Part shown: in pieces, positions 1 to 64,000 of the stretch | How positions within the stretch are numbered: the stretch's first letter is position 1 | How the letters are laid out: each line of letters begins with the position of its first letter | NCBI GenBank assembly: GCA_029168955.1 | Contig: JAPDOI010000010.1 | Span: 2,019,501 to 2,083,500 of the forward strand | Source of the DNA: Aplectana chamaeleonis | Taxonomy: Eukaryota; Nematoda; Chromadorea; Rhabditida; Cosmocercidae | Direction: 5' to 3' | Length of the DNA: 64,000 bases | Made by a program: the position numbers and the translations under genes | The notes under the pieces: generated by a model | Told to the model about the DNA's origin: nothing | Databases searched by the model: none | Seen by the model: the letters and a program-made list of their open reading frames with translations, nothing else

Positions 1-3000
1 TCAAAAATAATTACTCTCAAATTCAGTGGGGTAGCTTCACTGTACTTTCAACGCATCCGCACAACAATTCTTCTCATGCAAAATCTCCTCTACCACGTGC
101 ATCTACACCCCACGAGTTTATGAGGCAGTCTGTAACTGTCCTGATGGAAACACACAAATATCTCGACAACCACAACAGAAGCTGCACGTGCACCTTAACA
201 TGCATAACTGCAGCAGAGATCTACTCGCACGAGGTGGCACTGCAAAAAACACAAACAGTTACTTACCTACAGGATCCAACATGATGTACATGACTTACAG
301 TTGGGTGCTGGAAGGACAGGCGCAGAAATTTTTTTAGGATGTCCATTCATGAAATCGTCAGAGTACACACAGCCTGACATCAGCGAAAATGTTGCCCAAG
401 TGTCCACTCATACATTCGGTGATTGGAGCGACGCCGTTGAAGTTATCGTCAAGTTATTGTGGAGAGTCTTGAGAGAAGTTGACTGTCCTGGCATGAAAGT
501 GACATTCAAACAGAGATCTCAAAAATAATCACTCTCAAATTCAGTGGGGTAGCTTCACTGTACTTTCAACGCATCCGCACAACAATTCTTCTCATGCAAA
601 ATCTCCTCTACCACGTGCATCTACACCCCACGAGTTTATGAGGCAGTCTGTAACTGTCCTGATGGAAACACACAAATATCTCGACAACCACAACAGAAGC
701 TGCACGTGCACCTTAACATGCATAACTGCAGCAGAGATCTACTCGCACGAGGTGGCACTGCAAAAAACACAAACAGTTACTTACCTACAGGATCCAACAT
801 GATGTACATGACTTACAGTTGGGTGCTGGAAAGACAGGCGCAGAAATTTTTATAGGATGTCCATTCATGAAATCGTCAGAGTACACACAGCCTGACATCA
901 GCGAAAATGTCGCCCAAGTGTCCACTCATACATTCGGTGATTGGAGCGACGCCGTTGAAGTTATCGTCAAGTTATTGTGGAGAGTCTTGAGAGAAGTTGA
1001 CTGTCCTGGCATGAAAGTGACATTCAAACAGAGATCTCAAAAATAATCACTCTCAAATTCAGTGGGGTAGCTTCACTGTACTTTCAACGCATCCGCACAA
1101 CAATTCTTCTCATGCAAAATCTCCTCTACCACGTGCATCTACACCCCACGAGTTTATGAGGCAGTCTGTAACTGTCCTGATGGAAACACACAAATATCTC
1201 GACAACCACAACAGAAGCTGCACGTGCACCTTAACATGCACAACTGCAGCAGAGATCTACTCGCACGAGGTGGCACTGCAAAAACACAAACAGTTACTCA
1301 CCTACAGGATCCAACATGATGTGCATGACTTACAGTTGGGCGCTGGAAGGACTGGCGCTGAGATACTCTATTGGATGTCCATCCACAAAATCGTCACAGT
1401 ACACACGGCCTGACATTAGCGAAAATGTTGCCCAAGTGTCCACTCATACCTTCGGTGGCTGAGGCGATGCCGCTGAAGAGATTGTCAAGCCATGGTGGAG
1501 AGTCTTGAGGGAAGTTGACTGTCCTGGCATGAAAGTGACATTCAAACATAGATCTAAAAATAATTACTCTCAAATTCAGTGGGTAGCTTCACTGTACTTT
1601 CAACGCATCCGCACAACAATTCTTCTCATGCAAAATCTCCTCTACCACGTGCATCTACACCCCACGAGTTTATGAGGCAGTCTGTAACTGTCCTGATGGA
1701 AACACACAAATATCTCGACAACCACAACAGAAGCTGCACGTGCACCTTAACATGCATAACTGCAGCAGAGATCTACTCGCACGAGGTGGCACTGCAAAAA
1801 ACACAAACAGTTACTTACCTACAGGATCCAACATGATGTACATGACTTACAGTTGGGTGCTGGAAGGACAGGCGCAGAAATTTTTTTAGGCTGTCCATTC
1901 ATGAAATCGTCAGAGTACACACAGCCTGACATCAGCGAAAATGTTGAACAAGTGTCCACTCATACCTTCGGTGGCTGAGGCGATGCCGCTGAAGAGATTG
2001 TCAAGCCAGGTGGAGAGTCTTGAGGGAAGTTGACTGTCCTGGCATGAAAGAGACATTCAAACATAGATCTCAAAAATAATTACTCTCAAATTCAGTGGGG
2101 TAGCTTCACTGTACTTTCAACGCATCCGCACAACAATTCTTCTCATGCAAAATCTCCTCTACCACGTGCATCTACACCCCACGAGTTTATGAGGCAGTCT
2201 GTAACTGTCCTGATGGAAACACACAAATATCTCGACAACCACAACAGAAGCTGCACGTGCACCTTAACATGCATAACTGCAGCAGATCTACTCGCACGAG
2301 GTGGCACTGCAAAAACACAAACAGTTACTTACCTACAGGATCCAACATGATGTACATGACTTACAGTTGGGTGCTGGAAGGACAGGCGCAGAAATTTTTT
2401 AGGCTGTCCATTCATGAAATCGTCAGAGTACACACAGCCTGACATCAGCGAAAATGTTGAACAAGTGTCCACTCATACCTTCGGTGGCTGAGGCGATGCC
2501 GCTGAAGAGATTGTCAAGCCAGGTGGAGAGTCTTGAGGAAGTTGACTGTCCTGGCATGAAAGAGACATTCAAACATAGATCTCAAAAATAATTACTCTCA
2601 AATTCAGTGGGGTAGCTTCACTGTACTTTCAACGCATCCGCACAACAATTCTTCTCATGCAAAATCTCCTCTACCACGTGCATCTACACCCCACGAGTTT
2701 ATGAGGCAGTCTGTAACTGTCCTGATGGAAACACACAAATATCTCGACAACCACAACAGAAGCTGCACGTGCACCTTAACATGCATAACTGCAGCAGAGA
2801 TCTACTTCGCACGAGGTGGCACTGCAAAAAACACAAACAGTTACTTACCTACAGGATCCAACATGATGTACATGACTTACAGTTGGGTGCTGGAAGGACA
2901 GGCGCAGAAATTTATTTAGGATGTCCATTCATGAAATCGTCAGAGTACACACAGCCTGACATCAGCGAAAATGTTGCCCAAGTGTCCACCATACATTCGG

Positions 3001-6000
3001 TGATTGGAGCGATGCCGTTGAAGTTATCGTCAAGTTATTGTGGAGAGTCTTGAGAGAAGTTGACTGTCCTGGCATGAAAGTGACATTCAAACAGAGATCT
3101 CAAAAATAATCACTCTCAAATTCAGTGGGGTAGCTTCACTGTACTTTCAACGCATCCGCACAACAATTCTTCTCATGCAAAATCTCCTCTACCACGTGCA
3201 TCTACACCCCACGAGTTTATGAGGCAGTCTGTAACTGTCCTGATGGAAACACACAAATATCTCGACAACCACAACAGAAGCTGCACGTGCACCTTAACAT
3301 GCATAACTGCAGCAGAGATCTACTCGCACGAGGTGGCACTGCAAAAAACACAAACAGTTACTTACCTACAGGATCCAACATGATTTACATGAGGTACAGT
3401 TGCGAGCTGGAAGGACAGGCGCTGAGATACTCTATTGGATGTCCATCCACAAAATCGTCACAGTACACACGACCTGACATTAGCGAAAATGTTGCCCAAG
3501 TGTCCACTCATACCTTCGGTGGCTGAGGCAATGCCGCTGAAGAGATTGTCAAGCCATGGTGGAGAGTCTTGAGAGAAGTTGACTGTCCTGGCATGAAAGT
3601 GACATTCAAACAGAGATCTCAAAAATAATCACTCTCAAATTCAGTGGGGTAGCTTCACTGTACTCTTCAACGCATCCGCACAACAATTCTTCTCATGCAA
3701 AATCTCCTCTACCACGTGCATCTACACCCCACGAGTTTATGAGGCAGTCTGTAACTGTCCTGATGGAAACACACAAATATCTCGACAACCACAACAGAAG
3801 CTGCACGTGCACCTTAACATGCATAACTGCAGCAGAGATCTACTCGCACGAGGTGGCACTGCAAAAAACACAAACAGTTACTCACCTACAGGATCCAACA
3901 TGATTTACATGACTTACAGTTGGGCGCTGGAAGGACAGGCGCTGAGATACTCTATTGGATGTCCATCCACAAAATCGTCACAGTACATACGGCCTGACAT
4001 AGCGAAAATGTTGCCCAAGTGTCCACTCATACCTTCGGTGGCTGAGGCAATGCCGCTGAAGAGATTGTCAAGCCATGGTGGAGAGTCTTGAGAGAAGTTG
4101 ACTGTCCTGGCATGAAAGTGACATTCAAACAGAGATCTCAAAAATAATCACTCTCAAATTCAGTGGAGTAGCTTCACTGTACTTTCAACGCATCCGCACA
4201 ACAATTCTTCTCATGCAAAATCTCCTCTACCACGTGCATCTACACCCCACGAGTTTATGAGGCAGTCTGTAACTGTCCTGATGGAAACACACACATATCT
4301 CGACAACCACAACAGAAGCTGCACGTGCACCTTAACATGCACAACTGCAGCAGAGATCTACTCGCACGAGGTGGCACTGCAAAAACACAAACAGTTACTC
4401 ACCTACAGGATCTAACATGATGTGCATGACTTACAGTTGGGCGCTGGAAGGACTGGCGCTGAGATACTCTATTGGATGTCCATCCACAAAATCGTCACAG
4501 TACATACGGCCTGACATAGCGAAAATGTTGCCCAAGTGTCCACTCATACCTTCGGTGGCTGAGGCAATGCCGCTGAAGAGATTGTCAAGCCATGGTGGAG
4601 AGTCTTGAGAGAAGTTGACTGTCCTGGCATGAAAGTGACATTCAAACAGAGATCTCAAAAATAATCACTCTCAAATTCAGTGGAGTAGCTTCACTGTACT
4701 TTCAACGCATCCGCACAACAATTCTTCTCATGCAAAAGTTCCTCTACCACGTGCATCTACACCCCACGAGTTTATGAGGCAGTCTGTAACTGTCCTGATG
4801 GAAACACACAAATATCTCGACAACCACAACAAAAACTGCACGTGCACCTTAACATGCATATCTGCAGCAGAGGTCTACTCGCACGAGATGGCACTGCAAA
4901 AAACACAAACAGTTACTTACCTACAGGATCCAACATGATGTACATGAGATACAGTTGGGTGCTGGAAGGACAGGCGCTCATATACTCTATTGGATGTACA
5001 TCCATAAAATCGTCACAGTACACACGACCTGACATTAGCGAAAATGTTGCCCAAGTGTCCGCTCATACCTTCGGTGGCTGAGGCGATGCCGCTGAAGAGA
5101 TTGTCAAGCCATGGTGGAGAGTCTTGTGGGAAGTTGACTCTCCTGGCATGAAAGTGACATTCAAAGATAAATCTCAAAAATAACTACTCTCAAATTCAGT
5201 GGGGTAGCTTCACTGTACTTTCAGGGCATCCGTACAACAATTCTTCTCAAGGAAAATCTCCTCTACCACGTGCATCTACACCCCACGAGTTTATGAGGCA
5301 GTCAGTCTGTAACTGTCCTGATGGAAACACACAAATATCTCGACAACCACAGCAAAACCTACACGTGCTCCTCAACATGCATAACTGCAGCAGAGGTCTA
5401 TTTGCATGAGGTGGCGCTGCAAAAAACACAGACAGTTACTTACCTACAGGATCCAACATGATGTACATGACTTACAGTTGGGTGCTGGAAGGACAGGCGC
5501 TGAGATAATTTTTTTAGGATGTCCATTCATGAAATCGTCAGCAGTACACACGGCCTGACATCAGCGAAAAATGTTGCCCAAGTGTCCACTCATACATTCG
5601 GTGGCTGAGGCGATGCCGCTGAAGAGATTGTCAAGCCATTGTGGAGAGTCTTGAGGGAAGTTGACTGTCCTGGCATGAAAGTGACATTCAAACATAGATC
5701 TCAAAAATAATTACTCTCAAATTCAGTGGGGTAGCTTCACTGTACTTTCAACGCATCCGCACAACAATTCTTCTCATGCAAAATCTCCTCTACCACGTGC
5801 ATCTACACCCCACGAGTTTATGAGGCAGTCTGTAACTGTCCTGATGGAAACACACAAATATCTCGACAACCACAACAGAAGCTGCACGTGCACCTTAACA
5901 TGCATAACTGCAGCAGAGATCTACTCGCACGAGGTGGCACTGCAAAAAACACAAACAGTTACTTACCTACAGGATCCAACATGATGTACATGACTTACAG

Positions 6001-9000
6001 TTGGGTGCTGGAAGGACAGGCGCAGAAATTTATTTAGGATGTCCATTCATGAAATCGTCAGAGTACACACAGCCTGACATCAGCGAAAATGTTGCCCAAG
6101 TGTCCACTCATACATTCGGTGATTGGAGCGACGCCGTTGAAGTTATCGTCAAGTTATTGTGGAGAGTCTTGAGAGAAGTTGACTGTCCTGGCATGAAAGT
6201 GACATTCAAACAGAGATCTCAAAAATAATCACTCTCAAATTCAGTGGGGTAGCTTCACTGTACTTTCTTCAACGCATCCGCACAACAATTCTTCTCATGC
6301 AAAATCTCCTCTACCACGTGCATCTACACCCCACGAGTTTATGAGGCAGTCTGTAACTGTCCTGATGGAAACACACAAATATCTCGACAACCACAACAGA
6401 AGCTGCACGTGCACCTTAACATGCATAACTGCAGCAGAGATCTACTCGCACGAGGTGGCACTGCAAAACACAAACAGTTACTTACCTACAGGATCCAACA
6501 TGATTTACATGAGGTACAGTTGCGAGCTGGAAGGACAGGCGCTGAGATACTCTATTGGATGTCCATCCACAAAATCGTCACAGTACATACGGCCTGACAT
6601 AGCGAAAATGTTGCCCAAGTGTCCACTCATACCTTCGGTGGCTGAGGCAATGCCGCTGAAGAGATTGTCAAGCCATGGTGGAGAGTCTTGAGAGAAGTTG
6701 ACTGTCCTGGCATGAAAGTGACATTCAAACAGAGATCTCAAAAATAATCACTCTCAAATTCAGTGGAGTAGCTTCACTGTACTTTCAACGCATCCGCACA
6801 ACAATTCTTCTCATGCAAAATCTCCTCTACCACGTGCATCTACACCCCACGAGTTTATGAGGCAGTCTGTAACTGTCCTGATGGAAACACACACATATCT
6901 CGACAACCACAACAGAAGCTGCACGTGCACCTTAACATGCACAACTGCAGCAGAGATCTACTCGCACGAGGTGGCACTGCAAAAACACAAACAGTTACTC
7001 ACCTACAGGATCTAACACGATGTGCATGACTTACAGTTGGGCGCTGGAAGGACTGGCGCTGAGATACTCTATTGGATGTCCATCCACAAAATCGTCACAG
7101 TACACACGGCCTGACATTAGCGAAAATGTTGCCCAAGTGTCCACTCATACCTTCGGCGGCTGAGGCGCAGCGGCTGAAGAGATTGTCAAGACAGGTGGAG
7201 AGTCGTGAGGGAAGTTGACTGACCTGGCATGAAAGAGACATTCAAACATAGATCTCAAAAATAATTACTCTCAAATTCAGTGGGGTAGCTTCACTGTACT
7301 TTCAACGCATCCGCACAACAATTCTTCTCATGCAAAATCTCCTCTACCACGTGCATCTACACCCCACGAGTTTATGAGGCAGTCTGTAACTGTCCTGATG
7401 GAAACACACAAATATCTCGACAACCACAACAGAAGCTGCACGTGCACCTTAACATGCATAACTGCAGCAGAGATCTACTCGCACGAGGTGGCACTGCAAA
7501 AACACAAACAGTTACTTACCTACAGGATCCAACATGATGTACATGACTTACAGTTGGGTGCTGGAAGGACAGGCGCAGAAATTTTTAGGATGTCCATCCA
7601 CAAAATCGTCAGAGTACACACAGCCTGACATCAGCGAAAATGTTGCCCAAGTGTCCACTCATACCTTCGGTGGCTGAGGCGATGCCGCTGAAGAGATTGT
7701 CAAGTTAGGTGGAGAGTCTTGAGGGAAGTTGACTGTCCTGGCATGAAAGTGACATTCAAACATAGATCTCAAAAATAATTACTCTCAAATTCAGTGGGGT
7801 AGCTTCACTGTACTTTCAACGCATCCGCACAACAATTCTTCTCATGCAAAATCTCCTCTACCACGTGCATCTACACCCCACGAGTTTATGAGGCAGTCTG
7901 TAACTGTCCTGATGGAAACACACAAATATCTCGACAACCACAACAGAAGCTGCACGTGCACCTTAACATGCATAACTGCAGCAGAGATCTACTCGCACGA
8001 GGTGGCACTGCAAAAACACAAACAGTTACTTACCTACAGGATCCAACATGATGGACATGACTTACAGTTGGGTGCTGGAAGGACAGGCGGAGAAATTTTT
8101 AGGCTGTCCATTCATGAAATCGTCAGAGTACACACAGCCTGACATCAGCGAAAATGTTGAACAAGTGTCCACTCATACCTTCGGTGGCTGAGGCGATGCC
8201 GCTGAAGAGATTGTCAAGCCAGGTGGAGAGTCTTGAGGGAAGTTGACTGTCCTGGCATGAAAGTGACATTCAAACAGAGATCTCAAAAATAATCACTCTC
8301 AAATTCAGTGGGGTAGCTTCACTGTACTTTCAACGCATCCGCACAACAATTCTTCTCATGCAAAATCTCCTCTACCACGTGCATCTACACCCCACGAGTT
8401 TATGAGGCAGTCTGTAACTGTCCTGATGGAAACACACAAATATCTCGACAACCACAACAGAAGCTGCACGTGCACCTTAACATGCATAACTGCAGCAGAG
8501 ATCTACTCGCACGAGGTGGCACTGCAAAAAACAGACAGTTACTTACCTACAGGATCCAACATGATGTACATGAGATACAGTTGGGTGCTGGAAGGACAGG
8601 CGCTCATATACTCTATTGGATGTACATCCATAAAATCGTCACAGTACACACAGCCTGACATCAGCGAAAATGTTGCCCAAGTGTCCACTCATACCTTCGG
8701 TGGCTGAGGCGATGCCGCTGAAGAGATTGTCAAGCCATGGTGGAGAGTCTTGTGGGAAGTTGACTCTCCTGGCATGAAAGTGACATTCAAACATAGATCT
8801 AAAAAATAATTACTCTCAAATTCAGTGGGGTAGCTTCACTGTACTTTCAACGCATCCGCACAACAATTCTTCTCATGCAAAATCTCCTCTACCACGTGCA
8901 TCTACACCCCACGAGTTTATGAGGCAGTCTGTAACTGTCCTGATGGAAACACACAAATATCTCGACAACCACAACAGAAGCTGCACGTGCACCTTAACAT

Positions 9001-12000
9001 GCATAACTGCAGCAGAGATCTACTCGCACGAGGTGGCACTGCAAAAACACAAACAGTTACTTACCTACAGGATCCAACATGATGTACATGACTTACAGTT
9101 GGGTGCTGGAAGGACAGGCGCTGAGATAATTTATTTAGGATGTCCATTCATGAAATCGTCAGAGTACACACAGCCTGACATCAGCGAAAATGTTGCCCAA
9201 GTGTCCACCATACCTTCGGTGGCTGGAGGCGATGCCGCTGAAGAGATTGTCAAGCCAGGTGGAGAGTCTTGAGAGAAGTTGACTGTCCTGGCATGAAAGT
9301 GACATTCAAACAGAGATCTCAAAAATAATTACTCTCAAATTCAGTGGGGTAGCTTCACTGTACTTTCAACGCATCCGCACAACAATTCTTCTCATGCAAA
9401 ATCTCCTCTACCACGTGCATCTACACCCCACGAGTTTATGAGGCAGTCTGTAACTGTCCTGATGGAAACACACAAATATCTCGACAACCACAACAGAAGC
9501 TGCACGTGCACCTTAACATGCATAACTGCAGCAGAGATCTACTCGCACGAGGTGGCACTGCAAAAAACACAAACAGTTACTTACCTACAGGATCCAACAT
9601 GATGTGCATGACTTACAGTTGGGCGCTGGAAGGACTGGCGCTGAGATACTCTATTGCTGGTCCATCCACAAAATCGTCACAGTACACACGGCCTGACATC
9701 AGCGAAAATGTTGCCCAAGTGTCCACTCATACCTTCGGTGGCTGGAGGCAATGCCGCTGAAGAGATTGTCAAGCCATGGTGGAGAGTCTTGAGAGAAGTT
9801 GACTGTCCTGGCATGAAAGTGACATTCAAACAGAGATCTCAAAAATAATCACTCTCAAATTCAGTGGGGTAGCTTCACTGTACTTTCAACGCATCCGCAC
9901 AACAATTCTTCTCATGCAAAATCTCCTCTACCACGTGCATCTACACCCCACGAGTTTATGAGGCAGTCTGTAACTGTCCTGATGGAAACACACAAATATC
10001 TCGACAACCACAACAGGAGCTGCACGCGCACCTTAACATGCATAACTGCAGCAGAGATCTACTCGCACGAGGTGGCACTGCAAAAACACAAACAGTTACT
10101 CACCTACAGGATCCAACATGATGTACATGACTTACAGTTGCGAGCTGGAAGGACAGGCGCTGAGATACTCTATTGGATGTCCATCCACAAAATCGTCACA
10201 GTACATACGGCCTGACATAGCGAAAATGTTGCCCAAGTGTCCACTCATACCTTCGGTGGCTGAGGCAATGCCGCTGAAGAGATTGTCAAGCCATGGTGGA
10301 GAGTCTTGAGAGAAGTTGACTGTCCTGGCATGAAAGTGACATTCAAACAGAGATCTCAAAATAATCACTCTCAAATTCAGTGGAGTAGCTTCACTGTACT
10401 TTCAACGCATCCCCACAACAATTCTTCTCATGCAAAATCTCCTCTACCACGTGCATCTACACCCCACGAGTTTATGAGGCAGTCTGTAACTGTCCTGATG
10501 GAAACACACACATATCTCGACAACCACAACAGAAGCTGCACGTGCACCTTAACATGCACAACTGCAGCAGAGATCTACTCGCACGAGGTGGCACTGCAAA
10601 AACACAAACAGTTACTCACCTACAGGATCTAACATGATGTGCATGACTTACAGTTGGGCGCTGGAAGGACTGGCGCTGAGATACTCTATTGGATGTCCAT
10701 CCACAAAATCGTCACAGTACACACGGCCTGACATTAGCGAAAATGTTGCCCAAGTGTCCACTCATACCTTCGGTGGCTGAGGCGATGCCGCTGAAGAGAT
10801 TGTCAAGACAGGTGGAGAGTCTTGAGGGAAGTTGACTGTCCTGGCATGAAAGAGACATTCAAACATAGATCTCAAAAATAATTACTCTCAAATTCAGTGG
10901 GGTAGCTTCACTGTACTTTCAACGCATCCGCACAACAATTCTTCTCATGCAAAATCTCCTCTACCACGTGCATCTACACCCCACGAGTTTATGAGGCAGT
11001 CTGTAACTGTCCTGATGGAAACACACAAATATCTCGACAACCACAACAGAAGCTGCACGTGCACCTTAACATGCATAACTGCAGCAGAGATCTACTCGCA
11101 CGAGGTGGCACTGCAAAAAACACAAACAGTTACTTACCTACAGGATCCAACATGATGTACATGACTTACAGTTGGGTGCTGGAAAGACAGGCGCAGAAAT
11201 TTTTTTAGGATGTCCATTCATGAAATCGTCAGAGTACACACAATCTCCTCTACCACGTGCATCTACACCCCACGAGTTTATGAGGCAGTCTGTAACTGTC
11301 CTGATGGAAACACACAAATATCTCGACAACCACAACAGAAGCTGCACGTGCACCTTAACATGCATAACTGCAGCAGAGATCTACTCGCACGAGGTGGCAC
11401 TGCAAAAAACACAAACAGTTACTTACCTACAGGATCCAACATGATGTACATGACTTACAGTTGGGTGCTGGAAGGACAGGCGCAGAAATTTTTTTAGGAT
11501 GTCCATTCATGAAATCGTCAGAGTACACACAGCCTGACATCAGCGAAAATGTTGCCCAAGTGTCCACTCATACATTCGGTGATTGGAGCGACGCCGTTGA
11601 AGTTATCGTCAAGTTATTGTGGAGAGTCTTGAGAGAAGTTGACTGTCCTGGCATGAAAGTGACATTCAAACAGAGGTCTCAAAATAATCACTCTCAAATT
11701 CAGTGGGGTAGCTTCACTGTACTTTCAACGCATCCGCACAACAATTCTTCTCATGCAAAATCTCCTCTACCACGTGCATCTACACCCCACGAGTTTATGA
11801 GGCAGTCTGTAACTGTCCTGATGGAAACACACAAATATCTCGACAACCACAACAGAAGCTGCACGTGCACCTTAACATGCATAACTGCAGCAGAGATCTA
11901 CTCGCACGAGGTGGCACTGCAAAAACACAAACAGTTACTTACCTACAGGATCCAACATGATGTACATGACTTACAGTTGGGTGCTGGAAAGACAGGCGCA

Positions 12001-14785
12001 GAAATTTTTTTATGATGTCCATTCATGAAATCGTCAGAGTACACACAGCCTGACATCAGCGAAAATGTTGCCCAAGTGTCCACTCATACATTCGGTGATT
12101 GGAGCGACGCCGTTGAAGTTATCGTCAAGTTATTGTGGAGAGTCTTGAGAGAAGTTGACTGTCCTGGCATGAAAGTGACATTCAAACAGAGATCTCAAAA
12201 ATAATCACTCTCAAATTCAGTGGGGTAGCTTCACTGTACTTTCAACGCATCCGCACAACAATTCTTCTCATTCAAAATCTCCTCTACCACGTGCATCTAC
12301 ACCCCACGAGTTTATGAGGCAGTCTGTAACTGTCCTGATGGAAACACACAAATATCTCGACAACCACAACAGAAGCTGCACGTGCACCTTAACATGCATA
12401 ACTGCAGCAGAGATCTACTCGCACGAGGTGGCACTGCAAAAAACACAAACAGTTACTTACCTACAGGATCCAACATGATGTGCATGACTTACAGTTGGGC
12501 GCTGGAAGGACTGGCGCTGAGATACTCTATTGGATGTCCATCCACAAAATCGTCACAGTACATACGGCCTGACATAGCGAAAATGTTGCCCAAGTGTCCA
12601 CTCATACCTTCGGTGGCTGAGGCAATGCCGCTGAAGAGATTGTCAAGCCATGGTGGAGAGTCTTGAGAGAAGTTGACTGTCCTGGCATGAAAGTGACATT
12701 CAAACAGGGATCTCAAAAATAATCACTCTCAAATTCAGTGGAGTAGCTTCACTGTACTTTCAGCGCATCCGCACAACAATTCTTCTCATGCAAAATCTCC
12801 TCTACCACGTGCATCTACACCCCACGAGTTTATGAGGCAGTCTGTAACTGTCCTGATGGAAACACACAAATATCTCGACAACCACAACAGAAGCTGCACG
12901 TGCACCTTAACATGCACAACTGCAGCAGAGATCTACTCGCACGAGGTGGCACTGCAAAAACACAAACAGTTTTTCACCTACAGGATCCAACATGATGTGC
13001 ATGACTTACAGTTGGGCGCTGGAAGGACTGGCGCTGAGATACTCTATTGGATGTCCATCCACAAAATCGTCACAGTACACACGGCCTGACATTAGCGAAA
13101 ATGTTGCCCAAGTGTCCACTCATACCTTCGGTGGCTGAGGCGATGCCGCTGAAGAGATTGTCAAGCCATGGTGGAGAGTCTTGAGGGAAGTTGACTGTCC
13201 TGGCATGAAAGTGACATTCAAACATAGATCTAAAAAATAATTACTCTCAAATTCAGTGGGGTAGCTTCACTGTACTTTCAACGCATCCGCACAACAATTC
13301 TTCTCATGCAAAATCTCCTCTACCACGTGCATCTACACCCCACGAGTTTATGAGGCAGTCTGTAACTGTCCTGATGGAAACACACAAATATCTCGACAAC
13401 CACAACAGAAGCTGCCGTGCACCTTAACATGCATAACTGCAGCAGAGATCTACTCGCACGAGGTGGCACTGCAAAAAACAAATAGTTACTTACCTACAGG
13501 ATCCAACATGATGTACATGACTTACAGTTGGGTGCTGGAAGGACAGGCGCAGAAATTTTTTTAGGCTGTCCATTCATGAAATCGTCAGAGTACACACAGC
13601 CTGACATCAGCGAAAATGTTGAACAAGTGTCCACTCATACCTTCGGTAGCTGAGGCGATGCCGCTGAAGAGATTGTCAAGCCAGGTGGAGAGTCTTGAGG
13701 GAAGTTGACTGTCCTGGCATGAAAGAGACATTCAAACATAGATCTCAAAATAATTACTCTCAAATTCAGTGGGGTAGCTTCACTGTACTTTCAACGCATC
13801 CGCACAACAATTCTTCTCATGCAAAATCTCCTCTACCACGTGCATCTACACCCCACGAGTTTATGAGGCAGTCTGTAACTGTCCTGATGGAAACACACAA
13901 ATATCTCGACAACCACAACAGAAGCTGCACGTGCACCTTAACATGCATAACTGCAGCAGAGATCTACTCGCACGAGGTGGCACTGCAAAAAACACAAACA
14001 GTTCCTTACCTACAGGATCCAACATGATGTACATGACTTACAGTTGGGTGCTGGAAGGACAGGCGCAGAAATTTTTTTAGGATGTCCATTCATGAAATCG
14101 TCAGAGTACACACAGCCTGACATCAGCGAAAATGTTGCCCAAGTGTCCACTCATACATTCGGTGATTGGAGCGACGCCGTTGAAGTTATCGTCAAGTTAT
14201 TGTGGAGAGTCGTGAAGGAAGTCGACTGTCCTGACTTGTCAGTGAGTTTCAAAGATATATCACCAAATTAACTATTCTAAAAAAACTAATTCCAAATTCA
14301 GTGGAACAGCTTCACTTTCTCTCCAAGAGATCCGCACAACAATTCTCCTGCAAGTTTTCCTCAACCACGTGCACCTGCACTCCACAAGTTTATGAGGCAG
14401 TCTGCAACTATCCTGATGGAAACACAAATATCCCGCCAACCACAACAAAAAGTACACGTGCACCTTAGCATGCATAACTGCAGCAGAGGTCCATTTGCGT
14501 GAGGTGGCGCTGCGAAAAACACAGACAGTTACTTACCTACAGGATCCAAAATGATGTACATGAGGTACAGTTGCGAGGTGGAAGGACAGGCGCTGAGATA
14601 ATCTATTGGATGTCCATTCACGAAATTGTCAGAGTACATACGGCCAGCGAAAATGTTGCCCAAGTGTTGACTCATAACTTCGGTGGTTGGAGAAATCCCG
14701 TTGAAAAGATTGTCGAATCATGGTGGAGAGTCGTGCGGGAAGTAGACTAACCTGCCATAAAAGTGACTTTCAAAGGAAAATCTCA
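1..14785. repeat. 518-bp satellite DNA array, about 28 monomers
   Basis: The phrase ACTCTCAAATTCAGTGGGGT recurs every 512-529 bp (near 12, 530, 1,048, 1,565, 2,082 and on to about 13,757). The array runs off the left edge of the window. Each monomer carries two CACGTG hexamers (in CTACCACGTGCATC and GCTGCACGTGCACC). The first half of the monomer is nearly invariant. The second half, from the TTACAGTTG tract to the AGAGATCTCAAAAATAA boundary, comes in several versions (see findings). Many short open frames cross the monomers, but single-base indels change frame from copy to copy and no frame is kept throughout, so I do not call genes. One monomer is truncated at 11,241. I do not recognise the satellite. 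Confidence 0.97.
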
Positions 14786-15010
14786 AAAACAACTAATTTC
14801 GAAAACAACTAATCTCAAACTAAGTGAGGCAGCTCCAGTGTCCTTCCTAGACATCCGCACAACACCCCTCCCCATGCAAGCTATCCGCGACCACTGGCAC
14901 CTGCACCCCTCGAGTCTATGAGGCATTCTACAAGTATCCGGAACAGGGTCAAGCAACCCGTTGAAAAAACTGCGATCATGGTTGCGATACCCCCTCCAGC
15001 GATGCCGAAA
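14786..15010 (+). repeat. Degenerate terminal satellite monomer
   Basis: After a diverged monomer (about 14,264-14,785), a last partial copy is recognisable by CATCCGCACAACA, a CACCTGCACCCC tract, GAGTCTATGAGGCA and a degraded version of the CCTGATGGAAACA box. It breaks off near 15,010. Divergence rises monomer by monomer toward this edge, as expected where unequal exchange no longer homogenises copies. Confidence 0.8.
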
Positions 15011-15279
15011 TAGGCGACCCCCCTCTCCACCATGGCCGCTCTCATTCCGCTTTTTTGCCCCGCCCACTTTCTTTTTCTCAGATGAGGATTTTTTTCAGCT
15101 GATCATGATTATTCGACTTCTTTACTTACTTATTTTTTATTCAGGTCAGTGATAATTTTGAAGGTTTTAACCTTAGTGCCAAAAAAATTTACAACAAAAC
15201 ATTCTATTTAACAATATTATCTTTATCCAACAAACGCCCAACTACTATTTATTGGAAAAATAGAGTTTTTAAAATTCTC
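15011..15279. other. AT-rich spacer, nothing recognised
   Basis: Pyrimidine-rich, then AT-rich sequence between the satellite edge and the next repeat complex. No convincing coding frame, RNA gene or terminal repeat. Confidence 0.5.
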
Positions 15280-17622
15280 CTTTGCGAACAGGAAAAATCG
15301 CTCAAGAATGATTTTTTTCAGTTTGGCCCAATTTGGCTTGTAATCAACTCAGAAATTTTTCAAACGGTTTTCCACACAGTTTCAGCCCCAGCTGACCGGT
15401 TTTTGAGCCGCTGGCCACCTAAATGCTCGTCGAAATCGGATTTTTCAGTAAAGGGGATGAATAGGTTTTCCGGACTTTCTGGGCCAGTAGCAATCCTCCA
15501 ATGTGGTGATTTTTAAGGGGCAGCCAATCTGAGGTCGGTGACGCCTAGATGCCTCCTACGGTTGCTACCTCAGAACGAGAATTATTCCCGAAGAGTAGCG
15601 TTGAACGCAGAACTCTCACTAATCGACATATTTGAGCCGGCGCCGCACCAACCTACAAGACGGATGCTCAAGACAGCGCCTCAGACTACTAGGCCACATT
15701 TTCATGTGTGAGGGGCTGTTTCTGTTTTCCTACATACACTCCCTCCACAGTTCTTCGTATTCATTGTAACTTTGATAGAACTAGCAGTAGTAAATATGAG
15801 TTTCGGGAGCGTGCAAATGTGTTTTTAGATTTAATAAGTTTTCAACCTTGGATCATGGGATTTCGTAATTTTTCGAGAAAGTCATCAAAGCGAGAGAATA
15901 TTAGATTCAAAAAACGATTTTGAGAATTTTTTGTTGGATGACCACTTACCACTGAACCACGATACACAGTGTAGTATGATTGTCGAGAAGCCAACCTCGT
16001 GTTTTTTTTTTCACAATATACCGAAAAGTTCAAAGGATTTTTTTGAATTATGAACAATTTTTATCCTTAGTCTGTTTCACGCTTCCCAGTCAACATAGAA
16101 AGAAAAAAATTGAAGTGAAAGAGGAAAACGAAGTTTAGATAAAAGCCGCACTTAGATGAACTATTATACAGCATTTAGTAATTCGTACACGCGGATCACG
16201 TAAGTTTCATGCATTTTCTGAAAAAACGAAACCGTTTTTCAGCTATCTTTCATAGATGGCTTTCTAAGCAAATCTGATTTTATTTGTGGTGAGCGAAAAA
16301 AATCTGAAAATGGTTGAATATGGCCACAGCAACTTCTAGAAATTGGAAGTTGAGCTTAGCGTAGGACTGAAGCACGTGAAATCTATAAAGGAGACGTGTT
16401 CATGACAGCTACATACGATATGACGTTGATCTCCAACTAATCTTCCCCAGGAATCATTGAAACATCATTGAAACCTTCAAACGTTTCGCCTCTCATTCCT
16501 ATCAGCTGGCAGCGGAGCTGGATGCCTGCCAGCCGGCGGGTGCAATTTTTCCTTGCCCACCTAAACAACGAAATAGGCAGCCGTGCTAAGCTGGGGTGAT
16601 ACGTGGATAGCGGAGTGGTCGGATCGCAAGCGCTCCACTGTCCTTTCTTGGAGCACACTTGATTCAAAAAGTCACCACCATTGGACGTGCTCGGCCCCAT
16701 GACCGCGGTATCGACCCAGCTCCTCTTCGCTCCGCGCGCTAGTTCTCTTTCCTCTGCGGCGGTGAGCGAAGTCTCCACCCATTTCTTGCAGTCAGCCACC
16801 TCACAAAAAAACGCTCACTGCTTCCAGGTGGCTGACTACAGTGGTCATTAACTTGAGCGCCGCCTGTGCATTTCTTTGCCGGCCCCTTTCATATTGATAG
16901 CCGAGACGTGATTGACCCAGGCACCACGCAGGGACAGCCGGTAGCTACCACTTTTCGGGGGAATTGCTACTGGCCTTGGTGTTTTAGGTACGGACATGAG
17001 ATGCCGTAACTCAGCGGTTCGGTAGAATAGACCGGCCTAGAAGCTGAAAAAAAACAAAAGCTTCCAAATGGCCCTTACGGCCTTGGTTTTCACTTTAAGA
17101 AGGTGGTCAGGAAAAGGAAAAAGTTTTTTTTTGAGGTTTGCTCATCGTACGCAAAGGAAAACAGTGAGGTGAGAAATCTAAAAAAAGGTAGAAAAATTCC
17201 GGCTAATGTAGTTTTTGATAACCATCTAGTCGATGCATCATTTGCTCGACAGCCGCCTTATAGAAATGAAAGCCGAAGCTACAAGGGCCATTTGGAAGAA
17301 ACGGTCTCTTAACACCACTTTTACCAACGGAGAAATTTTTCATTTCTCCCTCTATATGCGCAGCTTTGGTTTTTTCCACTGTCCAAACCGGTCTATTTCA
17401 CCGAACCGCTGAGTTACGGCACCTAATGGCAATACCAAAGACACCAGAAGGTCCGAAAATCCGATTTCGACGAGCATTCAAGTGGCCAGCGGCTCGAAAA
17501 CCGGTCTGCTGGGGCTGAAACTGCGTCAAAAACCATGTGAAGTGTTTCTCAGTTGATTACAAGCGAAATTTGGCCAAAGTGAAAAAATCACTTTCGGGCG
17601 ATTTTTCCTGTTCGCAAAGGGG
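15280..17622. repeat. Inverted-repeat complex, arms about 168 bp
   Basis: The arm at 15,280-15,448 reads GCGAACAGGAAAAATCGC through CTCGTCGAAATCGGATTTT. Its reverse complement, with scattered differences, lies at 17,457-17,622. Nested inside are further inverted similarities: the GCCAGTAGCAAT tract near 15,483 against 16,963-16,980, and the CCGTAACTCAGCGGTTCGGT tract near 17,004 against 17,390-17,425. A frame of 120 codons on the minus strand (16,437-16,799) matches no family I know and has no ATG start; I do not call it. This is probably an old foldback or DNA transposon with internal rearrangement; the family is unidentified. Confidence 0.65.
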
Positions 17623-18050
17623 TAGAGAGCACATGGTGAGGTAGAAAATCACGAGAAAACTTTTTTTTTGGAGAAAATCTGCTTAATGTAGTTTTCGATA
17701 ACCATCTAATAGGTGCATCTTTTGCTCAACTGCCGCCCTCTAAAAGTGAAAGCCAAGGCTGGAAGGGCCATTTGGAAATAACGGCCTTTTAACACCACTT
17801 TTTTCCAACGGACACTTTTTTATTTCTCCTTCTATATATGCGGTTTTCTTTTTCTGCTTCATCACTCTACCTATTTCACCAAACCGCTGAGTTACAGCCC
17901 TTTAGAGCCCAGTTCATAACACTGGAAGGCCCCCAAAAACCATTTTTTCGCTATTTGCACAAGTGCAAATTTGACGAGTATGCAGGTCACCAGCGGTTGA
18001 CACACGAATCTGGAAAACTCATGGTTATGTAGGAAGCGTTCTGTGGTGTA
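17140..18050 (+). repeat. Tandem duplication, period about 480 bp
   Basis: The segment with TAATGTAGTTTTTGATAACC at 17,204 recurs at 17,684, with the same order of later landmarks in both copies: the GCCGCC tract, GGGCCATTTGGAA, TTAACACCACTTTT, TTTCTCC.TCTATAT and ACCGCTGAGTTAC. A third decayed trace (GACGAGTATGCAGGTCACCAGCGG near 17,973) matches the region near 17,467. The first copy overlaps the right arm of the inverted-repeat complex, so duplication and inversion share sequence. Confidence 0.75.
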
Positions 18051-18157
18051 GCCGAGTTGAAATCGAAAAAAAAAAGAATCGAAAAAATTCGGCGGTGCGG
18101 TCCCCCAATTTTCAAGTTTGGTGGCGACCCCCCCCCCACTTTGGAAAATTCCCAACA

Positions 18158-18262
18158 TTGCTTGACCCTGATCCGGAAGGAAACACAAAGGTATCGCGAC
18201 AACCCACAACAAAAACTACCACTCACAGGAAAGGACATCGTAACACTACAACGCGGAGCCGA
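18158..18262 (+). repeat. Isolated diverged satellite fragment
   Basis: The stretch from CCTGATCCGGAAGGAAACAC through TATCGCGACAACCCACAACA to ACATCGTAACACTACAACGC follows the order of the 518-bp satellite box CCTGATGGAAACACACAAAT, then TATCTCGACAACCACAACAG, then ACATGCATAACTGCAGCAG. It sits about 3 kb beyond the array edge, outside any tandem context, and is far more diverged than any monomer in the array. It may be a relic of a once longer array or of the source sequence of the satellite. Confidence 0.6.
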
Positions 18263-19769
18263 AATTTGAGCAACCACTAAATCCGGACTGAGCCTCCCAA
18301 ATCAAGCCTTTATGAACGGCCTCTTCATATTCGGAGCACGCGCCAACAATGAATACATGAACGTGCCAACACATCGATGTAGGAAACATTGTAGGACGCT
18401 GCGCATGTTATCAAGGCGCCCGAGTACGAATTTCGTGCACGTCTTCATTTGCCGAAGGAACGGCAGAAATACAATCCGTGAATCAAACACAAGTACCGCA
18501 GTGCTCGACTCACGGCGAAATTTTAGATTTGATACTCTACTTTATGACCTCGTCGATTACTGAGACTTGTTTAGAACAATGTCCAGCAGGAGAGTAAACT
18601 ATCAACATTCAAGGAACGCTCGACTATGCTATCGGGCAATGATATACCAAACATCATTCTCAATTGGTTCTCATCCATCTTTAATGTATTTTTATACTTT
18701 AAAGCAATCCTCGTTGTCATCGTTCTTATACCCATCCTCTTCAAACTCGTACACCTCGTACGTAAACGAGAACTTCACGCCACGATCGCAAAGAAAAATC
18801 GTTGACTCCGCGTGCCTATTAAAGCCATCGTACGCGCTGAAATCCACTTTCCATTTTTTATGCTCAACCCCTTCCTCGGGCCCCTGTGAGAACGTACAAC
18901 GAGCTTGGCTGCTCAAAAACGTGCTATTGTGAGCATAGAGGAAGTGGAAAGTAAGGAATTCCGTCAAAAGGGGCCGGCCCTTCCGTCAGTTATTTGGCAC
19001 TTTCGCAAAATTTGAGCAGAACGTCGCGTCGCTAAGTACAGGGCATGCCACTGTACGCTGACGCACCGTCGGACGAAAGTGGCATTATCGACTGGAAATT
19101 TCTCGTCACACAACGAGCGATTGCTTCCAACGCTGCGCCAATGGACGAATTGTAGAACTTTTTCTTGCGCCCTCCGCGTAACTATCCTGAGTCGATGCCG
19201 GCGCGAATTTCAAATGATTTTCAGAAGTTTTTTAAAAACGTTTTTTCTTGAAACGTTAACGTTTTGAGCGGGCTCTTCGCTACCTTTAGTCACTATAGGA
19301 GGCTAACAACTCAAAAACGCCTAAAAACGAAACATGGTTCTCAGCGCGTACGATGCCTTTAAGGTCGGGTGTGTATAGGAACGCATACATATAAAAACGT
19401 CTTTCAGATTGCTCATATTTTGAAAGTCGAAATGTTTACGAAATCTCTACGCGCGAATATGTGTTATGCATTAGTCATGGATTGTTATTGGAAAGTATGC
19501 TTTGTTCACAATCTTTCCATGGCATTTTGATTGCAATACATTAGTGTACAAACCATCACAAGCTCGAATAAAATAATTCCGACCAACTGTCTTCGCCTCA
19601 GAAACTGTTGATCAAAGTTCATCGAGTAGCTACTGAATTTATTAAGTGTGTATAATGAAGTGTGACTGTCTGGGCACTTACTGCGTTTCTCCGATTTTTA
19701 GTGCCGGTACACGTGGTCTACTTGAGCAGCAAAGCGGTTGAAGATATCAAAATTCTCGAAGTTAGCTGT
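18263..19769. other. No recognised gene; weak minus-strand frame at 18,692-18,967
   Basis: A minus-strand frame of about 90 codons at 18,692-18,967 lacks an ATG but has an acceptor-like TTCTCACAG (18,887-18,895) and a donor-like GTATAA at its other end, so it could be an exon. Against this, its GCGCGTACGATG.CTTT core also occurs near 19,345 and near 52,915, which suggests a dispersed repeat. I do not call a gene. Confidence 0.3.
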
Positions 19770-19823
19770 CATATTTCTCCATTCTCAAATCGATCTCATA
19801 TTTCTCCATTCTCAAATCGATCT
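19770..19823 (+). repeat. 27-bp tandem duplication
   Basis: CATATTTCTCCATTCTCAAA TCGATCT is present twice, starting at 19,770 and 19,797, with no differences between the copies. Confidence 0.9.
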
Positions 19824-19924
19824 GCTGCTCACTTGGGAAAACCGGCTCAGAATATGGGAGAAACGGTACAAATACACAACTAAATAACGGATTAGATTTT
19901 TGGCGTATACAATCGCTATTCGGA

Positions 19925-19970
19925 TGCGTGGCGCATTGGACTCGTAATCGTCGAGGCTTGAATACAGGGC
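19925..19970 (+). pseudogene. Possible tRNA-Thr(CGT) relic
   Basis: GTGGCGCATTGGACTCGTAA TCGTCGAGGCTTGAA resembles the D-arm end, anticodon loop (CTCGTAA) and variable/T-arm start of a eukaryotic tRNA-Thr. About five bases that would form the 3' side of the anticodon stem are missing, and the acceptor stem and a good B box are absent. If real it is a dead fragment; chance similarity is possible. Confidence 0.22.
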
Positions 19971-21019
19971 AATTTTCATATACGGTGGCAAAGTTTCAAA
20001 CTTTATCTCGTCGACATATGTGTGTATGCCCAATTACCTTCTATGGTCTATTCTTTTCTACTAATCTCTTTCTGGAATCGTACCGAGTTCCAGAGCGTAA
20101 AATCGTTTTTGTGAAAAGTGGTGCACAGAAGCCTGAGGTGTCCTCAAGTTCTACGAAGAAATGCCGCCACGTACACTTCACCGCAATGTTAAAAGGCCAT
20201 GGTGCAGTTTCGGTCAACACACTAAAACTCCGGTGGAAAACCTGGCACTTTTCCAGACAGATTCAGTCATCGATCGAAAACACAGCTGATTTTCTGGGTG
20301 AGTTACAGTATTTCTACAAAGCGTATGTCGGATCTGCGGAGACGAGTTCTATTGTCAGTATCTCTTGTCTGTCTATAGCAGAAGTTTTTTTAGGTGTTTT
20401 GAAGAAAAAAATCGGATTTTGTCCAAAACTTGTATGTAGGGGTAATCTAGGGTGCTGATACTGGGGTCTGTTTGTCGAAATTCTGAGGTTTGCTGTAGGT
20501 TACGAAAAGTAATATGACATTTAGGTGGTAAAACCTGCCCTAATATTTAGAAAATCGGCAAATGGACATCAAACTCGTATTCACTACCCCGAATAACCCC
20601 CTCATATGAATTTCGAGTTAAATATGATACTGATCAAACCACCGTGTACCCACCGTAATCTACCGTACCCTGTAGAAAATCGGCAAACGGACCTTACCAG
20701 AGCAGACATGAAATTACCTTCAGTGAATGATTTTGAGGCATACAGTACTTGACAAAAATATATCACATTTTGGTTTTTCACGAATCACCTAGCTAAACCT
20801 GAATGATTTTCCACCAAACTTCAGCAGAATATCAAAACGGATGAAAGTAGCCGAAATAAGCAAAACGGAGCTAAATTCCCTCAAAGAGAAAGAAATTAAA
20901 TTTAGTTGAATAAAAAAACCGAAACAGCACGCATTTGGATTCGGACAAAAACTTCTTCATATAAGTTTCCTAAACCTTCAAACGTGATCATACAGCTGTA
21001 TTACGGAATAAGATGATTA

Positions 21020-21398
21020 TTACTTCGCTGCAAAGTCTTTTGCGTCGATTACAGCTTGACATCGTCGTGGCATGGATACGATGAGTGAGTCCATGGCATA
21101 CTTTGGAATACTGCACCATCCGACCTCCGCTGAAAGATTTTTTCGTCAGAGTTCAGAGCTCTTTTCGAACCCAAACGACGCGCCAGCTCTTTCCACATGT
21201 GCTCGATCGAATTGAGGTCTGGAGACTGATTTGGCCACTCCATGTGTTTTATGCTCATAACAAATCTGAACAGTCCTCGAGTGACGCTTCAGGTCTTTGT
21301 CATCCTTTTTAACAGACCCAGTGATCAGCGAAAGACGAGCAGATGGGAACATCACTTCTTCTGAAATCTCCATCAAGAGGGTCCATGCCCTTCGCCAA
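21020..21398 (-). pseudogene. Tc1-family transposase, C-terminal half
   Basis: Reading from 21,398 downward: a GMDPL segment, then ISEEVMFPSARLSL, then a degraded block that corresponds to the family's FQQDNDPKHTS motif with the second catalytic Asp, then MEWPNQSPDLNSIEHMWKEL, which holds the third acidic position, then the closing SMPRRCQAVIDAKDFAAK and a stop at 21,020-21,022. At least two frameshifts separate these blocks, so no active enzyme is encoded. The N-terminal half lies at 39,865-40,465 on the same strand, and the two join in frame if E1 and one AA are left out. Confidence 0.88.
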
Positions 21399-21416
21399 CT
21401 CAGAAGATTAGAAACA

Positions 21417-21620
21417 GCTTGCGTGCCATCAAAAGCAGCGTAAACAGGCTGCGCGCCACGACTTTTTCTGAATGCTTCTTGCGCGCGCGGTCGTTTTCAT
21501 TAACCGTCTTGCGCGCCACGAGGCTGAAGCTTGCGCGCAGCCTCGAAGAATTTCTGCAGTAAGAGAAGCTTGCGCGCAGCTACTTTCTGGCGGAACAGGT
21601 TGCGCGCAGCGACCTTGGAA
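21417..21620 (+). repeat. E1 left subterminal CTTGCGCGC repeats
   Basis: Six irregularly spaced copies of a (C/G)TTGCGCGC(C/A)A(C/G) motif between 21,417 and 21,610, spaced about 20-40 bp. The same motif in the same + orientation lies at the other end of E1 and nowhere else in the window in clustered form. Confidence 0.85.
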
Positions 21621-22544
21621 GCGGAGAACCCTACATGTGCATTCGTGCATCTGAATCGATCGATTAACACATCCTCGGGCAAACTCTTCTCCGATAACTT
21701 CTACAATTCATCAACGCATGCATATCATCACTTTTCTGCAGCACTACATGCAGTAATTATCTACATGGTTCATATGTCTTCCTCGGCGTGGAAAAAATTC
21801 TCTTGGTCACATTCTGAATATTTCCCCCCGAATTTCCACACCCGCAGCACATTTTCTTATAATGGTGATCCTCTTCCAAGAAAGACATGTTAGATCTCTG
21901 TTTTTTTCTGACCCTGATTTGCAACCACGCATCTTTAATTGAAGTTTCTCGAAATTCTCTGAAAAGTTGTTGATTTTTTTCAAGCGTTTTTCGCATTCCT
22001 CTAACTTTTTTGGCAAGGTGTGATGCACATAGGATTCTAAAACGCTTCTTTCCTTTATCTTAACCTCTTTCTCGCTTTCAGTGCAACTCGTTCTTGCTCA
22101 AGATTCGCATTTAAATCCAGTGTGTTGTTTAAAAACTGATTGATTATACATCTCTATTTGTCTCCTATCTAAACATGAAATATGTCACCGCTTCGTAACA
22201 ATCAACACGTGTCATCTAGTCCTTATAGGGATCCCACGTATCGTTAGCGGCGACATATTTCATGCTTTCATAGGTGGCTAAAGTCATATACAGATAACTA
22301 GTATTACACTCTACTTTAAAAAAAATAAAAGGAACAAGAAAAAACTGCTTGAGAAGTGCACAAATGTTTTTGCACCTTGTATTCTTTAATATTCTATTTT
22401 TGGTTAAAATTTATTTCCGTTTTTCGTATACGTCTGAGTGCGTATGCTGCGTTTCCCTTCTCCATACTTTTCCGTTGTACCTCTGTTCACTTTGCACTGG
22501 TGATTAATGATTAAAAATCGTTCTATTTTCACAAAGAAACGAGT

Positions 22545-23000
22545 TTAGAGTGGTAAACGCATCTGCGAAAACGAATCGTATTATTAGTAACTCTTGGGCA
22601 TCCAGAGTAAAACTGCTTAGTAAGCCCCCACCCAAGCTACTGGTTCAAAGAAGTAATAAGCTTTAGACTGCTGTTTTCTGTACTTTTTGTACCTTCCAAA
22701 CCACCCAGCAATCTTACCAAAATCTGGAAAGAGACATACTAATCGTGTTCAGCGCCCAAAACAATCCCCCTTGACAAAGTTTGGGTAAAATTCCATTTCT
22801 CGAACTTTTCATTGTGTAGTAGCGTTTTCAACTTGTACGGCATGTTTGTTAAGCGCTTACTTCTACAAATTAGGGGGTTCTGAAAGCATTCTAGACAACT
22901 GTTCCAGATTTGACCTAAAATTTCGCAGGATGTTGATTTGCTGCGCTGATCACAAATCTGAGGTTAACTTGTACTCGCCACTATAGTACCGTTGTTAAGG
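22545..23000 (+). repeat. R-family copy, partial
   Basis: Starts GTTTAGAGTGGTAAACGCATC TGCGAAAACGA and continues with landmarks shared with the reverse complement of 40,743-41,272 and of 58,700-59,216: TTCAGCGCCCAAA, AAAGTTTGGGT, a TTGTACGG block and GTTCCAGA.TT. Divergence is high and the far end is indistinct. It lies inside E1, left of the LINE. Confidence 0.7.
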
Positions 23001-23249
23001 AGTCGAAAAAGCGATATTTTCCACCCACCTCTACAACACCACTTATCTTCGCTATGAAAACCGTAGCGCATAAATAGGGTAGACAGAAAAACCACCCGCG
23101 TTTTTATAAGTCCTGATTTTGCTTTTGCCGCTCGTTAGCTCTGCTCACCCACATTTCCCTTATATTGAAAATGTGTATACGCCGCTGTTCAAACGAAGCC
23201 AGCAAACAATGAGCAGTCGTCAAAGAATTTCTCACCCTATTGTCAATGT

Positions 23250-23972
23250 TTGATTTTATGTTTCAATTCTACTCCGCATGCTGTTTATATGACCTTGCTC
23301 TATCGAAGTTCTAGTTGTTCTGTAGCCCACTTTCGCGATGCACTTACTCACATTTCGGACACAATTCCAGAAAGTACGAACAATCTAATTTTAGGTGACT
23401 TGAACTTCCCATCTATTGATTGGAATGGACATAATACGAGTAAAACTTCCGGCTCTGCTCGCGACTTATTTGATTTCTGCACTGATCGTGCCCTCACTCA
23501 GCTCGTCACCACCCCTACGCATGGCTCTAATATACTAGATCTTATCATTACTAACAATGAAACTATTGTAGAAGACGTGAGAGTCCTTCCGCCGTTTTCC
23601 ACCTCTGACCACAATGTTGTTTCCTTCAGTCTTGCTGTGGATAAAACCAACTCACCTTCTGACTCATTTTATCAGGACTTTCCTAACGCCAATTATGATG
23701 CAATATGTCAAAACCTCCTCAGAATTAACTGGCGTCAGCTCATTGATCAGTGCAAGACTGCAGATGAGTGCTACAGCATTTATGTGGAGCATTGCAATGA
23801 CCTCATCAATAAATTTGTTCCGATTCGCTCCCAAAAAAAGTCAGTCAGTAAATATCCAGCTAGAATTCGCAACCTTGCATTTAAGGTTTATAGATTATTC
23901 AATGCGCGCTTTTTTATTGGAAGGCACAAGTATTTGCGTTTTTCTAGGAAACTCAAGCGGGAACTAGCACTC
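23250..23972 (+). pseudogene. LINE endonuclease domain, N-terminally truncated
   Basis: The open frame begins inside an apurinic-type endonuclease. It shows LILGDLNFPSIDW (the GD.N catalytic box), HGSNILDLIITNN and STSDHNVVSFSL (the SDH box), in the order and spacing of CR1/Jockey-type LINEs. The domain would nick target DNA to prime reverse transcription. After KLKRELALL the frame runs into a MITE at 23,973. The N-terminal catalytic segments are absent, so the protein cannot be functional. Confidence 0.9.
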
Positions 23973-24527
23973 TTAAAGGCAGTGGTCACGATGAAAAACG
24001 TTATCGAAAAAACTACAAAAATCAACTTAGATCAAAAACAGCTGAAAAACTATGAAGGTAGCGCGGTGAAAAACGGTCTACAAATAGAGTTTCTAGGGCC
24101 CAAAGAAGCTAGTTCGTGCACACGTGCACAGCGATGACGAAACAGATCGCAGTCTAATGCCGAGCAGTCAAAAATCATCGACATTCAGAGGACGAAATAA
24201 ATGCAAATTTAACGAATAAAAACGGTTGAATAATGAAAGCATCACCTCAGTCAATGTTTTTGACTAGATACACACATAAATTCGAAGGTTCATTGATTGA
24301 CATTCAATTTCAAGCTAGCTGATGTTCTTGATATAAGAGGTCATCGATGCCGATGAAGTGGAGAGGGCTCGTCCACCATCAAAGGCAAGAATGTTCAGGT
24401 TTCAAATTCGGCCCAAAACAGTGATTTTTTCGCGATTTTTTCTTATAGGTCCCACTACTCGAGACCCAGCAAAGGATTTGGAGAGAAAAAGACGACAAGC
24501 ATATTTGATCGCGACCACTGTCTTTAA
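23973..24527 (+). mobile_element. MITE M1a (AGGCAGTGGTC termini)
   Basis: Begins TTAAAGGCAGTGGTCACGAT and ends GCGACCACTGTCTTTAA; with TTAA at both ends this fits a TTAA target duplication, though TA cannot be excluded because the terminus itself continues the palindrome. An inverted copy lies 101 bp away (24,629-25,178) and a third copy at 46,935-47,472. Interrupts the LINE reading frame. No coding capacity. Confidence 0.85.
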
Positions 24528-24628
24528 ACCTCAAACAAGAAGAGAAAATCGCTAACTCTGCTAATCCGGAAGCTTTTATAACTTCGTCAACAATAGAATC
24601 AACCGTGTGAATTCAATCGGTACCTTAC
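24528..24628 (+). pseudogene. LINE linker sliver between two MITEs
   Basis: About 100 bp whose translation, with one frameshift, continues the LINE: KIANSANPEAF in one frame, then NFVNNRINRVNSIGTLL in another, joining NANGRPCESEVEKAEAFASF beyond the second MITE. This shows that the two MITEs inserted independently into one LINE copy. Confidence 0.75.
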
Positions 24629-25178
24629 TTAAAGGCAGTGGTCGCGATCAAATATGCTTGTCGTCTTTTTCTCTCCAAATCCTTTCCTGGGTCTCGAGTA
24701 GTAGGACCTATAAGAAAAAATCGCGAAAAAACCACTGTTTTGAGCCGAATTTGAAACCTGAACTTTCTTGTCTTTTGATGGTGGACGAGCCCTCTCCACA
24801 TCATCGGCATCGATGACCTCTTATATCAAGAACATCAGCTAGCTTGAAATTGAATGTCAATCAATGAACCTTCGAATTTATGTACACATCTAGTCAAAAA
24901 CATTGACTGAAGTGATGCTTTCATTATGCAACTGTTTTTATTCGTTAAATTTGCATTTATTTCGTCCTCTGAATGTCGATGATTTTTGACTGCTCGGCAT
25001 GAGACTGCGATCTGTTTCGTCATCGCTGTGCACGAACTAGCTTCTTTGGGCCCTAGAAACTCTAATTCTAGAACATTTTTCACCGCGCTACCTTCATAGT
25101 TTTTCAGCTGTTTTTGATCTAAGCTGATTTTTGTAGTTTTTTTTCCATAACGTTTTTCATCGTGACCACTGCCTTTAA
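24629..25178 (-). mobile_element. MITE M1b, inverted relative to M1a
   Basis: The reverse complement of M1a with scattered substitutions; it starts TTAAAGGCAGTGGTCGCGAT and ends CATCGTGACCACTGCCTTTAA. Together with M1a it makes a roughly 550-bp inverted repeat with a 101-bp spacer. Confidence 0.87.
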
Positions 25179-25414
25179 CGCTAACGGAAGACCTTGTGAG
25201 TCTGAGGTAGAGAAGGCTGAAGCCTTCGCGTCATTCTTCCAATCTGTTTACAAAAACCAAACAAATGATGAGATCAATCCATTTTCTTTCACATCGGATA
25301 AACTTGACTACTTGGATATTAATAGCGAGCTTGTTTACAGAACTTTGCTCAAATTGCCGCTTCGAAATTCAACATCGCCGGACAAAATTCCTTACATATT
25401 CCTCAAGAAAGCAG
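25179..25414 (+). pseudogene. LINE linker region before reverse transcriptase
   Basis: Open frame NANGRPCESEVEKAEAFASF through SPDKIPYIFLKKAA, the conserved lead-in to a LINE reverse transcriptase (EKAEAFASFF and the PDKIP box). The frame stops matching at 25,415, where E2 begins. It resumes at 33,123 as PGLTPVLTLLF, in frame if E2 and one AG are left out. Confidence 0.88.
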
Positions 25415-25431
25415 CTCAGACAACAGGTGCG

Positions 25432-25785
25432 GACTGACCGCTGGCAATCAAAGCCTCTCCGGGCGGTACGCCGGCAAGTTGCGGGCGGATCGCTGCTCAT
25501 CGTGGCCTCGGCTGGCGGATCGCTGGCCATCAAACCCTTTGCGGGCGGATCGCTGCGTTTTGGCGGGCGGATGGCGGTGCCTGGGAAACTTGAACACCCT
25601 AGCGGGCGGATCGCCGGCAAGCTCTAAAGCGGCGATCCGCCCGCAACCTGCCAGCGATACGCCCGCAAGGGCTTTGATAGCCAGCGATCCGCCCGCTGAG
25701 CTATGAGATGCAGCAATCCGCCCGCAACATGCCGGCGATCCGCACGCCAGGGCTTCGATAACCAGCGATCCGCCCGCTCAAATTG
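25432..25785. repeat. E2 left subterminal repeats, two opposing blocks
   Basis: An outer block (to about 25,622) repeats GCGGGCGGATCGCTGG on the + strand. An inner block (25,629-25,785) repeats its reverse complement, CCAGCGATCCGCCCGC. The two blocks could fold on each other. The same motif forms the right end of E2. GC content is far above the flanks. Confidence 0.9.
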
Positions 25786-26202
25786 TACACGGTGAAACTG
25801 GTCAATCAATGATGAGTGGATTGGAATTCATTTATTGATCCACTGCCACGTCATAAATCCCCATCCGCCATCTCTACTTCAGTGTCATAGTTGTTTCACT
25901 TCTATATGTCGCTTTTTTCTTGATGTTGCTTAATTGTTGAAAGATCTTATAATGCTTACCTTGTATTTAGCTCATTAGAGTACGTGTTCTTTAATTCTCC
26001 CAGTTTATCGCTAGTATCCTAATTCGGGGAAGCGGTTGTCTTTGAAAAAAAACATATGGTGTATGCTAGAAATGGAGAGAAAAACGCTTCGCTCAAAAGA
26101 TGGCGGAATAACATCTACGCCGCGGCTATTTAGAGATATGATAGAAACCATACAATATCGTTAAATTCTTGGCACAGATGGTGCTATGTACTATACTTCG
26201 GC

Positions 26203-26480
26203 GACTCGAAAATTTTTTCGAATAATCGAGTTTTCGACTAAGTCGATTTTTGAAAATTTCGAATAATCGAGTTTTCGACTAAGTCGATTTTTGAAAATTT
26301 CGAATAATCGAGTTGTCGACTAAGTCGATTTTTAAAAATTTCGAATAATCGAGTTTTCGACTAAGCCGATTTTTGAAAATTTCGAATAATCGAGTTTTCG
26401 ACTAACTCGATTTTTCAAAATTTCGAATAATCGAGTAGTCGAATTGACTCGATTTTTCGAATAATCGAATGGTCATGTTT
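26203..26480 (+). repeat. 41-bp tandem array of TCGAATAATCGAGT units
   Basis: AATAATCGAG recurs at 26,221, 26,262, 26,303, 26,344, 26,385 and 26,426, an exact 41-bp period. Each unit holds TCGAATAATCGAGTTTTCGA and CTAAGTCGATTTTTGAAAAT. The units are internally palindromic. Confidence 0.95.
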
Positions 26481-27504
26481 TTGACTAACTCAATTTTTCC
26501 AGTTAACAACAATTGAGTTTCTAAAGCGCCTTATCTCGACTATTTTGAGCATACCACTTTCTACTGCTTCAAGACATTGATTAAAAGTATATCTGGCAAA
26601 GAAAAACGCCATCTTCGCACAGTAAGACGGCCGGAACCAATACTCATGTATTAATGTCGATTAGCAATATCCATCGACCAAATTCCAGAAGCTTCAGAAA
26701 ACCAAACAAATTTCACTATAGGAGAGAAATACGGTTCAACGAAGCGAGATCATTTAATGGATGAACAATCAGAATTCATCTTTGGAGACGATAATCATGG
26801 AAAAAGCCGGAGCTGAGTGTAACAATAATTAGCCAGGGCAAATCGTAGTCTACTTCTAGATCATCCAAACTCATAGTGGACTCTCCGTCATGATATTCAC
26901 CCTCTTCGGCTAGACTTTAGCCGTTTTCCTCGTCTTTTTGGCCTTCATGGCCTTTTTCGTCTTCTTGCCCGATTTTTTCGACGGAGAGTGCAGCTTCTCC
27001 TCCGTTTCTGCGAAGCTGTGCTTCTGTGGCCACAATAGAAGTTGTTAGTTTTCTGGATCTCCCACCTTTTTTCTAAGAGAAAGGAGGATAAAGCCAAGCA
27101 TCAAAAACAATTTTGAAAACCAAAAGTTTCGGTTGCTTTGCGACGTTCCGCTGGTCCCAATGCATTCAAGCCTCTTGCATGCCTTTTTCCTCGAGCAAGG
27201 TGAAATAATTGACCGTCTTGTATTAATTTTCAGGCTATCGCGCGACCGTCTTGTTATCTCTAATGAGTTTATCGGTATGCTCACACGTGAGGATTGAGGA
27301 ATTTTGGCGTAAATCAATACCGGCTTTAAGTGAAAAAGATGGTCGTGAGCCGTACGAGAACATTCGATAACTATGAGCAAATAACAACTGGCGGCAAATT
27401 AGGTGCATGGTCTTCAACTGCATTTTGAAACAGTTTAACTGAAGGAGAACTTCTTTGACTCGAAACAGTCGACTATCGAATTTATTCGACTGTTCGGGTC
27501 TATC
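26481..27504. other. Interior of E2, no recognised gene
   Basis: Sequence between two arrays of the same 41-bp repeat. The longest frame, about 110 codons on the minus strand (27,045-27,380), shows no motif I recognise. The flanking arrays in the same orientation could mark a further insertion that split one array. Confidence 0.4.
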
Positions 27505-27700
27505 GAATAATCGAGTCTGCGACTAAGTCGATTTTTGAAAATTTCGAATAATCGAGTTTTCGACTAACTCGATTTTCAGGAATTTCGAATAATCGAGTTT
27601 TCGACTAATTCGGTTTTTCAAACTTTCGAATAATCGAGTAGTCGAATGACTCTATGTCGACTGTTTCAGTCGATACCAAGACTTGATGACTCGACTCGAC
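27505..27700 (+). repeat. Second 41-bp TCGAATAATCGAGT array
   Basis: Four units with the same motif and period as the array at 26.2 kb (near 27,508, 27,549, 27,589 and 27,630), same orientation, preceded and followed by degraded TCGAC stretches. Confidence 0.9.
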
Positions 27701-27889
27701 ATAAGTATACTATGTACTCATCCACGTTTTACAAGAGAAAGCTCAGGTCGCATCAGCGAAAACGACTTGTGTTGTCAGTATTTATTGGGCAACTAGGGTG
27801 GTGGTCGTAATGTATTCCGATTACGAAAGGGACGGGCAGAGGGGGATCATCGGAGCGCATGAGTGGACGAACGCTCTGAAGATTTCAGA

Positions 27890-28000
27890 AATGTTGCGAA
27901 CACTAATTTCAACAACTTACCGAAGTCTTCCGTAAGTTGTTGAAATCGTGATCGTAAGTTGCGCAGCCTCATGCCCTAATGTGTTCGCAACATTTTCGGA
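27890..28000. repeat. Nested foldback hairpins
   Basis: The outer arms AAATGTTGCGAACAC and GTGTTCGCAACATTT are perfect reverse complements. Inside, ATTTCAACAACTTAC and GTAAGTTGTTGAAAT form a second perfect stem around CGAAGTCTTCC. Probably a small foldback element. Confidence 0.8.
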
Positions 28001-28010
28001 ACTGTTCTGT

Positions 28011-30060
28011 AACTCTCTAAAATGTTGATTCCAACTAATAGTGTCTCACCGCGATCGACTGATCGCGATGCGAACCCTCCGCGGCGGCCATTAGGTCGCG
28101 GGGGCGCGGGGTTCGCGTTGCGACGACGGGCGATCGGGGCGCGGGGCTACACCCGCGTGTTAGTTACTTGCATGTGCATCTATGTATTGGTAGCGGTTGA
28201 AACCGATCATAGGAGCATAAAAGTGTTGTAACCTGAGTGAATCACCACCCAAGGTGAGCACAGTGAGCACTTAATACAGAAATAACTGCGGTTTAAAAAA
28301 AAGTTTTTTCTTCTCTGTTCAGGCTGTTTTGGCGAGGCGTAATATAATATTCGGTTTCTCTTACTAACCCAGACTCTTTATGGCTTCCCGTGAAACTTTT
28401 TATTTTTAGAGGTTTGCATTTGAAAAAATTGTGCATTAGCAGTGGTGAATAATTATATCTGTTGACACTCGTATCCTTTAGAATCCTTAATCTACCTCTA
28501 ATGAAAGAACATTCGGCTTCTATTAGCACTAGATGATGTCACCCACAAGGACTCACGGGATTCCTTCAATAGAGCAAATATAGCAATTTTTTTTCACAAA
28601 CTTTGATTCTTAAAATTTTTTTGTGCGATAAATTTGAGGCGCCAGTTTTGCTAGTTGAAAAGTTAAAACAAACCACTAATCAGAAATATTTGTTCTGCAA
28701 AGTATTGATTTTGTTTTCAAAAACTAAAAAAAACTTAGAATCGGTTGCTTTATAAAGTAATAAATAATTGTTAATGAATTGTGCATTTTTTGTTTCTACC
28801 CGTGCATAATGCAAAAAAAAAAAGAAATCTTTCTATTTTCACAAAAAAACGTGTTTTCTTCGTGCTGTTGTAGTGTAAGCGAAAAGTGTTCTCAATGAAG
28901 TCATTTTTTACATACTTTGTACAAAAGCAATTGAAATATAACACTTAGAAGCCAGGAAGAAAAATCGTGTTACATAGTGTAATCATTCTCTACTGCTACC
29001 ACACTCTTTATTCGAATGCAAATTTCTAAAAAGAACAAGTTTTACAGGCAGTGATAAGGAGTTTTGTTTGAAGGGAGAAATCGAGTTCTATATCACGCCT
29101 TGTTAAATAACTTAAAACATAGGAAAATTCTTTTTCAAGAAACCTCAGTTAATCTATCATCAACTTTGTAAAAATTAACCCATCTCATTTAGTCATCAAA
29201 AGCTGTTATAAACTGTGACTTGGAACATTATTCTTCATCGTACATATATTCTTGATTCAGATGCTAACCATTTGTGCCCATTTGAATTAACATAGTCACA
29301 GGAGAGCAGAAGTTTGCTTAGAAGTATGATTTCTACGGTATTACGCAGTATTTTGTAGAACATGCAATTCACATCTTCTCCATCCGCTGACGTGTACCCC
29401 GGCTACTTTGGTAATAAACCTTGGCTGTAGCTGTGAGCACGGCTCTCTGTTCCTCGTATATTCTACGACTGCTCCATCATCTTCTTCCAAAAGGGGATTT
29501 TGACAGTATTGCTACTAGTTTTCTACATTTGAGATTTCTGTTAATCAAATGCTATAAAGCCGTCAAAATCTGACTTTTGAACACGCTGTTTTATTTTTTT
29601 TTCTACTCGTGCTTGCTACCTCGTCTCGAAATTAACGCAAACAATAACAGGTGTCTAAAAAGAAATTTGATAAGGAAAAAAATTGAGAAAGGATATGTAA
29701 CGCACGAGCAAATGAAGGGTGGAAAACGATGAAACTGATCAATAAAGGAAGAGGTTGCAAGAGCCTTTCAGTTAGTTGCTGCTGCAAATATTTGTCACGC
29801 TCCCGACGTCTACTAGGTTGCCTGCCGAATAGCGCTATTCGTAACTAACGATAACTATACTGCAAGTTTCTATAAGCTCATAAGGCCCATCAAAACATGA
29901 TTTTAGCATTTTAACCTGCCCGTAACATTATCGAAAACTTCAGAGCGGGGGAGAAGCGAAGCGAAGCGCGTGAATGGAAGAGTCACAGAGTTTTCCCCGC
30001 CTCTCCTGCGCTTGGAATAATTTACGGTCATCCACTGACGGCTCTTTCAGTTTTTCGCTT
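28011..30060. other. AT-rich interior of E2, no recognised gene
   Basis: A GC-rich patch near 28,050-28,160 (a CGAACCC / GGGTTCG pair around GCGG runs) gives way to long A- and T-rich sequence to about 29.9 kb. No frame, splice pattern or RNA gene stands out. Confidence 0.4.
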
Positions 30061-30205
30061 TGAAATTATTTGAAAAATTATTCGAATATATTCGAGTCGA
30101 TTTCATTCGAAACTATTCAAAATTCGGACCTCGAAAAAAAGAGGCCATTCGAATATATTCGAAAATCGGACGTTAAAAAAAGGGAGTCATTCGAATTCGA
30201 TATTC
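30061..30205 (+). repeat. Degenerate ATTCGAATATATTCGAA repeats
   Basis: Three imperfect units of about 60 bp, each built on CATTCGAATATATTCGA with an AAAATCGGAC/TTCGGAC tract. Similar in character to, but not collinear with, the 41-bp arrays; a like patch occurs at 59,845-59,965. Confidence 0.6.
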
Positions 30206-30424
30206 GGTCTTTTCTTCCAGGGCACAACTTAAGTAAACTGGTGTCAACCTTGTTTTTAGAGGAAGCGAGCCTCCTTCGAGGGAAGTAGATATATGATGCA
30301 TTTTTCAGGCGCAGGAGTCAGATGGCAGCTGCGTCCTCGGTTCAGTTACTGAAGTTTGCGGTGCTTGAACCCTATCTGGAGGTCCATCTCACCCAGTGAA
30401 GGCCCAATAGAAGTTGGGAGGAGT

Positions 30425-30541
30425 CGTCGCGCCGCGTGTCGGGGTGCCGGCCGCATCGTGTGTCGCTGTGCCGGCCGCGTCGCGTGTCGGCGTGCAGGCG
30501 GTGTCCCGGTTTAGCGTGCAGGCTAGCTGTGTGGGCGCAGT
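30425..30541 (+). repeat. 24-bp GC-rich minisatellite
   Basis: About 4.5 units of GTGCCGGCCGCGTCGCGTGT CGGC with substitutions, exact 24-bp spacing. Both strands are open in several frames only because the period is a multiple of three; I do not regard it as coding. Confidence 0.85.
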
Positions 30542-30737
30542 GTTGAATTCGAGTGATGAGGTTCCCCAATTTGGATATGTGGACCGTGACTGCCCACATT
30601 TTTGAGGATTTTCTATGGGAGGATACGAAAGGTAAGAATTTGAAAACCTGAATATATCCGAAAGTCCGAGTTTCAAAGAAGTCGAATTACGATATTTGAA
30701 ATGTCGTATCTGCATGGATCCTAATGAGACGTTCTGT

Positions 30738-30798
30738 TCCCTAGTAAACGTTGGCGCAAGCTCGGTGCCATATGCTAATACATAGGTGCACCAAGTTT
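30738..30798. repeat. Short imperfect hairpin
   Basis: GTTGGCGCAAGCTCGGTGCC and the reverse complement of its partner, GTTGGCACAAACTTGGTGCA, pair around a short AT-rich loop. A related half occurs at 31,951-31,971 (TTGGCGCAAACTCGGTGCA). Confidence 0.6.
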
Positions 30799-31023
30799 GT
30801 GCCAACCTTCAATCAGGAACGCATGGTAAATAGAATTTCATTATTCCGAGACCCACAATGCAGATTTTTCTGGAACTTAGGCAATGTAGGGAGCCCTAAC
30901 TCTGTGAAAGTGCCGAGTGAGCCAAATTGTCCGCTCTAGCACAATGTGATTTTACTCCATTTGCCAAAAGATGAAAATGCGACTAGTTGTAGCTAGCAAA
31001 ACGTTTTGGCGCGATTTAGTTAG

Positions 31024-31141
31024 TTGGCCGTATTCATGAAACAAAGGGAGCCTCCCGGGAAGGTCCAAAGTTCGCCCAACGCATACACTGGCTGCTTATA
31101 GGAACCCTTCCGGGAGGCTCCCGTAGTTTCATGGATATGGC
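31024..31141. repeat. Foldback with about 40-bp stem
   Basis: The left arm around ATGAAACAAAGGGAGCCTCC CGGGAAGG and the right arm CCTTCCGGGAGGCTCCCGTA GTTTCAT are near-perfect reverse complements. The pairing extends outward through GGCCATAT-like sequence, with a loop of about 45 bp. The size would suit a small RNA hairpin precursor, but a foldback element is more likely. Confidence 0.75.
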
Positions 31142-32210
31142 CACAGAACTTGTCAGGGTGATTGTGAACTGGCGCCCTGAAAGGATGGTCGCGTGAATGA
31201 TTCCACAATATCCAACCTGCGCCCCATATTGGAGCACAATCGAACCGCAAAGCACACTACTAGCGCAGCTGATGAGCTTCAAATCTCTACTTCCCTAATC
31301 GGAGTTAACTTTGGGTCTGCCGCTGCAAACAACCGTAGTTGCAGCGAGCAGCTCGGATATACTAGAGCTGGGTCTACGGGGTCACGGCACTATCATTTAG
31401 GTCCCAGCAAGATTGTTTGTAAGCTGCGTGCTGCAACAGACCTTATCTGCAAATGCGGAGCGCTATTTCACTCCTGTTCGGACACTGCGGGGCGGGCTGG
31501 ACGTAATTCTTTTGAGAGACCGAGGCACTGCATTCAATTTTTGAAGAGCTTGACCAACTTCCGTGTCTGGTGTTCGAAGAGGCCTATCGTACACCGGTGG
31601 GTCAATCTGTTGTGAACCAACTTCTAAGAAAAATTGTAAAGTTTTCAAACATTAAAGGGTAGAATATGAGACACGGGACGGAGTAAACGAATTGATTCAT
31701 TATTATGTGGGTATAAGGCAGTAGATGAGCAGTACTGAGGTGTGCAGAAGTACGGCCGGCACCGCTTGCCCACATAGAGTTCGCGCAATAATTTCAGTCT
31801 GATGAATGGACGAGGCTGCGACGGTAGATCACCCCGCGCGAATCGAAACCCAATTCTCCAGTGGGGCCGCCAACTCCGCACTGCCAGCCGCCTGGTTCAT
31901 GCGTCAGACTAAAACGAAAACGGAAACCATACCTTGCGTTCATTATTGTGACTTGGCGCAAACTCGGTGCACGCAAGTTATGTATAACATAGGCACATCG
32001 GCTTTGCTCCAAGAAACAATAAGGAAAGCAAAATATCAAAGCGATATGTTGTCCACTATACGCCGGTTGGGGTCTAGGGTGCAGCACAAATATCAGGGCT
32101 TCAGTTTCTTGGGCAGTAAAAAATTTTTGACCGGATTTTTTGGCCCAGGTTTTCCTCAACAGGTTTAGGTAGTCAACTCTTTGGGTTGATTAACACTGCG
32201 TTATAGACGC
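31142..32210. other. Interior of E2, no recognised gene
   Basis: Several overlapping frames of 60-140 codons on both strands, none with a motif, intron signals or composition that sets it apart. Nothing called. Confidence 0.4.
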
Positions 32211-32694
32211 TTAAAGTCACAGTCCAAGCTCAGGGGCCAAATCTAAGATTTCCACATAATTATGAAGTAGACCCACCCCGTATAACACCTGCCAAGTGAG
32301 AGCTCTCGATTCCACAGAATAAGCGAGATATAGGAGGAAGCCAATCTAGGGCGCCAACACCAGGAAGCCACTTTGGCACGCCCCTTTACTATCTTTCGAG
32401 CTGAGCAGTGGCGAGATGAGTGATGATTTCCGATCAATAGCACCGTTCTTCCCTACATTCTCAGCCTCCCTCTTTGTTCAGGTCGGCTCGCATCCATAGG
32501 TTGCAAATGACGGAAGTTACAAGCCTCGGACAACTCGTCCACCATGCTTCCGCAGCTCAATTTTTGAGGGGCCACAACTCCGCTTCCAGGGGGCCTTGTA
32601 CGACTAGAGAGACATCATTGGAATCAGCGTGAGACCATTTTCAAGATAAGAAGGGAAACAGAAAATCGATTTTGAGGTTGGACTGTGCCTTTAA
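32211..32694 (-). mobile_element. MITE M2c, diverged
   Basis: Ends TTAAAGTCACAGTCCAA and TTGGACTGTGCCTTTAA. The interior follows M2a (33,156) and M2b (54,510) in reverse orientation: ATGAGTGATGATTTCCGATC, CAACTCGTCCACCATG, TTTTCAAGATA and ACAGAAAATCGATTTT. It is nested in E2. Confidence 0.75.
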
Positions 32695-32748
32695 GAATTG
32701 GTCCCCGACCCGAGGGATCAAAAGGAGAAGGGGTTCAAATTACGGGTA

Positions 32749-33120
32749 CATCACTGATAACCGGCGGGTAGATCGCTGATAACTGGCGGGTGGATCGATG
32801 ATAACTGGCGGGCGGATCGCTGGTTACTGGCGGGCAGATCGCTGGCTACTGGCGGGCGGATCGCTGGTTACTGGCGGGCGGATCGCTGGCTACTGACGGG
32901 CGGATCGCTGGCTACTGGCGGGTGGATCGCTGGCTACTGCCGGGCAGATCGTTGGCCACCGGCGGGCAGATGGCTGGCTACTGGCGGGCGGATGGCTGGC
33001 TACCGGCGGGCGGATCGCTGGCTACTGGAGGGCGGATCGCTGGCTACTGGCGGGCGGATGGCGGGGGGATGTCGATCCGCCCGCCAAAAGCCAGCGATCC
33101 GCCCGCACCTTCTGTCTGAG
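32749..33120. repeat. E2 right subterminal repeats, two opposing blocks
   Basis: About 14 units of a 22-bp repeat (ACTGGCGGGCGGATCGCTGG CT) run on the + strand to about 33,068. A short outer block then carries the reverse complement up to the CTCAGA terminus. As at the left end, the outer block faces inward and the inner block is reversed. Confidence 0.92.
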
Positions 33121-33155
33121 AGCCCCAGGCCTGACTCCCGTATTGACACTTTTAT

Positions 33156-33648
33156 TTAAAGGCAGTGTTCACGATGAAAATCGTTTTTCTGTTTTTTCAC
33201 CTATCTTGAAAAGGGCCCCATGCTGATTCTAATGATGTCTTTGAAGTCGTTCAAGACCTTTTGGGAACGGAGTTATGGCACCTCAAAGATTGAGCTATTG
33301 AAGATGGTGGACGAGTTGTCCGAGGATTGTAACTTGCGTCTTTTGCAGCCGATCTATGCGAGCTGACCTGAGTAAAGAGAGAAGTTGAGAATGAAAGGAA
33401 GAACGGGGCTAATGATTGGAAATCATCGCTCATCTGACGATCTCGAGCATTCATTTGTTCACGTCGGTGGGCGTGTGATGCGCTTTTGAGGTTTGCCTTG
33501 CGCTCGAAGTGGCAACTTTGGGCTCTTTTGGAGCTTTTCCTGGCTTGTTTTCATGCGTTCTTCCGACGTCAGCAATACAGTGTGCCCCTCCACTACCCAT
33601 TCCTAGTGGAAACTGAAACACATTTTTTATCGTGAACACTGCCTTTAA
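33156..33648 (-). mobile_element. MITE M2a (AGGCAGTGTTC termini)
   Basis: Starts TTAAAGGCAGTGTTCACGAT and ends ATCGTGAACACTGCCTTTAA. It lies in the LINE reverse transcriptase; leaving it out with one TTAA joins TLLFN to the CLLHGEVP segment (one stop codon at the junction). Two minus-strand frames, 33,251-33,454 and 33,451-33,639, stay open in M2b as well. Confidence 0.88.
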
Positions 33649-35032
33649 CTGATGCCTTCTTCACGGAGAAGTACCCTCATTATGGCGGTTAGGTTTTGTC
33701 AGACCAGTTTTCAAGAAAGGCAGCAGAACAGATTTCAGGAATTATAGGCCTATATGTCTCACTTCTTCAACTAGTAAAGTTTTGGAAAGAATTGTTTGCA
33801 AACAACTCTACTCTTATCTACACACCAACTCTCTTTTCACTGACGCTCAGCACGGTTTTTTGTCCAAGAAGTCCACAGCAACTGCATTGATGTCCACCAT
33901 TCCTGCTTGGCAAAAAACACTTGACTCAGACGGCTACGTAAGCGCATGCTACGTAGACTACACAAAAGCTTTTGACTCTATCCCTCTTGATCTTCTCTAC
34001 TCAAAGCTACGAGCATATGGACTAAAAGGTTGCCTGTTGGAGTTCTTGCAGTCATTCCTAAATAATCGTACCCAGAAGGTTCTGGTTAACGGCGCCTTTT
34101 CTGACAGCTACCCCACACCTAGCGGTGTCCCTCAAGGTACTTGTATTGGGCCATTGATGTTTTTACTCTATATTAATGACATGCCCAACTGCCTTCCCCC
34201 GAATGTACAATGCTCAATCTATGCAGATGATTCTAAACTGTTCACAATCAATAACGTCACTGCTCTTCAGCAAGCATTGAACGCATTGCTATCCTGGTCC
34301 ACAAAATGGAAGCTGGATATATCGCTTGATAAAACTTCGGTGATGTATATTGGCCGCAGGCACCCTCAAAATTGCATTTTTCATCTGGGTAGTCACCAGC
34401 TTATAGTTTCCGATTCTGTTCGAGACCTTGGAATTCAGTACTCCAATCGCCTTTCTTTTGAGGAGTATATCGATAAGGTCATAAGAATAGCTCACGCCAA
34501 ATCGAATCACATATTCCGAGCTTTCAGATCCAGCGACCCAAGAGTACTTTTCAGACTTTTTGAAACTTACGTTAGGCCGATTCTAGAATATTGCACTCCA
34601 TTATGGTCACCATCACAAAAGCAATACATTGACAAAATCGAAAACGTCCAAAACAGGTTCACAAAGCAGATATTTGCCAGAAATGGTCTGTTCCGTCTCA
34701 GCTATCGAGAGCGTTTGTCTCGCCTTCGCTGCAATTCATTGCAGCTTAGGCGAGTCATTTGCGATCAAAAATTCCTTTTTAAGATCATTATGGGTTATGT
34801 AGACATCAACAAAACTGAGATCATATCTTTTTCAAGGTTTAATGAAAGAACTAGAGGTCATCAATTCAGAATTTACACTGGAATTGTTCATACACAGCAA
34901 TGTCTTGAGTCCTTTTTGGTGCGTTCGGCAAAAGTTTGGAACGATTTGCCACCTGAACTAGTTTTGTCATCAACGCCGGAAAGTTTCAGTAATGGACTCG
35001 AAGCTTATCTCAAGAGGATGGGTTTCTTTTAA
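33649..35032 (+). pseudogene. LINE reverse transcriptase, main part
   Basis: Continuous frame from about 33,655 to the stop at 35,032. Motifs in order: FVRPVFKKGSRTDFRNYRPI, HGFLSKKSTATAL, VDYTKAFDSIPLDLL (first catalytic Asp), GVPQGTCIGPLMFLLYINDM, SIYADDSKLF (the catalytic YADD), DKTSVMYIG, VRDLGIQYSNRLSFEEYI, RPILEYCTPLW and SAKVWNDLPPEL. All reverse transcriptase boxes are intact here; the gene is dead only because of the insertions and 5' loss upstream. The protein would copy LINE RNA at the nicked target. Confidence 0.95.
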
Positions 35033-35271
35033 TTTTGAGTTTTGCTTCCACGCTCTTTTAACTCTACTTCTTTTCAGATTCAATTCCTGCCTTTTGTAAT
35101 TCTATATATCATTACTTGAAACTGTAAATGTCATCCTTTTCACTATTACTTACTATGATTTCACCTAGGTACTGCTTTTCTCTACAATATCAGTTTGCTT
35201 AAGCCTTTCTGGCAGCAACTTTGACTAATCACCTCACAAGACAATGTTGTTTTTTTTCTGATCCTCCCTAT

Positions 35272-38200
35272 GCTGTACAGGGATCTACCTCCTCGTTGGT
35301 GTACGGTGGAAGCGTTCACAGACCCTGTAGGGTTGCCTGGCAAGCCTTGGTGTGAACGACGAACAGATCCAAACTGTCTCCCCCCTAGAATGTCAGCGTC
35401 AAGCCAGCGCTGAAGCGTTCATGGGGCTCATCCCACGCCCTTGCCCGGCTAAGGATGAGATCTAGGAGACGAATGCCTTTACGCATCGACATCCAATCAG
35501 CTGCCCCAGTCCTCCGCACACCGCGCCCAGCCGTCTGCGACGTCGGAAGGTATGGCAACCGGTGAGGGGCGATCAAATCTCGGAGTACGCAGGACGTTTT
35601 ATGGAAACGGACAAACTGGACCGGACAAACACAGGCATCACGACTGTGTACGATTTTGCTCTTTCAACGCCCGAACTCTTTCAACTGAAGCGGATCAGGA
35701 CGTCTTTTTGAAAGCTGCGGATCGAATACTTTACGATGTTATAGCAGTACAGGAGACAAAGACGAACAAAGATTCCGTGCAGAAATTGAAAGATGGAAGA
35801 TTGTTGATTCTCGGAAAAAAAGTGGAGGGACGGAATGTTGGCGGTGTTGGCTTCTTACTCAACAGCACCATGGCACACACTATGGATTCGCACTTCATCT
35901 TCTCCCCGCGCCTGGCCGTTTTACGACTCAAGCCCAAAGGACACCCAGCAATCTCTATCATAGACGCATATGCACCAACAACAGCTGCTGCGGATGGTGA
36001 ACTCGATGAGTTCTACGATTATCTCGAGGATGTAGCAGCTAAAAAAAAGAAGCTTTCACAAGATTTGCCTGGGCGACTTCAATGCTGTCTTCGGAAGAGC
36101 AATAGATAGAGAATGAAGAATTGGACCGCATGGAGGCATCACCAGGAACGATATTGGTACTCGTCTGGCAGACTTTTCGGGTAGCGCAGGTCTGTTTCAC
36201 GAGAATTGGTTTTACAAGAAGCCCGAAAGTCGAAGATGGATCGGAAGTCACCAAAACGGAACGACGTCGAATGAGATTGACCATTTTTCGTCAATCGGTA
36301 ATAGGCCCTCGTAAACGTCGGCACTGTTCCATAATTCGTTACTGGCTCCGACCACAGACTGCTTCGTGCAAAGCTTTGACTAAAAAATGACTTCACGCGG
36401 AAGCACCTTTGTCATAGATTCTGCAGCAAAGTCCGAACCGTGGATTCAGAAGTGATGCAGCGCAGTGTAGCCGATACGCAATGGAATGTTTTTGATGTTC
36501 CTACAGACGATTACGAGGACCTGTGTCGCAAGATAAAGGACGACGAAAAAAAATTCATTGGTTGGAGCAGTGGAACCAATTGAGAGGCTGCGCAAGGACA
36601 CTAAACTGTTGCTGGAAAAACGCCGCCTGGTACATCTCGATCCAAACACCAGTCACTTGGAACGTGTTACGATCAGCAAAGTTTGCAGAGCTGAGGTATC
36701 GAGCGATTTGAAGCAATATCGAGCGCGGAAGTTGTTGGACACCGTGAACCAGAGGAAAAGCATCAGGTTTTGTCGGAGAGAGCTGTCAGATCGCAGAGAA
36801 CAAGTGTCAGCACTTCGGGATTCCTCGGGTTGCATTTGCACGTCCCGCACTGGTATGGAAAAAATTGTGGTGGATTTCTAAAGCACTCTCTTCAACTCAA
36901 CACTGTCCGTGCCGCGTAGCCCACTACCTGCAATAGCAGATGACCCGACTCCAATCCTTGAGAGTGAAGTTGCTTTTGCTGTCAAAGGGATGAAGGAAAA
37001 CACAGCTACTGGACCAGATGGCATTACAACCGAGTCCCTCAGAGCGGGTGGTTCACCTTTATGGAAAGTTCTTGCGGAACACTTCTCCAGATACCTCGCG
37101 CAAGGATTGGTTCCCGCGCAGTGGAAATCGTCAAGAACGATACTTCTATTCAAAAAGGGTGATCGGGATGACATCGACAACTACAGGCCAATCGCTCTAC
37201 TCTCAGTGCCGTACAAGGTCTTTACGAAGATTCTGCTGAACAGGATAGAGAAGGCTCTGGACGACTTCCAGCCCAGAGAACAGGCAGGCTTCCGTAAGGG
37301 TTACTGCTGTCTTGATCACATTCAGGCGCTATCGCAAGTCATTGAACGGACAAGGGAGTACCATCTACCTCTAGCGCTCGTCTTCGTGGACTATACCAAG
37401 GCATTCGAATCGGTTGAAGTCCCGGCTGTTCTTAACGCTCTCATCCACGCTGGTGTTGACGCCCAGTACATCAGAATATTGGAAGAATGCAACAACGGAA
37501 GCAACACCATTATTCAACTATTCGAGAGGAAACTGAAGGTGTCGATTGGAAAGGGTGTCAGACAGGGAGATACCATCTCGCCGAAGCTGTTCACGACCGC
37601 GTTACAAGACGTGATGCGCCACATCGACTGGGACGGCAAAAGTATCCTCATAGACGGGTGCAGACTATCCAACTTGCGCTTCGCTGACGACATTGTGCTG
37701 TTGGGTTCGTCTTCCGCAGAAGTCGAAGGAATGCTTAACGAACTGGACGCTGCAGGAAAAGCGATCGGCCTTACAGTGAATCTGAGGAAAACCCAAGTGA
37801 TGCGCAACCAGTGGTGTGACGACAGTCCCATTCGTCTCTCTGGCACTCTCCCCTACCCACTACGAAGAGCTACGTCTATCTCGGAAGAGAGGTGAACATG
37901 CAAAACGACTTGTCTACGGAGATCGGACGGAGACGACGAGCGGCCTGGTCTGCACTTGGATCGATAGTGGAAGTGACAGACAAGTTGCGGGATGTGAAGA
38001 CACGAGCACGTTTGTTCGACACCACGGTGCTACCTGCGTTGTGCTATGGAACCGAGACATGGGCGGAAACGAAGGCGACCACACAGGCCATAAGGACAGC
38101 TCACAGGGCCTTGGAACGCAGACTACTGAAGACTAATCGTCGTGCCCAGCGAGCTGGTGGCCTACGCAGTGCTGATCTTTGAAAGCAGTCGCAGTTAATG

Positions 38201-38515
38201 AACCCTCTTCTGTTCATGGCCCAGTCTAAACACCGATGGGCAGGACACGTGTTGCGCCGCATGGATGACCGATGGAGCCTCCGTACAACAGTCTGGTTAC
38301 CACGTGATTGCCACCGGCCTCTAGGCCGTCCTCCCACAAGATGGAACTCTGTATTTTCAGGCAGAGTCAAGACGTTCTGCACCGAGCGAGGGCTTCCTGA
38401 AAATCACCATCACTGGATGTCCCTTGCTCGGGATCGGTCGAGCTGGTTAAGATGTGGTCCACACGGCGGCGACGCGCAGTGAAGATGGATCATCAAGGTA
38501 TCAAGGTAAGGTAAG
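35272..38515 (+). mobile_element. RTE-clade non-LTR retrotransposon, near full length
   Basis: Inserted in the 3' untranslated part of the CR1-like LINE. The 12-bp target duplication GATCCTCCCTAT is perfect at 35,260-35,271 and 38,516-38,527. The 3' end is a short run of ATCAAGGTAAGGTAAG-type repeats instead of poly(A), as is usual for RTE. At 3.24 kb it matches full-length RTE elements. Confidence 0.93.
35552..38482 (+). pseudogene. RTE endonuclease-reverse transcriptase, frameshifted
   Basis: The endonuclease half shows VRFCSFNARTLSTEADQ, VIAVQETKTNKD, NVGGVGFLLN and SPRLAVLRL. After the A-run near 36,040 the frame shifts and the GDFNAVFGR box is read in another frame. The reverse transcriptase (36,909-37,895) shows GPDGITTESLR, LFKKGDRDDIDNYRPIALL, FVDYTKAFESVE, GVRQGDTISPKLF and LRFADDIVLL with the catalytic FADD. 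Further frameshifts near 37,890 and 38,185 precede a C-terminal region with the KHRWAGHVLRRMDDRW motif typical of the clade. Several frameshifts make it inactive. Confidence 0.93.
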
Positions 38516-38880
38516 GATCCTCCCTATACCTCACCTTCTGTTTTATTCCTCACTAATGGTTGTATCTGTAATTACTTATATCTAAATAATACTTTTCCAC
38601 TGCTTTCTCCGCTTCCTAACCCAGGAGTCACGTGGGCCTCGGTGGTGTTGGCGGGCCTACGAAGTTGGTACCCGGAACCGCTTAGTACCTCATTCGGTTT
38701 GCAGTGTTGGCCTCCCACTGCCCTTCGCCACCATACGTTCCCACTCCGTCCGCCATGTTTTATCTTTACTAATCTGTTTAATATCATAATTGCGATTAAT
38801 CCTAAACCTTCGTCCTAATCTTTCTTTTCTTTGTATTGACTGTAAGGTCATGATTACATTGCTCCATAACATCGGTACGT

Positions 38881-39707
38881 CTCATTCAACTTGAATTACT
38901 GTATTGTTTCGACTTTATGTTACCGATAAACCTATTATTTAAAAAAAAGGTTACGAATACTAACCCATGTATGCATGCATTGTGAAAACTGAGAAAAAAT
39001 CGAATTAGACTCGAAATGGAATAAAGTGTGAGTGAGTAACAGGAAAGGAGCAGGAACAGGGGAGGAGAAGCAAGAGGAAGAGTGTACAATACGTCTGGCA
39101 GCCTCGCTTGCGCCCACTATGGCCTACTGGGTAGATATGCGCTATCTATATTATAGCGAAGATCGCACATTCAGTCGACGTCATTTCTCACTAACAAGGA
39201 AATCATAACTGGACAAAGATTGAACGGGAAGATGTAATACTATATCTGAGATTGTTCAAGTGTGTCATTACAAACAAGCCTGTGTATCTCGCCTCTAGCC
39301 CTTGACCTCAAAGATTCATGACAGTGGAACGATAGGTTATTGTAGGCATAATGCCTTTTAGCTATCGTCGATCACTGGTGGAGAGATAGCCGCCTCGCAG
39401 CGATTTAACGTGATATCACTTGATCGATGTTCATGACTATCATTACCTCCTCGCTTGCGTGCGTGCCACGTGTGTTCGTCGCGACAATCTCTCAACCAGT
39501 GATCGATCATGCCTTAATTAAACTCTCGGAAATTCCTTCTAAATAAAGCTAAAAACGGATATCTAACTTGTGTCAGCGCCCCTGATAACCCCCTGTTGGA
39601 CAAAACATTCTCACCCGTTGAGCCCTGCACTTGTCATACTTACATTGTAATTGAGAACTGACGACGTACATCTAATTCGTAATGTATGTGTGGTCGACAG
39701 TACATTA
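38881..39707. other. Right inner part of E1, no recognised gene
   Basis: Unique-looking sequence between the LINE 3' end and the right GC-rich repeats of E1. An AGTGATCGA / CACTGGT pair around 39,373 and 39,495 is partly inverted (ATCACTGGTGGAGAGATAG against CTCTCAACCAGTGATCGAT). No gene called. Confidence 0.4.
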
Positions 39708-39864
39708 CAGGTTGCGCGCCACTACCTAGCAGAGCGCGCGCCACTACCCAACAAGCTTGCGCGCAACCACCTATGAAGCTTACGCGCCACGAAGTAACAA
39801 GCTCGTTGAAGAAATCAGTGAGCTTGCGACGAAGTAGCGCGCAAGGTGTTCAAAACCTTCTGAG
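39708..39864 (+). repeat. E1 right subterminal CTTGCGCGC repeats and terminus
   Basis: GTTGCGCGCCACTACC, GCGCGCGCCACTACC, CTTGCGCGCAACCACC, CTTACGCGCCACGAAG and CTTGCGACGAAG follow one another and lead into the terminus GCGCGCAAGGTGTTC to TCTGAG. Confidence 0.85.
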
Positions 39865-40465
39865 AAGAAGCATCTCCAAACCATGCACGAACCCCCGCCA
39901 TGCTTCACAGTAGGACACTGGTACCTAATATCGAAGCGTTTGCCCCTAGGACGGCGAATTCACTTTATTTCATCAGTTCCAAACAGCAGAAACTTGCTTT
40001 CGTCACTCCACAGCACGTCGCTCCACTGTCCCCTACTCCACTTTTGGGTGCGCCTCGGCCCATTCCACGCGTGCTTTTCTATTCGTTTCCGATATGAGTG
40101 GTTTCTCAACAGGTCGCCTTTCATGAAATCTAATAGCTACTAGGCGACGTCTGACTGTCCGCGCGGAGGAAAGGGATAATTCTCGCAGAATGTCCGTTAA
40201 AGTAAAGCTTGGATTGCTACGCGGAACCCTCAAGATGTTTCTGTAGAAAAGAGAGTCGATCACACGTGATCTCTCGAGACTCTTTTCCTTCATCATGCCT
40301 CCTCGAGTTCGGAAACTCATCGAGTTGAAGAATCTCTGTTACAATTGATACAGCAACATTGAACTGACTCACAAGCTGTCTGGGCGTCCGGTCTTGCTGT
40401 CTTCCATTTATAATCCCAGCTAGGAGATCCTCATTGAGATTTCGGGCTCCAAGTGTTTTTGACAT
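39865..40465 (-). pseudogene. Tc1-family transposase, N-terminal half
   Basis: Starts at ATG 40,463-40,465 (MSKTLGARNLNEDLL). It shows the first helix-turn-helix (RQLVSQFNVAVSIVTEIL), a frameshift near 40,320, the second DNA-binding region (ARTVRRRLVAIRFHERRP), then VLWSDESKFLLFG with the first catalytic Asp, RRPRGKRFDIRYQCPTVKHG and GGSCMVWRCF, where E1 interrupts it. One in-frame stop lies after FGTDEIK. Residue order and length agree with Tc1 transposases up to this point. Confidence 0.9.
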
Positions 40466-41291
40466 AGTCTAAATAGGCAGTGTATACAATGAAAACAACG
40501 GAACCATACTTTCAAAACACAACTCATCCTGGCAGTCTTAAAACTGAAGGTTGTTTTATGTAGCAAATGTGATAAAATCGATAAAGGGGGCGCAAAAGCC
40601 TGCCACGTAGACTGCTCGACAATCTAGGGTGGAAAGGATGCAAGTGCGGCCCTCATGTCGTGAACAAAGTTTCATGACGATTGAGCTAATTTAGAGAGGT
40701 ATGGGCAAAAAAACAAAATACGATATCTTTTTGTCCAGTACACCATCTATCGAAGAAATCCGGAAATCTCGAAAGTAGTGTTTTGCCCTCAAACTGTTTT
40801 CCCGCTGGGATGGTTTGAGAGAATCAAGCCGAAAAAAATTGGCAAATCAGCAAATCAATCTAAGATTCGTGATCATTGCCTCCAAAAAAACCTTTTGGGA
40901 GAATTTAAGGTAAAATCTGGAACATTTTTCTGAAACGCTTTCAGAATCCCTAATTGATATAAGTAACCGCTCAACCAAAACCTCGTACTGGTCTAAAACG
41001 CTATCACTCAGCGCAAAGTTCGGAAAATGTGCTTTCACCCAAACTTTGCTCACGGTGTTTGCTTTGGGCGCTAAACACGATTATGAGGTCCATTTCCAGA
41101 TTTCCGAAAGTATACTAGCGTTTTGGAAGGTTCAGAAAGCACAACAAACGACCGATTTGAGTTTATGAATTCTCGGAACCAGCCGCTCGGGACGGGGTAC
41201 TGCGCAGTTTTACTATAGATGCCCAAGAGATACTAACAATACAACTCGTTTCCGCAGATCCGACATACTATTTGTACACTTTCTTCGTCAG

Positions 41292-41390
41292 CTGGAGTCC
41301 TCGAACCCTCTACTAAAGGAAAGCAAGAGCAAGTTCTCAGAAGTTTTTGAACAATTTGAGAACGACATAAAACACCGCAAGCAAATGTAA
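41292..41390 (+). CDS. Candidate terminal exon of an unidentified host gene
   Basis: A canonical acceptor ACACTTTCTTCGTCAG is followed by 32 codons (LESSNPLLKESKSKFSEVFE and on to KHRKQM) and TAA. The peptide is lysine- and glutamate-rich and could be helical. Upstream exons are not resolved: the intron before it contains the R element with all nested insertions, so it would be at least 21 kb long. A donor-like CTGG/GTGAGT at 20,299-20,305 upstream of the R element is a possible partner, but the phase is not settled. I do not recognise the protein. Confidence 0.4.
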   Translation: MESSNPLLKESKSKFSEVFEQFENDIKHRKQM

Positions 41391-42276
41391 AACAATATAT
41401 CTTCTCGTGGACAACGTTCGGTTCAATTACTTAATTCAAACGTTAGTTGTTGGTGGCTGCAACAGCGCACGGACAATTAACGTGCGACGAAAATCGAAAA
41501 TGTGCCGCGGATACGGGCACGAACAAGTAATCAGCAGTAAATTTTGGGAACGGGCATATTGTGAACTACATTGGAATCCGCGAAAAAAAACAATGAACAA
41601 GTTACACTGGGCATTAAATCGGCCTGATGTACGGATCACTTACAAACAGCATATTGAACAAATGCTCCCCTAACTTTGGAACACACTTGTTACGTACAAG
41701 AAGGCGGATTAATTGAGCCCTAGATTGCATGAATCGAGAGCGCGATGTTGATGATGCCTCCGCTGCTCCATTTTCTTCATCTTTTCTATTTTTGCTTTCT
41801 ATCTCCACTATCTCAAGTGTTCTGCCTGATTCTCCAGGCCCTCTTTCCACTTATACCCCCACGTCGCATGCATATTTCATTGCATTGCGATCAGTTGGAA
41901 ATCCTGGTCAATAAATTATCAGAATCATTTATCTCAATAGTCTGCAATTATTAGTAATCACTATCCGCTAAATAATATTGCTGTACAATTGACAATACGC
42001 ACAAGCGCGCGAAGGAAAGAGTAAGTTTGGCTCCGAAACATAGGATGTGCGATCCAGGCAAGCAAGGCATCAAGGCTGACTGAAATCCTGACTGGATTGA
42101 ATTTGACGCAAATAGCATGATCCGTCATGAAAGTGCAAATCCTGCGTCTACAGAAATGCCTTTATATTTTGCGCAGAGGGCTAGTTGGTAATATGGATCA
42201 CTCGTCACGTGCCACTCAGCCAATCTCATGAAAACTGCCTTCTTATTGGACGAACAGCCCATGATTCTTGTCCTGG
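41391..42276. other. Probable intergenic sequence
   Basis: Contains AATAAA near 41,909 and frames of 60-90 codons on both strands (41,407-41,673 plus; 41,614-41,850 minus) with no motif I know. Nothing called. Confidence 0.35.
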
Positions 42277-42740
42277 CAGTTGGCCAGGACCACCCGGTCG
42301 CCTCGCTCCTAGTAGGGGAAGGGGGGGGGGGGTTGGCGGGGCTTATGTATAAGTCAGTCTGAACTCGGTCTGATGGCACGAGGCAACGTCCCGTGTTGTT
42401 TCTCTGTGTTGATAAAGATTCCTGAATCACTTTGCATTTTTACCGCGGATAACACACCCGAAGAGCCTCTTCACACTTTTGGTGCATAAGTGGTTCAGTG
42501 GTAGAATGCTCGCCTGCCACGCGGGCGGCGCGGGTTCGTTTCCCCGCCAATGCACCAAAAATGTGGTGAGGCTCTTCGGGTACGTTATGCTAAGAATGTA
42601 AGGTGGTTCAGGAATGTTTATTAAGACAGATAAGCAGCACGGGACGCTGCCTTGTTCCATCAGACCATGTTCAGACTGACTGATACACAAGCCCCGCCCC
42701 CGTCCTGTAGGCCAGGCGACCGGGTGATCCTGGCCAACTG
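42277..42740. mobile_element. 464-bp palindromic element with a tRNA-Gly core
   Basis: The left arm runs from CAGTTGGCCAGGACCACCCG GTCGCC through CAGTCTGAACTCGGTCTGAT, GTCCCGTG and CCGAAGAGCCTC to TTTTGGTGCA. The right arm holds the reverse complement of each landmark in mirror order (TGCACCAAAA, GAGGCTCTTCGG, CACGGGAC, ATCAGACCATGTTCAGACTG, GGCGACCGGGTGATCCTGGC). Arm identity is roughly 80-85 per cent by eye over about 205 bp each. The centre is a tRNA-Gly-like sequence whose acceptor stem is the innermost part of the palindrome. The left arm carries an 11-G run. Confidence 0.85.
42484..42554 (+). tRNA. tRNA-Gly(GCC), degenerate, probably a pseudogene
   Basis: GTGGTTCAGTGGTAGAATGC, then the CTCGCCTGCCACGCGGG anticodon arm (anticodon GCC at the loop CTGCCAC), then CGGGTTCGTTTCCCCGCC and AATGCA, 71 nt, aligns without gaps to eukaryotic tRNA-Gly(GCC). 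Defects: the acceptor stem mismatches at positions 5 and 6 (GCATAAG against CCAATGC), the T stem has two mismatched pairs, and the B box reads GGTTCGTTTCC instead of GGTTCGANTCC. CCA follows directly in the DNA because the palindrome continues through it. Confidence 0.75.
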
Positions 42741-42883
42741 CTAGGGTGATTCTCGCTTAACCCTATGTTTCCTGAAACTCGCTCTCCAACCTCTTGAGTC
42801 TTCTCCGTCGTCTCAAACCATGATTCCGCTCAGCTATGATTTCGCTATTTGTATTACATGCCTTATTGATTGTTGCTTTTCAG

Positions 42884-44851
42884 GATAAATCTTAGACGTC
42901 GGGTTCGTGAAAACGGTGACCAGCCTCTTGAGGAGCAGCCTGAGCGGCCTACTGATGTCCATGAGGATTCTGTCGAGGAGGATGATGTTGACGGAGCGGA
43001 GATGAATGACGACAACGAAGGCCAACTATGTCTTGAAGGGCAACGACAACATGAGGTGAGAAACACAAGCCATTTTGAACAGTTCAAGTTCTTCATCGAA
43101 AACTACCGTATTTTCTCTTTTTGAATACATGTACTTCTTATACTCAGGCCCCTGTTTTACAAGTACTTCTATTAGAGGTGTACTTCAGAAAGAGGCTGGA
43201 CTTCTAATTTTCAGCCCTCAATCTTTGGTGTACTTCTATCAGAGGTGTACTTCTAATAGAAAGTGTACTTTTATTATTCGGTGCCAATTTTTGAATTTCC
43301 AGTGGTAGGCTGTTTGCATTTCTGGCATAGATTTCCAGTGTAATACCGAAAACTTGTATGTAGTGAAACTTCAGACCGGAACCACAAAAACCTAGCCACT
43401 TGGGCTCAACCAAATTGAGATTTCCACAATCACTGATTTCTTATTTCCAAACCCTTTATTCACACCCGTAAATTTCTTCCAAAAACTGTATAAGTTCAGT
43501 AACGCTTCTGTTGACACGTGCTTAATAAGGAAAAGAGAGACCGATGGGAATCAACTTATTACAATGGAATTGATCGCCCTTCGAGCCCTCCAGAGCGATT
43601 GAAAAACTTCAATCGCTCTCAAACGACTTTACAACAGCTCTTTCAGAGGCGAGTTCTTTGCGTCCACAATCCAATGTATGTTAAGCCTACCATTGGTGGT
43701 TCCTGATTTCCTTGTCGTAGAAACAATTTCTCTACATGAATGATCCATCTTCGTAACGCTAGGGAACCTTGGCCTTTCAATGAACGTTAAAGGCAAGGTC
43801 CGGTCAAATTTTGGTACTACCGAAGTTCGGGTTAAATAGATTGGGCTGGCCTAGTTGAACGTCGTCTGAACGTTTCACAAACCCTGAGTCCATGCTTCTA
43901 GAGAAAACAGCCTCAAAGTCTAGAATTACGGTATTGCCAGAATGGCCGATATTTACACTGCAGTTTTGAAGAATGCGTGGACGATGGCTGAAACATGGAC
44001 GATGGACACACCTTTCTGACTTTTCTGACACAGCGGTTGACGGAAGTGACTGTATTAACTTGAAGAAGACCGGTTTTTACGCAGTTTTGTCATGTTCCCT
44101 GGGAACTCCTCAAAATCGAAATTCTGACCGGACCCTGCCTTTAAAGTCAACGTCTTGGGCCAAAACAAGCCAACTTTGAATCACTAAAACCCAATCAAAT
44201 CAGAATTTTTGTATAGTATCTGAATGAACTCCATTCATTCTCCGAGAGTAACATCAATATCAAGTTCCAGCTTTAAGTTTTTTCCTAGTCATTTGAAGTT
44301 CGTTTAAGTTCCATCGGAAGCTCTTCCATACAAGCAATTTTGACCGAGAAAAAGGCTACCGATAGTTTTTTTGCGAATATTCAAACCTCACAATATTGAA
44401 ATAACTTCTCGTGCAAACTGGTCTCTCAAATGCCACATTGCCAAGCACTTAAGTACCCGAGTACCGGAGGCTTTATCCGGAACGAGGTGTACTTCTAAAA
44501 GAGGTGTATCAAATAGAGGGTGCACTTCTAATACTCAGACCTCTATTTTATATGTACTTCAAATAGAGGTGTATTTCAAATAGAGGGTGTACTTCTAATA
44601 CTCAGCCATCCCTTTTAGGTGTACTTCTATTAGAGATGTACTTCTATTAGAGGAAATACGGTATGTGTGTCACATGTTTCGTTTTTTTAAATTCTTTTAC
44701 TTGTATGGGAATGAATTGATTCAGGTCCTGTGAAGTGGAATTTGACGACATGGGGGAGCGGCGAAGCGACGTCATCTTTGGAATGGTACAGCGTTCGAGG
44801 AAGACGATGTCGAGCTCACCACCGCGCAGCAATGATCTCAGGAATACCTGA
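42884..44851 (+). CDS. Three 3' exons of an unidentified acidic protein
   Basis: Exon 42,884-43,055 follows the acceptor TTGTTGCTTTTCAG and ends at the donor GAG/GTGAGA; it encodes LRRRVRENGDQPLEEQPERP and then a strongly acidic stretch (EDSVEEDDVDGAEMNDD). Exon 43,530-43,675 (weak acceptor AATAAG, good donor CAAT/GTATGT) encodes RDRWESTYYNGIDRPSSPPE through CVHNP. Exon 44,725-44,851 (acceptor TTGATTCAG) encodes CEVEFDDMGERRSDVIFGMV through SSSPPRSNDLRNT and a stop. Phases agree at both joins (0, then 2 to 1). MITE M3 sits in the second intron. The 5' end is not found. I do not recognise the protein; an acidic, serine-rich tail suggests a nuclear or scaffold role only as a guess. Confidence 0.5.
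43106..43285 (+). repeat. GTACTTCTA repeats with ACCGTATTT end
   Basis: Starts ACCGTATTTTCTCT and holds five copies of GTACTTCTA(T/A)TAGAGGTGT-like sequence. A second set in opposite orientation lies at 44,484-44,662. It lies in the first intron of the three-exon gene. Confidence 0.7.
43787..44144. mobile_element. MITE M3 (AGGCAAGGTCCGGTCA termini)
   Basis: TTAAAGGCAAGGTCCGGTCA at the left and TGACCGGACCCTGCCTTTAA at the right, 358 bp, TTAA at both ends. It inserted in the second intron of the gene at 42.9-44.9 kb, between donor 43,676 and acceptor 44,724. Confidence 0.85.
44484..44662 (-). repeat. GTACTTCTA repeats, inverted copy
   Basis: Repeats of GGTGTACTTCTA(A/T)(T/A)AGAGG ending GGAAATACGGTA, the inverse of the end at 43,106. 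The two sets are more likely two separate insertions than the ends of one element, because a probable exon lies between them. Confidence 0.7.
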
Positions 44852-46182
44852 TCGTGCTGATCTCTTATGAACAGTTGTCAATCTACCGGTTTTTGGTTCT
44901 TTGGATCCACCTTTTTCCGGTTCTACTCCGTATCTAACATATGCGGATGAAGTTGTTGAATAAATTTGTTACAACATTTGTATACGAGCATGAGAGATTG
45001 CTGTGAATGTCGTTCATAGAGTACGATGGACGGCACTTTGATAGTTGTTCATGGCATAATGGATATTGTTCTCCCCACTTACACATTTTAAACCCCACGG
45101 CTTTCGAATTTTCTTGTCAAATTGTCTGATGACGTTGAGGACAATTTCAAAAGAAAATTCGTCAACCCGGGTGCTGGTAATGCGTAAGTGGAGGGAAATA
45201 TGTCTATCACGCCATCAACAACTATCAAACTTGGTATCAACAATTGTAAAACGACATGTGGAAACCACGGCTTTAATTGTTGGTGAGGTAATGGGAAAAT
45301 AGTTCTTGAACGTCATGAATATGTTTCCGACAAGTGTTTCAATGGCAGATTTAAAAACTGGGGCCGTGCACGTTGCGTCGGCTTGCGGCGCGGTCAATTT
45401 TTGCTTGCTGCGAAATATATCGCTGACCTGAATGTTTCCCATTCCATTGTTTGTCTATTTTAGTTATTTCTTCCCAATATTGAAGAATTCGAACTTGTAT
45501 TCCAAAAGGGAAATGTGTGGTCTGATCCACCCCTCTATGGTTGAGTAAGTTATCAAATGAGGGTTGGGAGCGGGGATTGAAGGCCACTCATTTTCTAACA
45601 AGCACGCTCTGTATGGAGCGCACCACACGGCGCACACTCCACATGAAGCGCTACTCAGTTTCTATCACGCATCGCACGCTCTACAATACCCACCCTGGAA
45701 CTTCGCAAAAAGGGAGTTTTTTGCGCGCCTCTGGAATAACTCTGTGAAATTTCGGGTTTTGAAGGTAGGAAAGATATTGCTGGAGTCGCTTCATTAACGT
45801 CTACAAGATGGTGTTAGGAACTCCTTAATACTTAAATTATACCTTTATTATAGGTATGTTCCTCTTTCCATTACACATTTTCCCTCGTCAGGACGATCGG
45901 TTGGCACCTTCTTTTTTTCAAGCAACATGCCTATATTTAAGGTATAAATTAAGAAATCAATGGAATTTTGACACGATCTAGTAGATTTTGATGGAACGAT
46001 TCTAGAAATGTCTTTCTCATCCCCGAAAACCCAGATCTGACAGAGGTATATCGAAGGGGCGCGAAAATCGCTAAAACGCGTTTTTCTCGCTGATTTGCTG
46101 ATTTCGAGGGTGGGTATTGTACATAAAGCGCTACTGACTTTCTAGTACGCGACACACGCCCATTTTGCACAACATCCTGCTG
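44852..46182. other. No recognised gene; two overlapping minus-strand frames
   Basis: Minus-strand frames at 45,351-45,587 and 45,215-45,442 are open for 75-78 codons and overlap in different frames; the second follows an acceptor-like AAACATTCAG. They show no motif I know. A CATCAACAACTATCAAACTTGG tract near 45,217 echoes CACTTTGATAGTTGTTCATG near 45,034 in inverted form, which suggests repeat sequence. Confidence 0.35.
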
Positions 46183-46450
46183 ACGCCATCTGACTGTTCA
46201 CCCACGTTCCATGAAGTCCCGACGTCGTCATCTGAAGCTCTGCCTACTTCCGATGACTTGCTGCTGACGTCATCTGAAGCTGTGGCCATTTTCCACAAAG
46301 TTTTGACCGCGTCATCTGAAGCCCCACCCACTTTCCACGACGCCATGATGACGTCATATGGAGCCCCAACCACTTGTCACGAGGCTGTTCCTACGGCTTC
46401 TGGAGCCCTGCGTGCTTTCCACGACGTCCTTCTGACGTCATTAGAAGGTC
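46183..46450 (+). repeat. 42-bp tandem array carrying TGACGTCA
   Basis: GTCATCTGAAGC-type boxes recur at 46,228, 46,270, 46,312, 46,354, 46,396 and 46,438, a 42-bp period, between degenerate CCACNTTCCACGA tracts. Three units contain the perfect TGACGTCA palindrome, a cAMP-response-element consensus. The 14-codon period leaves frames open on both strands across the array (46,165-46,482 plus; 46,131-46,373 minus). Confidence 0.88.
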
Positions 46451-46524
46451 TATTTTATTTTTTTCTGGGACCTCCGGTGTAGGTTTTCATTGTGGTCAAG
46501 TAATGTTTTGAACATTTTTAACGT

Positions 46525-46632
46525 AGTGCAAAATCAACGTGTTAACGCATTAACGGATTAACGCGGTTTTTTCTCGAAAATTAACGGCTAACGCTTAACT
46601 AAAAAAATATTTTCCATTAACGCACACCCCTG
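46525..46632 (-). repeat. TTAACG simple repeats with CAGGGGTGTGCG leader
   Basis: Several TTAACG(C/G) units in GTGTTAACGCATTAACGGAT TAACGCGG and later, ending (minus-strand start) in CCAGGGGTGTGCGTTAATGG. The leader recurs in front of the CGGCAAA repeats at 50,756 and 52,577. Confidence 0.7.
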
Positions 46633-46934
46633 GTACCCACACTTTCGTTACTCATTGCGTTCTTTGAAGAAATTCTGGCGGCAAACATTGTGATCAAGTG
46701 GGGTTGAAGATTCTTTATCGATTTCTGTGCTTTTCATTAATTTTCAAGAAAATCGATAATCGATTGATTTTTAAGAAGGGTTGGTAAAATGTGTACAGAC
46801 CGATAGGAATTTTTAAGGGCACATATGCTTCGATTGACGATGTCTGGGAAAAGAAGAAAGGAGGCGAATGCAGTCATCTTGAACACCGTCCTGGCCCGAA
46901 GTTTAGCTGCTGCATCTTGCTTTCTCGTTCTCTC

Positions 46935-47472
46935 AAAGGCAGTGGTCACGGTGAAAAACGTTATTGAAAAAAAAAACTACAAAAACCAGCCTAGATCAAA
47001 AACAGCTCAAAAACTATGAAGGTAGCGCGGTGAAGAACGGGCTAGAATTAGAGTTATTAAGACCCTAAATTTCCAGTTCGTGCACGCGTGCAAGAAAGAT
47101 CACAATCTCATGCCAAGCAGTCCAAAATCATCGACACTCAGAGGAAGAAATAAATGCAAATTTACCTAATAAAACAGTTGAACAATGAAAGCAAGCTCTT
47201 CAGTCAATGTTTTCAACTAGATGTGCACATAAATCCGGAGGTTCATTGATTGAAATTCGATTTCAAACCAGCTGATGTTCTTGATGTTAGAGATCATCGA
47301 TGTGGGGTATGCTCGTCCACCATCAAAAGACAAGAAAGTTCAGGCTTCAAACTGGGCCCAGAACAGCGTTTTTTTTGCGATTTTTTCTTATAGGTTCTTC
47401 TACTCTAAACCCAGACAAGGGTTTAGAGAGGAAAAGAAGACGAGCTTATTTGTGCGCGACCTCTGCCTTTAA
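46935..47472 (+). mobile_element. MITE M1c
   Basis: A third copy of the M1 MITE (AAAGGCAGTGGTCACGGTGA to GCGACCTCTGCCTTTAA), in the same orientation as M1a. The left TTAA is mutated to TCTC. Confidence 0.85.
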
Positions 47473-47639
47473 TAGCGAGTCCAAGACTTCATGGCATCGT
47501 TCGGGCAGAGAACCACTTTCCATTTCTCAGGCTCATTGTGATGAATGATCCCGGTAGACCTCACCGGTAAACTTTGGCGTCTCAAAAACGCAGGGTAATA
47601 TACTCAGAGGATCGCGGGGTCGTAATGGAGCACAATAGG

Positions 47640-48145
47640 CTTTCACCTCGACGAGGATAGCGAGGGCAGCACGAGGGGAAGAGCTGCTGCTCGAGCAGCA
47701 CTGGCTGCCTTTGTGCCGCTCTTAGCGGCACGTGCTGCCCTCGTCCTGCATTTGTCGCCTCAGCTACTGCTCTTTTTGTGACAATCGTGGTGTGGTAACA
47801 TTGCTCAAAGTGATCCATTTGGATAGCTACGAGCATATTTACATTCAGCACAGGGGGTTTTTTGTCTCGAGCATGCACATATAGACCTCTGATTAGTCAT
47901 ATGTCAATTCAATGATTCTCTTTTCTCCCCCCAAACAAGGTGTATGAAATTAAAGCAATCGCTTGATCTTTATCTCAGACGATCGTGGGCTGTCAAGGAA
48001 TACAACTAGCTCTCACTTCTACTAGAATAGCGAGAGCAGCACAAGGGGACGAGTCGCTGCTCGAGGAGCACGTGCTGCCTTTGTGCCGCTCTTAGCAGCA
48101 CGTGCTGCTCTCGTCCTTCATTTGTCGCCTCAGCTGCGAGAGGTC
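47640..48145. repeat. E4 left subterminal repeats, duplicated block
   Basis: The block ATAGCGAGGGCAGCACGAGG through CTTTGTGCCGCTCTTAGCGG CACGTGCTGC to TCGTCCTGCATTTGTCGCCT CAGCT at about 47,656-47,764 recurs at about 48,026-48,136. Each block holds GCAGCACGAGGGG-type sequence followed by its reverse complement, so each can fold into a hairpin. Confidence 0.85.
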
Positions 48146-48992
48146 GCGCTCTGATAAAAGTGAGCTCTCCACGCAATGCATTAGCCGCCACCGCGCGTTT
48201 ATCCGGATATTGAGTCATAGAAGGGCGACCAGTTGGAGATGAAATGGAAGTGTGGCACTTTTATGGAAGATGCACATTTTCGTTGGAACGAGTCTTCAAA
48301 AAAACTTTTGCTATTTTACTAGTCATCAAATCAAACGTCGTTTCACTCTGAAGAAAATGTAAATTTAAAATGGCACTATCGAGAAAAGTAGTTCCTTGCG
48401 AGCAATTTGAACGGTTCAGCTCGGCTAAAAAACTTATGAATTGTTCTGGAAAAAGAGATGAGTCGTCATTCCCATCGGATGGTGGTTGTGTGAAACCAGC
48501 CAAAAATTCGAGAGGCATTCGGCTCTTCTATAAAGATTTATTTAGGGTGTTCTTCCAGATTTGCAACAATTTGCCTTTTTTAAATCTGGAAGGTGTAAGT
48601 CGGAAAATGTGAAAAATCTCCTTCTCACTTCTAAATGCGTTTCCATAAACCCAAACTTTACTCGCATTTTCCATAGAAAAATCAATTGTTTTGGTTTTGG
48701 ACGAAGACGTCTATTTTTCAAATGCTAAGCGGCGATGGTTTGCCAAAAAATTTAGCGAAATGGAGAATGCCCTTTTTCACGAAAAGCACAATGCTCACAG
48801 AATTCGAAGCCGAAAAAACATTTTTCCAGTGAAATTAATCATTTGAGCTCTTCCGAAAAATGTTCACGACAATAATTTAGAAATAGGAAAATATGTTCAA
48901 GGAACTCAAAAACCGTTGTTTTTTGAAAGAGAAGAAATCACCGTTTACAGGAAGATCAATAAACGATGAATACTCTGATATTTGAATTCCGT

Positions 48993-49447
48993 TTAAAGGA
49001 AGTGTTCAAGATGAATCTGGTTCTCGAGGTTTCAGTCTGCAACACTAAGTTGGCAGATGCTGGAAAGGATAGGGTCGAAGAAAGCAACGACAAAGGGCCA
49101 GAAATCAATAAATATGGCTTTGAAGGTTATCCCGGTGCACCTGCCTATCCCGTTCCGCCTCCATTCGTACGAGCTTGTGGCGCCGCACACGTTTCGATGG
49201 CAAATTGCCAAGCAACTCTGCCGCGTCCAGCCTGCACGATTTGAGCGGATTTCGCGATTTGCGCGCGCTTGCGGAAATCAGCATGGCCCATGATTCTCGT
49301 CCACGCCCTGAACGTTAGGAACCGTTATTTTAGCTTATTATAAACATTTTTCTTCGCTGTTTCTTCACTATTAGTTACCTCAGGACCCAAAAATCCCATT
49401 TTTGCGTCGAACTCGAGTGCGATATTGATCATGAACACTGCTTTTAA
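48993..49447 (+). mobile_element. MITE M4
   Basis: TTAAAGGAAGTGTTCAAGAT at the left and ATCATGAACACTGCTTTTAA at the right. It is homologous over its length to M5 (55,363-55,833, opposite orientation). Both keep an open frame starting MNLV(L/F)E with the shared core DRVEESN. It is nested in E4. Confidence 0.8.
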
Positions 49448-50189
49448 CCCTGGACATTCCTCTAAGCAGTGCGAATTTCAGCGACTCAAGAATACTTTGA
49501 GGAGAACTTCATTCTTGAAGTGTGTGAATATAACTTTTTCTAAAAAGAAAGTCATAACTCTACACGTGGAAACTCGGAGAAAATTCGTTATGGGGTCCTC
49601 AAAACTAATCTCAGATTGAACAGTTTCACAAGTACTGCTGGTTCAGCATTCGCCTCCTTAAGATTAGGTCCGGATTATGTGCCCCGTTCTTTTCCTTCTT
49701 TCAAACGCTAAGCTACTAGTATTCTTCTTGAGTGGTAATTTTTCAGTTTGTTTTTCTGCTGTGTCATATTCAACGCCCGTTTTTTCACGTCTACCCTATG
49801 TAGCGTATTGAATAAATAAAAAAATAATTCGTCTTTAAAAACGAGGGAAACAGATTATCACGCCTAATTTAAAACTCTATAGTCACGAAACCGAGTGAAA
49901 ATCAATTCCTGTTCAAGGAATAGAGAAATTCTGTGTCAGGAAATGATTTTTGAGATGCTCACATACACTATTGGCCGAGGCCTTTGTTGAACGGCCCTCG
50001 CAAACTCGTGCAAGATACGAGGCGACCTAGGGTGCGCATGAGACAGCCCGTAGTGCCAGCATCATTTTCTTCAATTGTGGCAAAGATCATTGGATATAAG
50101 CAACCATGAAAGACCCGTTAAAGTTATCAATGAGCCTCACTGGGGTCTTTGTTTTTGATTGGTCGACGCAGCGCTGCTGCTGAGCTCTA

Positions 50190-50507
50190 CCCATCCCCTG
50201 CCGGAGAAGGTGTTATGAGAAGGAAAAGAAAGATTATGAATGAGGAGCAGCAATCGGGGCCACCATGAGGAGCAGCAGTTAGGGCCACAAGCAGGAGCAG
50301 CAGTTGGGGAGACGACTGGAGCAGTTGGGGCGACTGTAGCAGCACGTGAAGCCACTATACGAGCAGCAGTTGGGGCAGTGAGCGGAGCAAGAGAACACAA
50401 TGTGCTGCCCTGGCCAGCAGTTGGGGGAACGAAAGAGGCTTACACCTCGACGAGTAACTGCGTTAGTAATCCCCTCGTGCTGCCTAACTAAGCCGCGAGC
50501 ATCTGAG
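50190..50507. repeat. E4 right subterminal GAGCAGCAGTTGGGG repeats
   Basis: About seven units of GGAGCAGCAGTTGGGGC with variable spacers, then GTGCTGCC boxes, TTACACCTCGACGAG and CCCCTCGTGCTGCC, ending at the CTCAGA terminus. Confidence 0.8.
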
Positions 50508-50755
50508 TAGTGGGAGGGGGTAAAGATGAGGATCCGCCACCACTTCTCTCCAGTCATCTAGCACAAGGAACAGAAGCGCCATGCCAGGAGCAAGAGATCC
50601 AGGGGTGGTAGCCATCGTGTATTCCAACCCCTGAATAGGCGGGGGAAAGGTAGAGACGCGGCTAGTGGGCTGTCGCTAGCCCCGTGTTACGTCCAAGGAG
50701 GAACCTCGCTCCTACTACGCTCCTCCGTGTCTCCTGCCTCTTCAGGGGTTGGAAT

Positions 50756-50845
50756 CAGGGGTGTGCGGCAAAGGAATTCAAAATTTCGGCAAACGGCAAC
50801 GGCAAACCCCAAAAATGGCCGGCAAACGGCAAACGGCAAAATCTG
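50756..50845 (+). repeat. CGGCAAA repeats with AGGGGTGTGCG leader
   Basis: TCAGGGGTGTGCGGCAAAGG precedes AATTTCGGCAAACGGCAACG GCAAACCCCAAAAATGGC and more CGGCAAA units. A sister block in reverse order lies at 52,495-52,580. Confidence 0.85.
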
Positions 50846-52052
50846 TTTTGTGCTATAATACACCAGCATTTGTTTAGTCATGAGGTATTCCATGCAGTAT
50901 CTGCCAGTTACAATGTACCTGGCGTTTCCCTAGCCGTTACAGGAAGAAAGAGTCCCGTATATCAAAAGCTACTTTAAAGCCTCAGGTGATTAGAAACGCC
51001 AGTAGCGCTGATCTGTGTGTGATCTGTATAGGAGTCGCTATCAAGTTCGACGAGGCCGTTAGCCTATCCCTCATCGCAGATAATCAGATAATTCTGTTGA
51101 TTCCCCTCCCCCCCCTAGTCAAAGCTTCCGTTCACATACGGGCTAGAGATTTAAAGATTGGCCGCCTTCTTGAGCAGTGCAAAGCCTGATTGACCTGCAA
51201 AGGATTTACTCTAAAAGGGGCTTGCGGTCAGCGTGACCCAGCATAGTCGATCCGGGGACGGTCGGCAAACCTTTAGCAAGCTTGTCGCCGTGGGAGTGTG
51301 CGCCGACCCAAAGACTGGCCGATACCGGTACGACAAGCTACAGGAGTGTAGTAGGACCAGTCTAGCTGTATGCAGTGCTCACGATAAAAGCAGCCATCAA
51401 AGTCTCATTGGAAAGCCAGAGCTCCAAGAGGCGCTTTGATCGAACACACAAAAATAGAGGCATTTAGTGACAGTTTGACTGTTACGACGCGCCGACGGAA
51501 AGCCGCTGCGCTCACGTCGTCGCTGGCTAGCCTGACTGCACATGGGTACTTCTCTTTATGTGTATTCGGTCTACAAGCCGGCAAGAGGCCTATTACGACA
51601 ATAGTGTCGGCTAAAAGAGAGCAAGCATTGTTCAATTTCAAAAACGTCGGACAAGGTATATGCACGTTTCATCAGCTTTCTCTCACAATTAGTACCATCC
51701 GCCCACCAACCGACAATAAGTGGACTAATTCACACGAGTTCTCAACAAGTTTATATGTCTAAAAAAGACTGCTTTTTCGCTACAACTTTGATAACATTTG
51801 GTTTTGTAATCTTGGAACTTGCAGGAGTCGGTATGCTCTTGAACAGGGGTTTTCGCATTTCTGGCATTTCTAAGGGGCCAAGAATTTGATGAGTTAAAAA
51901 AGACACTAGGAGGCTCCAAACGACTTAGAATTTTAACAAACTCCTCTGATTACCTAGTCGAGTTATGTATTTTCAACAGTTTAGTTTTATTTCTTGTCTC
52001 GTGGGCGAGAACTAAAGAAAGCGAAAGAACATTGTTCCTTTTAATAATAGAA
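50846..52052. other. No recognised gene
   Basis: Frames of 60-110 codons on both strands and a moderately GC-rich stretch at 51,220-51,420, without introns or motifs I can defend. Confidence 0.35.
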
Positions 52053-52330
52053 TTAAAGGCAGGATTCGTTCAGTTGGGCTGAGCTTCAGGCATCCTCTCC
52101 TAGCTCTGGAGGATGTGAGATTGAAAAATTTGCTTGACAATGTGATCGTTTTACCGGTTAGAGTTCTCAAGGTCATGACCAAGTCAAACTCAACGCTTCT
52201 TGAGAGCAAAGTTGGGAGACCTAGCTGAACTCTTCTGTCTTTTTCCATTAGAGATATCAAGGTAGCTGAGGCCAGTCGTTTGAGTGCGGGTGAAATTGTT
52301 CTGTAGGCTTTCCAACGAATCAATGTCTTT
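52053..52330 (-). repeat. One end of an AGGCAGGATTC MITE
   Basis: ATTAAAGGCAGGATTCGTTC matches the terminus of the M families, but no partner end is found nearby. The minus-strand frame over it (52,012-52,323) runs through the terminus and is not a host gene. Confidence 0.5.
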
Positions 52331-52494
52331 ACAGTGTCTGTTTAGCAGTGGGTACAATTACACATTACATGAGCTGGAACTAGTCAAAATAATATGTAGC
52401 AGCTTCGAATCGCTGCTTCGAACCAATACAGAAACTGCTGTGAGGGCAAATCCAATTGTTTTAACGCTATTTTGCCAAAATTTTTCCGTTTCAG

Positions 52495-52580
52495 ACGAAA
52501 ATTTCGGCAAACGGCAACGGCAACGGCAAACCCCAAAAAATGGACGCCAAACGGCAACGGTAATTGCCGCACACCTTTGG
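52495..52580 (-). repeat. CGGCAAA repeats, second block
   Basis: ATTTCGGCAAACGGCAACGG CAACGGCAAACCCCAAAAAA TGG, closed by AATTGCCGCACACCTTTGG, the inverse of the leader at 50,756. Confidence 0.85.
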
Positions 52581-54509
52581 TTAGAATACACGATGACAAC
52601 CACCCGAGATCCAAGATTGCAATGTACAGTGAAAGCTTTTTACTTTCAAGTGACTTTGGTACAAGAAAGGCAGAAGAAACCTTTTTACCTAGAAAGTTCA
52701 GACGTAAAACCACTTCCGACGTTCGGAAGAGCTCCGGACGTATTGCAGTGGACACACCGTGTTCGACGGAGAGGGCGGGAAATAAATTCTCTAGAAGGCT
52801 TTTGAGCCCTTTTATTTTTCGGAAGCTAGGGGTTTTGTGCGGCTTCCTCGCTATTATCGCTTAACTAAAGAGCTTGCCCACTCAAAAACAAAAAAAATGA
52901 GACACCGTTGTTTGCGCGTACGATGCCTTTCAGCTGTGATACGATTTGGAGTAGACACCAAATGCTTCAGAATGAGATCAGTTCTTCATGGGCACATGCA
53001 GGAAGGAGGAAAAATCCCCGAAGCCGACTCAGTTACAAGTTATACCGTGTAAAATTGAAAGCCCTTCAGGCTTTCGCTCACCATTTGCTTTCAAAATCAT
53101 TGTATACTACGAAACGTTGTGCGTTTTGAGAGAGAGAGGTTTGATGAGAAAAACAGACTAAACGTGGTAAATATCGATGCGCTTATCTAGGCGCAGTAAC
53201 ATCAGAAAGTTTTGTCACCATATTTAAAGAGTACCCTGTATCTGGTGAGTCTATGCAATGAGTTACAGAAGCCAGTCAATGTTCATTGCAGTCTGGTACT
53301 AATTTATCAACCCCGCATGGATGATAGCAGATTTAGTTGCCCTCGGGCGGGAATCGGCCACTTCACTGTGTGCAGTGACGTTGTCCCTTGCGCCACTACG
53401 CTAAATGCTCCCTTACAACTGCATATTCATATCAATGTGGTCGACGCAAAAATTTTCTTCGACTTTACGTATTTTTCACCGTCTTCGTTTCCATGACTCT
53501 GCAGTCTCTATGGCTTCTCGCGGGCTGTGTGTCTCTATTTTTGTGTTTATGTATTCAAGAAAACACACCGAACTGACTAGCGATTCTTCATCGACTACAC
53601 ACTTTTTTCGAGTATCAATGTTCCTGCATTTCGAAGTGGTTATAGGTGACTTCAGTGTTTCCCTTGTTGTCACAGGAGGTTCTCTCGGAGAATGCAAACA
53701 AAATGGGGAAGATTAAAAGCAGAGAATGGTTAGCAAGAGTTCTAAAGAGCTCACTGAGCAATTTCTAGAATCTTCAGCAACAGCGGTGCGGTGCATGCAT
53801 TTATTCAATCTGCCGCATTTTTTTTATAATTGACATTCACAATCCGGTGTAGTCATTCAACGAGGCGAGCTCATGTGTATCTGTTGACTAATACCGGATG
53901 TTTTGCTTGCAGATTTTTATGAACTGCCACCTGCATAGACATTCTCCCATTCACTTTTCAAATGCTTCGCTACGATGGCGTTTGATGCCTTTAGTCCGTG
54001 TGATTTAGTAAATCGTAGAGTGTGATCCGCTGTCTTCTTGGAATTCAAACGAAGTCGCTGCGGTATCTTGCTTTTTTCTCCAATGTTGCTGCAAGGGCAG
54101 CGATCGTAATGGAAAACGTTTCTGACATTTCCAGAGACAGAGAGACTAATGAAGGACAGTGAATGATGAATGAAGCCTTAGTCGTAAAAAACGAATGCCA
54201 GTTAGGCCTAACATACCAACATGAAATATTGCCCTTATGTAATCCGTGACTCGTTGCAAAGCTACATGTTTTCTATTGGAAAGGAATTTTTACAACAGCT
54301 CGCGCATTGATTTGCAAAGTGAATTAACAATTCTAAAGCTCTTTTTTGTTCTCTAAAAGGCCTTTAAATTTGCCTTTTCTGTTAACTCAGCTTTTCTTGA
54401 CTGTTTATGCTTCGAAGTGGGGTGCTCTTATCCAGCCCACACCCCCCCCAATGGCTCACTCAATTTGGCTCTATAATTTATTAGGTTTTTCCTCCGATTT
54501 TGTTATATC
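52581..54509. other. No recognised gene
   Basis: Mixed sequence. Overlapping frames of 70-130 codons at 52,472-52,864 and 53,405-53,716 have no motif. The GCGCGTACGATGCCTTT tract near 52,915 is shared with 19,345 and marks a dispersed repeat. Confidence 0.35.
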
Positions 54510-55003
54510 TTAAAGGCAGTGTTCACGATGAAAATCGTTTTTCTGTTTTTCCGCCTATCTTGAAAACGGCCCCATGCTGATTCCAATGGTGTCTCTGAAA
54601 TAATACAAGACCTTCTGTGAACGCAGGTATGGTCCCTCAAAGATTGAGCTATGGAAACATGGTGGACGAGTTGTCCGAGGCTTGTAACTTCCGTCTTTAG
54701 CAGCCGATCTATGCGAGCTGACCTGAGTAAAGAGAGAAGCTGAGAATGAAGGGAAGAACGGGGCTAATGATTGAAAATCATCGCTCATCTCACGATCTCG
54801 AGCATTCATTTGTTCACGTCGGTGGGCGTGTGATGCGCTTTTGGGGTTTCCAATGCGCTCGAAGTTGCAACTTCGGGCTCTTTTGGGGCTCTTCCTGGCT
54901 CATTTTCACGCGTTCTTTCGACGTTAACGTTACAGAGTGTCCCTCCACTACCCAATCCTAGTGGAATTTCAAAAACTTTTTTCATCGTGAACACTGCCTT
55001 TAA
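54510..55003 (-). mobile_element. MITE M2b
   Basis: TTAAAGGCAGTGTTCACGAT to ATCGTGAACACTGCCTTTAA, 494 bp, close in sequence and length to M2a. The minus-strand frames at 54,555-54,809 and 54,806-54,994 correspond to those in M2a with many substitutions but few stops. Confidence 0.88.
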
Positions 55004-55362
55004 CCACCGGTGGTGCCATTTCCCTACTTCCTAGTCCAGACAGCTCATCAACTGCTGACCACTGGTGAAGGGCGGTGGGTGAATGAAGACGCACCGCTCT
55101 CCACTTTTTTATACCTTACACTTTATCAATTGGTTATCATCAATTTTGTTTACGAGAGCCGGAAGAAAGGGGGGGGGAGGTGGACTGTATAACATTATTC
55201 TTCGAAGTGAAGTAAATGTTTGAAAGGGACAAATCAGCTATTTCGACCATTGTGTGCTCTCGCTTGCAAGGCCAAGCGTCTGCCAAAGTACTCCGGTACA
55301 TCTGCTGAGTTCTTGGAGCGCATGCTGTGGACGACTCTACTGCAGAGAAATAGTTATAGAAG
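55004..55362. other. Spacer, nothing recognised
   Basis: Short unique sequence between two MITEs; no frame or repeat of note. Confidence 0.4.
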
Positions 55363-55833
55363 TTAGAGGCAGTATTTACGATGAATACCAAATTCGATTT
55401 CGAATCAAAAATTGAGATTTTTTTGGTCGCGGGTTAATGAATAAGGAAAAACAGCGAAGAAAAGCGCTCAGAATAAGCTAAAATATTTTAACGTACGTAA
55501 GCTTCAGGTCGCGGACGAGCTTGCGCGTCCTGCTGGTTTCAGCAAACACGCGCCAATGGCGAAATGTGCGCGAATCGATCAGGCTGGACGTGTCGGAGTT
55601 GCTTGGCGATTTTCCATCGAAAACGTCCGCGACGCCACATTCTCGTCAGAACGGGGTGCGGGGCGGGCTACGCAGGCGTACTGGGCTAACGGAATATTCA
55701 CTTCGCGGCCGTTGTCATCTATTTCTGGCCCGTTTTCGTTGCTTTCTTCGACCCTGTCCCCTGCAGCATCTGCCAGCGTAGTGTTTGACACTGAAAACTC
55801 AAAAACGAGATTCATCGTAAACACTGCCTTTAA
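55363..55833 (-). mobile_element. MITE M5
   Basis: TTAGAGGCAGTATTTACGAT to ATCGTAAACACTGCCTTTAA, the inverse relative of M4. The minus-strand frame 55,579-55,881 begins upstream of the conserved MNLVFEFSVSNTTLADA segment. Confidence 0.8.
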
Positions 55834-55971
55834 GAAGGGCGACCATTCCTTCAAGCGAGACCTTGACCCAAAGAAGGCCATTATCTGTCTCTGGTGTGTT
55901 TGGGAGGGTCTGGTGCTTTAGGAGCTTATCAAAAACATCTTGAAGGTATACAGAATTTTCCGTTTAGTCTA

Positions 55972-56135
55972 ATTACCCTCTATAAAACGTCGTAATTCAC
56001 ATCATTCGAGGCGCGAGCGGCGCGCGCGACGCCTCGGCCTCTGTCAGCCCTACGCTCTCTCACTGTCTCTAACCTCCGCTCCGCACCAGCGCACGTAGGA
56101 ACCAAGTGAATTTTGCCGTTTTATAGCCTGTACCT
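55972..56135 (+). repeat. Dispersed GC-rich repeat, copy 1
   Basis: ACCCTCTATAAAACGTCGTA ATTCACATCATTCGAGGCGC GAGCGGCGCGCGCGACG through TAGCCTGTACCTAC. It recurs at 58,202-58,375 with about one change in ten. Confidence 0.85.
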
Positions 56136-57694
56136 ACTCCGTGTCACTGAGGCTATACAATAGGAAAGGAGTAATCGGCTAGAGCATGCCATGGCTTTAT
56201 TACTAACAACAAGTCAGGCATCATGTTGCGAGAACGCAGAAGCCGCCATTCGGGAGCTTGGTCGAGAGGGACTTCAACATCAATCATATTTTTCGGATCT
56301 TTCGGCAACGGATCCTTTCTACTCGGCAGCTTTTTTGACATCGATGGAAGGTGAAGAACAGCAGAGATTAGAATTGTCTATTTTTTATCTTCTGTTTACT
56401 CTATTCCTGAGCTCAAGATGTAATCAAACTTCGGTATAATCGAAGAAGACGGTATGACTCTTTTGTCGAACATAGGTTAAAGGTCGGCTCTTGCGGGGTT
56501 TGTTCTTCGTGATCTTTGCGGAGGAATGGGAACAGAACGCAATGAAATTTGGCTGCGGTTTGATGCATATGTTTCGCGGAACCGATCGCAATGAAATATT
56601 TCATGGCAGTAGTTCCAGGCCTTTATTATGAATGGGAGGCACTGATTGATGGCGAATTTCACCAGAAATTCAGACCCGACCCTATACGAATTCTGTCTAT
56701 TCGATTCACCTCTACAAAAGTACAACTGGACTAGTTTTCATTTCTTGATTTTTCCGAGTGCCCTTACAATGACGAGAAATCGACTCCTTAACAGCAACGC
56801 AACCCAGATCTGGAGCGCACAAAATCTAGACGGCAGCTGTCAGCAACCCGAGAAGGCCCTTCGATCCTGCAAATTTGTCGAAGTATTGCAAAAAAAAACA
56901 GGTAGAGCTACGTACTCGTTCATTCATCTTGGCTAGGATTCGAGAACGCTATTCATAGGCTACAAATGAGGTCATCACTAAAGATTGCGTGGTGTTTTCT
57001 CTGCGAACCCAACTGTAACCCGTGGCTTGACGTCGATGAATCCCAGCCTGATTCCTTTGCTTGATGTGTTTTGATCAACAGTAAAAACATTTTTTTACCA
57101 AAAGGCACGTTTTAAACTTTTTTTTATAAGAAAACTGTTGGTATTGATGGCTCCACTTCTTGAGTCTTTTTTTTTGTGAAATAATGCATACTGAATAAGA
57201 TTACGGATCTAGACACAATTTTATGAATATCGGTGAGCAGTTGAACGTTCGCGAGATCTTCAGATTTTTACAGCGATTCTGATGCTCTCATATGAAATCG
57301 TACGTTATTTCGCTCACACTTCACCCAGGAGGAGGGGTTGATTCATGAGATATACTTAACCTGTGGTTGAAGTTCGAGATCCGGAAGTTTTTTCCGATTA
57401 TCCGGATAAATATTCAAGATTTTAACCTGTTTTCGAACGTTCCATATATATTTCAATACATTTGTTCAGTTGCTATTTAGTTGCTGCATATTCTCAGACA
57501 CTCGTAATTGTGTTCCAGGTGTTTCGGATGGAACAGAGGGTGTTCCGGAGAAAGCCGCCGACAAAGAAAGCGCCGAATAGTGATGTCTCGGGGTAAACGG
57601 CCAACGTTCCGGGGCAACGTATTCAGCTTTTATACGACAGTGGTCGGCGGAACACCACTGCGAATGTTTGTGTTCGAATGCCGTAGCCTGAAAT
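56136..57694. other. No recognised gene
   Basis: Frames of 60-95 codons on both strands (56,153-56,341 minus, 56,191-56,439 plus, 56,646-56,936 plus) without motifs or convincing splice sites. AT-rich from 57.1 kb. Confidence 0.35.
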
Positions 57695-58057
57695 TGACGA
57701 ATAATGCTAACCGGACACCCACTTGGCGCGACGTGATTACGGACCCCGCACACAATCTCACGCCTAGTGGTATTTTTGGCACTGCAGTGCACTTTTCGTC
57801 GTTGCGAAGGATTTTAGAGTTATTCTTCTCAATCTGGGAAGAAGATTTTAAAATATAAGAATTGGAAACACTCGAATTAACAAGAACATTCACGTTTATA
57901 AACTTGTATCTATTTCTACTGTTGTAAATTTATTGATGATTTCTCTACGAGCTGGGCGAATAGTAGCACACTACATTAACAGTTCATGAAAATAAGCCAA
58001 ATGAACGATGAATTACTTTTCCTACGAAAGAAATGATTAAACTGACTAGGGAAGTGT

Positions 58058-59216
58058 TTAGAGTGGTAAACGCATCTGCGAAAACGACCAGTATCGTTAG
58101 TATCTCTTCTGGCTCAATAGTAAAAATGAGCAGTATCCCGCCCCGAGCTGCAGGTTCGAAAAAGTTATGAGCATTTTTCAAGCTTCGCGAAAAGGCAAGG
58201 GTACCCTCTATAAGACGTCGTAATTCGCATCATTCGAGGCGCGAGCGGCGCGCGCGATGGATGCCTCAGTCTCCGTCTACCCTCCGCTCTCTCATTGTCC
58301 CTAACCTCCGCTTCGAACCAGCACGCGTAGGAACCAAGTGAATTTCGCCGTTTTGTAGCCTGTACCTACCCACCACACATTTTCTTGGGAGTTTCAAAAA
58401 ATTTCGGATTTAGCCCAAAACTTGTATGGAGTGGTGGTAATCTAGGGTGGTGAACACGAATCTGGAGTCCATTCGTCGAGGTTTCGAGGCTTACTGTAGG
58501 TTACGGTAGGTAACATGTCATTTAGGGGGCAAAAACTACCTCAGTATTTTGAAAATCGACAAACCTACGTTAAATTCGTATTCTGCACACCGAATAACCC
58601 TCGTATACAAATTTTAAGTAAAATCTGAGATTTTGACCAAACCACCGTATACCCACCGTAATTTGCAGAAAATCGATAAACGGACTCCAGATTCGTACCG
58701 TAGCACTCGGGGAATCTCGAAAGTGGCGTTTTTCCCTCGAAAATTTCCCCGGTTGGGGAGCTTCGAACGGAATTAGCCGAAAACTTTGGAAAACCGACTA
58801 GTAAACCACAGATTCGTGATCAGCGCCCCAAAAAAACCCCTTGGGGAGTTATAAGTCCAAGTTTGGAACATTTCCCTAAAACGCTTCCAAAGCCCTCTAG
58901 TCGGTATAAATATGCGCCCAACCGAAAATCCGTACAAGTCCAAAACGCCTTCAGTCTGGACAAAGTATGGAAAATGCGACTTCTCCCAAATTTTGCTCAG
59001 GGAGGAGTTTTGGGCGCTGAACACATTCATAAGGTCCGTTTCCGAATTTTCGAAAGGATAATGCCCTTTTTGGAGGGTACAAAAAGCACAAAAAAACGAC
59101 CTTCTTAGGCTTGTAACTCCTTGGAACCTGCAGATCGGGGCGGGATACTGTGCGGCCACTGAGATACTAACGATACTAGTCGTTTTGGAAGATGCGTTTA
59201 CCGCTCTAAACTCCTC
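58058..59216. mobile_element. R3: R-family element with intact inverted ends
   Basis: The left end reads GTTTAGAGTGGTAAACGCAT CTGCGAAAACGA; the right end, reverse complemented, reads GTTTAGAGCGGTAAACGCAT CTTCCAAAACGA. Terminal inverted similarity continues for about 130 bp through CAGTATCCCGCCCCGA and CTGCAGGTTC. The interior matches 20,400-20,720 and the reverse half at 40,743-41,272. It carries the GC-rich dispersed repeat at 58,202-58,375. No transposase. Confidence 0.82.
58202..58375 (+). repeat. Dispersed GC-rich repeat, copy 2
   Basis: Matches 55,972-56,135 in order and orientation, with a 4-bp insertion (GATGGATGCCTC against GACGCCTC). It sits inside R3; the other R copies lack it, so it is a later insertion there. 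Confidence 0.85.
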
Positions 59217-59984
59217 CCTTGTGAGCCATAGCAAAAAAGTGTATAAGCGTGAATGTTTTTTGCCAATTCGAGTGTTTCCGAACACTCACCAAGAAGACAA
59301 GCCAAATGAACGATGGATCACGTTTTCTACGTAACAAACGAAAGAATTGAGCCTCAAAAAAAGAAACAAAAACAACCAGGTTTTAGCATATGGATCATAC
59401 GCACCGTTTAGAAACCATAACTTAGTAAAAAAGGGGCAAAATAAAATGATGAAATAGTATAAATAGGAAAAAAAATGTAAACATGAATGTTTTTTGTTAA
59501 TTCGAGTGTTTCCAATTCTCATATTTGAAAATCTTCTTCCCAGATTGAGAAGAATAACCCTAAAATCCTCGGCAACGACGAAAACTGCATTACCACCTCT
59601 CCCAGTGCCAAAAATACCACTAGGCGTGAGATTGTGTGCGGGGTCCGTAATCACGTCGCGCCAAGTGGGTGTCTGGTTAGCATTATTCGAAATTGACCGA
59701 ATTTTCGAAACTGGAAAACAGCTGTTTCGTTTCCTGAACACGCCCAGCATTCAAAGAATTTATTAATTAGAGTTTCGGAATGATTCGTGTTTTCAGAAAA
59801 TCAAAAACCTTGAACTTTCGATTGAATCAACTATCCGTAAAGAACAAATGATTCAATTTCTCGTATGAATCGAATATTCCAAAAAGCCAAAAAAATGATA
59901 CACCCCAATGAAACCATTATTCGAAAACCCAAATATTCGAATACTATTCAAATTATTCGATTCTGTCCAAGTCTACTGGACCAT

Positions 59985-60115
59985 GAACCCCGCGTTCATT
60001 CACTCACAGTACCGGGGCTGTCGGCAGCTGGACACCCCTGCAGAAATGTACAACCGTCAAGTCCGATGTGTCCGCAGCAGTGGCCCACGTGCACCATACT
60101 ATACGCGCATTTTTT
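59985..60115 (+). repeat. Inverted-repeat arm paired with 61,385-61,500
   Basis: TGGACACCCCTGCAGAAATG TACAACCGTCAA and flanks are the reverse complement of TTGACGGTTGTACGTTTCTG CAGGGGTGTCTA at 61,445-61,476, with wider similarity over about 115 bp. The 110-bp array lies between the arms. Confidence 0.7.
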
Positions 60116-60420
60116 AAAATACGAAGTCATTGGACAGGAAGTTGTTCTTTTCGCACAGAGAGTTTTTTACAACGAATCATTATGAATTACTCTTGTGTCA
60201 ACGTATTAGGGAGGAAATGCTCAGATTACGACACATTTAACCTTGTAGTAAGCAAAGTGACTTTTTTTTATCCTGAAGCGTTCAATACAGAAATTTGAGG
60301 CGCAGAGCCATACAATGTAATCCATTTTTCAGACCTTGAAAATATTAGGGTGAAATGTCTTATATTTTGAAGTACCAATCTTCAATGAGGGCCGATCGTA
60401 GAAACCCGAATTGAACTGCG

Positions 60421-61002
60421 AATCAGGGGAAATCCAGATTGGACGGTGCAGTCTTCGGCTGCACCGTCCGGCAGGGGAGGAAAACCCCGGGTGTGGGCTA
60501 ATTTTTACCCTAGCGATTCCGAGAGGTGGGAATCAGGGGAAATCCAGATTGGACGGTGCAGCCTTCGGCTGCACCGTCTGGCGGGGGAGGAAAACCCCGG
60601 GTGTGGGCTAATTTTTACCCTAGTGATTCCGAGAGGTGGGAGTCAGGGGGAATCCAGATCGGACGGTGCAGCCTTCGGCTGCACCGTCTGGCAGGGGAGG
60701 AAAACCCCGGGTATGGGCTAATTTTTACCCTAGCGATTCCGAGAGGTGCGAATCAGGGGGAATCCAGATTGGACGGTGCAGCCGAAGGCTGCACCGTCTG
60801 GCAGGGGAGGAAAACCCCGGGTATGGGCTAATTTTTACCCTAGCGATTCCGAGAGGTGCGAATCAGGGGGAATCCAGATTGGACGGTGCAGCCGAAGGCT
60901 GCACCGTCTGGCAGGGGAGGAAAACCCCGGGTGTGGGCTAATTTTTACCCTAGCGATTCCGAGAGGTGGGAATCAGGGGAAATCCAGATTGGACGGTGCA
61001 GC
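60421..61002 (+). repeat. 110-bp tandem array with internal hairpin, 5.3 units
   Basis: AATCAGGGG(A/G)AATCCAGATT starts units at 60,421, 60,531, 60,641, 60,751, 60,861 and 60,971 (the last breaks off at 61,002). Each full unit has a 12-bp perfect or near-perfect stem, GACGGTGCAGCC / GGCTGCACCGTC. The loop is TTC in units 1-3 and GAA in units 4-5. Open frames crossing the array shift by two per unit and are not genes. Confidence 0.95.
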
Positions 61003-61384
61003 TTTGTACTTAATAACGGTTATAAACACTGAATAAAAAAACGTCCCTTCAGCTTTTCTATTCTTCCAGCCTTCAAGGCATGATCGATGTCATATTTTTG
61101 ATGTTTCGCCGTTTCTTCCACTCTTCTATAGTCTTGTATCTTCTGCTTGGTGTAAATGATAAGGGTAAGAAATAGTGTTTCCATGACAAATTATCATAAA
61201 TGATATTTCGATTATTCCCTGGCATCAAATCAGGATTTTGTCACCCTAATCACCACTGAGACCCCTAAAAACACTACTTTCCTTCGTAACCACGCAGAAG
61301 AAACAAAAAACAATAGAAGAGAAAGCAGGAAAAACGAGGAAAACACAAAAATGAAAAAAACCGGCGATCATCACTCGGCCTCAA
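61003..61384. other. Spacer, nothing recognised
   Basis: AT-rich sequence between the 110-bp array and the repeat arm at 61,385; no gene or terminal repeat. Confidence 0.4.
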
Positions 61385-61501
61385 TTAAAAATTTTTACGC
61401 GTGAATGGCGCGTTTCGTTGTTGCCTGCAGACAGTGCTGCCTAGTTGACGGTTGTACGTTTCTGCAGGGGTGTCTATTTGGAAACAGCCCAGTACCGGGT
61501 C

Positions 61502-61690
61502 CTCAGATAATTTCTGGGCACGACGCCTCGGCGAAAAGGGTGTTTTCGGCAGAGCCTCGTCAATGGTTGGCGACGCCTCAACCACTTTCAGCGACGCCCT
61601 GGCAGAGAAGTTTCGAAATACGAAAACGGGTCGACGCCTCAGCGAAGAACGTGTTTTGTCGACGCCTCGCCCTTGTTTGGCGACGCCCCG
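61502..61690 (+). repeat. E3 left subterminal CGACGCCTC repeats
   Basis: CGACGCCTCGGCGAAAAGGG TGTTTTCGG, GCGACGCCTCAACC, GCGACGCCCTGGC, CGACGCCTCAGCGAAGAACG TGTTTTG, CGACGCCTCGCCC and GCGACGCCCCG follow at 20-50 bp spacing. Confidence 0.88.
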
Positions 61691-62303
61691 TCAATGAACT
61701 CACGGCCCTTTAATTACCCAATATTGATGCAAATTTACACAGGTCTGAGTCTCCACGTCAGTGGCAACCATTGTTGAGTCGTCTGCAAGCAGTGGTGTTC
61801 TTTTCATCATTCCTCCGTTCATTCTAACGTATCTACAGCCTTAATAGTGCCAAATGAACCAGCACTCACCAACTGATTTTCTGAGCAGTCCGATTTTGTG
61901 GGTATCAGTTTGTATAATTTGCAGGCATGCAGTCATTTCTCTTATATGGCTGTAATTTACTTTTTGATTTTACGTTTTGCGAGAGCCACCACGGTTTTCC
62001 GAAGCAAGATCTGCAAAACGATGGCAACAAATTCATAATCTACATAAACGGTTTGACATTGTCCCAAAAGGTGAGTTAAAATTTCTTCTTTTAATGATCC
62101 TTTTGTATCGGTTTTTCTTTCTTGTAGATTCTAATGAAACCTGTGGGCATATATTTTCGAAACATCCTGAGGGCCGCTGACGGGGTTTTAGTAGGGGATG
62201 CTATTGAGCGCTGTCAAGGAATATTCGGTGTAGCTTACGCTTGTACCAAAAATGAACATTTAATTTCAGTGTTTATTATGTACCATTGTCCTGTCTTTCC
62301 TAT

Positions 62304-63108
62304 ATGAGCGATATCAATCGACCGTGCCGCATGTTTAGGTCAATGAGTGACGTCCGCCCCCTCCAAGGTATGGTACCATATGTGTTTTGGTATGGGAAAG
62401 GTTTACTGCGCCTTTTTAGGCATTTCAAATATTGCAGACCTTATCCTTTATGCATTGGTATCCCTGTCAATGGAAAGGAAATGTGATCATACTTTCTTAG
62501 TTGGGAAAGAAGGAGTATCACGTTGAGGAGATGTCCTTTTTCGCACGGAACGGTGAGTTAACCGACACTTTGAGATTACGTTCCATAAGAGATATGCAGA
62601 ATGCAGTTTTTTGTAGAACTATCTCGATGTTTCGAATCGTTTCTTTTCTTGTTTGTGCGGCAAGAAAATCTAATTGCTCCCTTCTTACTGCTGCCGACGG
62701 AACAAACGTCCTATCCAAGGCGGGTTTTATCAAATTTTCTGTGTCATATTCTATTCAGATGTTTTGACCAGGTCAAATTGACATGTGGTATGAAGACAGT
62801 AACGTTTGTAACACTTGTTTGAGAACTCGGAGAAGAGTAGAGGTAGATGGAGGTTTTGCCTTCGCTGACATTAATTTTACTATTTCAGATAGACTACATG
62901 GCTAGATATATGTATTATATGTATAGATTCTGCACAAAGATCTGCTAGAATATTTCTCTCTATTCCATATTTGGAATTTTAACATATCAACGAGGTAGGT
63001 TTTCTCGAGTTGAACCATTTTTTGGCTACGATATACTTATTTTCTGTGTTTCAGGGCCTCTTCAATAATTTACGCGGTGGTGCTGTGGACTACATTGAAG
63101 GATCGTGA
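62304..63108 (+). CDS. Candidate spliced gene inside E3, unidentified
   Basis: The acceptor TTTAATTTCAG at 62,259-62,269 precedes ATG 62,304. A chain of GT-AG exons 62,304-62,367, 62,420-62,457, 62,501-62,552, 62,617-62,771 and 63,055-63,108 keeps one open frame of about 120 codons: MSDINRPCRMFRSMSDVRPL, ISNIADLILYAL, GKKEYHVEEMSFFARN, LIAPFLLLPTEQTSYPRRVL and GLFNNLRGGAVDYIEGS with stop. Introns are 43-64 nt apart from the last. The donor AACG/GTGAGT and acceptors TTTCTTAG, TTTTGTAG and GTGTTTCAG are good; one 43-nt intron is short. Other frames are also fairly open, so this remains tentative. An upstream exon pair (61,925-62,070 and from 62,128, intron GTGAGT to CTTGTAG, 57 nt) may be a separate gene or an earlier part. 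The protein is not recognised; it could be captured host sequence. Confidence 0.3.
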
Positions 63109-63547
63109 TGAAAAATGAGACTGATGTGGATTTGAAGCCTTCTTCGTCGACTTCGCTCCTGCTGTCATCCTGGTCACTGGAAATTACCCTGATTATGGAT
63201 ACCAAGTGCATAAGAATTTTCTCCACAAAACAGCTTGATTTTCACACGTATGTACCATTGTATTGTGTGGAACTGCTGTTATAAAGTGTTATAAAATGAA
63301 TAAATACTTGTGAAATCTTTGTTTTGGTGAAATAGGAAGGGATTAGGACTTGTATGAAAAATCTGAGCAAGTTTGCAGCTCAATGTAAGTTTCGGAGCAG
63401 AAATAGTAAGAACAGAAGGAAGGAGCGCACAGCGAAAACGGTGAAAAAACGTCTATCGTGCTCTAATAAGAACGCCGCTGTGGGCGCGACGCGCTCGACG
63501 AAAATTGTGAGGGTCAGTTAACGCGCTCCAAGGACAATCACTTTCAG

Positions 63548-63637
63548 CGACGCCTCGGCAAATGGTCGTCGACGGCTCCCGGGGGGGGTTCGGCCGCCGA
63601 CCATTTGCCGAGGCGTCGTGCCCAGAAATTATCTGAG
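63548..63637. repeat. E3 right subterminal hairpin and terminus
   Basis: CGACGCCTCGGCAAATGGTC at 63,548 pairs perfectly over 21 bp with 63,598-63,618, with a 29-nt GC-rich loop containing a nine-G run. The outer strand leads straight into the terminal inverted repeat. Confidence 0.92.
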
Positions 63638-64000
63638 TCTTCTCAAAACTTCGCCGTCAATTACCACAGTGTATCCGTTGCCGACAATTACACCGTATCT
63701 GACGCCAACCTATAAATTGGGCGGCAATTTCTTGCATTGCAGAGGTTTTCTTTCTTGCTTCGTATACCATCGTATCCTACTGATGTTGTTCTTCCCAGAC
63801 GATCATAAATTACCATAACCACAAACTTCTCAATGTAAATAAATTTGATAATATCCTTTTGATATGGGGTGGGTTACAAAAGAAATAGAGAGCTGAGTAT
63901 GTTCATTCACACACCTTTTTCATATTCTCTAGGCTCAGCAATTAAAACTCGAACAGACTAGGAAGTCGGGAAGCTCAATCACCGAGACGATTATAAATTA
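63638..64000. other. Right-end sequence, nothing recognised
   Basis: Flank of E3 to the window edge. A 66-codon frame (63,618-63,818) has no motif. Nothing called. Confidence 0.4.

Follow-up and report, generated by a model that had tools for sequence, protein, structure and literature searches.

CTCAGA-ended DNA transposons with family-specific subterminal repeats in the nematode Aplectana chamaeleonis

The window analysed here, a stretch of 64,000 nucleotides from contig JAPDOI010000010.1 of Aplectana chamaeleonis, harbours four elements (E1–E4) that begin with CTCAGA, end with TCTGAG and lie between identical dinucleotides, regarded as target-site duplications (TSDs). The coordinates, ends and flanks given for them in a first-pass annotation were all recovered when the sequence was re-read.

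21399..39864, no strand assigned: E1, CTCAGA-ended element, TSD AA/AA, broken up by two LINEs and E2
25415..33120, no strand assigned: E2, CTCAGA-ended element, TSD AG/AG, nested in a LINE within E1
47603..50507, no strand assigned: E4, CTCAGA-ended element, TSD TA/TA
61502..63637, no strand assigned: E3, CTCAGA-ended element, 31-bp perfect terminal inverted repeat (TIR), TSD TC/TC

The inward extension of the inverted similarity was likewise confirmed, with 23, 26, 23 and 31 matches in the first 31 bases of E1, E2, E4 and E3, respectively (13/15 across the first 15 bases of E4). The window contains 106 CTCAGA..TCTGAG pairs with a spacing of 0.5–20 kb, and the dinucleotides are equal in 10 of these. 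Ranked by matches per 25 inner bases, E3, E2, E4 and E1 occupy the first four places (25, 20, 17 and 17); they are the only pairs with at least 17/25. The flanking dinucleotides match in each of the four; the fifth-ranked pair reaches 12/25 and has unequal flanks. No pair at 17/25 appeared in 200 Markov-shuffled versions of positions 13501–64000, the maximum being 15. The six bases at each end are the sole sequence common to E1–E4, and sequence comparison indicates that interiors and subterminal repeats differ wholly between families.

Family-specific subterminal repeats, as previously described, were seen in both arms of all four elements. E4 also carries a second copy of its own left end.

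21446..21616, + strand: E1 left subterminal TTGCGCGC repeats, 4 copies
39711..39845, no strand assigned: E1 right subterminal region with TTGCGCGC repeats in either orientation, from a repeat search and reading by eye
25456..25778, no strand assigned: E2 left subterminal region with GCGGGCGGATCGCTGG repeats in either orientation
32763..33066, + strand: E2 right subterminal tandem array, 22-bp unit, 13.5 copies
50239..50440, + strand: E4 right subterminal AGCAGCAGTTGGGG repeats
47974..48135, + strand: second copy of the E4 left end inside E4, 83%, beginning with CTCAGA
61521..61693, + strand: E3 left subterminal CGACGCCTC repeats
63548..63618, no strand assigned: E3 right subterminal region with CGACGCCTC repeats arranged as an inverted repeat

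The first-pass annotation presented these as large elements, E1 being the longest at 18 kb. In fact, the 18.5-kb span of E1 comprises only about 3 kb of its own sequence, in parts of approximately 1.6 and 1.3 kb (borders estimated), around two non-LTR retrotransposons and the nested E2.

23169..24134, + strand: non-LTR retrotransposon endonuclease (Pfam PF14529/PF03372), interpreted as the 5' portion of a LINE within E1
33653..35029, + strand: reverse transcriptase (PF00078), 59% identity to its two best hits, from Ancylostoma ceylanicum
35459..38179, + strand: second LINE inside E1, with a reverse transcriptase above the cut-off and an endonuclease-like piece below it
26187..29960, no strand assigned: 3.8-kb segment of E2 with 41-bp tandem repeats, missing from the family copy L050

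The endonuclease and the reverse transcriptase at 33653..35029 probably belong to one LINE split by E2. The E2 segment missing from L050 is itself probably a later insertion, the alternative being a deletion in L050. An open frame of E2 (31181–31612) gives no sign of coding when compared with L050: the differences by codon position amount to 10/12/7, with 26 indel columns. In the window, E1 and, probably, E2 owe their large size to insertions. Size is not an intrinsic trait of the families either, most simple E3-family copies measuring about 2.1 kb and 18/22 E2-family pairs outside the window (20 copies plus L049 and L050) spanning 0.6–1.0 kb.

The further copies that the annotation had proposed looking for are plentiful. 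End-pattern searches of the 1.04-Gb host genome returned 291, 3135, 137 and 1594 matches to the ends of E1, E2, E3 and E4, respectively, with 0 matches for each reversed-pattern control. Two more families, E5 and E6, were detected by their ends alone, each in a single copy flanked by equal dinucleotides, and give 1574 and 1120 end matches, bringing the six families together to 7851. A weak extra CTCAGA pair (15/25, flanks TG/TG) was observed at L038:526-842.

The flanking dinucleotides agree much more often than 1 in 16 in both families for which many copies were examined. In the E3 family, 29 of the 33 paired copies have equal 2-bp flanks (binomial p = 4e-31 at 1/16), the composite L010 and six loci with no partner end having been set aside. 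The E2 family gives 14/20 (p = 4e-13 at 1/16), three of the remaining six copies showing 3-bp repeats; L049 (TA) and L050 (CA) also have equal 2-bp flanks. One copy each was examined for E1, E4, E5 and E6. The dinucleotide rule thus holds for E1–E4 and for most E3- and E2-family copies, with the amendment that the duplication is at times 3 bp (L018, L065, L067 and L083). Of the 41 insertions queried, six have an uninterrupted paralogous site with a single dinucleotide; these six belong to the E3 family (L009, L019, L024, L027, L029 and L033). The 29 E3-family sites comprise 13 different dinucleotides; TA occurs once, and Tc1/mariner, which duplicates TA only, was rejected.

Precise-ended TIRs and duplications (seen in many copies of the E3 and E2 families), uninterrupted sites (E3 family only) and dispersed multicopy ends (all six families) are hallmarks of cut-and-paste transposition, and E1–E6 almost certainly represent a genuine group of DNA transposons. 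Based on element anatomy, it is reasonably likely that they form a cut-and-paste group of the CACTA/Mirage/Chapaev (CMC) type with its own terminal hexamer. E1–E6 would be non-autonomous members of one such group in a nematode-like host. The hexamer may be where a catalytic transposase, common to the group or to close relatives, cuts and joins the DNA, while the subterminal repeats of each family could be the target of a DNA-binding protein or domain particular to that family, by analogy with En/Spm-type CACTA elements. The anatomy points to a DDE transposase of the CMC clade, presumably supplied in trans. The combination of a common hexamer with unrelated interiors only suggests one enzyme for all families, which need not share one. 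Families of this kind would make it possible to examine how transposases share out recognition between a cut site common to all and binding sites peculiar to each family, and the CTCAGA ends with a 2–3-bp duplication provide a simple rule to find and classify thousands of elements in a 1-Gb genome.

Plant En/Spm (CACTA) elements have a CACTA core, a 3-bp duplication and family-specific subterminal repeats in both orientations; they resemble the E-families in joining a short terminal core to such repeats, but differ in their ends and in duplication length (3 bp versus mostly 2 bp). Mirage, a CMC lineage known from C. elegans, would resemble the E-families in its nematode host and 2-bp duplication and is the likeliest place for CTCAGA families to be already known. 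The earlier observation that the ends differ from CACT(A/G) holds, neither CACTA nor a CAC core being found at the ends of E1–E4. However, the argument drawn from it against CACTA is weaker than stated, since animal CACTA relatives (the TRC elements SmTRC1, Spongebob_HMa and ENS1_Cis) are described with 2-bp duplications and with ends that read CCC or CAC (PMC1636069, PMC4298943, PMC6004678). SmTRC1, with a 2-bp duplication in 7/14 copies and a tandem-repeat region (same sources), is similar to the E-families in these features, as TRC elements are in having a short conserved terminal core; their CCC/CAC ends differ from CTCAGA, and the SmTRC1-defining Transposase_21 gave 0 matches in the host genome, in a profile search with no control signal.

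For the CMC clade as a whole, duplications of 2–5 bp and ends mostly of the 5'-CA type are reported (PMC12730594). The E-family duplications, mostly 2 bp and 3 bp in the four copies named above, fit this range and the 2-bp duplications of animal CACTA relatives. All six families end in CT..AG rather than the 5'-CA..TG-3' present "in most cases", which speaks against CMC but is not strictly defining, since TRC elements start with CCC (PMC1636069). PMC12730594 also describes both 2- and 3-bp duplications within one lineage of fungal CMCT elements, PlavakaB; Plavaka is alike in this respect and differs in its fungal host and its TGT..ACA or CATCA..TGATG ends. CNEST, a fungal CMC element, has a 2-bp TA duplication (PMC12810828).

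The copies read look non-autonomous. No transposase was recognised by Pfam scan in 146 ORF pieces of at least 48 aa from E1 outside its LINEs, E2, E3 and E4 (weak unrelated matches, best E 0.0018), nor, by eye, was one attributable to these elements recognised in the first 150 residues of each ORF of at least 170 aa in L009–L048. The longer E3-family pairs L014, L016, L027 and L028 (4.7–6.3 kb) were discarded as candidate autonomous copies: judging by ORFs of at least 80 aa read by eye, pieces of LINEs have inserted into L014, L016 and L028, and L027 carries insertions that resemble repeats. The E2-family copy L050 (4.8 kb) was likewise discarded; it contains an insertion whose ORFs (584–1625) we take to be mariner-like. 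Long E1-type end pairs (C314:78126-84024, C39:2069081-2075885, C715:109916-117795 and C2:1376789-1385855) are the best remaining candidates for an autonomous copy, and E5 pairs of 7–8.4 kb lie at C10:1835536-1843976, C39:2837094-2844869 and C22:2980842-2987845.

Genome-wide profile searches returned 0 matches to Transposase_21 (PF02992, CACTA), DUF1280 (PF06918) and DUF7869 (PF25273), and one to DUF1258 (PF06869; C84:1493093-1493485), with no control signal in any of the four. Among the matches listed, those to E2 and E5 ends not extending to contig C84, the end nearest to the DUF1258 match is E4-type and 29 kb away, giving no link to E1–E6. DDE_Tnp_4 (PF13359) gave 143 matches; 44 of them, on contigs also bearing a listed end, were compared, and none lies inside an element among the ends listed. 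An inward-pointing end within 15 kb is lacking for 43 of them, and the other (C34:3004919) is faced by an end but falls outside its pair (3015361-3016880).

The lack of a recognised transposase in E1–E4, the empty Transposase_21 search and the unlinked DUF1258 match speak against the CMC type. The results for Transposase_21, DUF1280, DUF7869 and DDE_Tnp_4 are consistent with a new superfamily outside CMC and PHIS, defined by CTCAGA ends and 2(–3)-bp duplications, as is the fact that, among the open-licence papers listed by full-text searches, no title describes a CTCAGA-ended family. We consider this unlikely, the Pfam profiles used missing divergent CMC transposases and including neither Mirage nor Chapaev. 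In a bolder and similarly unlikely reading, CTCAGA..TCTGAG would mark nematode DNA transposons that form either a superfamily yet to be described or a branch new to CMC, in which one catalytic enzyme would read only the hexamer and many non-autonomous families would compete via subterminal repeat codes of their own. The group is a candidate novelty, judged against descriptions of known families.

An assignment to PHIS, whether as ISL2EU or as Harbinger elements, seems improbable, despite the abundance of PF13359 in the genome, given the position of the 44 matches relative to the listed ends. ISL2EU and Harbinger elements prefer AT or TWA sites, in contrast to the variety of dinucleotides at E3-family insertions. 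They are alike in making 2- or 3-bp duplications, and Harbinger relatives are described with duplications of 0, 2 or 3 bp (PMC12730594).

The unrelated interiors and subterminal repeats could also reflect unrelated transposons converging on CTCAGA ends, or a chance set. This is very improbable, as six families have the hexamer at an identical position together with equal flanking dinucleotides; furthermore, CTCAGA pairs with at least 15/25 inner matches have equal dinucleotides in 38/46 cases versus 41/280 for 179 permuted hexamers, in sequences chosen around E3 and E2 copies, where pairs from one family or locus do not count as independent. Finally, foldback or inverted-duplication structures formed with no transposition can practically be dismissed: some CTCAGA pairs do lie within palindromes (L010 inner pairs, L043:2165-2666), but the dinucleotides are duplicated and, in the E3 family, uninterrupted paralogous sites exist.

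Positions 21399-39864, 25415-33120, 47603-50507 and 61502-63637, proposed in the first-pass annotation for four elements that begin with CTCAGA and end with TCTGAG, were all recovered exactly, and the identical dinucleotides that it had reported on either side are equal in all four.

CTCAGA-ended elements of the window
21399-39864, element E1
25415-33120, element E2
47603-50507, element E4
61502-63637, element E3

Among the 106 CTCAGA–TCTGAG pairs lying 0.5-20 kb apart in the window, these four rank highest by inner complementarity (matches among the 25 bases inside the terminal hexamers), with 25, 20, 17 and 17 of 25; the fifth-ranked pair has 12/25 and unequal flanks. No pair reached 17/25 in 200 Markov-shuffled versions of positions 13501-64000, the highest score being 15. 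As a counterpoint, CTCAGA (four pairs) is only eighth among all hexamers of the window when pairs with at least 13/25 matches and equal dinucleotides are counted. The higher counts were traced to the repeat arrays of E2 itself (CCGCCC, GATCCG, ATCCGC and CAGCGA), to 41-bp repeats (CGAGTT), to A+T-rich pairs with low scores (AAAAAT) and to a separate transposon family with inverted AAGGCAGTG ends (AAGGCA), represented by elements preceded by TTA and followed by TAA.

AAGGCAGTG-ended elements of the window
23976-25175, inner matches 24/25
54513-55830, inner matches 21/25
33159-33645

A possible reading of the flanks of this last set is that of TTAA duplications around AGGCAGTG...CACTGCCT ends, a duplication typical of piggyBac- or Kolobok-type elements.

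The strongest evidence for correct ends and for an origin by insertion is provided by uninterrupted sites. The flanks of 41 insertions were joined, with one dinucleotide copy retained, and compared with the retrieved DNA. Readable uninterrupted paralogous sites were found for six, all of the E3 family (genomic loci L009, L019, L024, L027, L029 and L033), with the L033 site located within the window (61237-61481). The matches for L020, L023, L026, L030, L040 and L043 were too gapped, weak or A-rich to be read as empty sites, and the same search of retrieved DNA yielded none for the window's own E1-E4.

The agreement of flanking dinucleotides extends to other copies of the E3 and E2 families. 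A first E3 set of 20 out of 22 pairs, selected by eye among the matches listed, was reduced to 19 by setting aside the composite locus L010, which if counted would add equal flanks for one copy and unequal flanks for the other. Dinucleotides were equal in 17/19, the misses being L012 (GC/CG) and L018 (CG/AC, yet with a 3-bp ACG repeat). In a second set, comprising 20 loci of 10 kb at unpaired ends, a partner end (≤9 mismatches in 30) was present in 14, and 12 of these had equal dinucleotides (misses L035 and L045). For the E2 family, 20 pairs were chosen by eye among the first 100 places of the 3135 matches, and 14 of them were equal; three of the other six showed 3-bp repeats (GTA, ACA, ATA) and three none. 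Two more copies, L049 (TA) and L050 (CA), also have equal dinucleotides, and the check covered one copy each of E1, E4 and the further families E5 and E6. By the E3- and E2-family counts, most duplications are of 2 bp and some of 3 bp. Thirteen different dinucleotides occur among 29 E3 sites, and therefore E3 has no strict target; TA occupies 7/14 E2-family sites.

The assembly (1,036,593,504 bases, 2087 contigs), in which the window occupies C10:2019501-2083500, was searched for the end patterns with ≤3 mismatches; those of E1, E2 and E4 were degenerate and combined the left and right ends of the respective copy in the window. The ends of all four elements are multicopy: 144+147 matches for E1, 1567+1568 for E2, 66+71 for E3 and 794+800 for E4, with the reversed-pattern control at 0 every time. 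A family scan covered 43 sequences (336 kb including the window), a non-random sample chosen around E3 or E2 copies, with pairs up to 9.5 kb (leaving out E1) and at least 15/25 inner matches. It gave 46 CTCAGA pairs, 38 with equal dinucleotides, against 41/280 for pairs of 179 permuted hexamers. Two of the CTCAGA pairs belong to new families.

Further CTCAGA-ended families
L031:2557-6314, E5, 3.76 kb, flanks TA/TA
L042:7200-7821, E6, 622 bp, flanks AA/AA

E5 carries subterminal repeats in both arms, and E6 a single two-copy GC-rich repeat in the left arm only. Their ends have 789+785 (E5, with many pairs 3-4 kb apart among the matches listed) and 556+564 (E6) genomic matches. Compared by eye, the ends of E1-E6 have no more than their first six bases in common.

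The family-specific subterminal repeats ascribed to E1-E4 were likewise found: every element has a distinct motif, present in the left and right arms alike and frequently overlapping the terminal inverted repeat. The E3 and E2 families insert with precise ends and a 2-bp (sometimes 3-bp) duplication. The elements would move by cut-and-paste through a DDE transposase supplied in trans, with the terminal hexamer as the presumed catalytic end and the subterminal repeats as putative binding sites. No transposase match was obtained in 146 ORF pieces (≥48 aa) of E1-E4, and no autonomous copy was seen among roughly 45-50 copies with interiors retrieved, mostly read by eye.

On anatomy, the CTCAGA-ended group is rather likely to be of CACTA-Mirage-Chapaev (CMC) type, because it combines 2-3 bp duplications with subterminal repeats. 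Mirage, a nematode lineage with 2-bp duplications, would be the likeliest source of a prior description of these families. No description of CTCAGA ends surfaced by title among the open-licence papers listed; that the group is something beyond variation on an already known transposon kind appears unlikely. PMC1636069, PMC4298943 and PMC6004678 describe animal CACTA relatives with 2-bp duplications, including SmTRC1 (7/14 copies; CCC ends), and PMC12730594 gives 2 or 3 bp for one fungal lineage of the clade. However, most of the clade has CA..TG ends according to PMC12730594, whereas the CTCAGA families have CT..AG.

Between the majority sequences of subfamilies A and B of E3, drawn from 13 and 8 copies, agreement is 92-96% in the first 200 bases but about 79% for the full length, which suggests a left end more constrained than the interior, although recombination or gene conversion could lie behind this similarity. 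Within subfamily A, individual copies match the majority sequence at 95-99% identity, so activity was fairly recent. L010:201-3480 consists of a back-to-back pair of shortened E3-family copies that are separated by 88 bp and are near mirror images of one another. Within E3, a stretch at 62040-62200 that separates two open pieces has, by eye, borders resembling those of an intron (GTGAGT..TTGTAG), and could be a captured gene fragment. E4 has a second left-end copy (47974-48135, 83% identical, with CTCAGA) 371 bp inside it, possibly a nested or internally duplicated end.

E1 contains an endonuclease and a reverse transcriptase on either side of E2, probably one LINE (non-LTR retrotransposon), plus a second LINE. 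The four best matches of the reverse transcriptase are all from Ancylostoma ceylanicum (49-59% identity), which makes a strongylid-like nematode the likely host. E1's own DNA amounts to ~1.6 + 1.3 kb, with LINE borders estimated, and E2 includes 3.8 kb missing from the family copy at L050. The nesting implies that E1 inserted before the LINE, and E2 last.

ORF pieces with the motif CRDVVRSCRGSVEERR, which by eye look like one LINE family, lie inside or beside E3-family copies at L014, L016, L023, L027, L028 and L046, hinting at insertion preference or shared spread. The right end of E5 breaks a minus-strand reading frame (L031:6164-6874) similar by eye to an ORF in L046; both may be Penelope-like. 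Elsewhere in the window, a long satellite-like array (1-13500, units of roughly 0.5 kb) was seen by eye as repeated ORFs, with a 289-bp tandem pair at 10953-11531. A 110-bp tandem repeat (60420-61002; 5.3 copies, 95% matches), whose units include a GC-rich palindrome, stops about 500 bp left of E3, and a tRNA-Gly (GCC) gene (42483-42556; ARAGORN, Rfam) lies between E1 and E4.
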